This document shows, one piece after another, positions 1 through 64,000 of a stretch of DNA of 64,000 nucleotides; the stretch's first letter is position 1, and each line of letters begins with the position of its first letter. The notes under the pieces were generated by a model. That model saw only the letters and a list, made by a program, of their open reading frames with translations, searched no databases and was not told the origin of the DNA. Made by a program: the position numbers and the translations under genes. The stretch comes from Bacteroidaceae bacterium (GTDB lineage Bacteria > Bacteroidota > Bacteroidia > Bacteroidales > Bacteroidaceae): assembly GCA_017379075.1 (NCBI GenBank), contig JAFNXL010000015.1, positions 62,001 through 126,000 of the forward strand. The letters are read 5' to 3'.

Positions 1-225
1 AAAACCCATCATGGAGAAAATGAGTTTGCCCTTGCGGTAACGGATGCGGTAATTTCCCTCCAAATCGGCTTGGGTAGCCGTGTGCGTTTGCCCTTCGTAA
101 TACACATACGCAGTAGGCAAAGGGTCACCCGTTGCCGCATCAGTGACCCGTCCCTGCACATACTGAGCCAGGGAAGATGCCACGCAAAGCACCCATGACA
201 TATAAAGAAGGAAACATCTTTTCAC
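1..225 (-). CDS. N-terminal fragment of a secreted carboxypeptidase-regulatory-like-domain protein (partial)
   Basis: The reading frame runs off the left edge; 75 codons are present. It starts at a GTG (225) because an in-frame TAG lies two codons upstream. Residues 1-21 are a signal peptide (KRCFLLYMSWVLCVASSLAQ), followed by VQGRVTDAATGDPLPTAYVY, which is the beginning of a CarboxypepD_reg-like beta-sandwich, with the family's ending motif (FSMMGF) at the edge. In Bacteroidota this domain opens TonB-dependent SusC-type receptors and several other envelope proteins, so the full product cannot be decided. It has its own promoter and is separated from the export operon by 199 bases. Confidence 0.75.
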   Translation of the reverse strand, partial: MKRCFLLYMSWVLCVASSLAQYVQGRVTDAATGDPLPTAYVYYEGQTHTATQADLEGNYRIRYRKGKLIFSMMGF

Positions 226-259
226 CGTCTATACTGATTGAACTATCCTAATTCGGCAG

Positions 260-267
260 CAAAGATA
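260..267 (-). promoter_or_regulatory. -7 box of a Bacteroidota promoter for the left-edge gene
   Basis: On the minus strand TATCTTTG matches the TAnnTTTG -7 consensus, 35 bases before the GTG start. The -33 position about 19 bases further upstream reads TTTT rather than TTTG, so the match is partial. Confidence 0.55.
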
Positions 268-424
268 CAAAGTATTGGTGAAACCGAAAAATCCTTTGTC
301 ACAATGTGTACTATTTTTAAGATAAAATGACAATCATTTGCATTTCCCTACAGGGCAACACATACCGGATACGGCCTATGTCAGGCTATTCTTACCCCGA
401 TTCAGTCTGCACAAGCTATTAAAC

Positions 425-1909
425 TCACAAAGCTTGGTCCACTTCAAAATCGTAGAGCGTTTTGCGCATGATGTCAGCCAGACTCAGCTGATAAGCGATG
501 TATGCGCTCAGGTGGTTACGGTATGCACTGTTGAGGCGGTTTCGTTCCAGAGCCAATGTCTGGCTGTCAATGTCACCGTCGGTATATCGTTGCAGGGTGA
601 TGGCAAAACTCTTTTCGGCAATACTCACATTCTTTTCCAGCAGTTGCAGACGCTTCAAGTTGTTGTTGAGCTGGGCAACAGCATTACGTGTCTCGGTTTC
701 GATGGAGCGTTCCAGGTCTTCCTTCGCCATAAGGTTCTGTCTCTGACGTGCTTCTGCCGCACGCACACGAGATTTGTTCTCTCCCCAGTCCAACAAGGGC
801 ACGGATAAAGTGAATCCCACGCCAAAGTCCATCGGTCTGTCTGTAAAATCTACCCAAGAGCTTTGCATGGTCTTGCCATAACCTGTGCTTCTATCCTGCA
901 TGCTGGTACCGGTTTTCTGTACATAAGCATCCACAAAGCCGCGCACCTTTCCCTCGGCTTTAAGTTGTTTAATGGTCATCTTCTGCTGTTCTATTGCGAT
1001 ATCCTGGTCTCGCAGTTCTGTTCGGTTTTTGAGCGCATACTCAACAGCCTTGTCCGGATCTACAACCACTACGGAATATTTCAGTTTATCATCAAGCACC
1101 ACACTGTCTGTGAGTTCAAGACCAATCATTTCCTTAAAGTTGCGGAGTCCGGACTCCTGGTTAATCATCGCAAGTTCGTAGCTGTTCTGAGATTCGGTAA
1201 GGTCCACCTCCATCTGCAAGGCATCCACCTCTCTGATCAAACCAGCGGCAAATTTGTTTTGTGCTATTTCATTTGCCTCTGTCTGTCTTTCATAGTCTAA
1301 TCTGGCGATTTCTGTGCTTCGTTGTTGTTGCAACAGATTGTAATAGCTGCTGCTCACCTGATATTCCAGATTGAGTTCCTCGCGGCGCAATGACTTATTG
1401 GTACGTTCATAGTTCAGGCGTGCCGACTTAAGCGAAGAGCGAATGGCATTATAACCATAGATGGCATCAATGGGCTGGCGCAGTCTAAGACGGGTGTTGA
1501 GCGTGGCCGAACGGATATCATTATTGAAGTTGTCATAGCTGTTAAGCGTGGTTTCCCAATAAATGTTACCATTGGTAATCAAAGGCTGGTTAACCGTGAT
1601 AGTACCGCCATAGTCCAGACGCTTCACTGAATAGAAAGACACGCCGGTGGTATCATCCCATGTACGCACAGTCTGATTAAACTCCGGGAAACTCAAGTTG
1701 AAGTCTATATGCGTCTTCAACTGGCTGGTGGCCGTTTTCAGATTATATTCCGCAATCTTGAGATTCTCTTTCAGATTACGCATGGTAAAACTCTTCTCTT
1801 TGGCCAGATTGATGCTCTGTTCCAATGTGAGAATATAAATATCGGCGTTAACAACATTAGTGGCTATGAGTGCGAGTGCCACAAGAGATACTCTCAATTT
1901 CCTTATCAT
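425..1909 (-). CDS. TolC-family outer-membrane efflux channel
   Basis: 494 aa with an N-terminal signal peptide (cleavage likely near residue 22) and two long heptad-rich halves typical of the TolC/OEP fold, where three subunits form an outer-membrane barrel plus a periplasmic alpha-helical tunnel. The motif [19 protein letters not shown] near residue 400 is characteristic of the second OEP repeat. Its start overlaps the stop of the ATPase gene by four bases (ATGA), so it is the last gene of the export operon. The family is clear; the exported substrate is not. Confidence 0.9.
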
Positions 1910-2604
1910 GATACAATGGTTCTGTTTGTATTGATTCTGTCGTAATGTATGGAGCCATCCTTGATATATACGTTACGGATGGCATAGTTGGCAATTTCCT
2001 GCTCGTGGGTAATGAGGATAATGGTATTGCCCTCCTGATGCAATTCGTCAAAAAGTTTCATGATTTCTATTCCCGTCTTGGAATCGAGCGCACCAGTTGG
2101 CTCATCGGCCAAAAGTATGCCAGGATTGGTAACCAAAGCACGCGCAATGGCCACACGTTGCCGCTGTCCGCCCGAAAGTTCGCTGGGTTTATGATACATA
2201 CGGTCTGCCAGCTTTACCCGTTGCAGGGCGCGCACGGCTCTTTCCCTGCGTTCTGCAGCCTCCACCCCGGCATAGGCCAAAGGCAGTTCTACATTCTGTA
2301 CGGCATTGAGCTTGGGCAAAAGGTTGAAATTCTGAAAGACAAAGCCGATTTCGCGATTACGCATATCAGAGAGTTCATCATCGTTGAGATTGCTCACATC
2401 AACTCCGTTGAACTTATACTCACCGGTAGACGGTGTGTCCAGACATCCGAGAATGTTCATAAATGTACTCTTTCCCGATCCGGAAGGTCCCATAATGCTG
2501 ATGTATTCCCCCCGTTCTATACAGAGATTCACATCGCGCAGGGCCATCACTTCATTGTCGCCCATCACATAGCGCTTTGTTATATTGTTGATTTCTATTA
2601 ACAT
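1906..2604 (-). CDS. ABC transporter ATP-binding protein, LolD/MacB type
   Basis: 232 aa single ATPase domain. Visible motifs are Walker [10 protein letters not shown] (about residues 40-48), signature [15 protein letters not shown] (about 142-156), Walker [13 protein letters not shown] and the H-loop ITHEQE. Length and the DEPTGALD form are typical of LolD/MacB/FtsE-like ATPases that work with four-helix FtsX-type permeases as mechanotransmitters rather than classic translocators. It sits 29 bases downstream of its permease gene and overlaps the TolC-like gene, which supports one tripartite export complex. The drug, peptide or lipoprotein cargo is unknown. Confidence 0.93.
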
Positions 2605-2633
2605 CCTGATTTAAGTATGATAAAGAGTGTAAA

Positions 2634-3872
2634 TTATTCGTAACGGATGGAATCCACCGGTTTCAGGTTGGCGGCATTCTTGGCAGGGAGATAGCCAAAC
2701 ACAATACCCACAATCACTGAAAATCCGAAGGCAATGATTATACTATAGATTCGGATATATGTGCTTACATCCGTGAACACAGACACCAGCACTGAGAGTG
2801 ATATGCCCAGAAACACGCCTATGAGTCCGCCGGCGATACTGATAACCACTGCCTCTGTGACAAACTGGCGCATGATATCTTTCTTGCGTGCGCCAATGGC
2901 CCTTCGAATACCTATTTCGCGCGTACGTTCCATAACCGTAGCCAGCATGATGTTCATAATGCCTATACCACCCACAATAAGAGAAATGGCAGCGATGGCT
3001 CCAAGCAGGAAATTATACATCTGGCGTTCTTTCTCCTCCTGCTTGAGCAATTCCAACGGTATGACGATGCCATAATCCTCATTCTGGAAATGATGACGGC
3101 GAAGGATTTCTTCTATCAGGTGAGAACTTTCAGTCAAGCGGTCAGAGTTATGTACCTGTACGGTGATTTGCTGTATCTCGCTGGCCAATGCGTTTCCACG
3201 CGTGAAACGGTCAAGAAACATACTAAGGGGTACGTATACGTCTGTATTGAGGTCGCGCGCAGCCAATTCACCTACTGTCTCGGTGAAGATGGCCTTCGAT
3301 TCCAATACACCCACAACCTCCAGCCACTGGTCTTCAATCTTTATCATTTGCCCCACAGCCTCTTCCTTCTGAAAAAGTTGGCGGGCAATGCCTGCTCCCA
3401 ACACACAGACTTTCTGTTTTGTGTCATGATGCATCTTGGAGAAGAAATTACCCCTTTCTATGGTGTAATTCAGTATGTCATAGAATTCATGGGTTACACC
3501 AATGATGGAAGAGCGCACAGAGCGGTTAGCAAAACGCACATCGGCTGTGATTTCCGCCTGAGAGGCTATACTGCTTACCTCTGGCACAATTTCCCGTATC
3601 ACTTCGGCATCGCGCAGCGAAAGTCCCGGAGAGAACTTGGCCCTTACCTCGTTCAATTCCTCATCAGTCATGTTCTTTTCGCGGACGATGATGTTGTTTA
3701 CTCCCAAATCCTGGTATTTGGCTATCGCCTCACGCTTGGCGCCCTCGCCTATGGAAAGCATGGCTATGACAGACGCCACACCAAAAATTATACCCAGCAT
3801 GGTTAGGAACGAGCGAAACTTATGATCGGCAAGTCCCTCTAATGCCACTTTTACATTTTCTCTATAATCCAT
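2634..3872 (-). CDS. MacB/FtsX-type ABC transporter permease
   Basis: 412 aa. One membrane helix near residues 20-43 (LTMLGIIFGVASVIAML), a large periplasmic domain of about 230 residues (MacB_PCD), then three helices at the C-terminal end (around 285-310, 335-360, 370-395). The stretch MERTREIGIRRAIGARKKDI is the cytoplasmic coupling motif shared by MacB-family permeases. It is placed between the adaptor genes and its ATPase. The organisation fits a MacAB-TolC-like tripartite exporter, acting on substrates taken from the periplasm. Confidence 0.93.
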   Translation of the reverse strand: MDYRENVKVALEGLADHKFRSFLTMLGIIFGVASVIAMLSIGEGAKREAIAKYQDLGVNNIIVREKNMTDEELNEVRAKFSPGLSLRDAEVIREIVPEVSSIASQAEITADVRFANRSVRSSIIGVTHEFYDILNYTIERGNFFSKMHHDTKQKVCVLGAGIARQLFQKEEAVGQMIKIEDQWLEVVGVLESKAIFTETVGELAARDLNTDVYVPLSMFLDRFTRGNALASEIQQITVQVHNSDRLTESSHLIEEILRRHHFQNEDYGIVIPLELLKQEEKERQMYNFLLGAIAAISLIVGGIGIMNIMLATVMERTREIGIRRAIGARKKDIMRQFVTEAVVISIAGGLIGVFLGISLSVLVSVFTDVSTYIRIYSIIIAFGFSVIVGIVFGYLPAKNAANLKPVDSIRYE

Positions 3873-3893
3873 GAATCAAATCTTTCTCCTTCA

Positions 3894-4916
3894 TTATTCA
3901 TCTTCCAGAAACTCGCAACTTACTGTCATTCCCGTCTTCAGACGTTCGTCCGACACAAGAAGTTTAAGTTCCACATCAAATCCCTTCTGACGGGGATTGT
4001 TATAGTCTCGTGGATGGCAGAAAAGTCCCATGCTGCTAACCTCGGCCTCGAAAGGCACCTCGGGGAGCGCATCCAAACGCACAATCACCTTTTGCCCCTT
4101 GTGCACACGTAAAAAGTCGTTTTCGTTCACAAATGTACGCACCTTCATCTGTGACAAGTCGGGCACCATGGCCATTCGGTTTCCACGCCACACTTCATCG
4201 CCCACTTTGATGAGCTGGCCTCCACGCCTTCTGTCGAGCTGCAGAATGCCGTCAATAGGAGTTCTCACCGTGAGCATAGGCACAGCCTCCCACGCCATTT
4301 GTATGTCTTTCTTTATCTGCTCAACTCTGATTTGCTGAATCTTAATGTCATTCTCATTTACAATCTTGTTGATTTCCAATCGACGACGGGAGATTCTGAG
4401 CGCAATGGTAGCCTGTTCAAATTCAAGTTCCTTTATCTTGCGGATTCGCTCAGACTCAAACCGGGATGACTCCAGTTCCAATTTGCGCAATTCATAGGTA
4501 GCCTCATCCGAGCGTATCGTGGATTCTGTTTCGCTGTCCCGATTGGCCTGATTGATGAGCATCTTGTCCAACGATGCCTGTTCAGACTCCAATTGTGTCT
4601 CGCGTTCCAAGATATATCTTGTGATGTCCACCGGGTCAAGCAAAATTACAGAGTCACCGGCCTGCACCTCTTTTCCGTGTTCCTCAACCCAGGTTACACG
4701 CAGGTTACCCCATCGGCGCAGGTAGGGTGTGATAAGCGCTTTTGAACGCACGGCCACCAACTCGCCAGTTTCCACCAGCGGTGTTTTTGTTACCTTGCCT
4801 TCATCTTCTGCGCCAGAATTATTTCCTTGGCATGCAGTCAGGGCACATAGTATCAGGGCCACAAGCATCCTCACCAGGCCCCTTTCCTTTACATTATGTC
4901 GTCTTTTCCTGTTCAT
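3894..4916 (-). CDS. HlyD/MacA-type periplasmic adaptor lipoprotein (third adaptor of the operon)
   Basis: 340 aa. A basic N-terminus and hydrophobic segment end in the lipobox LTAC near residue 29, so it is likely anchored in a membrane by lipid. The middle (about residues 100-200) is a charged coiled-coil hairpin; the biotinyl-lipoyl half motif VRTPIDGILQLDRRRGGQLI and a beta-barrel domain follow. It is the shortest of three tandem adaptors and lacks much of the C-terminal membrane-proximal domain seen in the other two, ending at VSCEFLED. It lies 21 bases before the permease gene. Confidence 0.88.
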   Translation of the reverse strand: MNRKRRHNVKERGLVRMLVALILCALTACQGNNSGAEDEGKVTKTPLVETGELVAVRSKALITPYLRRWGNLRVTWVEEHGKEVQAGDSVILLDPVDITRYILERETQLESEQASLDKMLINQANRDSETESTIRSDEATYELRKLELESSRFESERIRKIKELEFEQATIALRISRRRLEINKIVNENDIKIQQIRVEQIKKDIQMAWEAVPMLTVRTPIDGILQLDRRRGGQLIKVGDEVWRGNRMAMVPDLSQMKVRTFVNENDFLRVHKGQKVIVRLDALPEVPFEAEVSSMGLFCHPRDYNNPRQKGFDVELKLLVSDERLKTGMTVSCEFLEDE

Positions 4917-4927
4917 GGCGTGTAGAA

Positions 4928-6154
4928 TTATTTACCTTCGGAAGTCTGCTTCTGCTCCTCTTCCAGTTTTGTGGGGTCTATAAGTGCCACATGGTCATTA
5001 CGTTTGAGACCTTCAGTGATGATGACGTAATCCGAGTTCGTAAGTCCGGTCTGCACCTCCACACGTTCATACTCTCCGCCTTTACGACGGTATACATATT
5101 TTATATTGCCTTCCGTATGCAAAGCTTCCAGAGGAATATACTGTACATCCTCTATTTCGTCGATCACCACTCGGCAGCTGACGGTAAGTCCAGGAAGCAG
5201 GTTTTTGTTGGCTTGGTCAAGCAATATTTCTACGGGGAAAACCTTGATGTTACTGTTGTTATCCTTATTTACCGCCAGATTTGCCACATGTATCACGCGT
5301 CCGGTGAAAGTGCTGTCCGAGAAAGCGTCAGGTTTCACCTCTACACGCAAATCACGGGTAATGTACGAAATGTCCACTTCGTTGATGTTTATTTTTGTTT
5401 TCAGTTTTGACAAGTTGGGCAGTTGCATCAGTGTATTGTTCGGCCACATCTGGTCACCAATCTGATACTTGTTCTGTGTGCTCCAGTTGTGCGATATGAT
5501 GGCGATACCATCCGAAGGCGACACCATGCTAAGCTTGTCCAGCGTTTCGTGCGCCTCCTTCAGGCGGGCCTCATCCTCATCTATGGACAGTTGCATCTGT
5601 TTCTGCTCTTCCTGCTGTATGCGGCGTCTGTTTTCAATCTGTTCCTTGGCCCGTTCAAGAGCGATACCGGCCTTCTCCAAATTCAGTTCTATCTCACGTC
5701 GCTTGATGTCCGATTCGTGCGCCGCCGACTCCAGTTGCATGCGGGTTATCTCGAACGTTATCTCCGAGGTGCGGTATTCGGCCTGCAGGTTTTCCATGTC
5801 CAATTGGTGCTGTGCCATCATCTTTTCCATTTCGGCACGACTCACGATCAGACGGTCTTCGCTCTCAAGGATTGCCTTGTTCACTTCTGAAGGGTCAAAT
5901 ACACACACCGTGTCACCGGCCTTTACCTGTGTGCCGTCTTCAACCAGTTCCGCAATTTTCAGGTTGCCAAAACGCCACGATATGTTGGGCGCATTGATGT
6001 TGATTGAACTGAACGCCTCTATTTGGCCTTCTTCGTAAAGGTCCACTTGAAAGGTGCCCTCCTGAACTTTCGCTTCGGGTATTTTTGATTCCTCCTTATC
6101 GCTGGCACAAGCCATCATCAAAAGGATGGAAGAAAGGATGATGCTCTTTTTCAT
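4928..6154 (-). CDS. HlyD/MacA-type periplasmic adaptor lipoprotein (second adaptor)
   Basis: 408 aa with lipobox LMMAC at about residue 16. The lipoyl-type motif (APNISWRFGNLKIAELVEDG and the matching MVSPSDGIAIISHN) flanks a long alpha-helical hairpin at about residues 85-205, followed by beta-barrel and membrane-proximal domains (VQYIPLEALHTEG). Such proteins form the hexameric bridge between an inner-membrane permease and a TolC-like channel. It is only 11 bases from the next adaptor gene. Sequence differs substantially from its two neighbours, so this is not a recent tandem duplication. Confidence 0.9.
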   Translation of the reverse strand: MKKSIILSSILLMMACASDKEESKIPEAKVQEGTFQVDLYEEGQIEAFSSININAPNISWRFGNLKIAELVEDGTQVKAGDTVCVFDPSEVNKAILESEDRLIVSRAEMEKMMAQHQLDMENLQAEYRTSEITFEITRMQLESAAHESDIKRREIELNLEKAGIALERAKEQIENRRRIQQEEQKQMQLSIDEDEARLKEAHETLDKLSMVSPSDGIAIISHNWSTQNKYQIGDQMWPNNTLMQLPNLSKLKTKININEVDISYITRDLRVEVKPDAFSDSTFTGRVIHVANLAVNKDNNSNIKVFPVEILLDQANKNLLPGLTVSCRVVIDEIEDVQYIPLEALHTEGNIKYVYRRKGGEYERVEVQTGLTNSDYVIITEGLKRNDHVALIDPTKLEEEQKQTSEGK

Positions 6155-6178
6155 TTATTATACATTGATTTATGACTT

Positions 6179-7384
6179 CTATTTCTTCTTGGGCTTGAGC
6201 AAAGAGATTACGTCTCCTTCGCTGAGCCCCTCTGTTACAATTGTTTCTTTTTGTGACGAAAGTCCCAATATCACCTCCCGTTCCTTGAACGAGAATCTCT
6301 TTTTAACATAGACAACCTTCTTCTGCGAGTCCACCTGATGGATGCAAACATTGGGCACGACCAGAGCGTTTGGCTTACGTTGCATATAGATACGGCAGAT
6401 AGCGGAGATGCCGGGAGCCAGCGGTTGTCTTACCGAATCTACCGAGGCTTCTACATCGAACACTTTCACCGGCGAGCCCTGGGTTCTTTCCTTTCCAACA
6501 GTGGCGAGTTTGACAATCCGTCCCCACCCCTTGTTGTCCGGCATGGCATCAAAAATATATTCCACCGTATCACCTTCGCTGATACGCTTGTACTCCGCCT
6601 CGGGAATCTGCAGGTTCACCTTCATCTTGGACACATCTGGCAAAGTTCCCACCAGCATTCGCCCGCGCAACGTGGTTCCCACCACATGTTCCTCACGGCC
6701 CCACCAGGGTGCTCTACCGCGCACGAATATTCCGTCCGACGGAGCCAATACCACTCTGGAATCTACAACTTTCTTGGCATCAGCCAACCTGCGCCGGTCA
6801 CGGGCGATTCGGCTTTTGAGGCGCATCACCTCCGCTTTGTCCATCACATCTTGGGCATCCAGTTGTCTTTGGTATCGGGAACGGCTCAATGCTGCGCGTT
6901 CCAGCTGCAACTCCTGTATCCTGCGTGCTGTCGGACTCATATATTGCATTTGCGCCGAATCATATTCTGCAAGTATTGCCTCGGCCTCACTGCTTCGGAT
7001 ATTGGCCTCCAACAAAGCCCGTTCCAATTCCTGGTTGGCGGTCAGTTTCTCAAGTTCCGCCAATCGCGATTCCAATCTCTTCTTGCGTTCATCGTATTCA
7101 GTCTCCGCTTCCGGCGCATCTATGATACAAACCGTATCACCCGCCTTTACATGCGTGCCATTTTCCAAAATGAAACTGATAGTTCCCTCCAGATTATCGG
7201 GTGTGGGTATGTTTATCGAAGATTGCGCTTCCGTGGTTCCTTCCATCACGATCATGTCCTCAAAGACCGTTCGCTGAACGACAAAGAGCGGTATATCCTG
7301 GCCCTCTCCCGAAGAACAAGACCACACCACTGAACTCCAAAAAATTGCCAGCAAGAGCGCAATTGGATTATTCCGAAAAACCAT
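6179..7384 (-). CDS. HlyD/MacA-type periplasmic adaptor lipoprotein (first adaptor, operon start)
   Basis: 401 aa. The N-terminal hydrophobic stretch ends SSVVWSC, an acceptable though not ideal lipobox. The lipoyl halves (PDNLEGTISFILENGTHVKA and VLAPSDGIFVRGRA), a helical hairpin at about residues 80-205 and a C-terminal barrel/membrane-proximal region (RKPNALVVPNVCIHQ) are present. It is the first gene of the export operon and has the nearest upstream promoter-like sequence. Three separate adaptors for one permease/ATPase pair is unusual; they may form hetero-oligomers or serve alternative partners. Confidence 0.9.
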   Translation of the reverse strand: MVFRNNPIALLLAIFWSSVVWSCSSGEGQDIPLFVVQRTVFEDMIVMEGTTEAQSSINIPTPDNLEGTISFILENGTHVKAGDTVCIIDAPEAETEYDERKKRLESRLAELEKLTANQELERALLEANIRSSEAEAILAEYDSAQMQYMSPTARRIQELQLERAALSRSRYQRQLDAQDVMDKAEVMRLKSRIARDRRRLADAKKVVDSRVVLAPSDGIFVRGRAPWWGREEHVVGTTLRGRMLVGTLPDVSKMKVNLQIPEAEYKRISEGDTVEYIFDAMPDNKGWGRIVKLATVGKERTQGSPVKVFDVEASVDSVRQPLAPGISAICRIYMQRKPNALVVPNVCIHQVDSQKKVVYVKKRFSFKEREVILGLSSQKETIVTEGLSEGDVISLLKPKKK

Positions 7385-7403
7385 TATAAATATAGTGCCT
7401 AAA

Positions 7404-7426
7404 CAAACTTAACAAGCACAAAGTTA
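7404..7426 (-). promoter_or_regulatory. Two candidate -7 boxes before the export operon
   Basis: On the minus strand TAACTTTG (7419-7426) and TAAGTTTG (7404-7411) both match TAnnTTTG, 20-42 bases before the first adaptor gene. Neither has a TTTG at the proper -33 distance (the downstream box has TTTT), so which is used is undecided. Confidence 0.45.
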
Positions 7427-7587
7427 AGGAAAAATAGTATATAAATCACCATTTCTGAGATGTTTTTTACAGATTAAGCTTGTTTGCTGTTGTTTTCTGT
7501 ACCTTAAAGCAAGAATCTTCTTGATATTTTGCGCTTCTGCAACTATTCAGCGTTATTTCCTAGAAAAACTTTTACACCCTTTCAGGC

Positions 7588-7631
7588 GCATGGCATGGAA
7601 AAACACACGGCATGGCGTGGGAGAAAATTTT
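7588..7631. repeat. 22-base-period tandem repeat, 2 copies
   Basis: Copies begin at 7588 and 7610. The first reads GCATGGCATGGAAAAA and the second GCATGGCGTGGGAGAA, differing by three A-to-G changes in 16 bases. Each contains the dyad CATGGCATG or a variant. The step is exactly 22 bases, as in five other arrays of this window. Confidence 0.7.
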
Positions 7632-7886
7632 TCCTCGCGACACAAAAAACAGAGACGCCAAATACTGAAAGACTTGACAGTAATAAATTTTTACAAGTAA
7701 GCAAAGATTTGCCATTTTGCAAAGGACTTGCAAAAAATCGCAAATGCACAAAACAGATAACGCTTTGTTTATCATATATATAAAACATTCGTTTTGCGTT
7801 TTTGCATTTTTGCATGATTTCTTTTATGCGGTTTAATGGTGATAAGGACACAGTTTCTTTCCATACGCCACCAATAACAGAAGGCG

Positions 7887-7928
7887 AAAAAAAATCCCCA
7901 CAACAACCATTCTGTGCTGTGGGGATTA
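7887..7928 (-). terminator. Intrinsic terminator after rpoC
   Basis: On the minus strand a stem of ATCCCCACA (7926-7918) pairing with TGTGGGGAT (7902-7894) and a 15-base loop is followed by a run of eight T. It lies 26 bases after the rpoC stop and closes the ribosomal protein/RNA polymerase operon. Confidence 0.9.
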
Positions 7929-7953
7929 GTTTAATTATATGGGATTACGTTGA

Positions 7954-10900
7954 TTAGTATTCCATGTCATCAAGCACTGCCTTGCGGTGTGCTGCCACAC
8001 GTTCAAAGTCTTCGCGGTTTCCGACAACAATCTTATCGAACTCGCGCAAACCGGTTCCAGCAGGGATGAGGTGACCGCAGATTACGTTCTCCTTCATACC
8101 TTCCAGACGGTCGCTCTTGCCGTTGATGGCGGCTTCGTTGAGCACCTTGGTGGTTTCCTGGAAGGACGCGGCAGACATGAAGCTGCTTGTCTGCAATGCT
8201 GCACGAGTGATACCCTGAAGAATCTGGGTTGAAGTGGCGGGCATAGCATCACGCACCTGAACAAGCTTCAAGTCCTTACGCTTGAGCATAGAGTTCTCGT
8301 CACGCAGTTTTCTTGCGGTAACAATCTGGCCCTTCTGCATGTTCTCAGAATCTCCGGCATCCACAACGACCTTCTTGCCCCAGATCTTGTCATTCTCTTC
8401 GAAGAAGTCGAGCTTGTCCACCACCTGCAGTTCCAGGAAGTTGGTGTCGCCGGGTTCATTGATCTGAACCTTGCGCATCATCTGACGTACAATAACCTCA
8501 AAGTGCTTGTCGTTAATCTTTACACCCTGCAAGCGATATACGTCCTGAATCTCATTAACGATATATTCCTGAACGGCTGTGGGACCCTTGATGGCCAGGA
8601 TGTCAGCAGGCGTGATGGCACCGTCGGACAGAGGAGTTCCGGCACGAACATAATCGTTTTCCTGTACCAGAATCTGCTTGCTCAGAGGCACAAGGTACTT
8701 GCGTACATCGCCAACCTTGCTGGTAACAGTAATCTCGCGGTTTCCGCGCTTCAGCTTGCCCATGGTAATCTCTCCATCGATTTCTGACACCACAGCAGGA
8801 TTGCTGGGGTTACGTGCCTCGAAGAGCTCGGTAACACGGGGCAGACCTCCGGTAATGTCACCGCCACCACCAACAACACGAGGGATCTTAACCAGTACAT
8901 CACCGGGCTTGACAACCTGATTGTCCTCGATGACAATATGTCCACCGATGGGCAGGTTGTAGGTACGGATCAGTTCACCATTTTCATCCAGAACGTGTGC
9001 GGCAGGCACCTTATTCTTGTCGCGGGATTCAATCACGATAAGTTCGCGCAAACCGGTTGTTTCGTCGGCTTCAACACGATAAGTTACACCTTCGATTACA
9101 TTCTCGAACTTGATGCGTCCGGCGGCCTCGGTAACGATTACAGCGTTGAAGGGGTCCCACTTGGCTACCACTTCGCCCTTAGTTACCATCTCTCCGTCCT
9201 TCTTATACAATGTACATCCGTAGGGAATGTTCTGGCTCAGCAGGATAATTCCGGTGTTTACGTCCACAAAGCGGACTTCGGCCAAACGGCCTACAACCGT
9301 CATGGCTGCCTTGCCCTCATCGTCTGTAATGTCCACAGTACGCAACTCTTCAAACTCAAGACGTGCGTCATACTTGGCCTTAATCATGGCATTTGCCGCT
9401 GCATTACCGGCCACACCACCGGCGTGGAACGTACGCAGAGTAAGCTGGGTACCGGGCTCACCAATTGACTGAGCGGCAATGACACCAACAGCCTCACCCT
9501 TCTGAACCATACGACTGGTGGCGAGATTGCGGCCGTAGCACTTCATACATACACCGCGCTTGCTTTCGCAGGTAAGCACAGAACGGATTTCCACACTTTC
9601 AATGGGGCTTTCCTCAATTTCCTGTGCCTTGGCTTCTGTAATCTCATCACCGGCAGCACAAATGAGTTTTCCTGTTGTGGGGTGAATGATATCGTGAACG
9701 GAAACACGTCCGAGGATTCTGTCATAGAGGCTGCTGATAACCTCGTCACCGTTCTTCAGAGCGGTGCAGACAAGTCCGCGCAAGGTTCCGCAGTCTTCTT
9801 CATTGATAATCACATCATGACTTACGTCAACAAGACGACGGGTCAGGTATCCGGCGTCGGCAGTCTTCAAGGCGGTATCGGCAAGACCCTTACGGGCACC
9901 GTGGGTACTGATGAAGTATTCAAGCACGCTCATACCTTCCTTAAAGTTAGAAAGAATGGGGTTCTCAATGGTCAGAGGTTCGGCACCTGCCTTCTGGGGC
10001 TTTGCCATCAGACCACGCATACCAGACAACTGGCTAATCTGACCGGCACTACCACGGGCTCCAGAATCAAGCATCATGTACACGGCATTGAATCCCTGGT
10101 CGGCCTCTTTCATTGTCTTCATCAGAATGGCAGAAAGGTCGTTGTTAACGTGGGTCCAAGTGTCAATAACCTGGTTGTAACGTTCCTTGTCTGTGATGAA
10201 ACCCATTCCGTATTCAGAAGCAATACGCTCAATTTCCTCGTTACCCTTACGGATGAGTTCTTCCTTTTCTTCGGGAATGATAATATCGCCCAAGTTGAAT
10301 GAAAGTCCACCTTCGTAAGCAAGTCTGTAACCCAAATCTTTAATACCATCAAGGAATTCGCAAGCACGGGCCACACCTACTGTCTTGATAACGTCTGTAA
10401 TGATACCACGCAAGGTTTTCTTAGAAATCACATCATTGAAATAACCCACTTCTTTGGGAATAATTTCATTGGCAATTACACGGCCTACTGATGTTTCCAC
10501 CATGCGCTTGCCCAATGTGCCGTCTTCCATCAGGTCATCAACGATTACCTGAACAGGAGCATGCACATCGACACGCTTTTCGTTATATGCGATGATAGCT
10601 TCTTCGGGACCATAGAACTTAAGACCGGCTCCCTTGGCTCCGGGACGAATCTTTGTAATGTAATACAATCCGAGCACCATATCCTGTGAAGGCACGGTAA
10701 TGGGGGCGCCGTTGGCAGGGTTCAAGATATTATGCGACTGCAACATGAGCAACTGTGCCTCCAAAATGGCCTCGTTACTCAAAGGCAGATGGACAGCCAT
10801 CTGGTCACCGTCAAAGTCGGCATTGAACGCTGTACATGCCAGAGGATGGAGCTGGATGGCCTTTCCCTCGATCATCTTGGGCTGGAACGCCTGGATACCT

Positions 10901-12240
10901 AGACGGTGCAGTGTGGGGGCACGGTTGAGCAATACAGGGTGACCCTTCATTACATATTCCAAGATATCCCAGATGATGGGGTCTCTACGGTCAACTATTT
11001 TCTTGGCGCTCTTTACGGTCTTTACGATTCCGCGCTCTATCAGCTTACGGATAACAAAAGGCTTGTAAAGTTCTGCAGCCATGAGTTTGGGCAGACCACA
11101 CTCGCCCATCTTCAACTCGGGACCAACAACGATAACCGAACGGGCAGAATAGTCTACACGCTTACCGAGAAGGTTCTGACGGAAACGTCCTTGTTTACCC
11201 TTGAGGGAGTCAGAGAGAGACTTCAGAGGACGGTTGGAGTCGGTCTTCACAGCACTGCTCTTGCGGCTGTTGTCAAACAAGCTATCCACAGCTTCCTGAA
11301 GCATGCGCTTTTCATTACGCAGAATTACTTCGGGGGCCTTGATTTCCATCAGTCTCTTCAGACGGTTATTTCGGATAATCACTCGACGATAAAGGTCATT
11401 CAAGTCGCTGGTTGCGAAACGACCGCCATCAAGAGCAACCAAAGGACGCAATTCTGGTGGGATAACCGGCAGGATGCGCATGATCATCCACTCTGGTTTA
11501 TTGCGTTCACGGCTATTACGGAAGCTTTCCACAACCTGCAGGCGCTTCAACGCTTCAGTCTTACGCTGCTGTGCGGCATCGCTTCCGGCTGTATCGCGAA
11601 GCTGGTATGAGAGTGAGTCCAAATCAATACGGGTCAGAAGGTCATAAATTGCCTCTGCACCCATCTTGGCAATGAACTTATTTGGGTCTGAATCCTCCAA
11701 ATAAGCATTATTTGAAGGCAGACGGTCCTGAATTGCCAAATATTCGTCCTCAGAAAGCAAATCGTATTCTGCAACGGGCATTTCCTTATCTTTAGCCATT
11801 ACACCAGCCTGGATGACCACATAACGTTCATAGTATATGATAGCATCAAGCTTTTTGGTGGGCAAACCTAAAAGATAACCTATCTTGTTAGGCAAAGAAC
11901 GGAAATACCAAATATGAGCTACGGGTACCACCAACTGGATGTGACCGCTACGCTCACGGCGTACCTTCTTTTCTGTTACCTCTACACCACAACGATCGCA
12001 AACGATTCCTTTATAACGGATACGCTTGTACTTTCCGCAATGACATTCATAGTCCTTTGTCGGACCAAAGATGCGTTCGCAGAACAAACCGTCGCGTTCA
12101 GGCTTGTAAGTACGGTAATTGATGGTCTCAGGTTTGAGCACCTCTCCGTAAGAATCCTCCAAGATCTTTTCTGGAGAAGCCAAACCAATGGTAATCTTAG
12201 TAAAGTTATTTTTTACCTTTGTTTCTTTCTTGAAAGCCAT
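7954..12240 (-). CDS. rpoC: DNA-directed RNA polymerase subunit beta'
   Basis: 1428 aa, the length usual for Bacteroidota beta'. It forms the catalytic cleft with beta. Visible are the N-terminal zinc ribbon ([19 protein letters not shown], about residues 66-84), the catalytic magnesium motif NADFDGDQM (about 471-479) with three aspartates, and the second zinc cluster around [16 protein letters not shown]. The trigger loop region and the C-terminal SAAS.QETTKVL segment are intact. It starts 21 bases after rpoB and is followed by a strong terminator. Confidence 0.99.
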
Positions 12241-12261
12241 AATTATTGATATTTACAAGTC

Positions 12262-15200
12262 TTAATCCAATGTTACACTCAATCCCAGGCCACGCAGTTC
12301 GTGCAGAAGCACGTTCAAAGATTCGGGAATACCTGGTGTGGGCATGGGTTCACCCTTAACGATAGCCTCATATGCCTTGCTGCGACCTACAACATCGTCA
12401 CTCTTGACAGTAAGGATTTCCTGCAATACATGACTTGCGCCGAAGGCTTCGATTGCCCAAACTTCCATTTCTCCGAAACGCTGTCCACCGAATTGTGCCT
12501 TACCACCCAAAGGTTGCTGTGTAATAAGTGAGTACGGTCCAATGCTACGGGCATGCATCTTGTCTTCAACCATATGACCCAACTTAAGCATGTAGGCGAT
12601 ACCTACTGTTGCCAACTGGTCGAAGGGCTCGCCAGTTGCACCATCATACAACTGTGTTGAGCAATAACGGGGCAGTTCAGCTTTGTCAGTCCATTCGTTC
12701 AAGTCTTCAAGATGTGCTCCATCGAAAATGGGAGTAGCAAACTTGACACCCAACTTGCGTCCAGCAGCACCGAGAACGGTCTCGAAAATCTGACCGATAT
12801 TCATACGAGAAGGCACACCCAGGGGGTTCAACACAATATCTACGGGTGTTCCGTCTGCCAAGAAAGGCATATCCTCCTGGCGTACGATCTTGCTGACAAT
12901 ACCCTTGTTTCCGTGGCGTCCAGCCATCTTGTCTCCTACACCAATCTTACGTTTCTTGGCAATATAAACCTTAGCCATCTGGATGATACCAGAGGGAAGT
13001 TCATCACCGATTGTGATAGCAAACTTGCGACGCTTCATTTCTGCATCCAACAACTTGAATTTCTTCAAATAGTTGATTATAAGCTTGCTTATCAGTTCAT
13101 TGGCATGTTCATCGTTTGTCCAGCCGCTCAGCTGAACAGCGGTATAGTCAAATGTATCAAGAGCACTAGCGGTAATATTAGCACCCTTTGCAATCAGCTC
13201 GGCACCCATATAATCCTTGACTCCCATGCTCTTAAGTCCCTTTGTCAATTCAAGAAGTTTGTCAATCAGAATCGCCTTCAAATCGGCAACCTTTGTCTTG
13301 AACTCATCATCAATAGCGAGCAGGCGAGGCTTATCCTGTGCCTTAGCTGCACGTGTCTTGATGGCACGGGAGAACAATTTCTTGTCAATTACCACACCAC
13401 TCAAAGAAGGACTTGCTTTCAAAGAAGCATCCTTAACGTCACCGGCCTTGTCTCCGAAGATTGCACGAAGCAATTTTTCTTCGGGGCTGGGGTCGCTCTC
13501 TCCCTTAGGTGTAATCTTACCAATCATAATATCACCGGGAGAAACACGGGCACCGATACGGATAATACCATTCTCGTCCAAATCCTTTGTGGCTTCTTCG
13601 CTCACATTGGGAATGTCAGAAGTAAGTTCTTCCATACCACGCTTGGTCTCGCGAACTTCCAAGTTGAACTCTTCAACATGAATACTTGTAAGAATGTCTT
13701 CGCGTACCACACGTTCGTTCAACACGATGGCGTCCTCATAATTGTATCCCTTCCAAGGCATATATGCCACCAAAAGGTTCTTACCCAAAGCCAATTCTCC
13801 GTTCTCTGTACTATATCCTTCTGTCAGGATCTGACCCGCAACAACTCTGTCTCCCTTATTGATGATGGGACGGAGGTCGATGGTCATGTTTTGATTGGTA
13901 CGACGGAACTTGGGTATGCGGTATTCTTTAAGAGAGGGTTCAAAACTTACAAACTCTTCGTCTTCAGTGCGATCATACAGAATGCGGATGGTTGTTGCAT
14001 CAACGTATTCAACAACACCATCACCTTCGGCTGTAATCATTGTACGGCTGTTCTCACAAACTTGACGTTCGATACCTGTACCAACAATCGGAGCTTCTGA
14101 ACGCATCAAAGGAACTGCCTGGCGCATCATGTTAGATCCCATCAACGCACGATGGGCATCATCATGCTCCAAGAAGGGGATGAGACCGGCAGCAATACTT
14201 GCAATCTGCTGCGGTGCAACGTCCATCAAGTCTACATCAGATGGGGGTACCACTGGGTAATCGTCATCCTGACGACACTTAACCTTGGTACGGATAAATG
14301 TTCCATCTTCATTCAAAGGAGCATTACCCTGGCCGATGATCTGACCTTCCTCTTCTTCTGCAGTCAAGTAGCGGATTCCTTCATCACTCAGATCCACGAC
14401 ACTATCCTTAACGACACGATAAGGAGTTTCAATGAAACCAAGATCATTAATCTTTGCATATACACATAATGAAGAAATCAAACCAATATTGGGGCCTTCA
14501 GGGCTTTCGATAGGACAAAGGCGGCCATAATGAGTATAGTGTACGTCACGAACCTCAAAACCGGCACGTTCACGGCTCAAACCACCAATACCAAGAGCTG
14601 AAAGACGACGCTTGTGTGTTACCTCTGCCAATGGGTTGGTCTGATCCATGAACTGGCTCAAGGCATTCGTTCCAAAGAAACTGTTGATTACACTACTGAT
14701 GGTTTTAGCGTTAATCAAATCTGCAGGTGTGAACACTTCGTTGTCACGAACATTCATGCGTTCGCGAATAGTACGGCTCATACGAGCCAGACCTATTGCA
14801 AACTGATTGCTGAGCTGCTCACCTACGGTACGAACGCGTCTGTTACTCAAATGGTCAATATCATCGACATTGGCTTTACTGTTAACCAATTCAATGAGAT
14901 ACTTGATAATTTCAATGATGTCCTCACGAGTCAGTACGCGCACTGCTGGATCAATGTCCATATTCAGCTTGCGGTTGATGCGGTAGCGACCAACATCGCC
15001 CAAGTCATAACGCTTGTCACTGAAGAAGAGGTTGAAAATTACTTCTTTTGCACTGGCATCGTCAGCAGGATCAGCATTTCTCAATTGACGGTAGATATAA
15101 GTAACAGCTTCCTTTTCACTATTACTTGTATCCTTCATCAAGGTATTGAAGATTGTGCTGTAATCGGAACTTCCGCTTGATTCTTTGTGGATGAGGATAG

Positions 15201-16074
15201 TACTTACATTGCTATCGAGGATGATTTCAACAACATCTTCATCAATGAGACGTTCACGCTCAAGAACCACTTCGTTGCGCTCTATAGAAACCACTTCACC
15301 GGTTTCTTCGTCTACAAAGTCTTCATTCCATGTTTTCAGGACACGAGCGGCCAACTTATGTCCGATATGTTTCTCGATATTTTTACGGGTAACCTTAACT
15401 TCTTCTGCAAGGTCAAAAATCTCAAGAATATCTTTATCAGACTCATAGCCGATTGCTCTTAACAGAGTGGTCACTGGCAACTTTTTCTTACGGTCAATGT
15501 AAGCATACATGACATTATTAATGTCGGTAGCAAATTCAATCCAGCTACCCTTAAAAGGAATGATACGCGCACTATACAATTGCGTACCGTTAGCATGTAT
15601 GCTGCTTCCGAAGAAAACACCAGGTGATCTATGCAACTGAGAAACCACAACGCGCTCAGCACCATTAATCACAAATGTACCGTTCTCTGTCATGTAAGGG
15701 ATGGGGCCCAGAAAGACATCCTGGATCACAGTGTCAAATTCAACATGGTCAGGGTCGGTACAATATAATTTCAGTTTTGCCTTCAAAGGCACACTGTATG
15801 TGAGACCTCGTTCAAGACACTCATCAATTGTGTAACGAGGGGGATCAATATAATAATCCAAGAACTCCAGAACGAAATTATTCCGGGTATCATTGATAGG
15901 GAAATTCTCACTGAATACCTTATACAAGCCATCGTTCTTACGAAGTTCTGGTGGTGTATCTAATTGTAGAAAATCCTTAAAGCTCTTTAGCTGCACATCC
16001 AAAAAATCTGGATATGGCATAGGATTTTTGACTGTTGCGAAATTAACTCGCTGATTAATGATGTGTGAAGCCAT
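12262..16074 (-). CDS. rpoB: DNA-directed RNA polymerase subunit beta
   Basis: 1270 aa. The rifampicin-binding region is seen around residue 460 ([20 protein letters not shown] followed by HKRRLSALG), with the wild-type-like Q, D, H and R positions. The fork and C-terminal clamp segments ([32 protein letters not shown]-like) are intact. The gene follows rplL after 103 bases containing a terminator-like hairpin, so its expression relative to the ribosomal proteins may be set by partial read-through, as in other bacteria. Confidence 0.99.
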
Positions 16075-16113
16075 CTAAACTCAGTTTGTGGGTATTGAAA
16101 AGTTTATAGACAC

Positions 16114-16151
16114 AAAAAGGTAAAGGAACCTCTACCAGAGGCACCTTTACC
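16114..16151 (-). terminator. Attenuator-like hairpin between rplL and rpoB
   Basis: On the minus strand GGTAAAGG pairs with CCTTTACC (arms 16151-16144 and 16126-16119), with an inner CCTCT/AGAGG stem, then five T. It has intrinsic-terminator form but sits inside the operon, where partial termination is well known in other bacteria. Confidence 0.8.
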
Positions 16152-16177
16152 GTATATCCTGTTTACCAGGAAAGATC

Positions 16178-16555
16178 TTACTTGAGCTCGATTTCAGCAC
16201 CAGCTTCCTCGAGGGTCTTCTTCAGAGCCTCAGCGTCAGCCTTGGGCATACCTTCCTTCAATGTGCTGGGAGCACCGTCTACCAGTTCCTTAGCTTCCTT
16301 CAGACCCAGACCGCAAGCTTCCTTAACAGCCTTTACAACCTGAAGCTTAGCTGCACCAGCGCTCTTCAATACTACATCAAAGTCGGTCTTCTCTTCTTCT
16401 GCAGCAGCAGCGCCGCCAGCAGCAGGAGCAGCAACTGCAACAGCTGCAGCAGCGGGCTCAATTCCGTACTCATCCTTCAGGATGGTTGCCAACTCATTAA
16501 CTTCCTTTACTGTCAAGTTTACCAACTCTTCAGCGATAGCTTTCAAATCTGCCAT
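16178..16555 (-). CDS. rplL: Ribosomal protein bL12 (L7/L12)
   Basis: 125 aa. An N-terminal dimerisation helix domain (residues 1-32), an alanine/proline-rich hinge (about 36-54, [20 protein letters not shown]) and the globular C-terminal domain that recruits translation factors ([32 protein letters not shown]). Forms the stalk of the large subunit with uL10. It follows rplJ by 47 bases. Confidence 0.99.
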
Positions 16556-16602
16556 TTTATTCTAATTTTTTTATTTGTTGATACTAATTGAAAATTGTGA
16601 AA

Positions 16603-17127
16603 TTATTCGGGCTTCTCCCCGAGAGTCTTCAAAACTCCATGAATTGTGTTTGCACCAGACTGCAATGCTGATACAACATTCTTGGCTGGAGACTGAAGCA
16701 GAGCCACAATCTCAGCAATAACTTCGTTCTTACTCTTGATGGCGCACAATACATCAAGCTGGTCAGCGCCTACATAGCAACCTTCTTCAGCATAAGCGGC
16801 CTTCAATTCAGGCTTTGCCCATTTCTTGCCCTTCAGGTCTTTGATCAGCTTAGCAGGTGCGTTTGCTACCTGAGTGAAAACTACAGCTGTAGTACCCTTA
16901 AGTGTACCATACAGAGGAGAGTAATCAGCCTCAAGATTATCCAATGCCTTCTGCAGCAAAGTATTCTTTACTACAACCATCTTCAAATCAGTCTGGAAGC
17001 ACTTACGTCTCAAATCGCTGGTCTGACCAGCATCCATACCTTCAACATCTACCAAGTAGAAGTGAGGATATTGCTTAAGCAATTCGCCCAACTGAGCGAT
17101 AATTAAACTTTTATCTTCCTTTCTCAT
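16603..17127 (-). CDS. rplJ: Ribosomal protein uL10
   Basis: 174 aa, typical length. The RNA-binding N-terminal domain carries MRKEDKSLIIAQLGELLKQY and FYLVDVEGMDAGQTSDLRRK; the C-terminal helix binds bL12 dimers. In many bacteria the uL10-bL12 complex represses its own mRNA, but the rplA-rplJ gap here is only 17 bases, so no separate leader structure is visible. Confidence 0.99.
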   Translation of the reverse strand: MRKEDKSLIIAQLGELLKQYPHFYLVDVEGMDAGQTSDLRRKCFQTDLKMVVVKNTLLQKALDNLEADYSPLYGTLKGTTAVVFTQVANAPAKLIKDLKGKKWAKPELKAAYAEEGCYVGADQLDVLCAIKSKNEVIAEIVALLQSPAKNVVSALQSGANTIHGVLKTLGEKPE

Positions 17128-17144
17128 GACTTTCGTAAAATTAA

Positions 17145-17843
17145 TTAGATTTCATCGATTGCCTTGGTATCAATCTTGATGCCAGGACTCATAGTACTTG
17201 AAAGATAAATGCTCTTCAAATATGTACCCTTGGCTGCAGCAGGCTTCATCTTAACGATGGTTGACAAGAATTCCTTTGCATTCTGAGCAATCATCTCAGG
17301 AGTGAAGCTTACCTTACCAATAGAAGTATGTACGATACCTGTCTTGTCTACCTTAAAGTCAATCTTACCTTGCTTTACCTCGCGGACAGCTTTAGCCACG
17401 TCCATGGTTACAGTACCACTCTTGGGGTTAGGCATCAAACCACGAGGACCAAGGATACGACCCAAGGCACCAATCTTACCCATGATGGCAGGCATAGTGA
17501 TGATTACATCTACGTCAGTCCAACCACCCTTTATCTTCTCGATATACTCATCGAGACCTACATAGTCAGCTCCTGCTTCTTTGGCGGCAGTTTCGGCATC
17601 AGGTGTACAAAGGCAAAGAACTCGTGTTACCTTACCGGTTCCGTTGGGGAGAGATACCACACCACGAACCATCTGGTTTGCCTTACGAGGGTCAACGCCC
17701 AAACGTACATCGATATCTACAGAAGCATCAAACTTGGTTGTGGTAATTTCCTTAACCAATGCAGAAGCTTCCTTCAGAGTATAAGCCTTCCCTGCTTCAA
17801 TCTTATCAGCGACCAACTTTTGATTTTTTGTCAGTTTACCCAT
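17145..17843 (-). CDS. rplA: Ribosomal protein uL1
   Basis: 232 aa. Contains the uL1 signature around [20 protein letters not shown] and [20 protein letters not shown]. It forms the mobile L1 stalk at the ribosomal exit site and in other bacteria represses the rplK-rplA mRNA. It lies 19 bases after rplK and 17 before rplJ. Confidence 0.99.
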
Positions 17844-17862
17844 TTTAAATTGAAGTTAAAAA

Positions 17863-18303
17863 TTATTCACCAGGGAATTCACCCTTTACTGCTATACCCA
17901 AGCTGCGAGCTGTTCCAGCTACCATACGCATTGCAGACTCTACTGTAAAACAGTTCAAGTCAGGCATCTTGTCTGTAGCAATAGCACGAACCTGTTCCCA
18001 AGTAATCTCAGCGATTTTCTTACGATTAGGCTCTGCTGAACCGCCCTTCACCTTTGCAACTTCCATCAGTTGGATTGCAACAGGGGGAGTCTTTACAACA
18101 AAATCATAGGACTTGTCGGTGTAGTAAGTAATTACTACAGGCAACACTTTGCCAGCTTTGTCCTGAGTTCTGGCATTGAACGCCTTGCAGAAATCCATGA
18201 TGTTGATACCCTTAGAACCCAAAGCAGGACCTACTGGGGGTGATGGATTTGCTGCGCCGCCCTTAATCTGTAGCTTGATTAATCCAGCAACTTCTTTAGC
18301 CAT
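17863..18303 (-). CDS. rplK: Ribosomal protein uL11
   Basis: 146 aa. The N-terminal [20 protein letters not shown] with [18 protein letters not shown], and the C-terminal rRNA-binding domain ([20 protein letters not shown]) are present. It helps form the GTPase-associated centre of the large subunit. Gene order nusG-rplK-rplA is the universal one. Confidence 0.99.
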
Positions 18304-18357
18304 TTTTATTATCTTTTAATATTTAATTTTTGAAGCTGAGTGCACGTAACAAATACA

Positions 18358-18915
18358 CTATTGCTTCTCTACTTGCATAAAACCAAGTTCCAATGGAGTT
18401 TTTCTTCCGAAAATCTTCACCATGACCTTTAGTTTCTTTTTCTCGGTGTTTACCTCTTCAATCAAGGCATCGAAACCGCTGAACGGACCTTCAATAACCT
18501 TAACACTTTCACCCACTTCGAATGGTATATCAAGAACTTCGGGCACTTCAGCCATTTCATCTACGGTTCCTAAAAGCCTGCTGACTTCATTAGGACGCAG
18601 AGGAGCGGGCGTTGTGCTTGCTTTGCTCTCTCCGAGAAAACCTAACACATTGGGGATATTCCTCAATTTGCTCTGAATCTCACCAACCAACTCACATTCA
18701 ACAAGAACATATCCAGGCAAGTGATTTCTTTCCTTTACGACACGCTTGTTATTGCGATTGATTGTAACAACCTTTTCTGTAGGAATAAGTATCTGAGATA
18801 CATGCTTAGCAAAGTCTTCTTGCTGAAGAAGCATGGCATCGGCATATTGCTTAACCTTGCTTTCCTTGCCACTGATTGCACGCATAACGTACCATTTCAT
18901 TTCAGTTTCAGCCAT
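18358..18915 (-). CDS. nusG: Transcription termination/antitermination factor NusG
   Basis: 185 aa. The NGN domain ([20 protein letters not shown] at residues 6-25, [13 protein letters not shown]) and the C-terminal KOW domain ([20 protein letters not shown]) are both present. NusG binds RNA polymerase and links it to Rho or to the ribosome. It lies 15 bases after secE, the usual pairing. Confidence 0.99.
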
Positions 18916-18930
18916 GATCTCTTTACCTAT

Positions 18931-19128
18931 TTAGCGTAAAACACCATAAACCAACTCCATTCCCGTTTGGAAAATGAAGTCCATCACGAACACGACAAGA
19001 GCGATACATAGGGAAGCAGTTAAAACAACTATCGCACTGCCCATAAGTTCTGAACGTGAAGGCCAGGAGGTCTTATGCACTAGTTCATTATATGAATCCT
19101 TACAATATTGAACGAATCTTTTATACAT
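18931..19128 (-). CDS. secE: Preprotein translocase subunit SecE
   Basis: 65 aa from the ATG at 19128 (MYKRFVQYCKDSYNELVHKT). An upstream in-frame start at 19203 would lie within tRNA-Trp and is rejected. The amphipathic helix with the conserved TSWPSRSEL is followed by one membrane helix (SAIVVLTASLCIALVVFVMD). SecE clamps SecY in the inner membrane. Single-helix SecE is the usual form outside enterobacteria. Confidence 0.97.
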   Translation of the reverse strand: MYKRFVQYCKDSYNELVHKTSWPSRSELMGSAIVVLTASLCIALVVFVMDFIFQTGMELVYGVLR

Positions 19129-19145
19129 AATTTTATCTATTTTAG

Positions 19146-19218
19146 CACGGAAAGAGAGGCTCGAACTCCCGACACCTGGTTTTGGAGACCAGTGCTCTAC
19201 CAACTGAGCTATTTCCGT
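19146..19218 (-). tRNA. tRNA-Trp (CCA)
   Basis: Cloverleaf with acceptor ACGGAAA/TTTCCGT, D arm CTCAGTTGGTAGAG, anticodon loop CTCCAAA (CCA, Trp), T arm GGGAGTTCGAGCCTCTC (stem with one weak pair) and discriminator G. No CCA is encoded. The tuf-tRNA-Trp-secE order is conserved widely among bacteria. Confidence 0.98.
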
Positions 19219-19223
19219 AAGAG

Positions 19224-19262
19224 AAGGAGAAAGGTTATTGTTACCAATAAGACTTTCTCCTT
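19224..19262 (-). terminator. Strong hairpin between tuf and tRNA-Trp
   Basis: Arms AAGGAGAAAG (minus strand, 19262-19253) and CTTTCTCCTT (19233-19224) form a 10-bp stem with an inner TTATTG/CAATAA stem and GTAA loop. No T run follows directly. It may be a processing site or protective hairpin at the end of the tuf message rather than a true terminator. Confidence 0.6.
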
Positions 19263-19287
19263 ATATTGACTTATATCAGTGTGTCAA

Positions 19288-20475
19288 TTAGTCGAATACT
19301 TCAGTAATCTGACCAGAACCTACGGTACGACCACCTTCACGGATAGCGAAGCGGAGACCAACGTTCAGAGCTACAGCGTAAATCAACTCTACGGTAATTT
19401 CTACGTTGTCACCGGGCATAACCATTTCGATTCCTTCGGGCAAGTGGATTTCACCAGTACAGTCCATAGTACGCAGATAGAACTGAGGACGATACTTGTT
19501 TCCGAAAGGAGTATGACGACCACCTTCTTCCTTCTTCAGTACGTAGATAGAAGCCTTGAATCCCTTGTGAGGAGTGATAGCACCGGGGTGGGTAATAACC
19601 ATACCACGCTTGATCTCCTGCTTGTCAATACCACGGAGCAACAGACCTACGTTGTCACCAGCTTCACCCTGATCCAGCAACTTGCGGAACATTTCTACAC
19701 CAGTAACTACAGACTTCTTATCTTCACCCAGACCGAGGATCTGAACTTCGTCACCTACCTTAACAACACCAGTCTCGATACGACCAGTAGCTACGGTACC
19801 ACGACCAGTAATTGAGAACACGTCTTCAACGGGCATCAAGAAGGGTTTGTCAATAGCACGCTCGGGCTCCTGAATCCAGGTGTCACAAGCATCCATCAGC
19901 TCCATTACCTTGTCGCTCCATTCGGGTACACCATTCAGAGCACCGAGAGCAGAACCACGGATGATGGGAGTATCCTCTTCGAAATCATACTGAGACAGCA
20001 ATTCGCCCATTTCCATTTCTACGAGTTCCAACATTTCCTCATCCTCAACCATGTCGCACTTGTTCAAGAATACAACCAGACGGGGAACGTTTACCTGACG
20101 AGCCAAAAGGATGTGCTCGCGAGTCTGAGGCATAGGACCATCAGTTGCAGCTACTACGATGATAGCACCGTCCATCTGAGCAGCACCAGTAACCATGTTC
20201 TTTACATAGTCGGCGTGTCCAGGACAGTCTACGTGAGCATAGTGACGGTTCTGAGTTTCATACTCAATGTGAGCAGAGTTGATGGTAATACCACGCTCCT
20301 TCTCTTCGGGAGCATTGTCAATCTGGTCGAAAGACTTAACTTCCTTGCTACCGAAACCCTTATCAAACAGAGTCTTAGAGATGGCGGCAGTCAAAGTAGT
20401 CTTACCGTGGTCTACGTGACCGATGGTACCAATGTTTACGTGAGGTTTGGTACGCTCGAATTTTTCTTTTGCCAT
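19288..20475 (-). CDS. tuf: Elongation factor Tu
   Basis: 395 aa. GTPase motifs: G1 [10 protein letters not shown] (residues 18-27), switch I with RGITI, G3 DCPGHADY, G4 NKCDMVED, G5 SALGAL. Domains 2 and 3 are intact, ending [13 protein letters not shown]. It carries aminoacyl-tRNA to the ribosome. It is embedded between four tRNA genes upstream and tRNA-Trp downstream. Confidence 0.99.
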
Positions 20476-20546
20476 AGCAGTACTTTAATACTATAAATTA
20501 TTGATAAATATGTTTTCTCGAATTTTTCTTTTTAAGCTTAAGTATG

Positions 20547-20618
<72 letters not shown>

Positions 20619-20638
20619 AACATATTTGCTCTCAATTG

Positions 20639-20711
20639 AGCGGAAGACGGGGCTCAAACCCGCGACCCCCAGCTTGGAAGGCTAGTGCTCTATCGACTGA
20701 GCTACTTCCGC
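20639..20711 (-). tRNA. tRNA-Gly (TCC)
   Basis: Acceptor GCGGAAG/CTTCCGC, D arm CTCAGTCGATAGAG, anticodon loop CTTCCAA (TCC), T loop TTTGAGC in place of the usual TTCGA-type sequence, discriminator T. It reads GGA/GGG codons. Confidence 0.97.
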
Positions 20712-20727
20712 AATTCGTCTTTCGACG

Positions 20728-20810
20728 TGGGTAGTGATGGATTCGAACCACCGAAGGCGTAAGCCAGCAGATTTACAGTCTGCCCCATTTGGCCACTCTG
20801 GTAACTACCC
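20728..20810 (-). tRNA. tRNA-Tyr (GTA)
   Basis: 83-base tRNA with a long variable arm. Acceptor GGGTAGT/ACTACCC, anticodon stem-loop CAGACTGTAAATCTG (GTA), T arm GGTTCGAATCC, discriminator A. Confidence 0.98.
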
Positions 20811-20845
20811 TTTAAACAAACTAACGAATATCATTTTTTTGTTTG

Positions 20846-20919
20846 AGCCTCTTGTCGGATTCGAACCAACGACCCCGAGATTACAAATCACGTGCTCTGG
20901 CCAACTGAGCTAAAGAGGC
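20846..20919 (-). tRNA. tRNA-Thr (TGT)
   Basis: Acceptor GCCTCTT/AAGAGGC, D arm CTCAGTTGGCCAGAG, anticodon loop TTTGTAA (TGT), T arm GGTTCGAATCC, discriminator T. It reads ACA/ACG codons. It is the first gene after the operon promoter. Confidence 0.97.
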
Positions 20920-20963
20920 GTTTTGCATCCGCTTCAAAAGCGATTCCTTTGTTTTAGCGGATG

Positions 20964-20994
20964 CAAAATTAGACATATTTTCTGAATCACCAAA
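20964..20994 (-). promoter_or_regulatory. Promoter of the tRNA-tuf-rpl-rpo superoperon
   Basis: Minus strand: -33 TTTG (20991-20994), 19 bases, -7 TAATTTTG (20964-20971), a full Bacteroidota consensus. The first tRNA begins about 45 bases downstream. A 13-base inverted repeat (TTTTGCATCCGCT at 20968-20956 and its complement at 20933-20921) overlaps the -7 box. Confidence 0.85.
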
Positions 20995-21010
20995 ACTTTT
21001 CTATAAATTT

Positions 21011-21310
21011 TTAGCGATTTTTCTGCTTTTCTTTATATTTGGACAGCTGTCTTGTCAGCGAATCCAAGGTTTTATCAACTCCTTCTTCAAAAGTGTCGCA
21101 AATTTCCTGAGCAATCAAATCCTTTCCAGGAAGGTTCACAATTATCTGTGTTTCCTTGTTCATTGCCGTCTCAGGCTTCACGACTTTTAATGACACCTCT
21201 ACCTTTCTTATTTCGTCACTGAACTTTCCTAACTTCGTTGTTTTCTTAACAATGAAATCTTGCAATTTCTCACTTGCCTCGAAATGGATGGCTTGAATGT
21301 TAATGTCCAT
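21011..21310 (-). CDS. hpf: Ribosome hibernation-promoting factor, short HPF/RaiA family
   Basis: 99 aa. MDINIQAIHFEASEKLQDFI and the beta-alpha-beta-beta-beta-alpha pattern with a basic C-terminal helix (LDSLTRQLSKYKEKQKNR) match the short HPF/YfiA family that binds the 30S decoding site and silences ribosomes in stationary phase. No long C-terminal dimerisation domain is present. It lies 9 bases after the recombinase gene, so the two are co-transcribed. Confidence 0.93.
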   Translation of the reverse strand: MDINIQAIHFEASEKLQDFIVKKTTKLGKFSDEIRKVEVSLKVVKPETAMNKETQIIVNLPGKDLIAQEICDTFEEGVDKTLDSLTRQLSKYKEKQKNR

Positions 21311-21319
21311 AATACCTCC

Positions 21320-22225
21320 TCATTTTTTAGGGGCTCTTGGATGAGCCTGGTTATACATATCTTTGAGTTCCTCAAAGGTTGTATGGGTGTAGATTTCTGT
21401 CGTTGACAGCCTTTCATGACCCAACAATTCTTTTACGGACTGCAAATCTGCACGATGATTCAGCATAGATGTGGCAAAACTATGTCGCAGTACATGGGGA
21501 CTTTTTTTCCTCAGCGTTGTCACTTGCCCCAAATAGGCTTGTACAATCTGCCGGACTTTGGAATCTGACATTCTGCCTCCAGACTTTTCGCTGACAAAAA
21601 ACCAATTGCTTACAATTCCCTTTTCCATCAGCATGGCATGGCGCATAGCCAGATAACTATGGATAGACGACAACATTTCGGAGCCAAACGGAATCACACG
21701 TTGTTTGTTCCTTTTACCCGTTACTCTCACCTGACTTTGTTTACAATCCACATCATCAAGCGCCAAGCCGGTAAGTTCTGACAAACGCATGCCTGTGCTA
21801 TAAAAAGCCAATAGAATCAGACGATCACGCACACCGACAAAATCTTCCGGAAAATAGTTGCCATCCAAGAGCCTGTCCATCTGATCTTCTCTGACAAAGA
21901 TTGGCAGATTCTTTTCACGCTTAGGCGCTACCACCAAATGTGCCGGATTACGGTCAACGAGTCCTCGTTTTAACAGGAATTTATAAAATGCTCTGACGCT
22001 GCTGAGTCTGCAGCAAATACTTCCTGTGCGATTGCCTTCTTCCATCATGGCCATCATCCAATCACGGATGACATCCTCGTCCAAATTATCCCAACAAAGT
22101 TCTGCATCAAGTCTCTTGAAAAACCGCTCGAACGCTTCCAAGCCGGCCGAATATCCTTTTATTGTACGCTCGGATAAATTCCGTTCATACCTCAGATAGT
22201 CTACAAAAGACTGAATCCACATCAT
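21320..22225 (-). CDS. xerC: XerC/XerD-type tyrosine recombinase
   Basis: 301 aa, standard Xer length. An N-terminal SAM-like core-binding domain (FVDYLRYERNLSERTIKGYS) precedes the catalytic domain with the Arg of TGMRLSEL, the H-x-x-R of HVLRHSFATSML and the nucleophilic Tyr in STTEIYTHTTFEEL. Such enzymes resolve chromosome dimers at dif. The genome context (hpf, rpsU, tuf) is core chromosomal, not a mobile element, so it is probably the housekeeping enzyme. A TATATTCG -7-like box lies at 22245-22252. Confidence 0.88.
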   Translation of the reverse strand: MMWIQSFVDYLRYERNLSERTIKGYSAGLEAFERFFKRLDAELCWDNLDEDVIRDWMMAMMEEGNRTGSICCRLSSVRAFYKFLLKRGLVDRNPAHLVVAPKREKNLPIFVREDQMDRLLDGNYFPEDFVGVRDRLILLAFYSTGMRLSELTGLALDDVDCKQSQVRVTGKRNKQRVIPFGSEMLSSIHSYLAMRHAMLMEKGIVSNWFFVSEKSGGRMSDSKVRQIVQAYLGQVTTLRKKSPHVLRHSFATSMLNHRADLQSVKELLGHERLSTTEIYTHTTFEELKDMYNQAHPRAPKK

Positions 22226-22301
22226 TATTCGCTCTTTTCAGATGCGAATATAGACATTTTTTCTGAAATACGCAAGAAGAAAGTCAGAAATTTAAGTTTC
22301 T

Positions 22302-22493
22302 TTAATCTTCTACACGCTGCAACTGCTGTACATAAACAGCACGTTCCTTAGCCAGACGCTTGAGCACTGAAGGCTTGTCGAACTGCTGACGGGCACGGAG
22401 TTCCTTTACCACACCGGTCTTTTCAAACTTACGCTTGAACTTCTTCAACGCTTTTTCAATGTTCTCGCCTTCTTTTACAGGTACTACAATCAT
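22302..22493 (-). CDS. rpsU: Ribosomal protein bS21
   Basis: 63 aa, MIVVPVKEGENIEKALKKFK with the basic helix KRKFEKTGVVKELRARQQFD. It binds the 30S subunit near the anti-Shine-Dalgarno region. In Bacteroidota bS21 takes part in sequestering the 3' end of 16S rRNA (known of the phylum, not seen here). It has its own strong promoter. Confidence 0.98.
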   Translation of the reverse strand: MIVVPVKEGENIEKALKKFKRKFEKTGVVKELRARQQFDKPSVLKRLAKERAVYVQQLQRVED

Positions 22494-22547
22494 TTTTTTG
22501 TTTGTTAAAAATTAATTAATTATACATATCGCACGTTAAATGCGGCG

Positions 22548-22578
22548 CAAAATTACATATACTTTTTGACGTGACAAA
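22548..22578 (-). promoter_or_regulatory. Promoter of rpsU
   Basis: Minus strand: -33 TTTG (22575-22578), 19 bases, -7 TAATTTTG (22548-22555), 55 bases before the start codon. This is a full consensus match. Confidence 0.85.
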
Positions 22579-22698
22579 ATAATTCCGTTTATTTCTGCCC
22601 GATGTCGCTATATTTTTAGCCGCCGATGTCATGTATACGGCAAAGGGGCGTCAACGGGAAGCTCACGATTTTGCCGCCAGCGTCATCGTATTTTTTAT

Positions 22699-22736
22699 TT
22701 TCCTCCCGAGGAAATATTTTTTTCCTCCCGAGGAAA
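22699..22736. repeat. 22-base-period tandem repeat, 2 copies, self-complementary
   Basis: TTTCCTCCCGAGGAAA occurs identically at 22699-22714 and 22721-22736, a step of exactly 22. Each copy is a dyad: TTTCCT and AGGAAA around CCCG. The copies are separated by TATTTT and sit directly beyond the mdh terminator. Confidence 0.85.
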
Positions 22737-22737
22737 A

Positions 22738-22775
22738 TAAAAACGCTTCCCGACAAGCAAAGCGTCGGGAAGCGT
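22738..22775 (-). terminator. Intrinsic terminator of mdh
   Basis: Minus strand ACGCTTCCCGAC (22775-22764) pairs with GTCGGGAAGCGT (22754-22743), a perfect 12-bp stem with a nine-base loop, followed by five T. It lies 37 bases after the mdh stop. Confidence 0.93.
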
Positions 22776-22811
22776 GGTATACTTCTAATACCTATCTAAT
22801 TTGAAAGGTTA

Positions 22812-23804
22812 TTACAGGTTGGGGTTTTCCTTTGTCCACTCTTCAACAGCGGGGATGATGCCCAATGCGATGATTTCGTCGCGCATCTTGCCCAAATGCT
22901 CAACAGAAGAAGCCAATGCTGCCATTTCCTCTTCAGTTCCTTCGGGAGTTGTGTAGTGAACACCATCAGCATCGATAACGGTGGGCATAGCCATCATTAC
23001 GTTCTTATAACCGAGTTCCTCGCTGTTAACATAGCAGCCAGCGGGCAAAGTGTAAGGCTCACCACCCATTGCAGCCTCAATCATCTTGATGGCGCAGTAA
23101 GAGGGGCTCTGGAATGAGCTGCGGCCACGAAGCTTGATGATATTAGAACCACCCTGTACAGTATTGTGCTTGATTTCAGCCCAACGCTCTTCAGAAAGGC
23201 CCATTTCGGCCAAAGGCTTGCCATCGATCTTAACCTGAGATGCAAATACAGCCATCTGCTCGCCGTGTCCACCATAAGTCTTGGCTCCGGTAACCTTGTC
23301 CTGCTGTACGCCAAATTCCTTGGCCAAGGCCTGCTGCAGACGAGTAGAGTCGAGAGCAGCCAATGAAGTCAACTGATTGGGTTTCAAACCTGAGTGGATC
23401 AAAGCTGTCAAAGCGGTTACATCAGCGGGGTTGAAGATAACAACTACGTGCTTAACATCGGGACAGTATTTCTTGATGAAGTCACCGAACTCAGCAGCAA
23501 TCTGACAGTTGCCCTTCAACAAATCTTCACGGGTCATACCCTCCTTGCGAGGAGCACCACCTGAAGATACAATATACTTAGCACCGGTGAAAGCCTCCTC
23601 GGGATTAGTTGTCCAAGTGATATTTGCACCGGGGAAACCACAATGAGCCATTTCGTCAGCTACACCATGAACGCCAGGTTCAAAAATATCATACAAACAA
23701 ATGTTGGGAGTAAGACCGAGCATCAGTGCGCTCTGTACCATGTTTGAGCCAATCATACCACCGGCTCCAACAATAAGAAGTTTTTCGTCAGTTAAAAAAG
23801 CCAT
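22812..23804 (-). CDS. mdh: Malate dehydrogenase (lactate/malate dehydrogenase family)
   Basis: 330 aa. The Rossmann motif GAGGMIGSNM (residues 12-21), the substrate loop with HVVVIFNPADVTALTAL, and the catalytic histidine in KTYGGHGEQMAVF are visible. It interconverts malate and oxaloacetate with NAD, which in Bacteroidales feeds the reductive branch to fumarate and succinate. It is monocistronic: promoter and terminator flank it. The family also contains lactate dehydrogenases, but Bacteroidales homologues of this type are annotated as malate dehydrogenase. Confidence 0.93.
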   Translation of the reverse strand: MAFLTDEKLLIVGAGGMIGSNMVQSALMLGLTPNICLYDIFEPGVHGVADEMAHCGFPGANITWTTNPEEAFTGAKYIVSSGGAPRKEGMTREDLLKGNCQIAAEFGDFIKKYCPDVKHVVVIFNPADVTALTALIHSGLKPNQLTSLAALDSTRLQQALAKEFGVQQDKVTGAKTYGGHGEQMAVFASQVKIDGKPLAEMGLSEERWAEIKHNTVQGGSNIIKLRGRSSFQSPSYCAIKMIEAAMGGEPYTLPAGCYVNSEELGYKNVMMAMPTVIDADGVHYTTPEGTEEEMAALASSVEHLGKMRDEIIALGIIPAVEEWTKENPNL

Positions 23805-23841
23805 AATTTATATATTCTTTTAAAAATTAGTTAATTATTCG

Positions 23842-23873
23842 CAAAGATAGAGAAAATCCGCGTTCCTTCCAAA
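23842..23873 (-). promoter_or_regulatory. Promoter of mdh
   Basis: Minus strand: -33 TTTG (23870-23873), 20 bases, -7 TATCTTTG (23842-23849), 38 bases upstream of the start. Full consensus. Confidence 0.85.
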
Positions 23874-23932
23874 AAAGATTCGGATTTTATCCGTTCATAT
23901 ATTCATTTTTTCCCTTTTGACAAAGCCGTTTA

Positions 23933-25240
23933 TCATTTATCTACTATAATTTCCTTAACCAAACGCAAGCGGTATTTTTTTGTTCCACTGACATTCGCAA
24001 TAATCGAATTACTCGCCATAGAAAAGCTCTTCATCCCTTCGTCACATAAATAGCGGGCTTTTTCGGTTGAACTGTTCGGTTCATAATCCAAGAATGGCGA
24101 CAGTCCTTCTTGAGTTAACACCGCGTTCAATTCCGTGAGAGCAATACCTCCAAAAGACTGCTGTAGCATACGAACTTCTGCGGTTGTAGGGATTGCCCAG
24201 CCTGAAATGTCATCCTCCACATATTGCTGTGCATATTGCAAAGCCATATCAGAATTTTCTCCACTCAATGCCGATGGGACTTCCACCTTCTCTTCACGGG
24301 AGAGCAGATACACACTCCATTGCGTTGCATTCAATTCGCTTACATAAGCGACTATATGATTCCCCCATAATGTTCCTACAATAGGAGCGCCTGAAGGTTC
24401 ATTGACGTCCGGCACAGAAGCACTGGGGCCAAAACCAAAGTCCCAATTTACGGTTTCCGCCCAACCTTCAACCGAAAACTCCCCCTCTACTACCATGTCT
24501 CCGGTTGAATAAGAGCCATTCAAGAGATATGGCACTCCTGAGCGCAACGCTTCGGGACAAGTGTAGGCATAAGAGACATTCCCTGTCGGTGTGGCCAGGT
24601 TTAGTGTAAGTGTGGCTGGTCCTTCCGTTGGCAGCACATAGACATCTCCAGTCTCCCAAATCCCTGGAAGAGAGCCGGGTTTCAATGTCTTGGTGTACGA
24701 GGTCGGAGTGGAGCCCGTTCCGGAAAACGCCCATTGCAAATAGGGTTTTGACAACACCATAGAAACAGACGTAACATCATCGGGCAGACCTGACAATGAC
24801 ACTTTTACCTGAGACACCAGATAACGCATCTGTAAATAGGCCTTCGTGCTGTTCTGACCCATTGTCACATCAGCCTGCCCCATCTGCAAAGGCACCGTCG
24901 CATTCTCCTTGAGTGTCAAACAAGATGTGAATTTTGGAGTGGAAGGCAGATCGCAACTTGATATTCCACCCAGTGCCACAATGCGGTAAGAGCCTGACGG
25001 CAATTGGAAGGAGAAAGTGGAACCTTTTTCCAGCAATGTCTGCTGTCCTCGGCATTGGCCTTTGGCATCAAACACAAATACCACCAAAGGGTATTGCAAC
25101 GCATCAGCATCCGATGCGCGTGTATAGATTTCCAAATTGCGATTCTTCTCCTGAACCTCAACTTCCGAAAAATCGACTTTCTCGCATGATGTCACCAACA
25201 TCATCAGAAAGCACATTGCCATCAAGATACTCTGTTTCAT
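23933..25240 (-). CDS. Predicted surface lipoprotein with Mfa2/FimB-like N-terminal domain
   Basis: 435 aa. Lipobox LVTSC at about residue 19. The first half resembles Bacteroidales fimbrial anchor proteins of the Mfa2/FimB group: a VVFVFDAKGQC strand, SYRIVALGG, and a second sandwich beginning KVSLSGLPDDVTSV. The C-terminal part (GTLWGNHIVAYVSELN, GWAIPTTAEVRMLQQSFGG, KKYRLRLVKEIIV) looks like a separate FimB/fibrobacter-style surface domain. No fimbrillin gene lies next to it. It is 36 bases after the carbonic anhydrase gene. Exact function unknown; it could be a minor or orphan fimbrial component. Confidence 0.65.
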   Translation of the reverse strand: MKQSILMAMCFLMMLVTSCEKVDFSEVEVQEKNRNLEIYTRASDADALQYPLVVFVFDAKGQCRGQQTLLEKGSTFSFQLPSGSYRIVALGGISSCDLPSTPKFTSCLTLKENATVPLQMGQADVTMGQNSTKAYLQMRYLVSQVKVSLSGLPDDVTSVSMVLSKPYLQWAFSGTGSTPTSYTKTLKPGSLPGIWETGDVYVLPTEGPATLTLNLATPTGNVSYAYTCPEALRSGVPYLLNGSYSTGDMVVEGEFSVEGWAETVNWDFGFGPSASVPDVNEPSGAPIVGTLWGNHIVAYVSELNATQWSVYLLSREEKVEVPSALSGENSDMALQYAQQYVEDDISGWAIPTTAEVRMLQQSFGGIALTELNAVLTQEGLSPFLDYEPNSSTEKARYLCDEGMKSFSMASNSIIANVSGTKKYRLRLVKEIIVDK

Positions 25241-25276
25241 GTTTGTGCCTTTTACATTATTATATATATACCCTTT

Positions 25277-25861
25277 TTAATCATCGCACGCACGGTAATC
25301 CTCGCTTGTGGTAACCTCTTGCGTATTCCGGGCATCGGCATCCGCATTGCGGAACCAATCGCTGTATTCTATGTAATGACGTGCATAAGTCTGGTTCAAT
25401 TCCGCTGCCTGAACCGGATCCACCTTCTTGATGAATTTTGCTGGTACGCCAGCCCATAGTTCTCCGTCACCAATCTTTGTATTGCTCAATACCAATGCGC
25501 CGGCAGCCACAATGGCTCCCTTGCCCACTTCTGCATGATCAAGCACAGTTGCGCCCATTCCTATAAGCGCACCGTCATGCACCACACATCCGTGCAACGT
25601 CACGCTATGGCCTATGGTCACGTCATCGCCCAGTATCACCGGAGCCTTGCCGTTCAGCGTATGCAAGCAACTGTTGTCCTGAATGTTGGTACGGTTTCCT
25701 ATTTTTATGAAATGTACGTCGCCGCGCACCACAGCATTGAACCAAACGGTGCAGTCATCGCCCATTTCCACATCACCAACGATCACCGCGCCTTCGCTGA
25801 AGTAACAATGCTTGCCAAATCGCGGTGCGGGCATTCCCGAAAGTCTTTTGATTATAGCCAC
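25277..25861 (-). CDS. Gamma-class carbonic anhydrase family protein (left-handed beta-helix)
   Basis: 194 aa. Hexapeptide-repeat protein with the family hallmarks NAVVRGDVHFIKIGNRTNIQ, NSCLHTLN and IGHSVTLHGCVVHDGALIGM; the His residues of SCLH, TIGH and VTLHGC are the expected zinc ligands. It belongs to the YrdA/PaaY branch, many of which have weak or no hydratase activity. It is co-directional with pepP (34-base gap) and the lipoprotein (36-base gap). Confidence 0.9.
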   Translation of the reverse strand: MAIIKRLSGMPAPRFGKHCYFSEGAVIVGDVEMGDDCTVWFNAVVRGDVHFIKIGNRTNIQDNSCLHTLNGKAPVILGDDVTIGHSVTLHGCVVHDGALIGMGATVLDHAEVGKGAIVAAGALVLSNTKIGDGELWAGVPAKFIKKVDPVQAAELNQTYARHYIEYSDWFRNADADARNTQEVTTSEDYRACDD

Positions 25862-25895
25862 TTTATTTTGTATCTTTTAATAATTAATATTCACG

Positions 25896-27686
25896 TTATT
25901 TCGCCAAAGGCGCTGTCGCCTCTCTCAGCCAAACCCTTTCTTCTTCAGTCAAGGCAGAGGACAATTGTTCATACACTCTGGCATGATAAGCGTTCAGGTA
26001 CGCAATTTCATCGTCCTGCATCATTTCCAATATAATAGGAGTCTTGTCTATAGGGCAAAGCGTCAATGCCTCCAACTGCAGAAATTCTCCATATTCGCCC
26101 TGCATATAGGGGGCTACGAGCATGGTGTTCTCTATTCTCACACCATGGCTGCCAGCCCGATAGATTCCAGGTTCATTGGTAACAGTCATGCCGGATTTTA
26201 ATTCCGCAGGCACATAATTCATTCTTATTTGATGAGGACCTTCGTGCACATTCAGGAACGAACCCACTCCATGACCTGTGCCATGCAGATAGTTCACACC
26301 TTGTTGCCACATCGCATACCGGGCACAGACATCAAGTTGTGTGCCGCTGCTCCCAGCCGGAAAACGCACCATGGCCAAGCGAATGTGCCCCCTGAGCACC
26401 AGTGTATAGTCAATCCGTTCCTGCTCTGTCAATGCCCCCAAGGCTATCGTCCTAGTAATGTCAGTGGTACCATCCTGATATTGGGCACCGCTGTCCAGCA
26501 AAAGCAATCCTTTTGGGAGCAGTTCGCAGTCGCTCTTCTCGTCCGCCTCATAATGCACAATGGCACCATGCGCGGCATAACCGGCTATCGTGTCAAAGGA
26601 AAGTCCCTTGTACAGCGCTTGCATGGCACGCAACTCTTCCAGTTTGTGGCTGACGGAAAGTTCTGTCTGGCCACCGGTCTTCACTGCAGGCAAAAGCCAA
26701 TGCAGGAATTTCACCATTGCAATGCCGTCCCTGTACATGGCATTTCTGAAACCGTTGATTTCAGTTTCGTTTTTCACCGCTTTTTCAAGAGCAATCAAAC
26801 TGCCTCCCGACACAATTTTACACGCCTCGGGAAGGAGTTCGCCAAGCCTGCTGTTGGTAGAGTTCACGTCCAACAATACAGACTGCACTCCGCACACAGG
26901 CAAATCCTGCACCAAACTGCCATATGGACGGCATTCAATTCCCTGTTCCAAAAGAGCTTTTCTAACTGTGTCATCCAACTTCGCGTCGTCCACATACAAC
27001 ACTGCCTTCTGTTGGGTAACCCACATATATGCAACCACCAGCGGACAGCAATGTACATCGGTTCCACGGATGTTGGCAAGCCATGCCACCTCATCCAGTT
27101 TGCACACCAACGTTGCTTCCACATGACGCGCCAGCAGTCGTTCGCGCAAATCTTTGATCTTATCCGCAGCAGACTTGCCGGCATAGGCAATAGGATGCAA
27201 GCAAACCGGAGCCTGAGGTATGGCAGGACGTTCTTCCCACAAAGCCTCAGCAGGATCTTCGGCAAGCACCAAATCCAATCCATGGAAAGCCAGTTCTTCG
27301 CGCAAGACATGTTCCTCAGCAATGGAGAACACCCATCCGTCCACTCCTACCCTTCCGCCCGTTCCAATTTCTTCTGAGAGCCATTCGGCAACGCTCGGTG
27401 TTCCGGGAATCCTTTCACGCATTAAAGCAAAAGGAGTCTCCTGCAACTGTTCTTCCGCAGCCAGAAAATAACGGCTGTCCGTCCATAAGGCGGCACGCCC
27501 ACGGGTAACGACTGCGGTCCCTGCACTTCCATTGAAACCGCTAATCCACTCGCGAGTCTTCCAATGCGAGGGCACATATTCTCCGTTATGAGGGTCTGAA
27601 CTGGGAAAAACAAAAGCGTCCAATCCATGTTTATCCATGAATTGCCGTAACGCTTCAACTCTCTGGCATATCTGGTTTTTCGGCAT
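25896..27686 (-). CDS. Xaa-Pro aminopeptidase (three-domain aminopeptidase P)
   Basis: 596 aa from the ATG at 27686 (MPKNQICQRVEALRQFMDKH). The longer frame starting at 27710 would begin inside the -7 box. Two creatinase-type N-terminal domains precede a C-terminal M24 pita-bread domain with the metal ligands in LLLDSGAQYQDGTTDITRT, GTGHGVGSFLNVHEGP and the late TVTNEPGIY and GVRIENTM. Length matches the XPNPEP1-like cytosolic enzymes that remove N-terminal residues preceding proline. Start of a probable three-gene unit. Confidence 0.93.
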   Translation of the reverse strand: MPKNQICQRVEALRQFMDKHGLDAFVFPSSDPHNGEYVPSHWKTREWISGFNGSAGTAVVTRGRAALWTDSRYFLAAEEQLQETPFALMRERIPGTPSVAEWLSEEIGTGGRVGVDGWVFSIAEEHVLREELAFHGLDLVLAEDPAEALWEERPAIPQAPVCLHPIAYAGKSAADKIKDLRERLLARHVEATLVCKLDEVAWLANIRGTDVHCCPLVVAYMWVTQQKAVLYVDDAKLDDTVRKALLEQGIECRPYGSLVQDLPVCGVQSVLLDVNSTNSRLGELLPEACKIVSGGSLIALEKAVKNETEINGFRNAMYRDGIAMVKFLHWLLPAVKTGGQTELSVSHKLEELRAMQALYKGLSFDTIAGYAAHGAIVHYEADEKSDCELLPKGLLLLDSGAQYQDGTTDITRTIALGALTEQERIDYTLVLRGHIRLAMVRFPAGSSGTQLDVCARYAMWQQGVNYLHGTGHGVGSFLNVHEGPHQIRMNYVPAELKSGMTVTNEPGIYRAGSHGVRIENTMLVAPYMQGEYGEFLQLEALTLCPIDKTPIILEMMQDDEIAYLNAYHARVYEQLSSALTEEERVWLREATAPLAK

Positions 27687-27707
27687 CTTACAGGTATTTA
27701 TTTTAAG

Positions 27708-27738
27708 CAAAGTTAAAACAAAAATATCACATCACAAA
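27708..27738 (-). promoter_or_regulatory. Promoter of the aminopeptidase P gene
   Basis: Minus strand: -33 TTTG (27735-27738), 19 bases, -7 TAACTTTG (27708-27715), 22 bases before the chosen start. Full consensus; it decides the start codon of the gene. Confidence 0.85.
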
Positions 27739-27757
27739 AAAGTAAATGTGATATTTT
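27721..27757. promoter_or_regulatory. 12-bp dyad spanning the -33 box (candidate operator)
   Basis: AAAATATCACAT (27721-27732) and ATGTGATATTTT (27746-27757) are a perfect inverted repeat around 13 bases that include the -33 TTTG. The location is ideal for a repressor, but no regulator is identifiable. The half-site resembles TGTGA-type Crp/Fnr half-sites with the wrong spacing. Confidence 0.5.
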
Positions 27758-27866
27758 GTTCTTTACGCAAAATTGCACGTAAAAATGCAATAGTACTGAC
27801 TAGCATATCGCAGTTATACTTCAAGTGAAAATACAGTTCATCTGCTCTGGCTAGTCTATATTTCAG

Positions 27867-27954
27867 CTTTAAAAAGTCAACAGCTTGAGTTGGGCAACAC
27901 AATGCATTGCGTTGCCCAATGCAACAGCATGCATCAGCCAATACAATGCACTGC
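27867..27954. repeat. 22-base-period tandem repeat, 3 clear copies plus a degenerate one
   Basis: Units begin at 27889 (GTTGGGCAACACAATGCATT), 27911 (GTTGCCCAATGCAACAGCAT) and 27933 (ATCAGCCAATACAATGCACT), each followed by GC. A weaker unit at 27867 shares CAACAGC in register with the second. Nested dyads GTTGGGCAAC and CAATGCATTG are present, and TTGGGCAAC (27890-27898) is repeated inverted as GTTGCCCAA (27911-27919). The array ends 13 bases beyond the alpha-galactosidase stop. Confidence 0.75.
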
Positions 27955-27966
27955 GATTATTTGGGG

Positions 27967-29610
27967 CTACCTTTTGATAATATAGGGTTTGTGTACTATC
28001 TTCTCAAGCGTATTGGGTGGAGAGACCAACAGGAGGGCAGCGCCGTGGGGTGCCACTTCCTGCTCATAACGGTCGCGAGGGCCAATCTCCGCCACATCCT
28101 GCTGGCGCCAGACATCGCGGATGGTAATCTTGTTGCTCCACAAACCGAGTGTGCGGGGTGTGAAGCCAATCTTCTTAGGCTCAGCAGATGTGTTGAAAAG
28201 ACCTACAGCCAGATTGCCGTTCTCAAGAATCTTCACATAGACCACATAACCGTCTCCACGGAAATAGGGAACAGCACGCATGCCTCGAGGGTCCTGACAG
28301 ATGTCGTTCACCTCGTAATTGCACAGGAGACTGAGGGTGAAATCATCCATCTGGGCTATATCGCAACCAATGAGGAAGGGTGATGAGAAAAGTGCCCAAA
28401 GGGAAATGTGAGTATATTGCTCATCGGGGGTAAGACGGGTATAATGGAGATTTGGTCCCCAACCTACCATGCCCACCACCAACATGTCGGCATCGGCCCA
28501 ATGGCCAGGACCGCTGAATGCCGGCCAACGGTCTTGCGGACCAAAACCGATGCGGACAATGCTGCTCCAGGTATCGAAGATGTCGTCTGTTGTGCGCCAG
28601 CATTGCACCAATTCGGGCCAAGTGTATGCCATGGCAAAAGGATCGGAGCCGGAAATGCTGAGTGCGATGTCTCGTCCTGTGGCACGCAAGGCTTCGGACA
28701 TTTCCTTGGTATAATAATAATCATTGGGATTCCAGTCATACTTTAGGTAATCAAAACCCCAATCTGCCCACTGGCGTGCGTCTTGCTCGGCAAAGGAATA
28801 GGCACCATGATAACGGAAATATCCGCTATGAAGTTTGCCATCGGGATCTTCCAACTTATAGTTCTCATCGCAAAGGCCTTTTTCAATCCATTCGTATTTG
28901 CCATCGGGATTGTCACACTGGGTGCCGACATGCCCCTGATAAGTGGCGACCCAGGGAGCCGAATAGATGCCAGCTTTGAGCCCCATGCCATGAATTTCGT
29001 CCACAAGTCCCTTTATGTCCTGAAACTTGCGGTTGGGTTGAATGGCGTTATGCTTGCCACCACGGATGCCTTGCCATCCGTCATCAATGTTAATATAGGT
29101 GTAACCGTAGTTGGCAAGGCCCTTGTCTACCATTGCCTTGGCTGAACTGAGCACTTTTTCCTGGCTGACACTCTTACCCCAACAATTCCAACTATTCCAG
29201 CCCATGGGAGGAGTGAGAAGAATGTCTTCACCCACTTCTATGCGAAGGTCGCGTTCCGCCTCGCCCAAACTATTCTTGGCACGAAGGACTACCTTATAAG
29301 TTCCTTTCTTCTTGAGGCGACCTGTAATGATTCCTGTCTGTTCGTCCAGTTTAAGCCCTTTGGGAAGTCCGTCGGCAGAAAAGGTCATGGGGCGGTTACC
29401 TGTGGCAGCAATGGTATAACGAAACTCTGACTTGGGGCGCACACCAAACACTCGGGCACTGTTGATACGCGGTGTGGCTGGTGCGGGAGGAGTAAGGATA
29501 TATTGGGTGTTGTCCGGAACAGTGACATTTTGTTCCTGCGCAGAAATCTGCTGCGGCCATACCATTGCTGAAAAAAGCAAGGTAAGGATCAGTTTGCTTG
29601 TGTGTTTCAT
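27967..29610 (-). CDS. Secreted GH27-type alpha-galactosidase
   Basis: 547 aa with a signal peptide ending near ISAQE (residue 25). A short Ig-like putative domain (about residues 45-125: FGVRPKSEFRYTIAATGNRP, GLKLDEQTGIITGRLKKKGT) precedes the GH27 barrel (PPMGWNSWNCWGKSV, YINIDDGWQ). The expected nucleophile lies in YLKYDWN (about residue 291) and acid/base in RTTDDIFDTW (about 344). A C-terminal beta domain follows. It should remove terminal alpha-galactose in the periplasm; no T9SS C-terminal domain is seen. It is 31 bases after the methyltransferase gene, not in a polysaccharide utilisation locus. Confidence 0.92.
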   Translation of the reverse strand: MKHTSKLILTLLFSAMVWPQQISAQEQNVTVPDNTQYILTPPAPATPRINSARVFGVRPKSEFRYTIAATGNRPMTFSADGLPKGLKLDEQTGIITGRLKKKGTYKVVLRAKNSLGEAERDLRIEVGEDILLTPPMGWNSWNCWGKSVSQEKVLSSAKAMVDKGLANYGYTYINIDDGWQGIRGGKHNAIQPNRKFQDIKGLVDEIHGMGLKAGIYSAPWVATYQGHVGTQCDNPDGKYEWIEKGLCDENYKLEDPDGKLHSGYFRYHGAYSFAEQDARQWADWGFDYLKYDWNPNDYYYTKEMSEALRATGRDIALSISGSDPFAMAYTWPELVQCWRTTDDIFDTWSSIVRIGFGPQDRWPAFSGPGHWADADMLVVGMVGWGPNLHYTRLTPDEQYTHISLWALFSSPFLIGCDIAQMDDFTLSLLCNYEVNDICQDPRGMRAVPYFRGDGYVVYVKILENGNLAVGLFNTSAEPKKIGFTPRTLGLWSNKITIRDVWRQQDVAEIGPRDRYEQEVAPHGAALLLVSPPNTLEKIVHKPYIIKR

Positions 29611-29641
29611 CGTTTATATTTTATATTTTCAGTCTCTGGAG

Positions 29642-30997
29642 TTAATCAAAAAGACAGAACGGTGTGGTATATCCGCTGCGGATACGCCATTCTGAGGGAT
29701 AAAGGTTATTTGCCCTGTTGCCCAGGTTCTTGACAAATCCAAGGGGAAGGTCTTTATAGGTAAGCAGGACATAGCCTTTTGGGGCTTCAATCTGGATGGA
29801 TTCATGGCGAAGATAAGCCAAGGCCTGTTCGTATGTGAGCGCTGCGGTTGGGAAACTATCGCAGCGGCAAATTGTACTCATGGCAAGGGAATGAGCCGGT
29901 TGCCAGTCCTTCCCTTTAGGCACAGCCAACTGCACTCCTGCAACAAGCAGATTCAGCCGGGTACGTAACATGGCCAGTTGGGTGGCATACTCCGCAGGGA
30001 AAGCGTGATAGGCTTCCTTATGAATGAAGAATTGGCAATCGCCCTCCACCCATTGTTGCAATGCAAGAGGCTCGGCCTTACCGGCTTTCGCTTTATCGGT
30101 CTTTATACTGTTGCGCACAGAAGAGGCTTCGCCATTTTTGCGCAAAAGCGCCATATACTGCCCTTCGCCTCGGATACGTCCGGGCAGGAAATGGTATTCG
30201 CCGTGGATATTCCATTCCGGGCAGACAGAAACCTGAAGCACTTCGGCTCCCAGCTGCCCTGCAATCCATTGTACATTGTCCTCATCTTCGTAGCGGTTGA
30301 AAGTACAGGTGCTGTAAACCAGCAGTCCACCGGGTCTAAGCGTTGGCCAGACCGACTCCAAAATGTCACGCTGCCGGCGCCAGCACAGGTCCACGTTCTG
30401 AAGACTCCAGTCGCGGACAGCCTGTTCGTCCTTGCGGAACATTCCTTCGCCAGAACAAGGCACATCCGTAACGATAAAGTCGAACAAATGGGAAAGGGAC
30501 GTAAAGTCGGCAGGATAGTTTTGTGACACTACAGTATAAGGACTACCCCACTTGGTCAAGTTCTCCGCCAATACTTGTGCTCGCTGGCGCATGGGCTCGT
30601 TGCTGACAAGCAATGAACCTTTGGGCAAACAGCCATGAAGCAAGGTACTCTTTCCACCGGGAGCCGCACAAAGGTCAAGGGCTACCACGGGACGGTCTAC
30701 ATATTGACGGACCACATGAGAAAGGAACATGGAAGAGGCGTCCTGCACATAATAAGCCCCGGCATGGAGAAGGGGGTCAAACGTAAAGGCCGGCCGCTCG
30801 GGCAAATAATACCCGTCGGCACACCAGGGAACCTGCTCATAAGGAAGTGTTAATACGGGTGCTTTGGCAGGATTAAGCCTGACTGACACAGAGGGGTCTG
30901 TGGTGGAAAGCGAAGCGCAAAGTTCCTCTGCAACCTGACTGCCCCACTGCTGCTGCATCAGGGGAAAGAAATCGGGTGGTAGTTGAATCTGACTCAT
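29642..30997 (-). CDS. rRNA (cytosine-5-)-methyltransferase, RsmF/NOL1-NOP2-Sun family
   Basis: 451 aa. SAM-binding motif [12 protein letters not shown], motif [22 protein letters not shown] and motif [19 protein letters not shown] carry the two catalytic cysteines (PCSGEG and STCTFN). A C-terminal PUA-like region ([20 protein letters not shown]) matches RsmF/YebU rather than RsmB. It probably methylates a cytosine of 16S rRNA. Its start overlaps the thyA stop by four bases. Confidence 0.92.
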
Positions 30998-31791
30998 ACC
31001 GAAACCTTACCGGCAATATGAGGCCAAGGATCGTAATTCTCCAAAACAAAGTCCTCATATTGGAAATCAAAGATGCTCTTTACCTCGGGGTTGATGCGCA
31101 TGACGGGCAAAGCTCTCGGAGCGCGGGTAAGTTGCAGCTGCACTTGCTCCAGGTGATCAAAATATAGACCAAGTGTATCGCCTGTCGTGTGTACAAACTC
31201 GCCGGGCTTGAGGCCGGTAACCTGTGCCATCATCTGAAGTAACAAGGCATAAGAAGCAATGTTGAAAGGGACGCCAAGGAACGTGTCGGCACTGCGCTGA
31301 TAAAGCTGAAGGCTAAGTTTGCCGTCTGCCACATAAAACTGGAAAAGGGTGTGACAAGGCGGAAGCGCCATGCTGTCCACTTCAGCCACATTCCAGGCAC
31401 TCACAATCAGGCGGCGAGAGTCAGGATTTTTCTTAATCTGCTCCACCACATTGCTTATCTGGTCGATGACGCCTCCGTTATAATCGGGCCATGAACGCCA
31501 TTGGTGTCCGTAGACGGGACCCAATTCACCGTTCTCATCTGCCCATTCATTCCAGATGCGCACACCATGATCCTGGAGATACTTTACATTGGTGTTGCCC
31601 TGGAGGAACCACAGCAATTCATAGATGATAGACTTCAGATGGAGTTTCTTAGTGGTAAGCAGGGGAAAACCTTCTTCCAAGTTAAAACGCATCTGATGGC
31701 CAAACACGCTGATGGTGCCGGTTCCTGTACGGTCTTCCTTGCGTGTACCTTCAGAAAGGATTCTGTTGAGCAGATCAAGATATTGTTTCAT
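30994..31791 (-). CDS. thyA: Thymidylate synthase
   Basis: 265 aa, the E. coli length. Visible are the folate/phosphate-binding [16 protein letters not shown], the catalytic cysteine in [13 protein letters not shown], the [18 protein letters not shown] block and the C-terminal HIAGKVSV. Converts dUMP to dTMP with methylene-tetrahydrofolate, producing dihydrofolate, which the product of the adjacent folA gene recycles. Confidence 0.99.
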
Positions 31792-31827
31792 AATGGTGTC
31801 TTTTACGTTTTATATCATACTGGACTA

Positions 31828-32316
31828 TCACTTCTGACGGATATAATCAACAAATCGATACGGAAAAGCATGCTTCTCATCGGTCTCATATTCTTCTGCA
31901 AAAGCTTCCGTCCAATCATTTTTATCAAATGTAGGGAAAAAGGCATCTGCCTGCGCTGGCGTGTCATGGACTTCAGTGAGACACAGACGGTCGGCATAAG
32001 AGAGAGCCTGAGCATAGACTTGGGCTCCTCCGATGATATACACCTCTTCATCAGATGCGCAAGAGGACAAAGCCAGATCTAAAGAGGAAAATGTTTCAGT
32101 TCCGGGAAAGGTCTGGCCATTGCGGGACAAAACCACATTCCTACGGTTAGGGAGCGCACCTTTGGGTAATGACTCAAAGGTGAGACGACCCATGATTATG
32201 GTATGTCCAGTGGTGAGTTGTTTGAATCTCTTCAAATCATTGGGAAGCCAATACAGAAGCTTATTCTGATAACCAATGGCTGCATTCTGTGCCACGGCTG
32301 CAATTATTGATATCAT
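31828..32316 (-). CDS. folA: Dihydrofolate reductase
   Basis: 162 aa. MISIIAAVAQNAAIGYQNKL, the LLYWLPNDLKRFK catalytic segment (with the acidic residue D), TIIMGRLTFESLP NADPH site and YIIGGAQVYAQAL are family hallmarks. It is the first gene of the folA-thyA-methyltransferase operon (36-base gap to thyA). A 5' leader of about 95 bases is predicted from the promoter. Confidence 0.98.
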   Translation of the reverse strand: MISIIAAVAQNAAIGYQNKLLYWLPNDLKRFKQLTTGHTIIMGRLTFESLPKGALPNRRNVVLSRNGQTFPGTETFSSLDLALSSCASDEEVYIIGGAQVYAQALSYADRLCLTEVHDTPAQADAFFPTFDKNDWTEAFAEEYETDEKHAFPYRFVDYIRQK

Positions 32317-32345
32317 ATCTATATAATGTTCAATTTGGTTTGGAT

Positions 32346-32390
32346 GTCTGACATCTTTCCGGTTTCTACCTGGGTTTTCAGATGGCAGAC
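32346..32390 (-). promoter_or_regulatory. Stem-loop in the folA leader
   Basis: Arms GTCTGaCATCT (32346-32356) and AGATGgCAGAC (32380-32390) form a 10-bp stem with one A/G mismatch, inside the predicted 5' leader of folA. No T run follows and I do not recognise a riboswitch. Confidence 0.4.
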
Positions 32391-32420
32391 AGACATTGCT
32401 TTGACATTGTTAATTTGCCA

Positions 32421-32452
32421 CAAATTTACAGATTTTTGTCGGAGTAGACAAA
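32421..32452 (-). promoter_or_regulatory. Promoter of the folA-thyA operon
   Basis: Minus strand: -33 TTTG (32449-32452), 20 bases, -7 TAAATTTG (32421-32428). Full consensus, about 105 bases before the folA start. Confidence 0.85.
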
Positions 32453-32462
32453 CAAAAACAAG

Positions 32463-32498
32463 AAAAAAGGTGACACATGACTGTGCCACCTTTTTATA
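32463..32498 (-). terminator. Terminator of the ExbB/ExbD operon
   Basis: Minus strand AAAGGTGgCACA pairs with TGTGtCACCTTT around a GTCA loop, followed by TTTTTT. Because both flanks carry A/T runs it may act in both directions. It lies 23 bases after the ExbD stop. Confidence 0.88.
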
Positions 32499-32520
32499 TA
32501 GGTCGGATAACTAAGACTTA

Positions 32521-32976
32521 TTAGTTACGACGTGATGCCGAATAGTTGATACGCAGCGCCCAAGACTTACGCAATACCTCTTTGATATCGGTGATGATAC
32601 CCATCTTAGTCTTTTGGTCGGCCTTAATTGAAATCACCTGTTCAGCCTGGTTCATCATGCCCTGACGTTCCTGGGCTACGAAATCCATAACTTCACGAGG
32701 TTCAGCAAAACGGTCATTCAGCTGAATACGTGTTCCGCTACCCAACTGTGCACGAAGCTGGTCGGTGGGAGGACCCACATAGATGAATGAAACTGCTGAT
32801 TTCTTTTCCAACTTTTCCAATTCAGTACCTGAAGGGATAGTAAACTTTACCTTCAGTGTTACCTCACGCATTGTCGTTACAATCATGAAGAAGAACAAAA
32901 TGGTGAAGATCAAGTCAGGCAGAGATGAGGTATTCATCTCAGGCATTTCGCGGCTTTCTTTTTTCTTAAATCCCAT
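32521..32976 (-). CDS. ExbD/TolR-family biopolymer transport protein (second ExbD)
   Basis: 151 aa. A short cytoplasmic start (MGFKKKESREMPEMNTSSLP) leads into one membrane helix (DLIFTILFFFMIVTTM) carrying the ExbD-conserved aspartate, then a periplasmic domain. In TonB-ExbB-ExbD this aspartate carries protons. Its start overlaps the preceding exbD stop by one base (TAATG), so the two are translationally coupled and probably form a heteromeric pair. Confidence 0.92.
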   Translation of the reverse strand: MGFKKKESREMPEMNTSSLPDLIFTILFFFMIVTTMREVTLKVKFTIPSGTELEKLEKKSAVSFIYVGPPTDQLRAQLGSGTRIQLNDRFAEPREVMDFVAQERQGMMNQAEQVISIKADQKTKMGIITDIKEVLRKSWALRINYSASRRN

Positions 32977-33566
32977 TACTTGTTTCCTCCATAATTACGT
33001 GGTTCTGCCTCGGATATCTTCTGAGGATAGTATGTTTTGATGGCTACCTTCTGCTCGTCGGTCAAGAACTCAAAAGAGCGGCCGAACTTAGCTTTAGACA
33101 ACTCTTCACGGAGTTCGTTATAGGCAGCTACCAGCTCATTCTGAACATTGAAGTATACATCGTAAGGTGTACCACGGTCTGTTTGTACAGAAATTACATG
33201 TTTGTCAGTTATATAGCAGGGTCCCAAAAGATCAATTTCCTTTACGTGCTTCTCGGGCAGAGAACTCAAATCTGCCTCGTTCTTGACGAACTCTTTTGCT
33301 CGGGCACGTAACTCCTTGATATCTGAAATATCGCTATTGATCATCAGATCACCAGCGCCGTTCAAGCGTACATTCAGTACGTTTCTTTCCTTTACGTCAA
33401 TCTGTGCGTCTTCCTGATCGGGATCGGGCGGCTGTGGCAAACGACGTGCCAAACCGCTGTCCGTATCCATTGATGTGGTAATCAAGAAGAAGATCAGCAA
33501 GATGAAGGAGATGTCCGCAGTTGAACTTGCGTTCAATCCAGGAACTTTCTTTTTCTTTTTTGCCAT
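32976..33566 (-). CDS. ExbD/TolR-family biopolymer transport protein (first ExbD, long form)
   Basis: 196 aa. Start AKKKKKVPGLNASSTADISF, a membrane helix (ILLIFFLITTSMDTD) with the conserved Asp in STADISF, then a long periplasmic region ending YPQKISEAEPRNYGGNK. Longer than usual ExbD (about 140 aa) because of an insertion in the periplasmic domain. It follows the unknown membrane protein gene by 46 bases. Confidence 0.9.
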   Translation of the reverse strand: MAKKKKKVPGLNASSTADISFILLIFFLITTSMDTDSGLARRLPQPPDPDQEDAQIDVKERNVLNVRLNGAGDLMINSDISDIKELRARAKEFVKNEADLSSLPEKHVKEIDLLGPCYITDKHVISVQTDRGTPYDVYFNVQNELVAAYNELREELSKAKFGRSFEFLTDEQKVAIKTYYPQKISEAEPRNYGGNK

Positions 33567-33612
33567 ATCCTTCTTTTTTTGATACTAATTAAAAAGAACA
33601 GTACTTTCTCTC

Positions 33613-34098
33613 TTACTTGCTAGCAGTCTTGGTAAGGATACCTGACATGCTTACGCCTACTACAGCCACAGCTGCAACAGTCAGGATATAAATAGACCAC
33701 AAGAACATTTCGGTAACGGTTACCATACCTGCAGAAGTTACAGTTCCGTCAGCGGCGGTGAACTCTGTCTCGTTCATACCCATTACATAACCTACAGCCA
33801 GAGATGCGATCATCAGGATGATTGTAGTTGCAGTAATCTTAGAACCGGGAACACCTGTAGTCACAGCGGGGTCATTACCCTTAGTGCTCTGTATACCTTT
33901 TATAATACCCCACACAATCAGAAGAGCGGTGATTACAGTAAGGCCATACATGAGCCAGAGCAAAAGCTCAGTCAGCTGAGGCTCGTTGTAGTCGCCCACG
34001 GGATTGTCGTAACCTACCGTGAAGAATGCACCGAAGCAAACTACGGCAAGCGCGATGCAGGCAAACAACACACGCCTTGAAATATTTTGAATTTTCAT
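33613..34098 (-). CDS. Unrecognised four-helix inner-membrane protein in the ExbB/ExbD operon
   Basis: 161 aa. Predicted membrane helices near residues 9-28, 45-64, 88-107 and 126-150, with the two halves similar in layout (each: helix, polar loop, helix beginning with a LLLWLMYGLT or MFLWSIYILT motif). This looks like an internal duplication. No family recognised. It lies between exbB (30-base gap) and exbD (46-base gap), so it probably works with that proton-driven complex. Confidence 0.7.
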   Translation of the reverse strand: MKIQNISRRVLFACIALAVVCFGAFFTVGYDNPVGDYNEPQLTELLLWLMYGLTVITALLIVWGIIKGIQSTKGNDPAVTTGVPGSKITATTIILMIASLAVGYVMGMNETEFTAADGTVTSAGMVTVTEMFLWSIYILTVAAVAVVGVSMSGILTKTASK

Positions 34099-34128
34099 AT
34101 TAACTCTCTTTGAATGGTTTGTGTGAGA

Positions 34129-34971
34129 TTACTTCTTGCACTTGTCAGACTTCACGCACATAACGAGCAGTTCCTGTGCAGCCTCTTCCATGTTACTGGT
34201 CAGTGCTTCAACCTTAGACAGGATGTAGTTGTAGAATACCTGCAGAATCAAAGCAACAACGATACCGAAGATAGTGGTAATCAAAGCCACCTTCATACCA
34301 CCAGCCACAACGGTGGGGCTAATGTCACCAGCACGCTGGATGTCGTCGAACGCCATAACCATACCGATCACAGTACCCAAGAATCCGAGAGAGGGAGCCA
34401 TAGCGATAAACAGAGTAATCCAAGAGCAGTTCTCTTCCAGATAAGAACCCTGAACTTCAGCTTCCATGTTGATGGTACGCTCGATAGTGGCGATGTCATT
34501 CTGCTCGTTGCTGTTCAAGCAGTTCATAGCCTTGAGGCTAATCTGAGCCACGGGACCACGGGTGTTCTTACACTTCTGAATAGCATCTGCAATCTTACCA
34601 GCAGCAACCAAAGCAGCCAGTTCTGCAGCGAACTTACGGGTATTAACCTGAGCCAAGCTCAAATAGATAACACGCTCGATACAGAATGCGAGACCCAGTA
34701 CCAAAGCGATAGCAACCAAAGACATGAAACCAGCGTCTCCTTCGATGAACTTAGTCTTCAAAGCCTTGTGCAGACTTTCAGTCTGTTCTTCTACTACGGG
34801 AGCAGCAGGTTCTTCTACTGCGGGTTCCTCAACTGCAGCAGAGTCAACAGCAGTTGAATCTGCTACCAAAGTAGTGTCGGCGGCCGAAGCCTCCTCCTGA
34901 GCCATTACGGTTGAATTTGCTCCGAATGAGCAAGCAGCAACCATCGCAACAATTGCAAATAACTTTTTCAT
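34129..34971 (-). CDS. ExbB/TolQ/MotA-family proton channel protein with N-terminal extension
   Basis: 280 aa. Unlike E. coli ExbB it begins with a signal-peptide-like helix (MKKLFAIVAMVAACSFGANS) and an acidic Ala/Glu/Val-rich stretch (about residues 25-65). The MotA_ExbB domain follows with helices near 80-98 (MSLVAIALVLGLAFCIERVI) and two more at about 190-212 and 230-252 (GTVIGMVMAFDDIQRAG). Together with the two ExbD proteins it should convert proton flow into work on TonB or a similar partner. A tRNA-Ser gene lies upstream. Confidence 0.9.
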   Translation of the reverse strand: MKKLFAIVAMVAACSFGANSTVMAQEEASAADTTLVADSTAVDSAAVEEPAVEEPAAPVVEEQTESLHKALKTKFIEGDAGFMSLVAIALVLGLAFCIERVIYLSLAQVNTRKFAAELAALVAAGKIADAIQKCKNTRGPVAQISLKAMNCLNSNEQNDIATIERTINMEAEVQGSYLEENCSWITLFIAMAPSLGFLGTVIGMVMAFDDIQRAGDISPTVVAGGMKVALITTIFGIVVALILQVFYNYILSKVEALTSNMEEAAQELLVMCVKSDKCKK

Positions 34972-35037
34972 TGTGTTGTGTTTTTTTAATTAATTAAACT
35001 TATTTTTTTATTTGATCTTTTTCTTCTTTAAATTTTG

Positions 35038-35125
35038 CGGAGAGACGGGGATTCGAACCCCGGATACGCTTTTGACGTATACACGCTTTCCAGGCGTGCC
35101 TCTTCAGCCACTCGAGCATCTCTCC
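35038..35125 (-). tRNA. tRNA-Ser (GGA)
   Basis: 88-base class II tRNA. Acceptor GGAGAGA/TCTCTCC, anticodon loop CTGGAAA (GGA), long variable arm (TATACGTCAAAAGCGTAT), T arm GGGGTTCGAATCCCC, discriminator G. Confidence 0.98.
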
Positions 35126-35270
35126 AACAGTGCATATTACATGCGTTAAACAATGCTAATACACGTTTTCGGATACAAAAATATCCTTTTTTTTGTACAA
35201 CACCATATCTTTTTGCATAAAAAATGCTTAGAATGTCTAATTTTTCTTAAAATATTGTTCAAACGCACGC

Positions 35271-36044
35271 TCAAAGCACACCGAATATACGTCTCACATT
35301 CATATTTGTCCGTATTGACACTTCTTCCGGAGTAACCTGGTACAACTCGGCCAATTTCTTGAAAACCTCCACGCAATAGGCGCTTTCGTTACGCTTTCCG
35401 CGATAGGGCACAGGCGCCAGATAAGGGGCATCTGTTTCCACAACAATACGGTCAAGAGAGGTTTCAGCCAACACGGCTGGAAGAGGGGACTTTTTAAAAG
35501 TAAGCACACCACCTATACCCAAGACAAATCCCTCATGTTCCAAAAGAGCGTTCGCCTGTTCAGGTGTTCCGCCAAAGCAATGGAAAACACCTTTAAGCCC
35601 GGTTCCCTTATAGGGAGCAAGCGCCTCCAACAACTCGTCATGCGCATCGCGACAATGAATCATCAAAGGCAAGCCATAACGAACCGCCCATCGAATCTGC
35701 ACATCGAGCGCTTTCTTCTGCTCCTCGCTATACGTCTTGTCCCAGTAAAAGTCGAGACCCACTTCGCCCACTGCCACAAACGGGTTGCCTGGCTGCTGCA
35801 ACATGGTTTCCATTTCCGAGAGAAGCTGTTCCCAGTCTTCCTTGACATCTTCGGGATGAAGGCCAATCATGGGATAAAGATAACCCGGATACCGATGGCA
35901 CAACGCCAACATTGGCTCAATGCTCTCCCTGTTGATGTTAGGTAATAGAATCTTTTCTACCCCTGCCTGTTGTGCCCGTGAAACCACATCGTCCACATCA
36001 TCGGCAAACTCCTCCACGTAAATATGGCTGTGCGTATCTATCAT
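35271..36044 (-). CDS. TatD-family metal-dependent hydrolase
   Basis: 257 aa, the usual TatD length. Metal-binding DTHSHIYVEEF at the N-terminus, GEVGLDFYWDK, LMIHCRDAHDE, KGVFHCFGGT and the late ETDAPYLAPVPYRGKRNES are all present. Family members act on DNA ends and deacylate D-aminoacyl-tRNA. It lies 21 bases after the polyprenyl synthase gene. Confidence 0.96.
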   Translation of the reverse strand: MIDTHSHIYVEEFADDVDDVVSRAQQAGVEKILLPNINRESIEPMLALCHRYPGYLYPMIGLHPEDVKEDWEQLLSEMETMLQQPGNPFVAVGEVGLDFYWDKTYSEEQKKALDVQIRWAVRYGLPLMIHCRDAHDELLEALAPYKGTGLKGVFHCFGGTPEQANALLEHEGFVLGIGGVLTFKKSPLPAVLAETSLDRIVVETDAPYLAPVPYRGKRNESAYCVEVFKKLAELYQVTPEEVSIRTNMNVRRIFGVL

Positions 36045-36065
36045 ACCTTTTTATTCAGCACGGAA

Positions 36066-37046
36066 TCAAGATTGGCGTCCCAGCATCTGTTCCGCCAGTT
36101 CCCACAAATAGTGTTTCTTCTCGTCAGCCACCTGCACGCTTTCAAGAGCAGTCTTGGCCTCTTCAAAGTATGCATTTATCTTGTCCAATGCCAGCTGAGG
36201 GATATCAAGCTCATTATATATATGTGTAACGGCCTTCACTTTTTCTTCGGGCACATAATCAGTGGCCGCCAACCAACGGTCCAACTCTTCACGCTTCTCA
36301 GGATCAGCCTTTGCCAATGCGTTAATCAACATAAAGGTCTTCTTGTTACAAAGGATGTCACCACCAATTTTCTTTCCGAAAACCTTGAAGTCGCCGTACA
36401 CATCCAGATAGTCGTCCTGCAGCTGGAACGCCAGTCCCATCTTCTCGCCAAAGGCATACAAGGCATCGGCATCCGCCTGGGGCGCGTCGGCAAGAATGGC
36501 GCCAAGTTTGAGGGCGCAAGCCAAAAGGACAGACGTCTTGAGACGAATCATCTCTATGTATTCCTCTTCACGCACATCATTACGCGTCTCAAACTCCATG
36601 TCATACTGCTGACCTTCGCCTATCTGCAAAGCAGTCTCTGTATAAAGTTCCATCACCTGAGCCAGCTTGTCCCGGTCACATTGCGCCATCATTTGATAAG
36701 AAAGCACAAGCATGGCGTCACCACTCAGAATGGCCGTATTGTCATCCCACACCTTGTGCACACAAGGTTTTCCACGGCGCACATCGGCTCTGTCCATCAA
36801 ATCATCATGAAGCAATGTGTAATTGTGGTAAGTTTCAATGGCCAACGCATTTGTCATGATACGGTTCACGTCTTCACGATAAAGGTTATAAGCCATAAGC
36901 ATCAACACCGGACGAATACGTTTTCCACCAAGTGAAAGCACATACTTCATGGGTTCATACAAACTCTGAGGCTTGCGGTCGTACACCTTATTTTCCAACG
37001 CCTCGTTTACCAATTCCAGAATTTCATTACTCGTATACATATTCAT
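36066..37046 (-). CDS. Trans-isoprenyl diphosphate synthase (polyprenyl synthetase)
   Basis: 326 aa. First aspartate-rich motif LLHDDLMDRADVRRGKPC and second QLQDDYLDVYGD, as in IspA/IspB-type enzymes. It condenses isopentenyl diphosphate onto an allylic primer. The residues before the first DDxxD that set chain length (THNYTLLHDD-like: NYTLLHDD) do not let me choose between farnesyl/geranylgeranyl and longer products. Confidence 0.93.
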   Translation of the reverse strand: MNMYTSNEILELVNEALENKVYDRKPQSLYEPMKYVLSLGGKRIRPVLMLMAYNLYREDVNRIMTNALAIETYHNYTLLHDDLMDRADVRRGKPCVHKVWDDNTAILSGDAMLVLSYQMMAQCDRDKLAQVMELYTETALQIGEGQQYDMEFETRNDVREEEYIEMIRLKTSVLLACALKLGAILADAPQADADALYAFGEKMGLAFQLQDDYLDVYGDFKVFGKKIGGDILCNKKTFMLINALAKADPEKREELDRWLAATDYVPEEKVKAVTHIYNELDIPQLALDKINAYFEEAKTALESVQVADEKKHYLWELAEQMLGRQS

Positions 37047-37080
37047 ATCAGGAGTTAAAGGAAGGATTCTTCATAAAATA

Positions 37081-37112
37081 TGAGGTTGCCCACCATCGGA
37101 GAGCAACCTCAA
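37081..37112 (-). terminator. Terminator of the tonB gene
   Basis: Minus strand GAGGTTGC (37110-37103) pairs with GCAACCTC (37089-37082) around a 13-base loop, followed by ATATTTTATG. The T run is short, so efficiency is uncertain. Confidence 0.7.
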
Positions 37113-37146
37113 GACACTTGTTCTTATAAAATATTTATGCTATTCA

Positions 37147-37863
37147 TTAGTTCAGACGGAACATTACGGGCAAGTTGAAGCGAGAGCGTACAGCCTTGTT
37201 TCCCTGACGGGCGGGCTGCCACTTGGGCATCATCTTAACCACGCGCTCAGCCTCCTTTGAGAGGTTGGGGTCTGGTGAACGAACGATTTCCACATCTACG
37301 ATAGAACCGTCTCGGTTAACCACAAACTTAACCACTACACGACCCTGAACACCCTGTTCCTGACAGATTGAAGGATACTTCAGATTCTCTGCCAACCACT
37401 TCATACACTCAGCGTCACCACCGGGGAACTGTGCGTTCTGCTCTACCACGTCATAGATACGGTCATCATCGTCTGCTTCCACAACGGGGCCAACAGGACC
37501 TGTTGCCACAACAGCAGAGGGAGCACCAGTACCTACTACGGCAGTAATAGCCTGATTCATTTCTTCAGAGGTTTCCACTTCTTCCTCGGGGATTTCAGTC
37601 TCATCCTCCACAATGTTGATGATTTCAGCCACCTTGGGCGCTGCTGCTGGAGGAGGAGCCACCACAACCTGCTGCTGTGTAATGGGGATCATGTCCTCTT
37701 CCATCTTGAAATCATAGATCTTTTCAGTCTCTACAATCTTGATTTCACGTTGTGTGTACTCGAAGGCCACAAACATGGCGGCCAAAGCCAAGACATAGCC
37801 AATCAAGATACCTGTTGACTTCTGGCTCCGAAGTTCTTCGTTTAGCGTTTTGTTGGTTTCCAT
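37147..37863 (-). CDS. tonB: TonB-family energy transducer
   Basis: 238 aa starting METNKTLNEELRSQK (37863); the upstream start at 37902 adds 13 unlikely residues. One membrane helix (GILIGYVLALAAMFVAFEYT), an acidic/proline-rich periplasmic linker (VVAPPPAAAPKVAEI, EDETEIPEEEVETSEEM) and a C-terminal TonB domain (VQGRVVVKFVVNRDGSIVDV, MPKWQPARQGNKAVRSRFNL). It transmits ExbB/ExbD work to outer-membrane receptors. The ExbB/ExbD genes lie 3 kb downstream. Confidence 0.94.
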   Translation of the reverse strand: METNKTLNEELRSQKSTGILIGYVLALAAMFVAFEYTQREIKIVETEKIYDFKMEEDMIPITQQQVVVAPPPAAAPKVAEIINIVEDETEIPEEEVETSEEMNQAITAVVGTGAPSAVVATGPVGPVVEADDDDRIYDVVEQNAQFPGGDAECMKWLAENLKYPSICQEQGVQGRVVVKFVVNRDGSIVDVEIVRSPDPNLSKEAERVVKMMPKWQPARQGNKAVRSRFNLPVMFRLN

Positions 37864-38003
37864 ATATGTGTTTTTTTCTTTATTTTCGTCTCTTTGGGGC
37901 AAATGTAGTACATTTTTTTTATTTTACGCCCCCCAACTGCCCATTTTTTTTCCTTCATGTGTATTTTTTCTTCTTTAAGGCCTCATATTGCGGGAAAATG
38001 CAC

Positions 38004-38011
38004 TATCTTTG
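38004..38011 (+). promoter_or_regulatory. -7 box of the porQ-cmk-ispH operon
   Basis: TATCTTTG matches TAnnTTTG and lies 20 bases before the porQ start. No clear TTTG occurs at the -33 position. This 167-base gap also serves the divergent tonB gene. Confidence 0.5.
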
Positions 38012-38030
38012 GCACAGAAATAGATAAACT

Positions 38031-39026
38031 ATGTCCCGAAAATGCCCCATAACACTCATCGCATTATTCTGTGCCGCAAACTTGTCGTTAAAGGCACAGG
38101 AAAGCACCAGTGTTTTCAATTTTCTGAATCTGCCCACATCATCGCACGCAACGGCTTTGGGAGGCAAAAACATTTCCTTAATTGAAGATGACATTTCCCT
38201 GGCCTTCCACAACCCCGCCCTGCTCTCAAGTGTCAGTGACAAAACGCTTGGGCTGAACTTCATGACGTTCATGAAAGGGGCCAAGAACGGAAGCGCCTCG
38301 TATGCCCAACATGCAGGCAAACGTGGCACATGGGGAGCCGGAGTGCAGTTCGTGGGCTACGGTTCCATGCAGGAAACATCCGCCTCGGGCGAGGTGTTGG
38401 GAACGATGTCCGCCTTGGATATGGCCGTCAGCGGTACATATAGTTATATGTTAGGTGAGAATTGGGCCGGAGGTGCCAGCGGAAAGATTATCTACTCGCA
38501 CTATGGCGAATTCACCTCATGCGCACTTGCAGTGGACTTGGGCATCAATTATTTCCTTGAAGAGAAAGACTTCTCACTTTCCGCTGCCGCCAGGAATATC
38601 GGCGGACAGGTAAAATCTTTTGCCGACCATCATGAACGCCTTCCCTTCGACCTTGAAGTGGGATTCACAAAGGGACTGGGACATGCGCCCATCAAGTTCT
38701 CGCTCACGCTTGTGGACCTGACCAGATGGAGCAGCGACGATTACTTCTCTGCCGGAAAGAAGACCAGCAACGGACGTATTTTCACAAACCATTTCAATCT
38801 GGGAGTGGATATCACACCGACCCACCTCTTCTACGTGGCTGCCGGTTACAACTTCCGCAGAGCCTATGAGATGAAGGCTGCCGGCTCGTCCCACGCTGCC
38901 GGTCTGAGTTTTGGTGCCGGACTCAACCTCAACCGCATCAAGTTGGGAATGGCATACGGAAAATACCATGTAGGCGCCCCCACCCTGGCATTCTCTCTGG
39001 CATACAGCCTTCACAAGACTAAATAA
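38031..39026 (+). CDS. porQ: Type IX secretion system protein PorQ
   Basis: 331 aa with a signal peptide ([20 protein letters not shown], cleaved near KAQ). The beta-rich body has the PorQ/PorV-like start [40 protein letters not shown] and ends in repeated transmembrane beta strands ([20 protein letters not shown]). PorQ is an outer-membrane beta-barrel of T9SS. It lies 35 bases before cmk, an arrangement seen in other Bacteroidota, and far from the gld genes at the right edge of this window. Confidence 0.9.
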
Positions 39027-39061
39027 ACACACATTATAATAATATAAAGAACAAGTCATCA

Positions 39062-39754
39062 ATGAAGAAGATCACAATTGCCGTTGACGGATATTCTTCC
39101 TGCGGTAAAAGCACAATGGCCAAAGACCTGGCTCGCGAAATCGGCTATGTATATATCGACACCGGTGCAATGTACCGTTCCGTCACCCTCTATGCCTTAC
39201 AGAACGGACTTATCACGTCTGAGGGAATCAACACGGCTCTTCTGAAAGAGAAGATGGCCGACATCAAGATAACCTTTGCACTGGACCAGGCCACAGGCCG
39301 CCCCTTGGCCCACCTTAACGGAGTCTGTGTGGAGCAGGAAATCCGTGGCATGGAAGTGGCCTCATACGTAAGTCCCATTGCCACATTGGATTTTGTCCGC
39401 GAAGCAATGGTGCAGCAGCAGAGACTCATGGGCAAGGAAAAAGGAGTAATCCTGGACGGCCGTGACATTGGAACTGTTGTCTTCCCCGATGCCGAACTCA
39501 AGATTTTTGTTACGGCATCAGCCGAAATCCGCGCCAAGCGCAGATATGACGAGCTGACGGCAAAAGGCATGGCTTGCGACATCAACGACATCCTGAAGAA
39601 CGTACAAGAACGCGACCGCATTGACACCACCCGCGAGATAAGCCCCCTGCGACAAGCAGAGGACGCCATTGTGCTGGACAACAGCCACATGACAATAGCC
39701 GAGCAAAAGGAATGGCTGATGGAACAATTCAAAAGAGTAACCAATGAAAATTGA
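39062..39754 (+). CDS. cmk: Cytidylate kinase
   Basis: 230 aa. P-loop [15 protein letters not shown] at residues 9-23, [18 protein letters not shown], and the [20 protein letters not shown] core are those of CMP kinase, which makes CDP/dCDP for nucleic acid and lipid synthesis. Its last 11 bases overlap the start of ispH. Confidence 0.98.
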
Positions 39755-40616
39755 GATTGACCAGGGGTCCGGATTCTGCTTCGGAGTAACCCGAGCCATC
39801 GGCAAGGCGGAAGAAGAACTGACAAACGGCAGCAAACTGTATTGTCTGGGCGACATCGTACACAACGGTAAGGAGTGCGACCGTCTGAAACGTTTGGGCC
39901 TCATCACCATTGACCACGAGGCCTATCAGAAACTCAACAAGGCAAAAGTGCTGCTCCGCGCCCATGGCGAGCCTCCCCGCACCTACCAGCTGGCACGGGA
40001 ACAGGAAATCGAAATCATAGACGCCACCTGCCCCGTGGTGTTGCATCTTCAGGAACGCATCAAGCGCGAATACGATGCCGACACCAGCAAGCAGAAGCAG
40101 ATTGTCATCTTCGGGAAGAACGGTCATGCCGAAGTGCTGGGACTGGTGGGGCAAACCCAAGGCACAGCCATTGTCATCGAGAAATTCGAGGACGCAAAAC
40201 TTCTGGATTTCGAGCGTGACATCTGCCTGTACTCACAGACTACCAAGCCACTGGACGAGTTCCGCAAGATTGTGGAATACATCCAGCTACACATCTCCTC
40301 CACCGCCACTTTCACCTATTACGACACCATCTGCCGACAAGTGGCCAACCGCATGCCGCACATCCGCGAATTTGCATCGCGTCACGATGTAATTCTTTTT
40401 GTCTGCGGACGGAAAAGCAGCAACGGACGAGTCCTTTATAACGAATGCAGGAACGTGAATCCACGTTCCTACATGATTGACACTTCCGGCGAAATTGAAA
40501 CCGAATGGTTCCAGAACTGCCGTTCTGTGGGTATTTGCGGTGCCACAAGCACCCCTAAATGGTTAATGGAGGAGTGCAAAGTACGCATCGAGGAGCTGCT
40601 TGGCTGCCACGAATGA
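39744..40616 (+). CDS. ispH: 4-hydroxy-3-methylbut-2-enyl diphosphate reductase
   Basis: 290 aa. The iron-sulfur cysteines lie in [12 protein letters not shown] (about residue 12), [11 protein letters not shown] (about 97) and [15 protein letters not shown] (near the end), with HGEPPRTY and [12 protein letters not shown] substrate motifs. It performs the last step of the MEP pathway to isopentenyl and dimethylallyl diphosphate, feeding the polyprenyl synthase nearby. The final 54 bases overlap the end of the convergent meaB gene. Confidence 0.98.
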
Positions 40617-41660
40617 GGTCTTGCGCCCCTCAAGCACATCTTTTTCCGACGCTTTGAGCATATCCGCAATGGTCGGCTGATGGTAGAAACTGTTCCGCAG
40701 CTGCTCATTTACGCTTTCATACATCCAATACTTTGCTTGTTCCTGACGACGGTATTCAAAATAGCCGTTCTCTTTTACAAAGTCAAAGTATTGGTAAACC
40801 ATATCCCATACTTCCTTCACTCCGTAACCGAAGAAACCGCTGTAGGTAAGCACTTTGGGTGTCCATCCGCTTTCCGGCATGGGGAACAGGTGCAATGCGT
40901 TGCGGAACTGGTTTGCCGCAAGCTGGCATTTCTCCACGTTGTTGCCATCGCACTTGTTAATCACAATACCATCGGCCATCTCCATGATACCACGCTTGAT
41001 ACCCTGCAACTCGTCGCCCGTTCCTGCCAATTGAATCAACAGGAAGAAGTCGACCATGGAATGACAGGCCGTCTCGCTCTGGCCCACTCCAACCGTTTCC
41101 ACAAATATCTTGTCAAAGCCTGCCGCCTCACACAGGATAATGCTCTCTCTGGTCTTGCGCGCCACACCACCCAAGGAACCGGCTGAGGGACTGGGACGGA
41201 TGAAAGAATCGGGGTGTACCGACAACTTTTCCATACGGGTCTTGTCGCCCAGGATGCTGCCTTTGGTGCGCTCGCTACTGGGGTCAATGGCCAACACAGC
41301 CAGTTTGCCACCATACTCCTTCAGCACATGTACGCCAAATTCGTCAATGCTGGTACTCTTTCCCGCACCCGGCACTCCGCTGATGCCCACACGGATGCTT
41401 TTGCCCGAATAAGGCAAACACTTCTCAATCACCTCCTGCGCCACCTGCTGATGGTCCGGGTGTGTGCTTTCCACAAGCGTTACGGCCTGGCCGAGCACAG
41501 TCACATCGCCACGCAAGATGCCTTCCACATAATCTGTCACCGACATTTTCTTGCGGGCAAAACGTCCGCGCTTCAGATAGGGATTCACTATGGAAACCGG
41601 TGCCACTCCGCTGTTTACGGTAAGGCCCTTGTATTCAGGATCGTTTTCTGGATGAAGCAT
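40563..41660 (-). CDS. meaB: MeaB/ArgK-family G-protein chaperone of methylmalonyl-CoA mutase
   Basis: 365 aa. GTPase motifs: G1 GVPGAGKSTSIDEFG, G3-like VETVGVGQSETA, G4 INKCDGNN, plus the family phrases LAIDPSSERTKGSILGDKTR and FIRPSPSAGSLGGVARKTRE. It protects and reloads B12-dependent methylmalonyl-CoA mutase, part of succinate-propionate metabolism in Bacteroidales. The mutase genes are not in this window. Its 3' end overlaps ispH on the opposite strand. Confidence 0.95.
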   Translation of the reverse strand: MLHPENDPEYKGLTVNSGVAPVSIVNPYLKRGRFARKKMSVTDYVEGILRGDVTVLGQAVTLVESTHPDHQQVAQEVIEKCLPYSGKSIRVGISGVPGAGKSTSIDEFGVHVLKEYGGKLAVLAIDPSSERTKGSILGDKTRMEKLSVHPDSFIRPSPSAGSLGGVARKTRESIILCEAAGFDKIFVETVGVGQSETACHSMVDFFLLIQLAGTGDELQGIKRGIMEMADGIVINKCDGNNVEKCQLAANQFRNALHLFPMPESGWTPKVLTYSGFFGYGVKEVWDMVYQYFDFVKENGYFEYRRQEQAKYWMYESVNEQLRNSFYHQPTIADMLKASEKDVLEGRKTSFVAAKQLLDAYFALLH

Positions 41661-41678
41661 AACAAATCTCTTTATAAT

Positions 41679-42746
41679 TTATTCCGTAACATGCACATTG
41701 ACAATCGTCTTCGGGTGTTTGGGGTCGTCCGAGATAAGGAGCACACGCGGACGGGCCTTGGCCTTTTTCATGTGTTTGGCATTCACCGTCACCTTCAGTT
41801 TGGTACTCTTTCCCGGTGCCAGACAACGATTGCCCAAAGACACGGACAACGAGCGGTTAAACACCTGTACCTGACGTATGTTCAATGTGGATTTTCCTGT
41901 ATTCGTAATCACCAGCTTGCGGGTCAGCTTTCGCTTGTCTCCCATGCTGCCAAAGTCCAGTTCCTCTTCCGATAGCGTAAGCTCCGGCGCCTGGTCTATC
42001 TGGTCTGCCGTAAGGTTGGAGAAGTCTGGCAAGAGCACAGCCGATACCACAATTTCATTCTCCTCGCTCACCTTGTCTCCCATATAACGGGCCAGATAGA
42101 CACTGGTCTGGTTCAGCCCCAACTGGAAAAGTTTCTTGCTGTCCAGCCGCAAGCGGATAATGCCGGCCTTTCCGCCCGGAATGTTCTCGGGTTCGCAAAT
42201 GGCGGTCAGATAGGGCGGAAGATGCATCAGTTCGGGCTTGTATGCCGTGCGGTCTGTGTTCATCACACGAATAATCTGCTCTGGATAATCGCCACGGTTC
42301 ACATCGTCAAACTCCACATAGTTGCTGATCAGTCGCACATTACCCAAGTCAATGGGAAAGTCAGCACTGTAGTCCTTCACTTCCTTTACCACAATGCCCT
42401 GCAACGCCATGTAGACAGGCTCTTGCCCGGCATTGGTATGAATCTCAAAGTCCTTGTAGAACGTGCCAAGCATCTTGGCGTCAAAGGTCACCTTGATTTC
42501 GCCCCGTTCGTTGGGCGCTATTTCCGCCTGGCTGTATTCCGCTGTGGTACAGCCGCAAGAGGGTTGCACGTTCAGAATCTTCAGGGGTTTGTCGCCTTTG
42601 TTTATAAAGCCCAGCGTAAAAGTCTTGGGCACCTGAAACTGCAACTCCCCCACTTTTGTGATGTCGCGTTCTGCTACAAATCTCGGTTGGGCCACCATGC
42701 ACACAAAAGCGCACAAACAGCCCAGCACTGCAAATATTCTCTTCAT
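41679..42746 (-). CDS. DUF1573-family secreted protein
   Basis: 355 aa, signal peptide (MKRIFAVLGCLCAFVCMVAQ). Two or three Ig-like ASH/DUF1573 domains: FTLGFINKGDKPLKILNVQPSCGCTTAEYS near residue 50 and DKRKLTRKLVITNTGKSTLNIRQVQVFNRS near 270. The PSCGCTTAEYS motif is the DUF1573 signature, common and often multicopy in Bacteroidota, with unknown function. It is 18 bases upstream of meaB. Confidence 0.85.
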   Translation of the reverse strand: MKRIFAVLGCLCAFVCMVAQPRFVAERDITKVGELQFQVPKTFTLGFINKGDKPLKILNVQPSCGCTTAEYSQAEIAPNERGEIKVTFDAKMLGTFYKDFEIHTNAGQEPVYMALQGIVVKEVKDYSADFPIDLGNVRLISNYVEFDDVNRGDYPEQIIRVMNTDRTAYKPELMHLPPYLTAICEPENIPGGKAGIIRLRLDSKKLFQLGLNQTSVYLARYMGDKVSEENEIVVSAVLLPDFSNLTADQIDQAPELTLSEEELDFGSMGDKRKLTRKLVITNTGKSTLNIRQVQVFNRSLSVSLGNRCLAPGKSTKLKVTVNAKHMKKAKARPRVLLISDDPKHPKTIVNVHVTE

Positions 42747-42775
42747 TATTACGATATTTCGTTCCGTTTCAACCG

Positions 42776-42783
42776 CAAATTTA
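42776..42783 (-). promoter_or_regulatory. -7 box for the DUF1573-meaB pair
   Basis: Minus strand TAAATTTG, 30 bases before the DUF1573 start; the upstream -33 position reads TTTC rather than TTTG. Confidence 0.5.
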
Positions 42784-42861
42784 CTTCATTTTTTCCATAT
42801 CCGAAAACTTATGGCACACATTTCCCCTCCCACTCATTACTTTTGCGTTTACACACAATGC

Positions 42862-42897
42862 AGAAGAGCCGGAGAACATCCGTCCCCCGACTCTTCT
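42862..42897 (-). terminator. Hairpin after the BlaR1-like gene
   Basis: AGAAGAG (42862-42868) and CTCTTCT (42891-42897) form a stem extended by GG/CC and one wobble pair. No T run follows on the minus strand, so terminator function is uncertain. Confidence 0.4.
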
Positions 42898-42932
42898 ATG
42901 CCAGACTTTTTCTTCCATCAATCATCGTATAC

Positions 42933-44978
42933 TTAGTCCATCCGTGTAAATTGTTTCCGCACGTCTTCGCTACCATTGAATTTATAGCACTCGTTCATTA
43001 TCCTTACCATTTCAGGATAGTCGTCCTTAAACATCTTGTTAAACCGGTTCAAATGCTTGCCATACGTTTGTACGTGATAAGGTGCTGACCAATAAAATGA
43101 CCAGAATGAGGTTTGGACGTCACTGGAACGTCTGGAGAGTTGTTCCATAAAGTTTTCCATGTCCTTCTCCATAAACTTGTGGAGTACCGTTTGCAGATAA
43201 TTCGGTGCGTCAGCATCCAGCACCGCTCCAGTGGCCAGGTCAATCAGACGGTTCAAATACGCATCCTTGTTAACAAGCGTCAGTTTGTTACCGAACATTT
43301 GCAACTGTTCATATCCCAGGTCATACATAATCCTGTCTATTCCAGATTTATCAAAACTGTACAGGTTAATAAATTCTTGCCAGTTTTTGGGGAAAGCATT
43401 GAAATAGGCTTGTTGCCACACCTGTATGTTTATATTCTTCACCAAATTACGATAAGCCGTATTAAGTTTCAACGTATCCACAATAAAGGCATTAGCCGAT
43501 TTGGGCGGTGCATTCTGAATTAGGCCCGACGAATGTAACATCATCCAAAGTTTCTCATACTCCTTCCCTGTCTTTTCTGATACCACTCTTCGCTTGGATG
43601 AAGATTCTTTATGCCGGTTTGCTGATTTAGTAGAATGGAAATCTACCGTTGTACTATAGAAATAGACTGGATGAACATCCGATGCGTGTCTTGTGTAGTA
43701 CAGATAAGTCTCATTTATCAGTTTGTCCAGTTCTGCTGCCGATGCAGACACATCTGTTACAAGTATCACAAACGTTGGATTCAATTTCCTTAGATGGCCA
43801 TAGACGGAAGACAAATAACCGGGTTCTATACGTTGCTTTCCGTTACGATACATGACATCTCCCCACCTGTTCATCAATACGTTTACAACTTCACTCTCCC
43901 TGATCTCTTTCGGAAACAATTTGAGGTTCTTCGCATATCGGCTACTTGCCTCTTCCATTTCCTTGATTTTGCTGATGCCAGGTTCTAGAACCGGATTCTC
44001 TTCCTTTACAGGTAGCTCCTCACTGCTTTCTGTCCGGGCAAAAGAAATGGCAGCGACAAACATTACAGCAGGCACAAAAGCGGCTTTCAGCATTCTCATT
44101 CCATTTGTTTTTTTCTTGTTCATCATAATGATTCTTTCTTTTAACGTTCCATGATTCAGCCGATGAGCAATAGTCTGCAGCCTGCTGCCTACGGTCCTGG
44201 TCACCAATAATTGTTGATATATGTTCGCATTTATTCCATTGTCAAGTACAGCCTTGTCCGCCTCGTATTCATGTACAGACCGCAAGTCTCGTCCAAGCAG
44301 ACAGACCACCGGATTGAACCATTGCAGCATGGCCAGCGCCTCCAGCAACAGGATGTCCCACGAATGTCCCATACGGATGTGTGCTTGTTCGTGCGCCATT
44401 ACAAGAAAACGCATCTGATCATAATCCTTTGTGCTGATGATGATATGACGCATGAAGCTACGTGGGGCGAAGTCCCCGGAAAAGATTACCACATCATTGC
44501 CAAATTCGTCCTCCAAGTGCATTCCGCCTTGCAGGCAACGATATAATTCCCATATCTGACGGAGGAATCTGGTCAGCATCAAGGCTACACCTGCCAAATA
44601 TATAATCATCCAAATGGGAATGGCGGTATGCCATGACACATTTTCCTTCTGTTGTGTGAATTGCGGCACGGACACAGTCGTTTCTTCTGCGATCAAAGGA
44701 ACTGTCTCGTCTACCGTACCAGCAGGCATGGCCTTTTCTACCACCATATCTTCCGTAAACTGTTTTTCTTGCAATTCGTAAATTGGCTTCAAGGGATACT
44801 GTACTATCCAGGTGTCCTTGACTGTTATCTCTACAAGAGGGAACAAAGCCGACACCAACATGATAGCAAGCAAAACCATACGATTGAAACGGTGGAAGGT
44901 CTCGCGTCTGAGCAACAAAGCATAGCAACCGTAAAGCAACACGAGCAACAGGGAAGATTTAATAAGATAGGCGAGCAT
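42933..44978 (-). CDS. BlaR1/MecR1-type M56 membrane metallopeptidase sensor
   Basis: 681 aa. Membrane helices near residues 5-22, 35-50, 105-130 and, after the peptidase segment, about 295-315; zinc motif MAHEQAHIRMGHSWD (HExxH near residue 194) followed by E in LLLEALAMLQWFNPVVCLLG. BlaR1 proteins cleave BlaI on a signal. The C-terminal 350 residues lack the penicillin-binding SxxK/SxN sensor of true BlaR1 and are not recognised. It is paired with a BlaI repressor (32-base gap), so it probably senses another envelope signal. Confidence 0.88.
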   Translation of the reverse strand: MLAYLIKSSLLLVLLYGCYALLLRRETFHRFNRMVLLAIMLVSALFPLVEITVKDTWIVQYPLKPIYELQEKQFTEDMVVEKAMPAGTVDETVPLIAEETTVSVPQFTQQKENVSWHTAIPIWMIIYLAGVALMLTRFLRQIWELYRCLQGGMHLEDEFGNDVVIFSGDFAPRSFMRHIIISTKDYDQMRFLVMAHEQAHIRMGHSWDILLLEALAMLQWFNPVVCLLGRDLRSVHEYEADKAVLDNGINANIYQQLLVTRTVGSRLQTIAHRLNHGTLKERIIMMNKKKTNGMRMLKAAFVPAVMFVAAISFARTESSEELPVKEENPVLEPGISKIKEMEEASSRYAKNLKLFPKEIRESEVVNVLMNRWGDVMYRNGKQRIEPGYLSSVYGHLRKLNPTFVILVTDVSASAAELDKLINETYLYYTRHASDVHPVYFYSTTVDFHSTKSANRHKESSSKRRVVSEKTGKEYEKLWMMLHSSGLIQNAPPKSANAFIVDTLKLNTAYRNLVKNINIQVWQQAYFNAFPKNWQEFINLYSFDKSGIDRIMYDLGYEQLQMFGNKLTLVNKDAYLNRLIDLATGAVLDADAPNYLQTVLHKFMEKDMENFMEQLSRRSSDVQTSFWSFYWSAPYHVQTYGKHLNRFNKMFKDDYPEMVRIMNECYKFNGSEDVRKQFTRMD

Positions 44979-45010
44979 GGCTTTTTGTGTTTATATTATT
45001 ATTAATGTAG

Positions 45011-45388
45011 TCAGCTGGGAGTATTCCCCTTTATCATCTCCAGCAGCTCCACAATCTCATCCTCGGAAAGGTCCTCGTTCTGTACAAGGAAGGAAAACAA
45101 CTTCTTAGCAGAGTTACCAAACAAGGCATCCTTCACGTCATTCACCACATCCTTGATGTATTTGTCACGGCTCATAGTGGGAGAAAAACAGAAAGTGCGA
45201 ATCTCGTTTGCCCTTTTGCAGTGCGAAACATAACCCTTAGCCTCAAGTATCTTCAGGAAAGTACTTACGGTGGAATAAGCGGGTTTGGGATCAGGATATT
45301 CCGCTATAATTTCATACACAGATAGAGCTTTTTCATGTCCCCATAAGATATTCATCACTGCAATCTCTGCTTTGGTCAGCGGTTTCAT
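45011..45388 (-). CDS. BlaI/MecI-family transcriptional repressor
   Basis: 125 aa from the ATG at 45388 (MKPLTKAEIAVMNILWGHEK); an ATG at 45406 is an alternative, and the longest frame from 45457 would start upstream of the predicted transcription start. Winged-helix domain (ALSVYEIIAEYPDPKPAYST) then the dimerisation part with the cleavage-region-like EIRTFCFSPTMSRDKYI. It should repress its own operon until its M56 partner acts. Confidence 0.93.
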   Translation of the reverse strand: MKPLTKAEIAVMNILWGHEKALSVYEIIAEYPDPKPAYSTVSTFLKILEAKGYVSHCKRANEIRTFCFSPTMSRDKYIKDVVNDVKDALFGNSAKKLFSFLVQNEDLSEDEIVELLEMIKGNTPS

Positions 45389-45421
45389 TTGTCTTATCTT
45401 TATCATATTTTCCGTCAAATG

Positions 45422-45468
45422 ATGTCTTACATTTGCAAAAGTATCTGGTTTGCGCATCGGTCAACAAA
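45422..45468 (-). promoter_or_regulatory. Promoter and candidate operator of the BlaI-BlaR1-like operon
   Basis: Minus strand: -33 TTTG (45465-45468), 21 bases, -7 TACTTTTG (45436-45443). Immediately after it lies the 11-base dyad ATGTaagACAT (45432-45422), positioned where a BlaI dimer would block the polymerase. The operator assignment is inference. Confidence 0.6.
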
Positions 45469-45604
45469 AAACATTCGCAAAAAATGAAAAGACGCCTGTT
45501 TTTTAACATTTTTATTTAGATTAACGAATTTGCTTAACATTCGTTAACGCATCGTCGCGATAAAATTGACTTTTTGGACAGCGTATGAATATACTTTCCT
45601 CAAC

Positions 45605-45670
45605 AAGCTATCTCCTCAGGCAAGATAAGCTATCTCCTCAGCCCAAGTAAGCTATCTTACTTTTTTCTGC
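45605..45670. repeat. 22-base-period tandem repeat, 3 copies
   Basis: AAGCTATCTCCTCAG occurs at 45605 and 45627, and AAGCTATCTTAC at 45649: steps of exactly 22. The second and third copies carry dyads at their start (AGATA-AGC-TATCT at 45623-45635; AAGTAAG-CTAT-CTTACTT at 45645-45662). The last copy runs into TTTTTT, giving a plus-strand terminator-like form. Confidence 0.85.
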
Positions 45671-45722
45671 CATTTTTCCCAGTGTCTTTTCCTAATTTCA
45701 GTAGACGGTTTTGTTGAGGACA

Positions 45723-46847
45723 TCATAAGGATATGAATTTCCCATCACGCATTATCCATTTCTTGTCACTACTGGAAATATAGATATCTTTTCCATTCAT
45801 TGAAAAAGTGATAGATTTAAGATTTTCAGTAATGGATTCGTTTAACGGAATCCAATCTATAGGGCGGCCGTCTTTATGGTAAGATATAGCATACAGACGA
45901 CTATTTTGCATAGAAAACCCTTCTTCATCGCTTATATCTCCCATAGCAATAAAAGCAATGTCATTCTTTTCTAAACTTACTTTTGAACAAGCGGCAAATA
46001 TCGCATCAACATTATATAATTCACAATCTCTTGGCGCATCCGGAATATAATATAATGAGGGTATACTTTCATGATCCAAAACAACGGCCTCCCCATTATA
46101 CGGATATCCATTCCCTTGCAATGTGCGTGGGAAAAACGACCAAAATTTCCTCATTTGTTCCGGGAACGTCCATGATTCTGGTACACCGGACTTCTCTGGT
46201 ATTCTGATAATCGGAGAAAAATGGTAGTTGATTTCTTTCTCGATTTTTCCGTCTTTCGTGATCGTGAATTTGTTTTCAGGTAAAACGCTGTCTGATGATT
46301 CGTGTTGAACAACAATATGATTCTCACCGGCATTATATGTCGCCTGAAAAGACAAATCATTGTCATCCTCATAACCTAACATAGCACAGTCTATGGCTTC
46401 CCCGTTTTCTTTGTATGTAATCATTGCTAAACCAGAGTATTCACATTGCCATTTGCGCGGTTCGTTATTTGTTTTAAGAAACAATGTTAAATGTTTATCT
46501 TTATGTATGTAATATCCAGGTGTGAAATACATATCCCAGTTGTTATCCTTGTCATACAATTCATTTGGGATAAAGACCTTGCATATTGAATCCGGAATAG
46601 AACTAGGTTTAATATTCTTTGGCAAGAATACTGGTTTACCATCCTGTATGGGAATCTCTTTGGTCTCTTGGAAAAGAGTCAGGAAATTCAAGAAATGTTC
46701 TTTTTCAACACAGTCATAAAGACTTCCCTTGCATACGGTGTCTGTGTCAAAAATACGTTTTGCGTTTCCTACAAAGTTGGAAAAATCTTGTCCCATAACT
46801 GATATAGGACATAAGGCAAGGACTAAAAGAATTGCGACAATATTCAT
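45723..46847 (-). CDS. Unrecognised exported protein
   Basis: 374 aa with a signal peptide ending at about MGQD (residue 20). No family recognised. It is rich in aromatic and charged residues, with segments such as MYFTPGYYIHKDKHLTLFLK, YNVDAIFAACSKVSLEKNDI and FSMNGKDIYISSSDKKWIMR suggesting beta structure. It is the last gene of a run of four co-directional unknowns (21-base gap to the next). Base composition is more AT-rich than the surrounding core genes. Confidence 0.7.
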   Translation of the reverse strand: MNIVAILLVLALCPISVMGQDFSNFVGNAKRIFDTDTVCKGSLYDCVEKEHFLNFLTLFQETKEIPIQDGKPVFLPKNIKPSSIPDSICKVFIPNELYDKDNNWDMYFTPGYYIHKDKHLTLFLKTNNEPRKWQCEYSGLAMITYKENGEAIDCAMLGYEDDNDLSFQATYNAGENHIVVQHESSDSVLPENKFTITKDGKIEKEINYHFSPIIRIPEKSGVPESWTFPEQMRKFWSFFPRTLQGNGYPYNGEAVVLDHESIPSLYYIPDAPRDCELYNVDAIFAACSKVSLEKNDIAFIAMGDISDEEGFSMQNSRLYAISYHKDGRPIDWIPLNESITENLKSITFSMNGKDIYISSSDKKWIMRDGKFISL

Positions 46848-46868
46848 AATTTCTCGAATACAGATTTT

Positions 46869-47417
46869 TCACTGCAAGCCACGTTCCATCAATTTAAAAA
46901 TAATAATTGTTGAGCTTATTACCCAGATGAGCGTAATAAGATGCCATACAATGTGTTTCTTTCGTGTTTCCTTTTCAAACTTTTTGAAATATTTCTCAAA
47001 TTTATTTTTTTTCTCTGTATAAAACCAATTGGCGAGCATTACACAGAACCCCAATGAGAAATATATGATTTTTGTATACGTTTTCATATCGCCTTCGGCA
47101 TACCAGTTTTCACGTCCTGTCAATATCGTAAACAGATAGAATAACACGATACTGGTCATGATCAGACTTACCATCATTACCCTATCTGAGAGCCTTCTAC
47201 GATAAAAAGTCGGGTCCTTTCTTTTATTATCTTTATAGGAAAACATTTGTTTGTACTCTTCCACGGTATATCCCAGCTTCTTTAATCTTTTTACGACAAA
47301 TGGCAATTTGTAAAAGCAATTGTCAAAGAGCCAATTAATGGGTTTGTCTAACGGATCCATATTCGCCCATTTAAAGATAGAATAATATAGTCTGTTATAT
47401 AATTCTTCAATAATCAT
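46869..47417 (-). CDS. Unrecognised membrane protein with three helices
   Basis: 182 aa. A cytoplasmic-looking N-terminal 80 residues (IIEELYNRLYYSIFKWANMD, FVVKRLKKLGYTVEEYKQMF) is followed by helices near residues 80-100 (VMMVSLIMTSIVLFYLFTIL), 118-135 and 160-178, with a highly basic loop (TEKKNKFEKYFKKFEKETRK) before the last. No family recognised. Its start overlaps the previous gene's stop by four bases (ATGA). Confidence 0.7.
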   Translation of the reverse strand: MIIEELYNRLYYSIFKWANMDPLDKPINWLFDNCFYKLPFVVKRLKKLGYTVEEYKQMFSYKDNKRKDPTFYRRRLSDRVMMVSLIMTSIVLFYLFTILTGRENWYAEGDMKTYTKIIYFSLGFCVMLANWFYTEKKNKFEKYFKKFEKETRKKHIVWHLITLIWVISSTIIIFKLMERGLQ

Positions 47418-48259
47418 AATTTTATTATTTTACTTTTGCGTTTATAGCCAGAGCCTTCAGGAAAATCTTTCTCCAAGGCTAATCCAAACTCATCTTCATA
47501 CTGGTCTCTCCAGGATTTTAACTCGATGGGAGTAGGAATATGAAGCATTTCAATAAACTCAAGCAAGTTTTCGTATTTTAATGGGCCATATAAGTCCGTT
47601 TTTGTGCGGCTGACAATCCAATAGTAGGATTTTTCGCTATCAAAGATTTTCCTTTGTCCTTTAAGATCGTACCTGCATAACGGATATTCTTTAACGGGCA
47701 TGCCATCAACCTTTCTCCCTGGCCTCAAATGCGAGAGTCCTAATATGTCACCTGGATTTTTAACTTCTACTATTAACCAATTTTTTTCAAAAGAATATCG
47801 TTGAACATATCCAATATTTATCTTCTCGCTTAACGTGGTCCTTTTCCCAGATGGTTCACATGCAACGAAGCTGATTAAAGTGTCAACGTGCCCATCAGTT
47901 CTGTGTACCGGGATTTTAACTTTTACGCAAGGCCATGATAGATATGTTTTTGCATAAACATCTTTTACTAAAGTGTCTCTGGTCTGCCACAAATTAGCGG
48001 GCGATGTTGGGAAAATAACGGAGTCGGTGCTGTTGTCAAAAAAACAACTGTCAATGTCTGATGACAAACATAGCCGCGGATTCTCCAATTCAAAAAGATT
48101 CCATCCCACACTCGGCATATCATAAGTCCCTTCTTTTGCAAACCAATCATTCAAACTGGCAATAGCCCACACGATCATAATGGCTATATACAAAAATGGA
48201 AGGGAAAAAATAAAAATAAATCCTCCTGCAATAAGCCAGTTTCTCACTTTTCTTTTCAT
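47414..48259 (-). CDS. Unrecognised membrane-anchored protein
   Basis: 281 aa. One N-terminal helix (LIAGGFIFIFSLPFLYIAIM) then a periplasmic body with several tryptophans and a few cysteines (RLCLSSDIDSCFF, SWPCVKVKIP, FVACEPSG). No family recognised. It is translationally coupled to the next membrane protein and lies 42 bases after the gene before it. The pattern of small paired envelope proteins resembles orphan immunity or toxin-neighbour genes, but no toxin is present. Confidence 0.7.
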   Translation of the reverse strand: MKRKVRNWLIAGGFIFIFSLPFLYIAIMIVWAIASLNDWFAKEGTYDMPSVGWNLFELENPRLCLSSDIDSCFFDNSTDSVIFPTSPANLWQTRDTLVKDVYAKTYLSWPCVKVKIPVHRTDGHVDTLISFVACEPSGKRTTLSEKINIGYVQRYSFEKNWLIVEVKNPGDILGLSHLRPGRKVDGMPVKEYPLCRYDLKGQRKIFDSEKSYYWIVSRTKTDLYGPLKYENLLEFIEMLHIPTPIELKSWRDQYEDEFGLALEKDFPEGSGYKRKSKIIKL

Positions 48260-48301
48260 GGAAGTGCTAACCTAATGTGTAAAAAATGACATGACGCTAT
48301 C

Positions 48302-48883
48302 TTAAGGGATGTTTGAATATTTTCTTTTCAATGTAGTTAGGTGAATTAGGGGCGCATCGTATGCAAATTCTTGTTTATAACAATCATTCGTTTCCGTAGT
48401 AATATACACATTGTCATATTCTTTATCTGTATCGGGAACATATAGCATCAATTTTTGGTTGGCAAAAGGTTGCCACACCCCTTTAGAAGGAGACGCAACT
48501 TCGTACCATCCAGTTACATTATTGTTGTAACGCTTTCTTTTGTTGGAATAAACTATATAGTTGACCCAATAGCAGAGCAGGTCATAGCTTGTTGATGCAG
48601 AGAAATATAATAAGAAAACATTTTCTTCTCTTTCTTCAATTTGTGGTCTTTCAACTGGGGGACTTCCACCATCTGCATTTATCTTAATAAAATCCTCTAT
48701 GGCAATATCTACTTCAGATTTTTCCATATTCGTAGTCATTATAACTCGTTTGCCATTTGGCATTTCATCTTTTATCAATTGGTTCATAGTTGCATAGCGC
48801 TGTTTTCCCCTTTTATTACGCATAACAAAAGAAATCATGATTATTGCAAAAAGTATTGCTACACCTAAAAGAATGTTTTTCAT
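48302..48883 (-). CDS. Unrecognised single-helix membrane-anchored protein
   Basis: 193 aa. N-terminal anchor (MKNILLGVAILFAIIMISFV) followed by a basic segment and a soluble domain with many tyrosines (DLLCYWVNYIVYSNKRKRYN, KQEFAYDAPLIHLTTLKRKY). No family recognised. It is the first gene of the four-gene run. No clear -33/-7 promoter was found before it. Confidence 0.65.
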   Translation of the reverse strand: MKNILLGVAILFAIIMISFVMRNKRGKQRYATMNQLIKDEMPNGKRVIMTTNMEKSEVDIAIEDFIKINADGGSPPVERPQIEEREENVFLLYFSASTSYDLLCYWVNYIVYSNKRKRYNNNVTGWYEVASPSKGVWQPFANQKLMLYVPDTDKEYDNVYITTETNDCYKQEFAYDAPLIHLTTLKRKYSNIP

Positions 48884-49127
48884 TACGTTTTATTTTTGTG
48901 AATTCAACGAATTATAAGTGTTTATAGGGTAATTAGCGAAAATTGCAGCAACATATCGTATTCAATTACAAACAATAATCACGATGCTCACCGAGGACAA
49001 AGTTACTGAATTATTCTGTATCGCAGATAATTTCTGCAAGTTTTTTGCTAAGATGAGGCAAAATATACGCTGAAAAGCGAAGCCTTATTCCTGTTATCTC
49101 AACTAAGTTTCAAGTCCCACTGAAGCG
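48884..49127. other. Gene-poor spacer containing a transposase remnant
   Basis: About 240 AT-rich bases between two unknown genes. Apart from the short plus-strand open frame at 48984-49073, which resembles a transposase N-terminus, nothing recognisable was found: no inverted ends or target duplication. Confidence 0.5.
48984..49073 (+). pseudogene. N-terminal remnant resembling an IS982-family transposase
   Basis: A 29-codon open frame, MLTEDKVTELFCIADNFCKF onwards, resembles from memory the start of Bacteroidota IS982-type transposases (MLTEDKVTEIFCMADDFCKFF style), then stops. The remaining ~270 codons are absent. If right, it marks a past insertion inside the accessory patch. Recognition is by memory of the family, not by alignment. 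Confidence 0.45.
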
Positions 49128-49820
49128 TCATTCATACCATGTTGAATATCTGTTTTGGCATTCAATTTCAGAAGGAATCGAACGGTCAATCCTTTTCAGA
49201 CTGTCCAATGAGATTTTGTGGAATGTAAAATCTACCCAAGGAAGGTTCTTGGATTTACAATTACGCTTGTCAAAAAATATCATGTCGCCTTTCATAATAC
49301 CCTTGAAGGCGATGCTGTCTTGAAATCTGTCAATATGCAACCATTGATGACCGCCCATATCCTTAGCTTCTTGCCAAGAATGTATGCTGATACATATCGG
49401 TGAACTGAAGTATTGAGTTCCTCTTGTGTCTACACAGAAATAGATGCTGTCATTTGAAACTCTCAAGTCTTTCAACTGAGCCACAAAATAGCCTTGGTAA
49501 TACCCGTCTTCTCTCATATCGTCGAAATGGTCTGTGCCACCCCACATATACCCATCTATGAGTCTCCCATCAGTATAATCCAGTTCGATGATTTCAGAGT
49601 ATAACCCAATCTCGCATTCCGGCACTGGATTGGAAAGATAGAATGACTTTTTAACAGATGATGTTATTCCATTCACGCCAACAGAATCGGTTGTAAGTTT
49701 TTGAGAAGAATATGCCAATGGCAAATTTTTCTCTATCGTACCTGAAAAAGTGGTTTTGTACACAGAAAATACAACAAACAGTAATAAGATAGTGGAAAAT
49801 ATTAGGATGAAACGTTTCAT
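49128..49820 (-). CDS. Unrecognised membrane-anchored or exported protein
   Basis: 230 aa from the ATG at 49820 (MKRFILIFSTILLLFVVFSV); the upstream start at 49874 lies within the -7 box. One N-terminal hydrophobic helix (signal or anchor), then a soluble domain with SIYFCVDTRGTQYFSSPICI, SIHSWQEAKDMGGHQWLHID. No family recognised. It has a strong promoter. It lies within the AT-rich accessory patch. Confidence 0.7.
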   Translation of the reverse strand: MKRFILIFSTILLLFVVFSVYKTTFSGTIEKNLPLAYSSQKLTTDSVGVNGITSSVKKSFYLSNPVPECEIGLYSEIIELDYTDGRLIDGYMWGGTDHFDDMREDGYYQGYFVAQLKDLRVSNDSIYFCVDTRGTQYFSSPICISIHSWQEAKDMGGHQWLHIDRFQDSIAFKGIMKGDMIFFDKRNCKSKNLPWVDFTFHKISLDSLKRIDRSIPSEIECQNRYSTWYE

Positions 49821-49871
49821 AATATAGTTATCTTTGTTCCTATTAATACTTAGACGAGTTTTTTTGTGTCG

Positions 49872-49903
49872 CAAATTTATGGATAATAATTATGCCAACC
49901 AAA
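49872..49903 (-). promoter_or_regulatory. Promoter of the unknown gene ending at 49128
   Basis: Minus strand: -33 TTTG (49900-49903), 20 bases, -7 TAAATTTG (49872-49879), about 52 bases before the chosen start. Full consensus. Confidence 0.8.
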
Positions 49904-50042
49904 AGAATAATAGTATTTAACACACAAAAACATGGGATTTGATGAATACATCATATACGAGTTGTGAAATGTTACATATTGGGGCTGAAAATGCGTTCAA
50001 CGTTTGATGTCATTCGGACGCTGCACGCAGACGTCCCTACCC

Positions 50043-50112
50043 TCTCATTGCTCATTGCTCACAACTTATAACTCATAACTCAAAAATCTGTCGCATCTGC
50101 GTCATCCGTGTG
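50043..50112. repeat. REP-like intergenic repeat, copy 1
   Basis: A run of CTCATTG/CTCATAACT words leads into CTCAAAAATCTGTCG followed by 9-base units ATCTGTCGC, ATCTGCGTC, ATCCGTGTG. The core begins at 50079; copy 2 begins exactly 400 bases later. Confidence 0.7.
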
Positions 50113-50177
50113 CCAATGAAAATTCTTTACAAAACCGTATTTTTGTATAAATCCAGCAGGAAAGTCGAAAGTGCCCA

Positions 50178-50265
50178 GTTGGAAAATTTTTATTTCCCTG
50201 TTGGAAAATTATTTTTTCTCAGTTGGAAAATCAAATTTTCGCAGTAGGGCAATATTAGACGACTT
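50178..50265. repeat. 22-base-period tandem repeat, 3 clear copies plus a degenerate fourth
   Basis: GTTGGAAAAT begins at 50178, 50200 and 50222; a degenerate GTAGGGCAAT begins at 50244. All steps are exactly 22. The intervening 12 bases are T-rich and differ between copies, but they fold back on the conserved part (GGAAA with TTTCC in copy 1; GAAAAT-CAA-ATTTTC in copy 3). Confidence 0.9.
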
Positions 50266-50352
50266 TTTGGTTCGCTTTTGAACTATTCCAAGCGGTTTTT
50301 GTTCATTTTGACACCATGTGCGGTTCGGCAGTTAAAAGTAAAAATGTTTGAC

Positions 50353-50386
50353 AGTGAGCGATGAGTGATGAGTCTTGAGTTATGAG
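50353..50386. repeat. Inverted partial copy of the REP-like block
   Basis: GTGAGCGATGAGTGATGAGT then CTTGAGTTATGAG is the reverse complement of the CTCA-rich part of copies 1 and 2. With copy 2 it forms an inverted repeat around about 65 bases. Confidence 0.6.
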
Positions 50387-50449
50387 TTTTTTCGACAAAA
50401 GAACAGAAGGACATGTTTTCTCTTTTGAATCTTATGTTCTTATGTCAAA

Positions 50450-50512
50450 TCTCATTGCTCACGGCTCACTACTCACTACTCAAAAATCTGTCGTATTTGC
50501 GTCATCGGCGTT
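50450..50512. repeat. REP-like intergenic repeat, copy 2
   Basis: CTCATTGCTCACGGCTCACT then CTCAAAAATCTGTCG and 9-base units ATCTGTCGT, ATTTGCGTC, ATCGGCGTT. It diverges from copy 1 at scattered positions. Confidence 0.7.
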
Positions 50513-50647
50513 CCATTGTCCACATTTGTCAAAAAACAAGAAAAGGGGATTTTGGACCGAGTGAAGAAAATCCAAAAATTACCAACCCTCTTATAGTCAA
50601 GCAAATACAAAACCATGAAAAACTCTTCGAAAACACACAAAAAAAAG

Positions 50648-50735
50648 ACTTAAGTGTTTCTTGAGTTTTACTTAAGTCTTTCCGAAGTAACACTTAAGTG
50701 TTTCTGCAAAAACACTTAAGTGTTATTTTTGGATA
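50648..50735. repeat. 22-base-period tandem repeat, 4 copies with a palindromic core
   Basis: ACTTAAGT begins at 50648, 50670, 50692 and 50714, always followed by GTTTC or a one- to two-base variant. All steps are exactly 22. ACTTAAGT is a perfect palindrome. The variable half (about nine bases) differs in each copy. The array ends 38 bases from the waaA stop. Confidence 0.92.
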
Positions 50736-50773
50736 AATTTTATGTAAAGATTTTTCGCAGAAGCCAGACGTCA

Positions 50774-52006
50774 CTACACATCCAACTGCAAGGTGCTGAA
50801 TATGGTTTCTGTGGCTCCGGCATTGGACTTAATATAGTCGCGACACAACGCTCCCTTCTTTGCACAAAGACGGGGATTGCCCGTAAGTTTGTCCACCAAG
50901 GCATTGAACAACGGCTGGCCGGTTATCTCAAAACAGCCGCCCATTCTGAGCAAATCCTGCGCCTCGCGGAACCCTTTGTTGTTGGGGCCGAACAAAACGG
51001 GGATGCCATATACCGCCGCTTCAGGCACATTGTGAATGCCGGCACCGAATCCACCACCCACGTATGCCAGATTGCCGTAACGGTATATGCTGCTGAGCAG
51101 ACCGAAACAGTTGATGATGAGGCAATCTGCCTGCGCCACCGTAGCTTCATCGGCCTCGGTATAGCGCACAAAGGGACGTTTCAACTTGGACTCTATGTGC
51201 TTCAGATGTGCCTCATCAATGACATGCGGTGCAAGAATGAGCTTCATCTGCGGATGGTTATTGAAATAGGGGATAATCAGTTCCTCATCCTGCGGCCATG
51301 AACTACCAGCCACAAAAATGGACTTGGCATCCTTGCCAAAGGTTTCCACCAAGGGCAGTTCGCGGCTCTTGGCCTGGATATCCAGCACGCGGTCAAAACG
51401 GGTATCGCCCACAATGGTCACATTGTCAGTGATGTGCAACGTGGACAAAAGGCGGGCGCTCTCCTCGTCCTGCACAAAAAAGTGGTCCACAAGACGCAAC
51501 ACGGCAGAGTAGCCCTTTCCATACCATTTAAAAAACACCTTGTTGGCACGGAAAATGCTGCTGATGCTATATACGGGAATGTTGTAATGCTTGCAAGCCC
51601 TGAGAAAGTTCCACCAAAACTCATACTTGATGAAAAACGCCATCTCGGGACGCACCAAACGGAAAAAGCTCATGACATTGCCAGGGGTGTCAAACGGCAG
51701 ATAGCAGATGACATCCGCCCCTTCGTAGTTCTTGCGCACCTCGTAACCAGAGGGTGAGAAAAACGTAAGAAGAATCTTATACTCGGGATGCTCCCTGCGG
51801 AAACGCTCAATCAAAGGACGGCCCTGCTCAAACTCGCCTAAACTGGCGGCATGGAACCAGACATAACGGGCATTACGATCAATTTTCTCGCGCAGAATTT
51901 TGAACGTATCTATGTGGCCACGCACAATGGCGCCCGCCTTCTTATGGAAAGGCGAGACCACTATGACTGCCAGCATATAAAGAAAGATGGCCAGCGAATA
52001 CATCAT
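50774..52006 (-). CDS. waaA: 3-deoxy-D-manno-octulosonic acid (Kdo) transferase
   Basis: 410 aa. N-terminal anchor ([20 protein letters not shown]) and GT-B fold with the WaaA signatures [56 protein letters not shown] and [20 protein letters not shown]. It adds Kdo from CMP-Kdo to lipid A precursor at the inner membrane. Its start overlaps the gltX stop by four bases. Confidence 0.97.
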
Positions 52007-53565
52007 CCAAGCGTGTCTATGGCAAACTGCATTCTGCGCAGTGTTTCCTCGCGTCCGAGGAACGCACTGAGTTCATACATGTCAGGTCCCTGGCCAGCAC
52101 CTACCAGACAGATGCGCCAAGCATTCCAGGGACGCATGCCGTTCTCTTCGGTCCAGGCATCCACCACTTGCTTCTGGCCTTCCACGGAGAATTCCTCTAT
52201 ACCGGAAAGCACTTCCGCAAGCTGCTTCATCTCAGTGGCTGTACCCTCCTTCCAGTTCTTGCGTACAAACTTGTCCTCGCGGTCTATGCTGTCCGGTGCC
52301 ACAAAGAAGAAGCGCACCAAGGGCCACAGGTCGCTGACGAAGCTGATGTTGCGCTTTTTCTTGTTGCCCTCGCCGTCAGTGTATTCGATAACCTTGAGTT
52401 TCATCATACGCACCACCTCGGCCATTTTCTCTGGGGTGGAAACAATTCCGTTCTCCTCGAGAATCTTCTGCAGGGAAGGCCCCCAAGCCTCATCGGGCTG
52501 GTTCACCAAATACTGGTGGTTGAACCATGCAGCCTTGACATAATCGAAACGGGCACCGTTGCGCGAACACTTGCCAAGGTCGAACAACTGTATGAGTTCT
52601 TCCATGGAAAGCACCTCGCTATGGTCGTTACCGGGATTCCATCCGAGCAGGGCAAGGAAATTGACAACGGCCTGGGGCAGATAGCCTTTCTCACGATAGC
52701 CGCTACTTACCTCTCCACTCTTGGGATCGTGCCATTCCAAGGGGAAGACGGGGAAGCCCAGCTTGTCTCCATCGCGCTTGCTCAACTTGCCATTTCCGAC
52801 AGGCTTTAGCAACAAGGGGAGATGGGCGAAACGGGGCATGGTGTCGGTCCAGCCGAATGCCTCATAAAGCAGTACATGCAAGGGCGCGCTGGGCAGCCAC
52901 TCCTCGCCACGGATAACGTGGGTAACTTCCATGAGGTGGTCATCCACGATATTGGCCAAGTGGTAGGTGGGCAACTGATCTGCGCTCTTGTAAAGCACCT
53001 TGTCATCCAGGATGCTTGAGTTTATAATCACCTCGCCACGGATTATGTCGTCTACCAGCACTTCCCTACCGGGCTCAATGAGAAAACGCACCACATACTG
53101 ATGTCCCTCGGCAATGAGGCGTTCCACCTCTGAAGCGGAAAGGGAAAGTGAATTGCGCATCTGCATGCGTGTGGTGGCATCGTATTGGAAATTCTCTATT
53201 TCCTTGCGCTTGGCATCCAATTCCTCGGGAGTGTCGAAAGCCACATAGGCCTTTCCGGCATCGAGCAACTGGTTTACATATTGCTTATAAATCTCACGAC
53301 GCTCACTCTGGCGGTATGGACCATACTGTCCGCCAATGCCAACGCCTTCGTCGAACTGTATTCCCAACCATTTGAAAGATTCTATGATATATTCCTCGGC
53401 TCCGGGAACAAAGCGGGTAGAATCGGTATCTTCTATACGCAGGATCATATCGCCGCCGTGCTGGCGGGCAAAAAGATAGTTATACAATGCTGTACGGACA
53501 CCGCCAATATGCAAGGGTCCCGTTGGACTTGGAGCGAATCGAACTCGTACTTTTCTATCAGACAT
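52003..53565 (-). CDS. gltX: Glutamyl-tRNA synthetase
   Basis: 520 aa from the ATG at 53565 ([20 protein letters not shown]); the longer frame from 53589 begins inside the -7 box. The HIGH-type motif [20 protein letters not shown] and the KMSKS-type motif [11 protein letters not shown] are present, and the anticodon-binding C-terminal half is complete ([15 protein letters not shown] onwards). Class I synthetase charging tRNA-Glu. Confidence 0.97.
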
Positions 53566-53588
53566 AATGTTTTTTTTAATTATTCGCA

Positions 53589-53596
53589 CAAAATTA
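53589..53596 (-). promoter_or_regulatory. -7 box of the gltX-waaA operon
   Basis: Minus strand TAATTTTG, 24 bases before the gltX start. The -33 region is not consensus. Confidence 0.5.
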
Positions 53597-53629
53597 CACT
53601 TTTTTTTTTACATAACGGATATTTTTTCG

Positions 53630-53637
53630 TATTTTCG
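53630..53637 (+). promoter_or_regulatory. -7-like box of the HD hydrolase gene
   Basis: TATTTTCG, one base off the TAnnTTTG consensus, 25 bases before the ATG at 53662. The intergenic region is shared with the divergent gltX promoter. Confidence 0.4.
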
Positions 53638-53661
53638 CAATCAATAAAGTAAAAACGAAAT

Positions 53662-55767
53662 ATGAGCAGGAATCATCACTATCGCACGCTTCACACACGC
53701 GACTATCTATACAGGCTGGCATTCTGTGTCATCTCTGTCACCATTCTGGTTCTGGGCATGCCCACAGAACAGAAAATAGGACATGACTACAAACTGGGTG
53801 AACCTTGGGACGACAGTCCCGTCATTGCGACAGACAGCTTCCGCATCTGGAAGTCGGACGAGACACTGGCCAGGGAGCGTGACAGCCTGCTACAGTTCTA
53901 TGAGCCCTACTTTGAGATAAACCAGTCTGTCCAAGACGAGCAGATTGCCGCATTCAAGGAAGATTTCAAAATGAACCATCCCGATGTGCCCGAACATTAC
54001 ATGAAGCACATACAGGAGAAACTGGCCGAAATCTACCGCAGGGGCGTAATGGAGGTATCAGATTATGACGAGATGAAGGAAGAAGAGGTTCAATATGTCA
54101 GACTTTACGCCGAAAACGAAGCCATAGGCTGTCCTCTGCAGAACCTGTTCACCCCAAAGACCGCTTACGAATTTGTCATGGATGAAAAGGACACGCTGCA
54201 TTATGCACTTTTCCATCTGCAACATTTGGACCTGACCCGCTTCATCAGCAGCAACCTGCGCTTTGACATTGAAAAATCACAACAGCAACGGCAGGAGCTT
54301 AACGATTATCTGATTCCGTACATAGGACGAGTGAAGGTGGGCGAAAAAATTGTGGACCGCGGCCAGATTGTGGACGAATATACATATAATGTACTGAACT
54401 CACTGGAAAAGCACCAACAGGAGCGTTCCAAGACCACAGCGGAAAGGTTGTCACGATTGGGCGGGCGCATACTTTATGCCTCCATCATGTCACTGTTCCT
54501 GCTACTCTACTTCCAACAGTTCCGCAACGACTATTTGGAGCGGTTGCGCACAGTGGTGTTTGTTACATGCCTGTACCTCATATTCCCGCTGATCACCTAT
54601 GCGCTTGTACAGCACAAGTTGATGAACGTGCTGGTGATTCCCTATTGCATTCTGCCCATCTTCGTGCGCATCTTCTTGGACTCACGTACGGCCTTTGTAA
54701 CGCACATCATTACCCTCTTCACCTGCGCCATAGCACTGTCCAACCCGTTTGAATTTCTTGTGATCCAAGCCTTTGCCGGACTTACCGCCAGCTATAGCCT
54801 GAGGCAACTGACACAACGCAGCGACCTGTTCACCACTGTGGTGCTTGTAATCATCTCCACCTATGCCACCCATTTCTGTCTGGACCTCATTGACGGCCTT
54901 TTCTTCGAGGGCAAGGCCATAGAGGTATGGGACTACATTTATCTTGGCATAGCCGGAATCCTCAGCACAATTTCCTACTTGTTGATTTTCGCCATCGAGC
55001 GCCTGTTCGGATTTACATCCAACGTAACCCTGGTGGAACTGTCCAACATCAACAACCAGATTCTGCGCCGGCTGAGCGAAGAAGCTCCCGGCACATTCCA
55101 GCACACCATGCAGGTGGCAAACCTTGCCGCAGAAGTGGCAAACCACATCGGGGCAAAAAGCCAGCTGGTGCGTACCGGAGCATTATATCATGACATAGGA
55201 AAACTGGAAAATCCCGTGTTCTTTACAGAGAACCAGACCGGGGTGAATCCGCACGAAGGTCTTTCCCTGGAAGAAAGCGCACAAATCATCATAGGCCATG
55301 TCCGTGATGGTCTGAGACTGGCAGAAAAGCACAAGCTGCCCAAAGTCATCATGGACTTCATCTGTACCCACCACGGAAAGAGCATGGCAAAATACTTCTA
55401 CATCTCGTACAAGAACCAGTTCCCCGACAAGGAGATTGATGAAACGCTGTTCACCTATCCCGGCCCCAATCCGGCCACTACGGAACAAGCCATCCTTATG
55501 ATGGCCGACGGTGTGGAAGCCGCGTCAAGAAGCTTGCCGTCGTACACAGAAGAAAGCATCAGCGCACTGGTGGACAAGATTATTGACGGACAGATTAGGG
55601 AGGGATACTTCAACCAGTGCCCCATCACCTTCCTGGACATCCAAGCGGCAAAAGAGGTGTTCAAATCCAAACTGAAGACCATCTACCACACACGCATCAG
55701 CTATCCGGAACTGAAACCGGCAGCCGAAGAAGCGCCAAAGAAAAAGAAGAGAAAACTCAAGTTTTAG
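53662..55767 (+). CDS. 7TM-HD family phosphohydrolase (PgpH-like)
   Basis: 701 aa. One N-terminal helix (residues 16-33), an extracytoplasmic 7TMR-HDED region (about 50-245), a block of seven helices (about 275-470) and a cytoplasmic HD domain with HTMQVANLAAEVANHIGAKS, ALYHDIGKLENPVFFTENQT (HD near 510), HVRDGLRLAEKH and CTHHGKSMAKYF. PgpH-type proteins hydrolyse cyclic di-AMP in other bacteria. The basic tail KKKKRKLKF ends the protein. Single-gene transcript on the plus strand. Confidence 0.93.
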   Translation: MSRNHHYRTLHTRDYLYRLAFCVISVTILVLGMPTEQKIGHDYKLGEPWDDSPVIATDSFRIWKSDETLARERDSLLQFYEPYFEINQSVQDEQIAAFKEDFKMNHPDVPEHYMKHIQEKLAEIYRRGVMEVSDYDEMKEEEVQYVRLYAENEAIGCPLQNLFTPKTAYEFVMDEKDTLHYALFHLQHLDLTRFISSNLRFDIEKSQQQRQELNDYLIPYIGRVKVGEKIVDRGQIVDEYTYNVLNSLEKHQQERSKTTAERLSRLGGRILYASIMSLFLLLYFQQFRNDYLERLRTVVFVTCLYLIFPLITYALVQHKLMNVLVIPYCILPIFVRIFLDSRTAFVTHIITLFTCAIALSNPFEFLVIQAFAGLTASYSLRQLTQRSDLFTTVVLVIISTYATHFCLDLIDGLFFEGKAIEVWDYIYLGIAGILSTISYLLIFAIERLFGFTSNVTLVELSNINNQILRRLSEEAPGTFQHTMQVANLAAEVANHIGAKSQLVRTGALYHDIGKLENPVFFTENQTGVNPHEGLSLEESAQIIIGHVRDGLRLAEKHKLPKVIMDFICTHHGKSMAKYFYISYKNQFPDKEIDETLFTYPGPNPATTEQAILMMADGVEAASRSLPSYTEESISALVDKIIDGQIREGYFNQCPITFLDIQAAKEVFKSKLKTIYHTRISYPELKPAAEEAPKKKKRKLKF

Positions 55768-55768
55768 G

Positions 55769-55789
55769 GTGGTGCTAATTTAGTACCAC
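55769..55789. terminator. Hairpin between the convergent HD-hydrolase and priA genes
   Basis: GTGGTGCTAA and TTAGTACCAC (55769-55778, 55780-55789) form a near-perfect dyad starting two bases after the HD gene stop. No clear T run; perhaps a shared weak terminator. Confidence 0.45.
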
Positions 55790-55798
55790 TTCCTCTCA

Positions 55799-58270
55799 TC
55801 ATTCCACATCGTAATAGACTTGTGCGGAATGATATTGGGGTTGTGAAAGCAGGTAACGCTGGATTTGCAACAGGCGTTCCCGCGCTTCGTTCATGGGGGC
55901 GGAAAGTTCCATCTTAAGCACAACCTTACGGATATACATCAGTTGTACGCGAGAGACAAACGGTGTGTCCGGCCCCATCACACGATGGGCAAACACCTGA
56001 CGCATAATAGTGGCAAGTTCATGGGAAAGTTTTTCCACCACATGTTCGTTACGATGCTTCACATATACATAAATCAGACGGCAATGAGGGGGAAAGTTAA
56101 AGAGTTCACGTTCCTGCATCTGTTCCCGGAATAAGGATTCGTAATCGTTCTCCACCACCTGTCTTACCACCGGCGATTCCACATCTCGCGTCTGCAAGAT
56201 GACAAGTCCCTGTTGGTTGCGTCTGCCGGCACGCCCTGCCACCTGGGCCATCATCTGAAACGCCCGCTCATAACTACGGAAATCTGGCTGGTTAAGCATG
56301 GTATCGGCATTGAGGATACCGACCACACTTACACGGTCAAAGTCGAGTCCTTTCGTTACCATCTGCGTGCCCACCAGGATATCTGTCTCGCCCTGCTGGA
56401 AGTCATGCAGAATCTGCTCATAGTTCAAGCGGCTACGGGTTGTATCCAAATCCATGCGAGCCACTCGCGCCTGAGGGAAGTATTCCTTTATCAAATCCTC
56501 AATACGCTCCGTACCATAACCATGGCTCTTGATGTTAGCCTCCTCACAATTGGGACATTGTGCGGGTACAGGATAAACCGACCCGCAATAATGGCAAGCC
56601 AACTGATGGGTGTTCTTATGATAAGTGAGACTTACATCGCAGTTCTGGCATCTGGGAACCCATCCACATACATCACACTCGACCGTAGGAGCATATCCAC
56701 GGCGGTTCTGGAAAAGGATGACCTGCTGGCGTTGTTCTAAGGCCGCTTGTATGGTCTCAAGAAGTTGCGGACTGAAAGGGCCTTTCATCAGACGCTTCCG
56801 CTGAAGTTCCTTCACATCCACTACCTCTATACGGGGCAACTGTACATTCTGGAATCGTGTTTTCAGAGCGACAAATCCGTATTTTCCAGACTGTACATTA
56901 TAATAACTTTCCAGACAAGGCGTGGCGGAACCCAACAGCACCTTTGCCCCACTCTGATGGGCAAGCATTATGGCAGCATTGCGGGCATGATAACGAGGGG
57001 CCGGGTCTTTCTGCTTGAAACTTTGCTCGTGCTCTTCGTCAATGATAACCAGCCCCAGGTTTTTAAACGGAAGGAAAATGCTGCTTCGGACACCCAAAAG
57101 TATATCATAAGGCTTTTCGGACAGCATTTTCTGATATACCTCCACACGTTCCGCATCGGGGTAACGGGAATGATATACACCCAAGCGGTTTCCGAATATC
57201 CGCTTCAATCTTTCGGTTAGCTGCGTTGTCAGCACAATCTCGGGAAGGAGATAAAGCACCTGTTTGCCTTGGTCCAAAGTCTGTTTGATAAGATGAGTGT
57301 AAACCTCGGTCTTACCACTGCTGGTGACACCATGTAAAAGACAGACCGGCCGGCGGGTCCACTCTTCGCGGATGCTTTCCAAGGCCTGTGTCTGAGCATC
57401 GCTCAGCGCATGCAAAAAGATTTCCCCTTCCATGTCAGAAGAGTCCAATCTGCCGACTTGGCGGTCATAGGTTTCAAATATGCCTTTAGTACGAAGTGCA
57501 TTGAATGCAGATAGCGGACTGCCGGCAACGGCTTGCATAAGCTGGGATTTGGACACTTCTTTTAACAAGACCCGATTTTGCATTTTTATAGCAAATGCCG
57601 CTTCAGAGAGTGTCAGGTATGCCTGCAACAGCTCAAATTGTTTGGGGGAACGTTTTTCCAGCGTATCATAAAGCTGAACCAGTTTTGTCTCATCAAAAAA
57701 GTCTTCGGACAATCGGACACAATGCAGGAGCCGGGGCTTATACAGACGACGAACCTCTTCCTTGATCACGACAGCACCCATGTCCAAAAGGCGGCGGACT
57801 ACCGGCAGCACATTCTGTAAGTCAGTGCTGCGCTGTAATTCGCCAATCTTCTTCCCATTGCCCTCTGAAAGGACATCCATGACCAGTTGTTCTGACGGTT
57901 TCAACGGATGCTCGGCTTCAAAATCCATATTGGATTCCACCACACTTTCACTTTCGAGTTTCAAGCCAGAAGGTAAAGCAGCCTTGTAGACCTCGCCAAT
58001 GCTACACAAATAGTAATCTGCAATCCACTGCCAAAGCTTCAATTGATCGGGCAACAATATCGGTGTCTGGTCCAGCAGTTCCAAGATGTCCTTAGTGGCA
58101 TAATCTGGTTTTACATTGTGCAAACGCATCACTATGGCTGTATACACCTTTCGGGTGCCAAAAGGCACCAAAACACGACAGCCGACCTGGACATTAAGTT
58201 CCAAGTCGGCTGGTATATTATAGGTGTACACTCCGTCTAAAGGCAGAGGCAAAACAACATCTGCATACAT
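55799..58270 (-). CDS. priA: Primosomal replication restart helicase PriA
   Basis: 823 aa. N-terminal 3' binding domain (VVLPLPLDGVYTYNIPADLE), Walker A GVTSSGKTEVY near residue 313, DEEH-type motif IIDEEHEQSFKQ near 412, and an intact zinc-binding cluster (CDVCGWVPRCQNCDVSLTYH, CHYCGSVYPVPAQCPNC, about 537-580). It restarts collapsed replication forks. It lies 21 bases after gldN and may be co-transcribed with the gld operon. Confidence 0.97.
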   Translation of the reverse strand: MYADVVLPLPLDGVYTYNIPADLELNVQVGCRVLVPFGTRKVYTAIVMRLHNVKPDYATKDILELLDQTPILLPDQLKLWQWIADYYLCSIGEVYKAALPSGLKLESESVVESNMDFEAEHPLKPSEQLVMDVLSEGNGKKIGELQRSTDLQNVLPVVRRLLDMGAVVIKEEVRRLYKPRLLHCVRLSEDFFDETKLVQLYDTLEKRSPKQFELLQAYLTLSEAAFAIKMQNRVLLKEVSKSQLMQAVAGSPLSAFNALRTKGIFETYDRQVGRLDSSDMEGEIFLHALSDAQTQALESIREEWTRRPVCLLHGVTSSGKTEVYTHLIKQTLDQGKQVLYLLPEIVLTTQLTERLKRIFGNRLGVYHSRYPDAERVEVYQKMLSEKPYDILLGVRSSIFLPFKNLGLVIIDEEHEQSFKQKDPAPRYHARNAAIMLAHQSGAKVLLGSATPCLESYYNVQSGKYGFVALKTRFQNVQLPRIEVVDVKELQRKRLMKGPFSPQLLETIQAALEQRQQVILFQNRRGYAPTVECDVCGWVPRCQNCDVSLTYHKNTHQLACHYCGSVYPVPAQCPNCEEANIKSHGYGTERIEDLIKEYFPQARVARMDLDTTRSRLNYEQILHDFQQGETDILVGTQMVTKGLDFDRVSVVGILNADTMLNQPDFRSYERAFQMMAQVAGRAGRRNQQGLVILQTRDVESPVVRQVVENDYESLFREQMQERELFNFPPHCRLIYVYVKHRNEHVVEKLSHELATIMRQVFAHRVMGPDTPFVSRVQLMYIRKVVLKMELSAPMNEARERLLQIQRYLLSQPQYHSAQVYYDVE

Positions 58271-58291
58271 ATTTGTGTGCGGTTCAAAAAA

Positions 58292-59344
58292 TTATCTGCG
58301 TTGTCTGCGCACACTTACACGCGGTGCGCTGCTGCTCTTTTCACCACTGCTTGCCTTACTTCCCGTACGGCGACGGCTGTTATTCTCTTCAACAGTGGTC
58401 TTGTTTCTGCTCTTCACTGCCTTAGTTGGTTTGGCCACAGCCAAACTGTCAACTTTGGTTGAGTCCTGAGGTTGTTTCCAAATTCGGCCTTCAAAATCTG
58501 TCAGCTGTTTTTCAATCTTCTTTTGTTCCTTCACCATTGCACTGTCATCCTTGCAATAAGCGGCAAGAACGCGTCCTTGAAGGTTATTGGTCATGTAAAT
58601 CTTGCCCTCATAATGATTCATTGTGAAGAAATCATTTGCAGTCAAGTTGGATACATTATTCAAGTTGCTACCCATCATGGGCAGACGAGACAACCATGAA
58701 GCCACATCTTCGTAGTTAATCCAGAACAAAGGAGTGGGCGTAACTTCTCCTCCAAAATCATCTTCTGCACGCATCCAGATAGGACAGAGCGCGGTCACAC
58801 GTGTGTTGTATGTTCCAGTGCGCTGGTCAAAATAGATACTCTCCTTAATATAATAACTTGTTACCTCTGCACTGGGCACATCACTATCAGCCACGACCAA
58901 ACGGCCGTCTTTTTCTTCAAAGTAGATACTCTTATCTTCCAAAAAGCTCTTAACCTCCAAACGGTCTTCCTTTTCAAAAGACTCGTGTCCATCCAAGTTA
59001 TATTTATAAGCGGGAACTCTTCCTGTCAAAACCAAACGGAACAGATAAGTAAACAGATTTACCTGACGTCCTTTAGGCTCTACCGGGTAATACATAGGCG
59101 CATTCTTGTCCTTTGTCAAGTCCAACTGGCGGTATATGTCGCGACGCCACACCACGTCCTCGGGCATAGGAACAGCTGTGGGGAATTGCAACGTTGCTCT
59201 ATCAACCGTTGTTTTGGCCGTTGTACCTGTAGCAGCTTTCTTACGTGCTGCTGAAGCTGTGGCTGTACGGCTCTTGGCAGGCTGTGCCAAACAGGCTGTG
59301 CCAAACATTGCCGCTGTAATTATAAATAGGAATATACGCTTCAT
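58292..59344 (-). CDS. gldN: Type IX secretion/gliding protein GldN (PorN)
   Basis: 350 aa with signal peptide (MKRIFLFIITAAMFGTACLA). The conserved body VVWRRDIYRQLDLTKDKNAP, MYYPVEPKGRQVNLFTYLFR, YYIKESIYFDQRTGTYNTRV and FFTMNHYEGKIYMTNN matches GldN/PorN, which forms a periplasmic ring with GldK. The C-terminal 60 residues are strongly basic and low in complexity (NNSRRRTGSKASSGEKSSSA), an extension beyond the usual domain. Confidence 0.95.
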   Translation of the reverse strand: MKRIFLFIITAAMFGTACLAQPAKSRTATASAARKKAATGTTAKTTVDRATLQFPTAVPMPEDVVWRRDIYRQLDLTKDKNAPMYYPVEPKGRQVNLFTYLFRLVLTGRVPAYKYNLDGHESFEKEDRLEVKSFLEDKSIYFEEKDGRLVVADSDVPSAEVTSYYIKESIYFDQRTGTYNTRVTALCPIWMRAEDDFGGEVTPTPLFWINYEDVASWLSRLPMMGSNLNNVSNLTANDFFTMNHYEGKIYMTNNLQGRVLAAYCKDDSAMVKEQKKIEKQLTDFEGRIWKQPQDSTKVDSLAVAKPTKAVKSRNKTTVEENNSRRRTGSKASSGEKSSSAPRVSVRRQRR

Positions 59345-59362
59345 ATCTCTTGTATAGGGGGA

Positions 59363-60928
59363 TTACTTGATAATTACTTCCATGGCACCACTCAGAGTTC
59401 TTTCAACTCCATCGGGACCTACTGCTTGAATATTGGTAATATAGAAACGCTTGTTACGCGAAAGCGCTCTGATTTGGTTCTTCTGACGATCGGAGAATTT
59501 CGGTCCCTCACTGCGATAAGGTACTGCATTTCCCATTGCATCATAGAAAACTGTTTCAAAACGAACAACACTGAATTCTATGTTAAGAAGACCGTCATCG
59601 ATGGCTGCGCCAATTCCTTCACTTCCCATCAAAACCTGCTTGGACAAATTTCCTCCACGGAAATGTTCCGGATTGCCATCTGCATCATTATATGCAATAT
59701 AGGCTGTGGGATCGGGCAATTTGCGAACACGGAATCCAAACTTACCCATTACTTGGGAACGGCCTTCGTTGCGGGCAGAAACGGTTATTTCCACATCGCT
59801 ACCCACTGTTTCGGGACGTGCGATGAATTTGCCATTCCCTTTCGCCTCAAGGCTTCCGCCTGACATGGTAGCTGTAATCTGATTATTTGGAACACCCGGC
59901 ACACTCACGCTAATGGGGTTATCGTATCCGGCATAAAGCACATTCATAATATCCGCGCTTACCGTAGCACTGGGGGCTACAACCGTATATTTCTGTTCAA
60001 AGTCGCGACGGACTTTCTCACCGTCACCATTGACCATCTCAATATGGCCGTTCAGGGTAAAATCACCGGTTCGTCCGCATATTGTTTCATACAGACCATT
60101 TTCTGACGGGATTTCTTTTCCGCCGACAAATATCGTTGGACGACGTGTGGTATCCACAGCGGCCATGATTATCTGTGCGCTGAACTTGCCTCCCTGCACT
60201 ACTGTCTGCGAATTAGGAATCACATACGCGTTCAATTGGTTCACACGAACGTCCTTCACATCCACATTTCCAATCAGATTGTGCAACACCTGTCCTTCCG
60301 CATAACGCACGTCACTCTGCAATTTGGTCAGCAATGTGACAGCAGCAGCAGTTGGCATGTTCTCAAACATATACTCCTGCCAGTTTTTGCCCAATGTGCG
60401 TATCTCATGAGGCACATCTGTGTTCAGGTTACTGATGATGATGGCACGCTTTGCGGTATCTGTGACCATTTCAGAAATTTTGTCGCGGTAATTGTTTATC
60501 GCATTATAGAGTTCTTCGCCTCTTCCTCTAACCGGCGCAAGCATGATATGAGTACTGGCTTCCAAGTCCTCACGGTTTTTGATGGCATCCACTCTACCAT
60601 CTTCACCATCACTTTTCTTCACGATGGCCACTTTCAGTTCTTCTGCCAGATTAAAAAGCGAATCACTGATGCCGCGCACATACAGAGCCTTGTCATACCA
60701 TGCCTTAACCTTCGTTGGGTTTGCCTTCATCTGCGCCTCAAACTGTGCATAGACACTTTGATTCGTAGAAGTGGCGTTCTCTGTGGTACGATTCAGACTT
60801 TCTTCCACCAACGAAAATCCATTCAGCACATCGCTTGATACATTCAGTGCTAACATGGCCATCATCACAACGTACATCAGATTTATCATCTTCTGACGTG
60901 GCGAAATCCTTTTCTTCTTTATTGGCAT
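59363..60928 (-). CDS. gldM: Type IX secretion motor protein GldM (PorM)
   Basis: 521 aa. Basic cytoplasmic start, one membrane helix (MINLMYVVMMAMLALNVSSD at residues 14-33), then a long periplasmic part with four beta-domains (D1-D4), for example PTIFVGGKEIPSENGLYETI and TVSARNEGRSQVMGKFGFRV. GldM and GldL form the proton-driven rotary motor of T9SS; GldM's periplasmic shaft reaches the GldK/GldN ring. Gap to gldL is 46 bases, to gldN 18. Confidence 0.97.
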   Translation of the reverse strand: MPIKKKRISPRQKMINLMYVVMMAMLALNVSSDVLNGFSLVEESLNRTTENATSTNQSVYAQFEAQMKANPTKVKAWYDKALYVRGISDSLFNLAEELKVAIVKKSDGEDGRVDAIKNREDLEASTHIMLAPVRGRGEELYNAINNYRDKISEMVTDTAKRAIIISNLNTDVPHEIRTLGKNWQEYMFENMPTAAAVTLLTKLQSDVRYAEGQVLHNLIGNVDVKDVRVNQLNAYVIPNSQTVVQGGKFSAQIIMAAVDTTRRPTIFVGGKEIPSENGLYETICGRTGDFTLNGHIEMVNGDGEKVRRDFEQKYTVVAPSATVSADIMNVLYAGYDNPISVSVPGVPNNQITATMSGGSLEAKGNGKFIARPETVGSDVEITVSARNEGRSQVMGKFGFRVRKLPDPTAYIAYNDADGNPEHFRGGNLSKQVLMGSEGIGAAIDDGLLNIEFSVVRFETVFYDAMGNAVPYRSEGPKFSDRQKNQIRALSRNKRFYITNIQAVGPDGVERTLSGAMEVIIK

Positions 60929-60974
60929 TGGTCGTATTGTAATCGGATTGTTTTACATCTTTTAGCTAAACCCT

Positions 60975-61793
60975 TCATGAATTATTTGCAACCGGTGCTG
61001 TACCCATGTTTACGGTAAGCGCCTGTATCATGCGGGCATAAACATTATTGAGTTCCTCAATCTGTTGTGCCATTCTGCGGGTCTGTTCGTCAATCTGCTC
61101 AATGGTACTAACCTGCTTGCTGATATTGCGCAACTGCAACTCATAAACCGTTGCGATGCCAGTAAGTGTGCGGTTCAGGTTCTCCATTTCCTCACTGTCT
61201 GTACTCATACGGTTAGCCTGTGCTTTCACGCGGCCCAACACTTCAGTCAGTTCGGTCAGTTCTTCAGCATAGTTCTTCACTGCTTCCTCAATGGTGGCAG
61301 GATCTGTTGCCTTAATCATATCGGGATCAGCTGCACTTCCACCCTTAATTCTGCTCAACACCAACTGTGCTTCTGCGGCTGCCTGACCAGCTGCTGCCAG
61401 ATTTGCAGCAGCAGCGCTCAAACCAGCACCGGCAGTCAATGCGCCATGATCCACACCAGCAGCATTGCCACTGATAACAACAGGTTCTGCAGTATTGATA
61501 ACAGCACCTTCGGGAAGGGGACTTCCGCCCGCGACAATTACCGAAGGTCCAGCAGAAACTGTTGCGTTCTCTGAAGGTGTTTTCTCATAAGTCTTTTCAA
61601 AACCGGAGATGAAGAACACAAACACTTCGGTACCCATACCAATGAAAAGCATCATATTGGCACCAGGAATGTGTGTGAGTTTGAACAAGGTTCCCAAAAT
61701 AACAATGGCTGCACCCCAACTGTACGCATAGTTCATGAACACTTGTCCAGATGGAGAGTCCATCCATCGCTGTATTTTTAATATCGGATTCAT
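60975..61793 (-). CDS. gldL: Type IX secretion motor protein GldL (PorL)
   Basis: 272 aa. Two N-terminal helices (FMNYAYSWGAAIVILGTLFK at about 19-38 and MLFIGMGTEVFVFFISGFEK at about 48-67) and a long cytoplasmic tail with a predicted coiled coil (LNRTLTGIATVYELQLRNIS onward). The GTEVFVFFISGFE helix carries the conserved glutamate expected for proton use. The middle (residues 80-165) is Ala/Gly-rich and less conserved. Confidence 0.96.
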   Translation of the reverse strand: MNPILKIQRWMDSPSGQVFMNYAYSWGAAIVILGTLFKLTHIPGANMMLFIGMGTEVFVFFISGFEKTYEKTPSENATVSAGPSVIVAGGSPLPEGAVINTAEPVVISGNAAGVDHGALTAGAGLSAAAANLAAAGQAAAEAQLVLSRIKGGSAADPDMIKATDPATIEEAVKNYAEELTELTEVLGRVKAQANRMSTDSEEMENLNRTLTGIATVYELQLRNISKQVSTIEQIDEQTRRMAQQIEELNNVYARMIQALTVNMGTAPVANNS

Positions 61794-61835
61794 TTCTTTT
61801 CTGATTTATATTGATGGTATTATTGTTTCTTCACT

Positions 61836-63287
61836 TTATTTCTTGCGGCCGCGGCTGCTTGTTCCACGGGTATCGCTAATCATTGTGCGCACACAACGGA
61901 AACCCACATAACTACGGGGTTGGTTCTGGTATTCATAACCGCGCCATGCACTGCGTATCAGGCTCTCGGGATCTTTCCAACTTCCGCCACGCACACTTTT
62001 CCGTTTCAGACGGTAAGGATCTTCCTTGGCTGCATTGTATTTGAGATCCGGGTTCATGTCACTCATGCTTTCCACGCCCGACTCCACATATACTGTGCTG
62101 GTCCATTCTGCCACATTACCGGCCATATCATACAAGCCATTGCTGTTTGCACTGAAAATACCGCATTTACTGGTTATCAGACTACCGTCCATTGTATAGT
62201 TTCCTCTGTCCGGTTTGAAATTGGCATAGAAACATCCCTTATCGCTCTTTACTTCTCCTGACTCCCAAGGGAAAGGATTTCCACTTTTTCCACGGGCAGC
62301 GTATTCCCATTCAATTTCTGTGGGCAGACGGAAACGCTGGATTTGACGCGCATATCCGCCCATTCCTTTCATCAGATAATCGGTACGCCATGCACAGAAA
62401 GCATTTGCCTGCTCCCAGGTTACGCCCACAACGGGATAGTCATCGTATACAGGATTGCTGAAATACAGTTTCATGTAGCGTTCATTATCTGCATTCTGGA
62501 AGTCATTCACCCAGCAAGTGGTATCCGGATATATATTCACGATGTAAGTATTCAGAAAATCCCAAGGCCCGCTAAGTGGTCGGGTAATGGTCTGACGGAC
62601 TATGCGACCTTCATCATCAACCCATGCAGTATCCTTACTAATCATAACCTGTTCTGTGCTAACAGTATTGTCCGTATTCAAATCTCTTTCTTCTGGATTC
62701 ATACGGTGTTTGCGCAAAGCGGCTGCCGCATAGTCATAAACTTCATAACGATAGTTCATCTGACTGGCATCCAACATTACAGTACCGTCAATGGGATGAG
62801 TTACATACACACTCTCAATGGCACGCAACTCGTCCTCAGTGGCCTTGCGCCATGGTATGGGTTTGCTCCAGTTCAGATAGGGAGTTATGGGATTTCCTTC
62901 TTTGTCTTCCTCTATCTTATAAGTCTCATCACCGCCATAAGCCGGATCAGCCAGACGCTCACGAATAATGCTATCACGCACCCAGTATACAAACTGTCTG
63001 TATTTTGCGTTACTAACCTCGTGTTCGTCCATCCAGAAACCGTCCACACTGATTTCGCGGGCAGGAAATCCGGCGCCCCAAAGTGTGTCGTTTTCGGCAA
63101 GGCCCACTTTCAGGGAGCCTTTGTTTACCGCCACCATACCGTAAGGTGTGGGTTCTGATATGGTTGTGCCACGCACACCTATCAGTTCACCCCCAACCGC
63201 ATTGGCTGTTGTGCTGCTTCCCATACAACCTGTCAGACATGCCATCAGACCAATCAGGGCCAATATTCTTATAGGTTTTCTTTTCAT
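61836..63287 (-). CDS. gldK: Type IX secretion lipoprotein GldK (PorK)
   Basis: 483 aa lipoprotein with lipobox LTGC near residue 21. A FGE-sulfatase (formylglycine-generating-like) fold domain: SVDGFWMDEHEVSNAKYRQF, YPVVGVTWEQANAFCAWRTD, RLPTEIEWEYAARGKSGNPF, GNVAEWTSTVYVESG, RGGSWKDPESLIRSAWRGYE. It assembles with GldN into the outer-membrane-associated periplasmic ring. 42 bases before gldL and 9 after porP. Confidence 0.96.
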   Translation of the reverse strand: MKRKPIRILALIGLMACLTGCMGSSTTANAVGGELIGVRGTTISEPTPYGMVAVNKGSLKVGLAENDTLWGAGFPAREISVDGFWMDEHEVSNAKYRQFVYWVRDSIIRERLADPAYGGDETYKIEEDKEGNPITPYLNWSKPIPWRKATEDELRAIESVYVTHPIDGTVMLDASQMNYRYEVYDYAAAALRKHRMNPEERDLNTDNTVSTEQVMISKDTAWVDDEGRIVRQTITRPLSGPWDFLNTYIVNIYPDTTCWVNDFQNADNERYMKLYFSNPVYDDYPVVGVTWEQANAFCAWRTDYLMKGMGGYARQIQRFRLPTEIEWEYAARGKSGNPFPWESGEVKSDKGCFYANFKPDRGNYTMDGSLITSKCGIFSANSNGLYDMAGNVAEWTSTVYVESGVESMSDMNPDLKYNAAKEDPYRLKRKSVRGGSWKDPESLIRSAWRGYEYQNQPRSYVGFRCVRTMISDTRGTSSRGRKK

Positions 63288-63296
63288 ATTCTATTA

Positions 63297-64000
63297 TTAT
63301 AATAGTCTCACACTCTTGTGTTTGTTCTTTCCTTTCTTAAAAAGGTTCAAATCCGTTTGGTATCCCAACACCAACTCATGCGTGCCGTGAAGGGCGCCAA
63401 TTCCTCCTGTATATATCTCGTAGGCATAGCCCACATTTATTCCGTGGAAGTCAATACCCAACAATACTGTCGCACTTCTCGTCGGGCTGTAGGACAAACC
63501 TCCATACATCTTGTGCTTGCTACCCGAATAGGCAAGTCTTGCGGTCACGTCGGCTCTCCAATCCATCAAATCCGTTCTGAATGCGGCATCCGTGTACAAT
63601 GCATACTGCTTGTTGCGGAAGGGAAGACGATAGCCGCCATTGACATAAAACGTGGGGTCCACACTTATTTCGTATGCCTTTTCATCTCCCAACGTAATGG
63701 TTGGTCCCATACAATGCATCACGCTCACGCCCGCATACCATATCTTCTTATAGCTGTAACGCAAGCCTACATCCAAATCAAAAGCCGTACCTTTTACCTC
63801 ATTCGAGGCGAAAGCGGGATCACTACTGTCTTCCATATCCAGGTCTCCGCCATTCACGCCTTGGCTCAGCATGGCAGGCCTCACGCCCACACTGGCTCGC
63901 CCGCCCCAAAGTTTCTGGTGATAGGCATACTGGAATGACAGTTTCTTTGTGCTGAACACTCCGGCGGCATCGTTCAAGAACGCCACTCCCATACCATGGC
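63297..64000 (-). CDS. PorP/SprF-family type IX secretion membrane protein (partial)
   Basis: The frame continues past the right edge; 234 codons are present, and the first visible residues HGMGVAFLNDAAGVFSTKKL are the conserved internal motif just after the signal peptide, so only a short N-terminal part is missing. Beta strands end in SYSPTRSATVLLGIDFHGIN and LVLGYQTDLNLFKKGK, typical of PorP/SprF. These outer-membrane proteins link cell-surface T9SS components. Nine bases before gldK. Confidence 0.88.
   Translation of the reverse strand, partial: HGMGVAFLNDAAGVFSTKKLSFQYAYHQKLWGGRASVGVRPAMLSQGVNGGDLDMEDSSDPAFASNEVKGTAFDLDVGLRYSYKKIWYAGVSVMHCMGPTITLGDEKAYEISVDPTFYVNGGYRLPFRNKQYALYTDAAFRTDLMDWRADVTARLAYSGSKHKMYGGLSYSPTRSATVLLGIDFHGINVGYAYEIYTGGIGALHGTHELVLGYQTDLNLFKKGKNKHKSVRLL

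Follow-up and report, generated by a model that had tools for sequence, protein, structure and literature searches.

Intergenic arrays with a 22-base pitch as cores of dispersed repeat elements in a Bacteroidaceae genome and its Prevotellaceae relatives

What gives intergenic repeat arrays of different sequence the same step, to the base? The question arises from a 64-kb stretch of the genome of a Bacteroidaceae bacterium (contig JAFNXL010000015.1; this whole stretch is the window, and the coordinates below are window positions), for which a preliminary description reported six arrays with unrelated motifs and a common period of 22. Bacterial dispersed repeats usually form one sequence family, with a single transposase or a single bound protein as the explanation. 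A pitch shared to the base by unrelated families, in one genome and across the genus, points to a common constraint of DNA geometry in spacers, and it offers a concrete route to the factor behind the arrays.

Six arrays and their common step

The arrays, the elements that contain two of them, and their named neighbors are as follows.

6179-7384, minus strand: HlyD-like gene (Pfam), one neighbor of array F1
7588..7642, no strand: array F1, GCATGGCRTGG twice at a step of 22, then TTTTTCCTCGCGA; between rpoC and the HlyD-like gene
7954-12240, minus strand: rpoC (Pfam), the other neighbor of array F1
22695..22736, no strand: array F2, TTTTCCTCCCGAGGAAA twice at a step of 22; located 75 bp downstream of the stop codon of a lactate/malate dehydrogenase gene
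27889..27955, no strand: family H array (GCAATGCATTGC type), degenerate, with three blocks of 22 bases; located 11 bp downstream of a stop codon
45605..45657, no strand: family G array, AAGCTATCTCCTCAG, two full copies and one partial copy at a step of 22
50118..50353, plus strand: C-element, with 5' end GAAAATTCTTTACA, an CCAGTTGG array at a step of 22 and 3' end GTAAAAATGTTTGACA
50174..50248, plus strand: 22-step array of the C-element, three strong copies and weak outer copies
50524..50756, minus strand: A-element, 233 bp (from an alignment of 21 copies in this genome), with 5' end GAAAAATCTTTACA and 3' end CTTGTTTTTTGACAAAT
50646..50727, minus strand: array of the A-element, four 22-step units ACTTAAGT
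50774..52006, minus strand: kdtA-like gene (Glycos_transf_N); the A-element begins 17 bp past its stop, in sense

Motif placement recovered an array at each of the six reported places, i.e., two copies at 7588 (matching 11/11 and 10/11), two identical 16-mers at 22699, two identical 15-mers and a partial third at 45605, three identical 10-mers with one weak copy (7/10) on either side at 50178, and four copies at 50648; the three blocks of 22 bases at 27889 match one another at 12, 13, and 16 of 22 positions. Tandem Repeats Finder (TRF) reports period 22 only at 45605, 50174, and 50648 among the six. The step is exactly 22 in every pair that can be placed (11, or 13 if the weak outer copies at 50178 are counted), although the earlier count of 14 of 14 pairs was not reproduced. 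The assertion that the arrays lie between genes holds by codon-scored gene calls, whereas short unscored ORFs of at least 80 aa overlap the arrays at 7588 and 27889 and the start of that at 50648. Above the Rfam gathering score, the window contains five tRNAs, and six other loci of this genome contain one tRNA and one TPP riboswitch; no Rfam RNA falls on any array in these loci or the window.

The window spacers hold 45 repeated 7-mers at lag 22, compared with a mean of 0.58 and a maximum of 6 at this lag in 300 dinucleotide-preserving shuffles (the shuffle maximum at any lag from 8 to 69 is 12), so the periodicity is not due to chance; coding DNA in the window gives 4 events at lag 22. The peak is also present in a 674-kb sample of the same genome (about 22% of it; hereafter the sample) and in near relatives, and it is absent from 24 loci of other Bacteroidales. 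A lag scan had been named beforehand as the test that could refute the idea; the scan covered about 22% of the genome and did not refute it, and the view that the period is what the arrays have in common, concentrated in spacers, is supported by the excess between genes and by the retention of the pitch with other motifs in related species. With a crude ORF mask, 21 lag-22 events in the sample fall in "coding" DNA, against 4-14 at neighboring lags other than multiples of 3; these events we take to be arrays lying under spurious ORFs. Signals at other lags were also seen: a period-21 signal in Prevotella-type loci consists partly of 7-base repeats, which a sub-period filter takes out, and raw-count peaks at lag 14 (near loci, 15; Prevotella-type loci, 34) look like products of the same source as that part of the period-21 signal. 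In loci of other Bacteroidales, lag 23 has 12 events and lag 46 has 11, and 23-base arrays in two of these loci (L104 and L127) account for part of them. Long 41/42-bp arrays are present in the genome under study, too.

Dispersed families and how they may spread

The preliminary description held that the motifs are not shared, that there is no dispersed repeat family, and that the arrays are six unrelated single events. The sample argues otherwise, as all six motifs recur in it outside the window and belong to dispersed families. Searches by short degenerate pattern, at up to one substitution and a spacing of 22 or 44, found an F1-like two-copy block at 3 further places, the F2 pattern at 6, the family H (27889) pattern at 6, and the remaining three motifs, in array order up to 50648, at 1, 7, and 3, while the control counts sum to 2 over 54 (6 motifs x 9 other lags). 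Places resembling the 45605 array (family G) lie on contigs C28 and C31, the latter being the pattern match in locus L017. Across the genome, family A matches at 21 places, family B at 11, and family C (array part) at 29; by eye, there are about eight recurrent motif families in the sample, and every relative examined has others. Dispersed non-coding repeats have these arrays at their core, and such repeats may constitute a large, fast-evolving class of elements in Prevotellaceae spacers.

The best-defined element, family A, is ~230 bp long and consists of a 5' end, four 22-step units (3 or 4 in individual copies), a T8 run, a variable stretch, and a 3' end. All 132 of its 132 steps are 22 (45 copies), whereas distances outside the array drift: 5' of it, 7/39 copies depart from the usual 28 nt, and 3' of it, 14/41 depart from the usual 118 nt. 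It is present in two sister metagenome-assembled genomes (MAGs) and in 0/40 relatives, and family A, the one family searched for in plasmid and phage collections, has no match there. Between sister genomes its units change by 0.9% compared with 10-14% in the surroundings. In 11 orthologous pairs between this genome and the sister G041, the unit octamers differ at 3/344 positions, the stretches between octamers at 10/451, and the remaining element at 202/1428; the corresponding figures for five pairs with G042 are 1/160, 18/210, and 177/649. It should be noted that these orthologue figures cover family A alone and that its flank divergence is inflated by misaligned stretches (single pairs are up to 34% different).

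Family B is equally strict (32/32 steps of 22 in 11 copies), with a constant GTAA/TTAC and variable inner bases in its units. In family C, where CCAGTTGG and CCAACTGG forms are mixed, 41 of 59 steps are 22, 10 are 23, 2 are 21, and 6 are 44, a spread that the motif pattern may explain in part. Family K of the relative G017 was aligned at 17 places, several of them 97-100% identical; five (L323, L324, and L327-L329) share the array alone, and some copies have more units. Related species carry different motifs on the same pitch, even adjoining a homologous gene, and cultured relatives such as Xylanibacter brevis and Prevotella koreensis have arrays with motifs of their own, and in some families the pitch is 21 or 23. 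The occurrence of many unrelated intergenic repeat families at a two-turn pitch of ~22 bases suggests one common spacing mechanism.

Might the pitch belong to a transposase? The ends of Tn7 and Mu carry multiple 22-bp transposase sites, and the arrays could likewise be sites, within selfish non-autonomous mobile elements, for a transposase acting in trans. Such elements would be expected to have dispersed non-coding copies, as is the case for families A, B, and C in this genome and K in G017; sharp-ended copies, near-identical K copies at many loci together with array-only sharing in 5/17, the similar ends of A and C (TTTACA / TTTGACA), and the restriction of families to a species (A in two sister MAGs and 0/40 relatives) point the same way. 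However, clear inverted ends and a target duplication are not visible by eye, and the sharp-ended A copies show no clear inverted repeat; no empty A, B, or C site was found in about 68 kb of aligned pieces (overlaps counted twice) from 392 kb of the sister G041 and locus L070; no cognate transposase was found; and at orthologous insertions the A units are kept although the element around them decays, unlike a dead transposon. On this evidence, we consider a mobile-element origin of the pitch unlikely. The idea that all families share the A and C ends was rejected: TTTACA and TTTGACA occur together in 4/37 arrays of this genome, against 2/1654 random spacer places, and in a few families only.

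Spread of REP/BIME elements by RAYT (TnpA-REP) proteins, one for each motif family, would account for arrays that are palindromic, extragenic, species-restricted, and clustered. A RAYT-like gene comes immediately after a 22-step array in locus L082 and another is followed by an array in L343, and relatives of the L082 protein occur in 18/40 relatives. Yet the genome under study has no L082-type relative at E<=1e-5 and just two Y1_Tnp proteins for its many families; one of these, on contig C69, is flanked by a different palindrome, CAGGCGAATTTCGAAATTCGCCTG, and neither locus has a 22-step array or the B unit motif. Moreover, among 23 RAYT-like loci (220-bp flanks), dyad 22-step arrays are found at L082 and L343 only, which by our estimate does not exceed the expectation from array density; the flank in L344 has a two-copy 22-step repeat with no obvious dyad. 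A 24th entry, L151, had no match. Of 32 loci scanned with no gene mask, 9 have some array with a period of 21-23 or 43-45, and several of these arrays lie inside the genes. With no cognate RAYT flanked by array palindromes in the genome under study, this origin is not supported there and is improbable as a general account.

Possible readings: phased DNA sites or RNA hairpins

The reading that we prefer, at a probability of roughly 0.4, is that the cores are helically phased sites for a putative DNA-binding protein. Each core would present a short motif, often a dyad, in a few copies (four in A) at an exact two-helical-turn pitch; the protein, probably a dimer in the dyad families, would bind site after site along the same face of the helix and so hold the 22-bp pitch. 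In spacers, for the most part where transcription units end, bound arrays might serve as a roadblock, an insulator, or an aid to termination, while a seeding process would place arrays at new loci and copy number could shift by whole units. The strict steps within A and B, set against drifting distances outside the A array, support this reading, as do the lag-22 peak, the dispersal of the families, the conservation of the A units between sister genomes, the other motifs on the same pitch in related species, and the absence of one whole A unit from the sister locus L070. A protein reading one DNA face, proposed at the outset, is compatible with a fixed step of 22 despite changing spacer letters. 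The other early proposal, an event copying a 22-base tract, does not by itself account for A units that are conserved at orthologous sites amid diverging surroundings.

Another rival is a purely mutational process, in which slippage or template switching on a ruler of ~22 nt leaves functionless duplications. The sister locus L070, where exactly one 22-bp A unit is missing, and the long 41/42-bp arrays of this genome would fit such a process, but in family A the units and the step hold although the letters of the spacers diverge, and the A octamers differ ~10x less than their flanks at orthologous sites. We regard it as highly improbable.

A weightier alternative is that the arrays act as RNA, as bidirectional terminators or 3'-end-protecting hairpins whose palindromic units pair with their neighbors on either strand, with 22 being the length of a stem plus loop. 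In sense, units 3 and 4 of family A pair into a stem at least 12 bp long, with T8 after it, and among copies with a called upstream gene (17/21 for A, 9/11 for B, 15/26 for C) the A-element is in sense in 15/17, 8 of these 15 starting at most 18 nt from the stop. With a hairpin and T-run in sense 3' of a gene, family A also carries an intrinsic terminator; as RNA, its units would form two tandem hairpins ahead of T8 behind the upstream gene. Arrays of A, B, F2, K, and L081 fold much more stably than shuffles do (z -5 to -9; A -7.6, B -7.0, K -9.4, L081 -6.4), which is equally expected from an RNA role and counts against protein sites, and the arrays are in excess between convergent genes. On the other hand, the 45605 array folds near its shuffles (z -0.3 and -1.0), the L088 array comes after a separate strong hairpin with its own T-run, and hairpins need no exact 22 across unrelated families. 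Families B and C show no clear sense bias (sense/antisense 4/5 and 9/6) and, by eye, no conserved T-run after the array. Within A, a G-G mismatch in unit 2 goes uncompensated in 28/37 distinct cores (from 44 copies) within the unit and in 27/37 against unit 1. This mismatch, the inner variation of B, and the lack of sense bias in B and C favor a reading as DNA over RNA pairing, and we consider a general RNA role possible but somewhat unlikely. Covariation was rejected as proof of RNA structure: the A cores are too conserved, and their pairs covary no more than under independence, save a few in units 3-4.

Several observations weigh against phased protein sites as well. Most units had been described as dyadic; many dyads are indeed present, above the level in shuffles, but a strong consensus dyad is found in just 32% of 92 arrays (shuffles 2.7%; at a score of at least 5, 39% against 7.6%), a set that leaves out low-complexity and short-period arrays and those at least 30% within called genes. 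The two thirds with no strong dyad count against phased sites, as do the less strict C steps; several G016 arrays show no dyad. The many motif families per genome would require either a range of binding specificities or a protein that recognizes DNA shape. With respect to position, 28 of the 79 arrays in spacers <1500 bp with both neighbors called lie between convergent genes, compared with 18.8 expected by length, and 13 between divergent genes, compared with 16.9. This moderate convergent excess, the sense bias of A, and the fact that none of 12 K places with both neighbors called is divergent support placement at gene ends. Outside A and K the case for such placement is weak, since the 38 co-directional arrays divide evenly (19 nearer the 3' end, 19 nearer the 5' end) and the 13/79 divergent arrays count against it. 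Prediction of transcript ends and terminators in this major gut lineage should allow for the arrays.

Comparison with known systems

A spacing of about two helical turns is familiar from iterons and the ends of Tn7 and Mu, where protein sites recur every ~22 bp, and from LytTR direct-repeat sites, with a period of 21-22; unlike the present arrays, iterons and Tn7/Mu ends are specific to a replicon or transposon and have a single motif each. Our literature search, which lay mostly outside subscription papers, returned no paper describing 22-step arrays in Prevotella or a pitch shared across families. It is conceivable, though doubtful, that Prevotellaceae harbor an undescribed class of chromosomal spacer elements in which unrelated families have converged on two-turn sites, with motifs swapped between species and the pitch kept. 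Gene boundaries would in that case be organized by a factor that reads DNA shape or by a family of DNA-binding proteins in rapid co-evolution.

The closest known systems are BIMEs, BOX elements, and BrickBuilt. In PMC2817692, BIMEs are described as binding gyrase and IHF, and REPs as facilitating Rho-dependent termination and exceeding 100 copies per genome. The arrays resemble BIMEs and REPs in being often palindromic, mostly extragenic, clustered, regularly spaced, and species-specific, and differ in having short units, no cognate RAYT found in the genome under study, and one 22-bp pitch over many families; they are multi-copy, but at 11-29 places per family, and 32% of 92 have strong dyads. 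REPs alternate in orientation; here the spacing is regular, and symmetric units give no readable orientation. In Stenotrophomonas BIMEs the inter-REP segment varies substantially in length, unlike the fixed pitch here.

BOX elements of Streptococcus pneumoniae are dispersed, with distinct ends and a tandem middle module of variable number (PMC3049150). The A- and C-elements likewise have conserved ends around a variable-number module, a likeness of architecture only and not of sequence kinship, since the sequences are different and BOX is one family where the present genome has many unrelated ones. BrickBuilt, a MITE of Porphyromonas gingivalis, i.e., of a host in the same bacterial order, is intergenic and carries 23-nt tandem repeats between a leader and a tail, and strain W83 has 41-, 23-, and 22-nt tandem repeats (PMC4596501). 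Its IS5-type ends GAGACC...GGTCTC (Table 2 of that paper) are absent by eye from the A and C alignments, and as described there it comprises 1 to 22.8 repeats of a single motif family.

A common 22-base step between genes

With ORFs of at least 80 aa masked in the window (C12:62001-126000; the genome measures 3.0 Mb over 106 contigs), exact 7-mer matches per lag, that is, per distance between repeats, number 45 in the spacers at lag 22 and at most 7 at the other lags from 8 to 69, except lag 44 (14). Coding DNA of the window gives 4 at lag 22, and 300 dinucleotide shuffles give a mean of 0.58 at lag 22 (maximum 6) and at most 12 at any lag. All six arrays of the preliminary description are found, and its constant step of 22 holds for every copy pair that can be placed, but one array is weak:

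7588, two-copy array
22699, two-copy array (F2)
27889, weak array (12 to 16 of 22 matching)
45605, array
50178, array; C-element at 50118-50353, + strand
50648, array; family A element at 50524-50756, - strand

The lag scan proposed there was run on 37 stretches of the genome (674 kb, window included), counting 8-mer repeats in spacers and leaving lags 21-23, 41-45 and 66 out of the background. It gives an excess at lag 22, with 43 repeats over a background mean of 2.4 (maximum 14); 'coding' events at lag 22, under a crude ORF mask, number 21, above neighboring lags. Near relatives (22 loci) have 26 repeats at lag 22, over a background mean of 1.2 whose maximum, 15, falls at lag 14. In the 32 Prevotella-type loci lag 21 has 30 repeats and lag 22 has 18 (background mean 4.0, maximum 34, again at lag 14). 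Other Bacteroidales (24 loci) have 4 at lag 22 and 12 at lag 23 (background mean 2.7). The array counts below use codon-scored genes, with short-period runs taken out.

Arrays by period
Own genome: 25/55 at 22; 4 at 21, 3 at 23, 3 at 44, 12 at 41-42
Two sister loci: 3/5 at 22
Near relatives: 12/25 at 22
Prevotella-type (n = 31): 9 at 21, 10 at 22
Relative G016: 7/14 at 22
Relative G017: 3/8 at 22, 2 at 23
Relative G026: 4/15 at 21, 0 at 22
Relative G031: 1/2 at 22
Other Bacteroidales: 0/17 at 22

The named relatives closest by kdtA are MAGs filed under Bacteroidaceae or Prevotellaceae; such arrays also occur in the isolates Xylanibacter brevis (L103) and Prevotella koreensis (L097), and 22-step arrays are thus not confined to MAGs. 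A class apart in the genome's own spacers is formed by long arrays that repeat a unit of 41 or 42 bases in tandem; PgRS of P. gingivalis likewise has 41-nt repeats (PMC4596501).

Long arrays with 41-/42-base units
L010 1785-2103 and 19794-20000
L024 10406-10781
L034 12329-12457
L038 11623-11817
L006 18331-18657

Dispersed families, conserved units and motif turnover

The six motifs had been taken as unshared, which proves wrong: all recur at 22 or 44 spacing elsewhere in the sample, motifs 1-6 at 3, 6, 6, 1, 7 and 3 places outside the window (degenerate pattern), with 2 in total for controls over nine other lags. Genome-wide, family A is dispersed over 21 places (two partial or weak), B over 11 and C over 29 (one count per place). 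Aligned, A is a sharp-ended element of ~230 bp with four units at a pitch of 22; a T-run follows unit 4, the middle varies, and the 3' end is conserved. The C-element resembles A at its 5' end and closes with TTTGACA, and B has the 5' end TTTTTACATCA and units GTAAnnnnnnTTAC with 8-bp spacers. Family A is present in two sister genomes (sources of L070 and L092) and was not found in the 40 relatives searched. Relative G017, which belongs to a different species within the genus, carries a family K of its own (AACCAGTSACTGGTT plus 7). Its 17 aligned places are 84 to 100% identical, and in five copies the array is the sole part common with the remaining copies.

Several further features were seen around these elements. 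GTAAAn4-5TTTAC dyads, the type that forms the B units, mark both C ends in L241 and L242 and the 5' end also in L237 and L243-L245. A and C elements are frequently near each other, and mosaics of several families share a spacer at L014 16680-17620, L035 200-910, L024 15570-16030 and L017 15690-16050. Runs of 7-base repeats (GAGTGAT/CTCATTG type; window 50044-50082, 50355-50387 and 50465-50482) adjoin a repeated GATGACGCAnATnCGACAGATTTTTGAG stretch between and beside the A- and C-elements, and also follow several other A copies.

Units and step are conserved in family A: 42 of 45 copies have four units and 3 have three, and all 132 steps are 22, as are all 32 in B; the 59 C steps comprise 41 at 22, 10 at 23, 2 at 21 and 6 at 44. 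Just outside the A array the distance deviates in 7/39 copies on the 5' side and 14/41 on the 3' side. Orthologous sites, compared for family A only, differ between the genome and its sisters as follows; flank figures include some misalignment.

Differences at orthologous A sites
Sister G041 (11 places): unit octamers 3/344, inter-unit stretches 10/451, element 3' part 202/1428, flanks 1116/10643
Sister G042 (5 places): unit octamers 1/160, inter-unit stretches 18/210, element 3' part 177/649, flanks 1375/5265

Indels at these sites number one in the arrays (a foreign insertion, at locus L288), none in inter-unit stretches, and 57 and 39 in the flanks. In L070 one A unit is absent, exactly 22 bp. 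At L304 ~11660-11850 (G041) unit 1 of one A array is interrupted by 189 bp whose ends, GGTTCTAAAAATT, are inverted, and CTTAAG stands on either side of this sequence, which is missing from the own-genome copy L208.

Motifs turn over beside homologous genes. Downstream of gene 9 (family 9, next after kdtA) the near relatives' arrays differ, as do those directly 3' of kdtA.

Array motifs
3' of gene 9, L072: GTCCCATRCRTGGGAC
3' of gene 9, L077 and L080: GAAGGCCTAGGCCTTATCG
3' of gene 9, L078: AAGACCTAGGTCTTATCG
3' of gene 9, L081: CGAACCATGGTTC
3' of gene 9, L082: ACCGTAGCTTACGG
3' of kdtA, own lineage: ACTTAAGT
3' of kdtA, L083: TTTCCCACGTGTGGGAAA
3' of kdtA, L088: CACGCCACGTG

Of the eight loci where the right neighbor of gene 9 is called, six have an array there, L076 (26-bp spacer) and L086 being without; the motifs of L077, L078 and L080 appear related. 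Family 8 is the immediate right neighbor in only 4/8 (L078, L081, L082, L086), 3 of which have arrays, with different motifs. The L082 spacer additionally contains a RAYT-like gene.

That gene (14254-15306) and loci L343-L372 represent a 350-aa family with an MPDHxHG-type motif and a long C-terminal part, found in 18/40 relatives, in some in several copies; it has no Pfam match and falls under the cut-off of NCBIfam NF047646. In L151 1405-1944 (contig C69 of the own genome), a Y1-type transposase-like protein has on each side a direct copy of a stretch that includes the palindrome CAGGCGAATTTCGAAATTCGCCTG. RAYT-driven spread is not supported for this genome by its own Y1 loci and the relatives' RAYT-like loci.

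Position, folding and proposed working

The 79 placed arrays show a moderate excess in convergent spacers (28; 18.8 expected by length), with 38 co-directional (43.3 expected), 19 closer to the 3' and 19 to the 5' end, and 13 divergent (16.9 expected). Family A is in sense orientation in 15/17 copies with a called upstream gene, the stop lying within 18 nt in 8 of these 15; B is so in 4/9 and C in 9/15. For K, 0/12 places with both neighbors called are divergent.

Dyads had been reported in most units; an excess over shuffles is there, but a score of at least 6 is reached by only 32% of 92 arrays, versus 2.7% of shuffled consensuses. At other periods it is 21% of 53 versus 4.4%, so part of the dyad excess is unspecific to 22. 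RNA folding is much better than in shuffles in A, B, F2, K and L081. C and L088 show a moderate and L073 a weak effect, and the array at 45605 folds no better than shuffles do. In A, units 1 and 2 form one hairpin and units 3 and 4 another, with T8 after the second; the G-G mismatch of unit 2 is uncompensated in 27/37 cores relative to unit 1 and in 28/37 within the unit.

We infer that a predicted protein would bind successive units along one DNA face, the step of 22 then reflecting a helical-phase constraint that it imposes. The putative bound arrays would sit mostly close to gene ends. Family A additionally contains a predicted intrinsic terminator.

Comparison with known repeat systems

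No known family has all its defining tests passed by these arrays, and the literature listings searched contain no account of many unrelated families on one common pitch. BrickBuilt of P. gingivalis is a parallel confined to one family, of 23 nt; 22-, 23- and 41-nt tandem repeats had been mentioned earlier in that species (PMC4596501). The likeness in working is to BIMEs in their protein-binding palindromes in spacers (PMC2817692) and to BOX elements in their combination of ends and a tandem module (PMC3049150).
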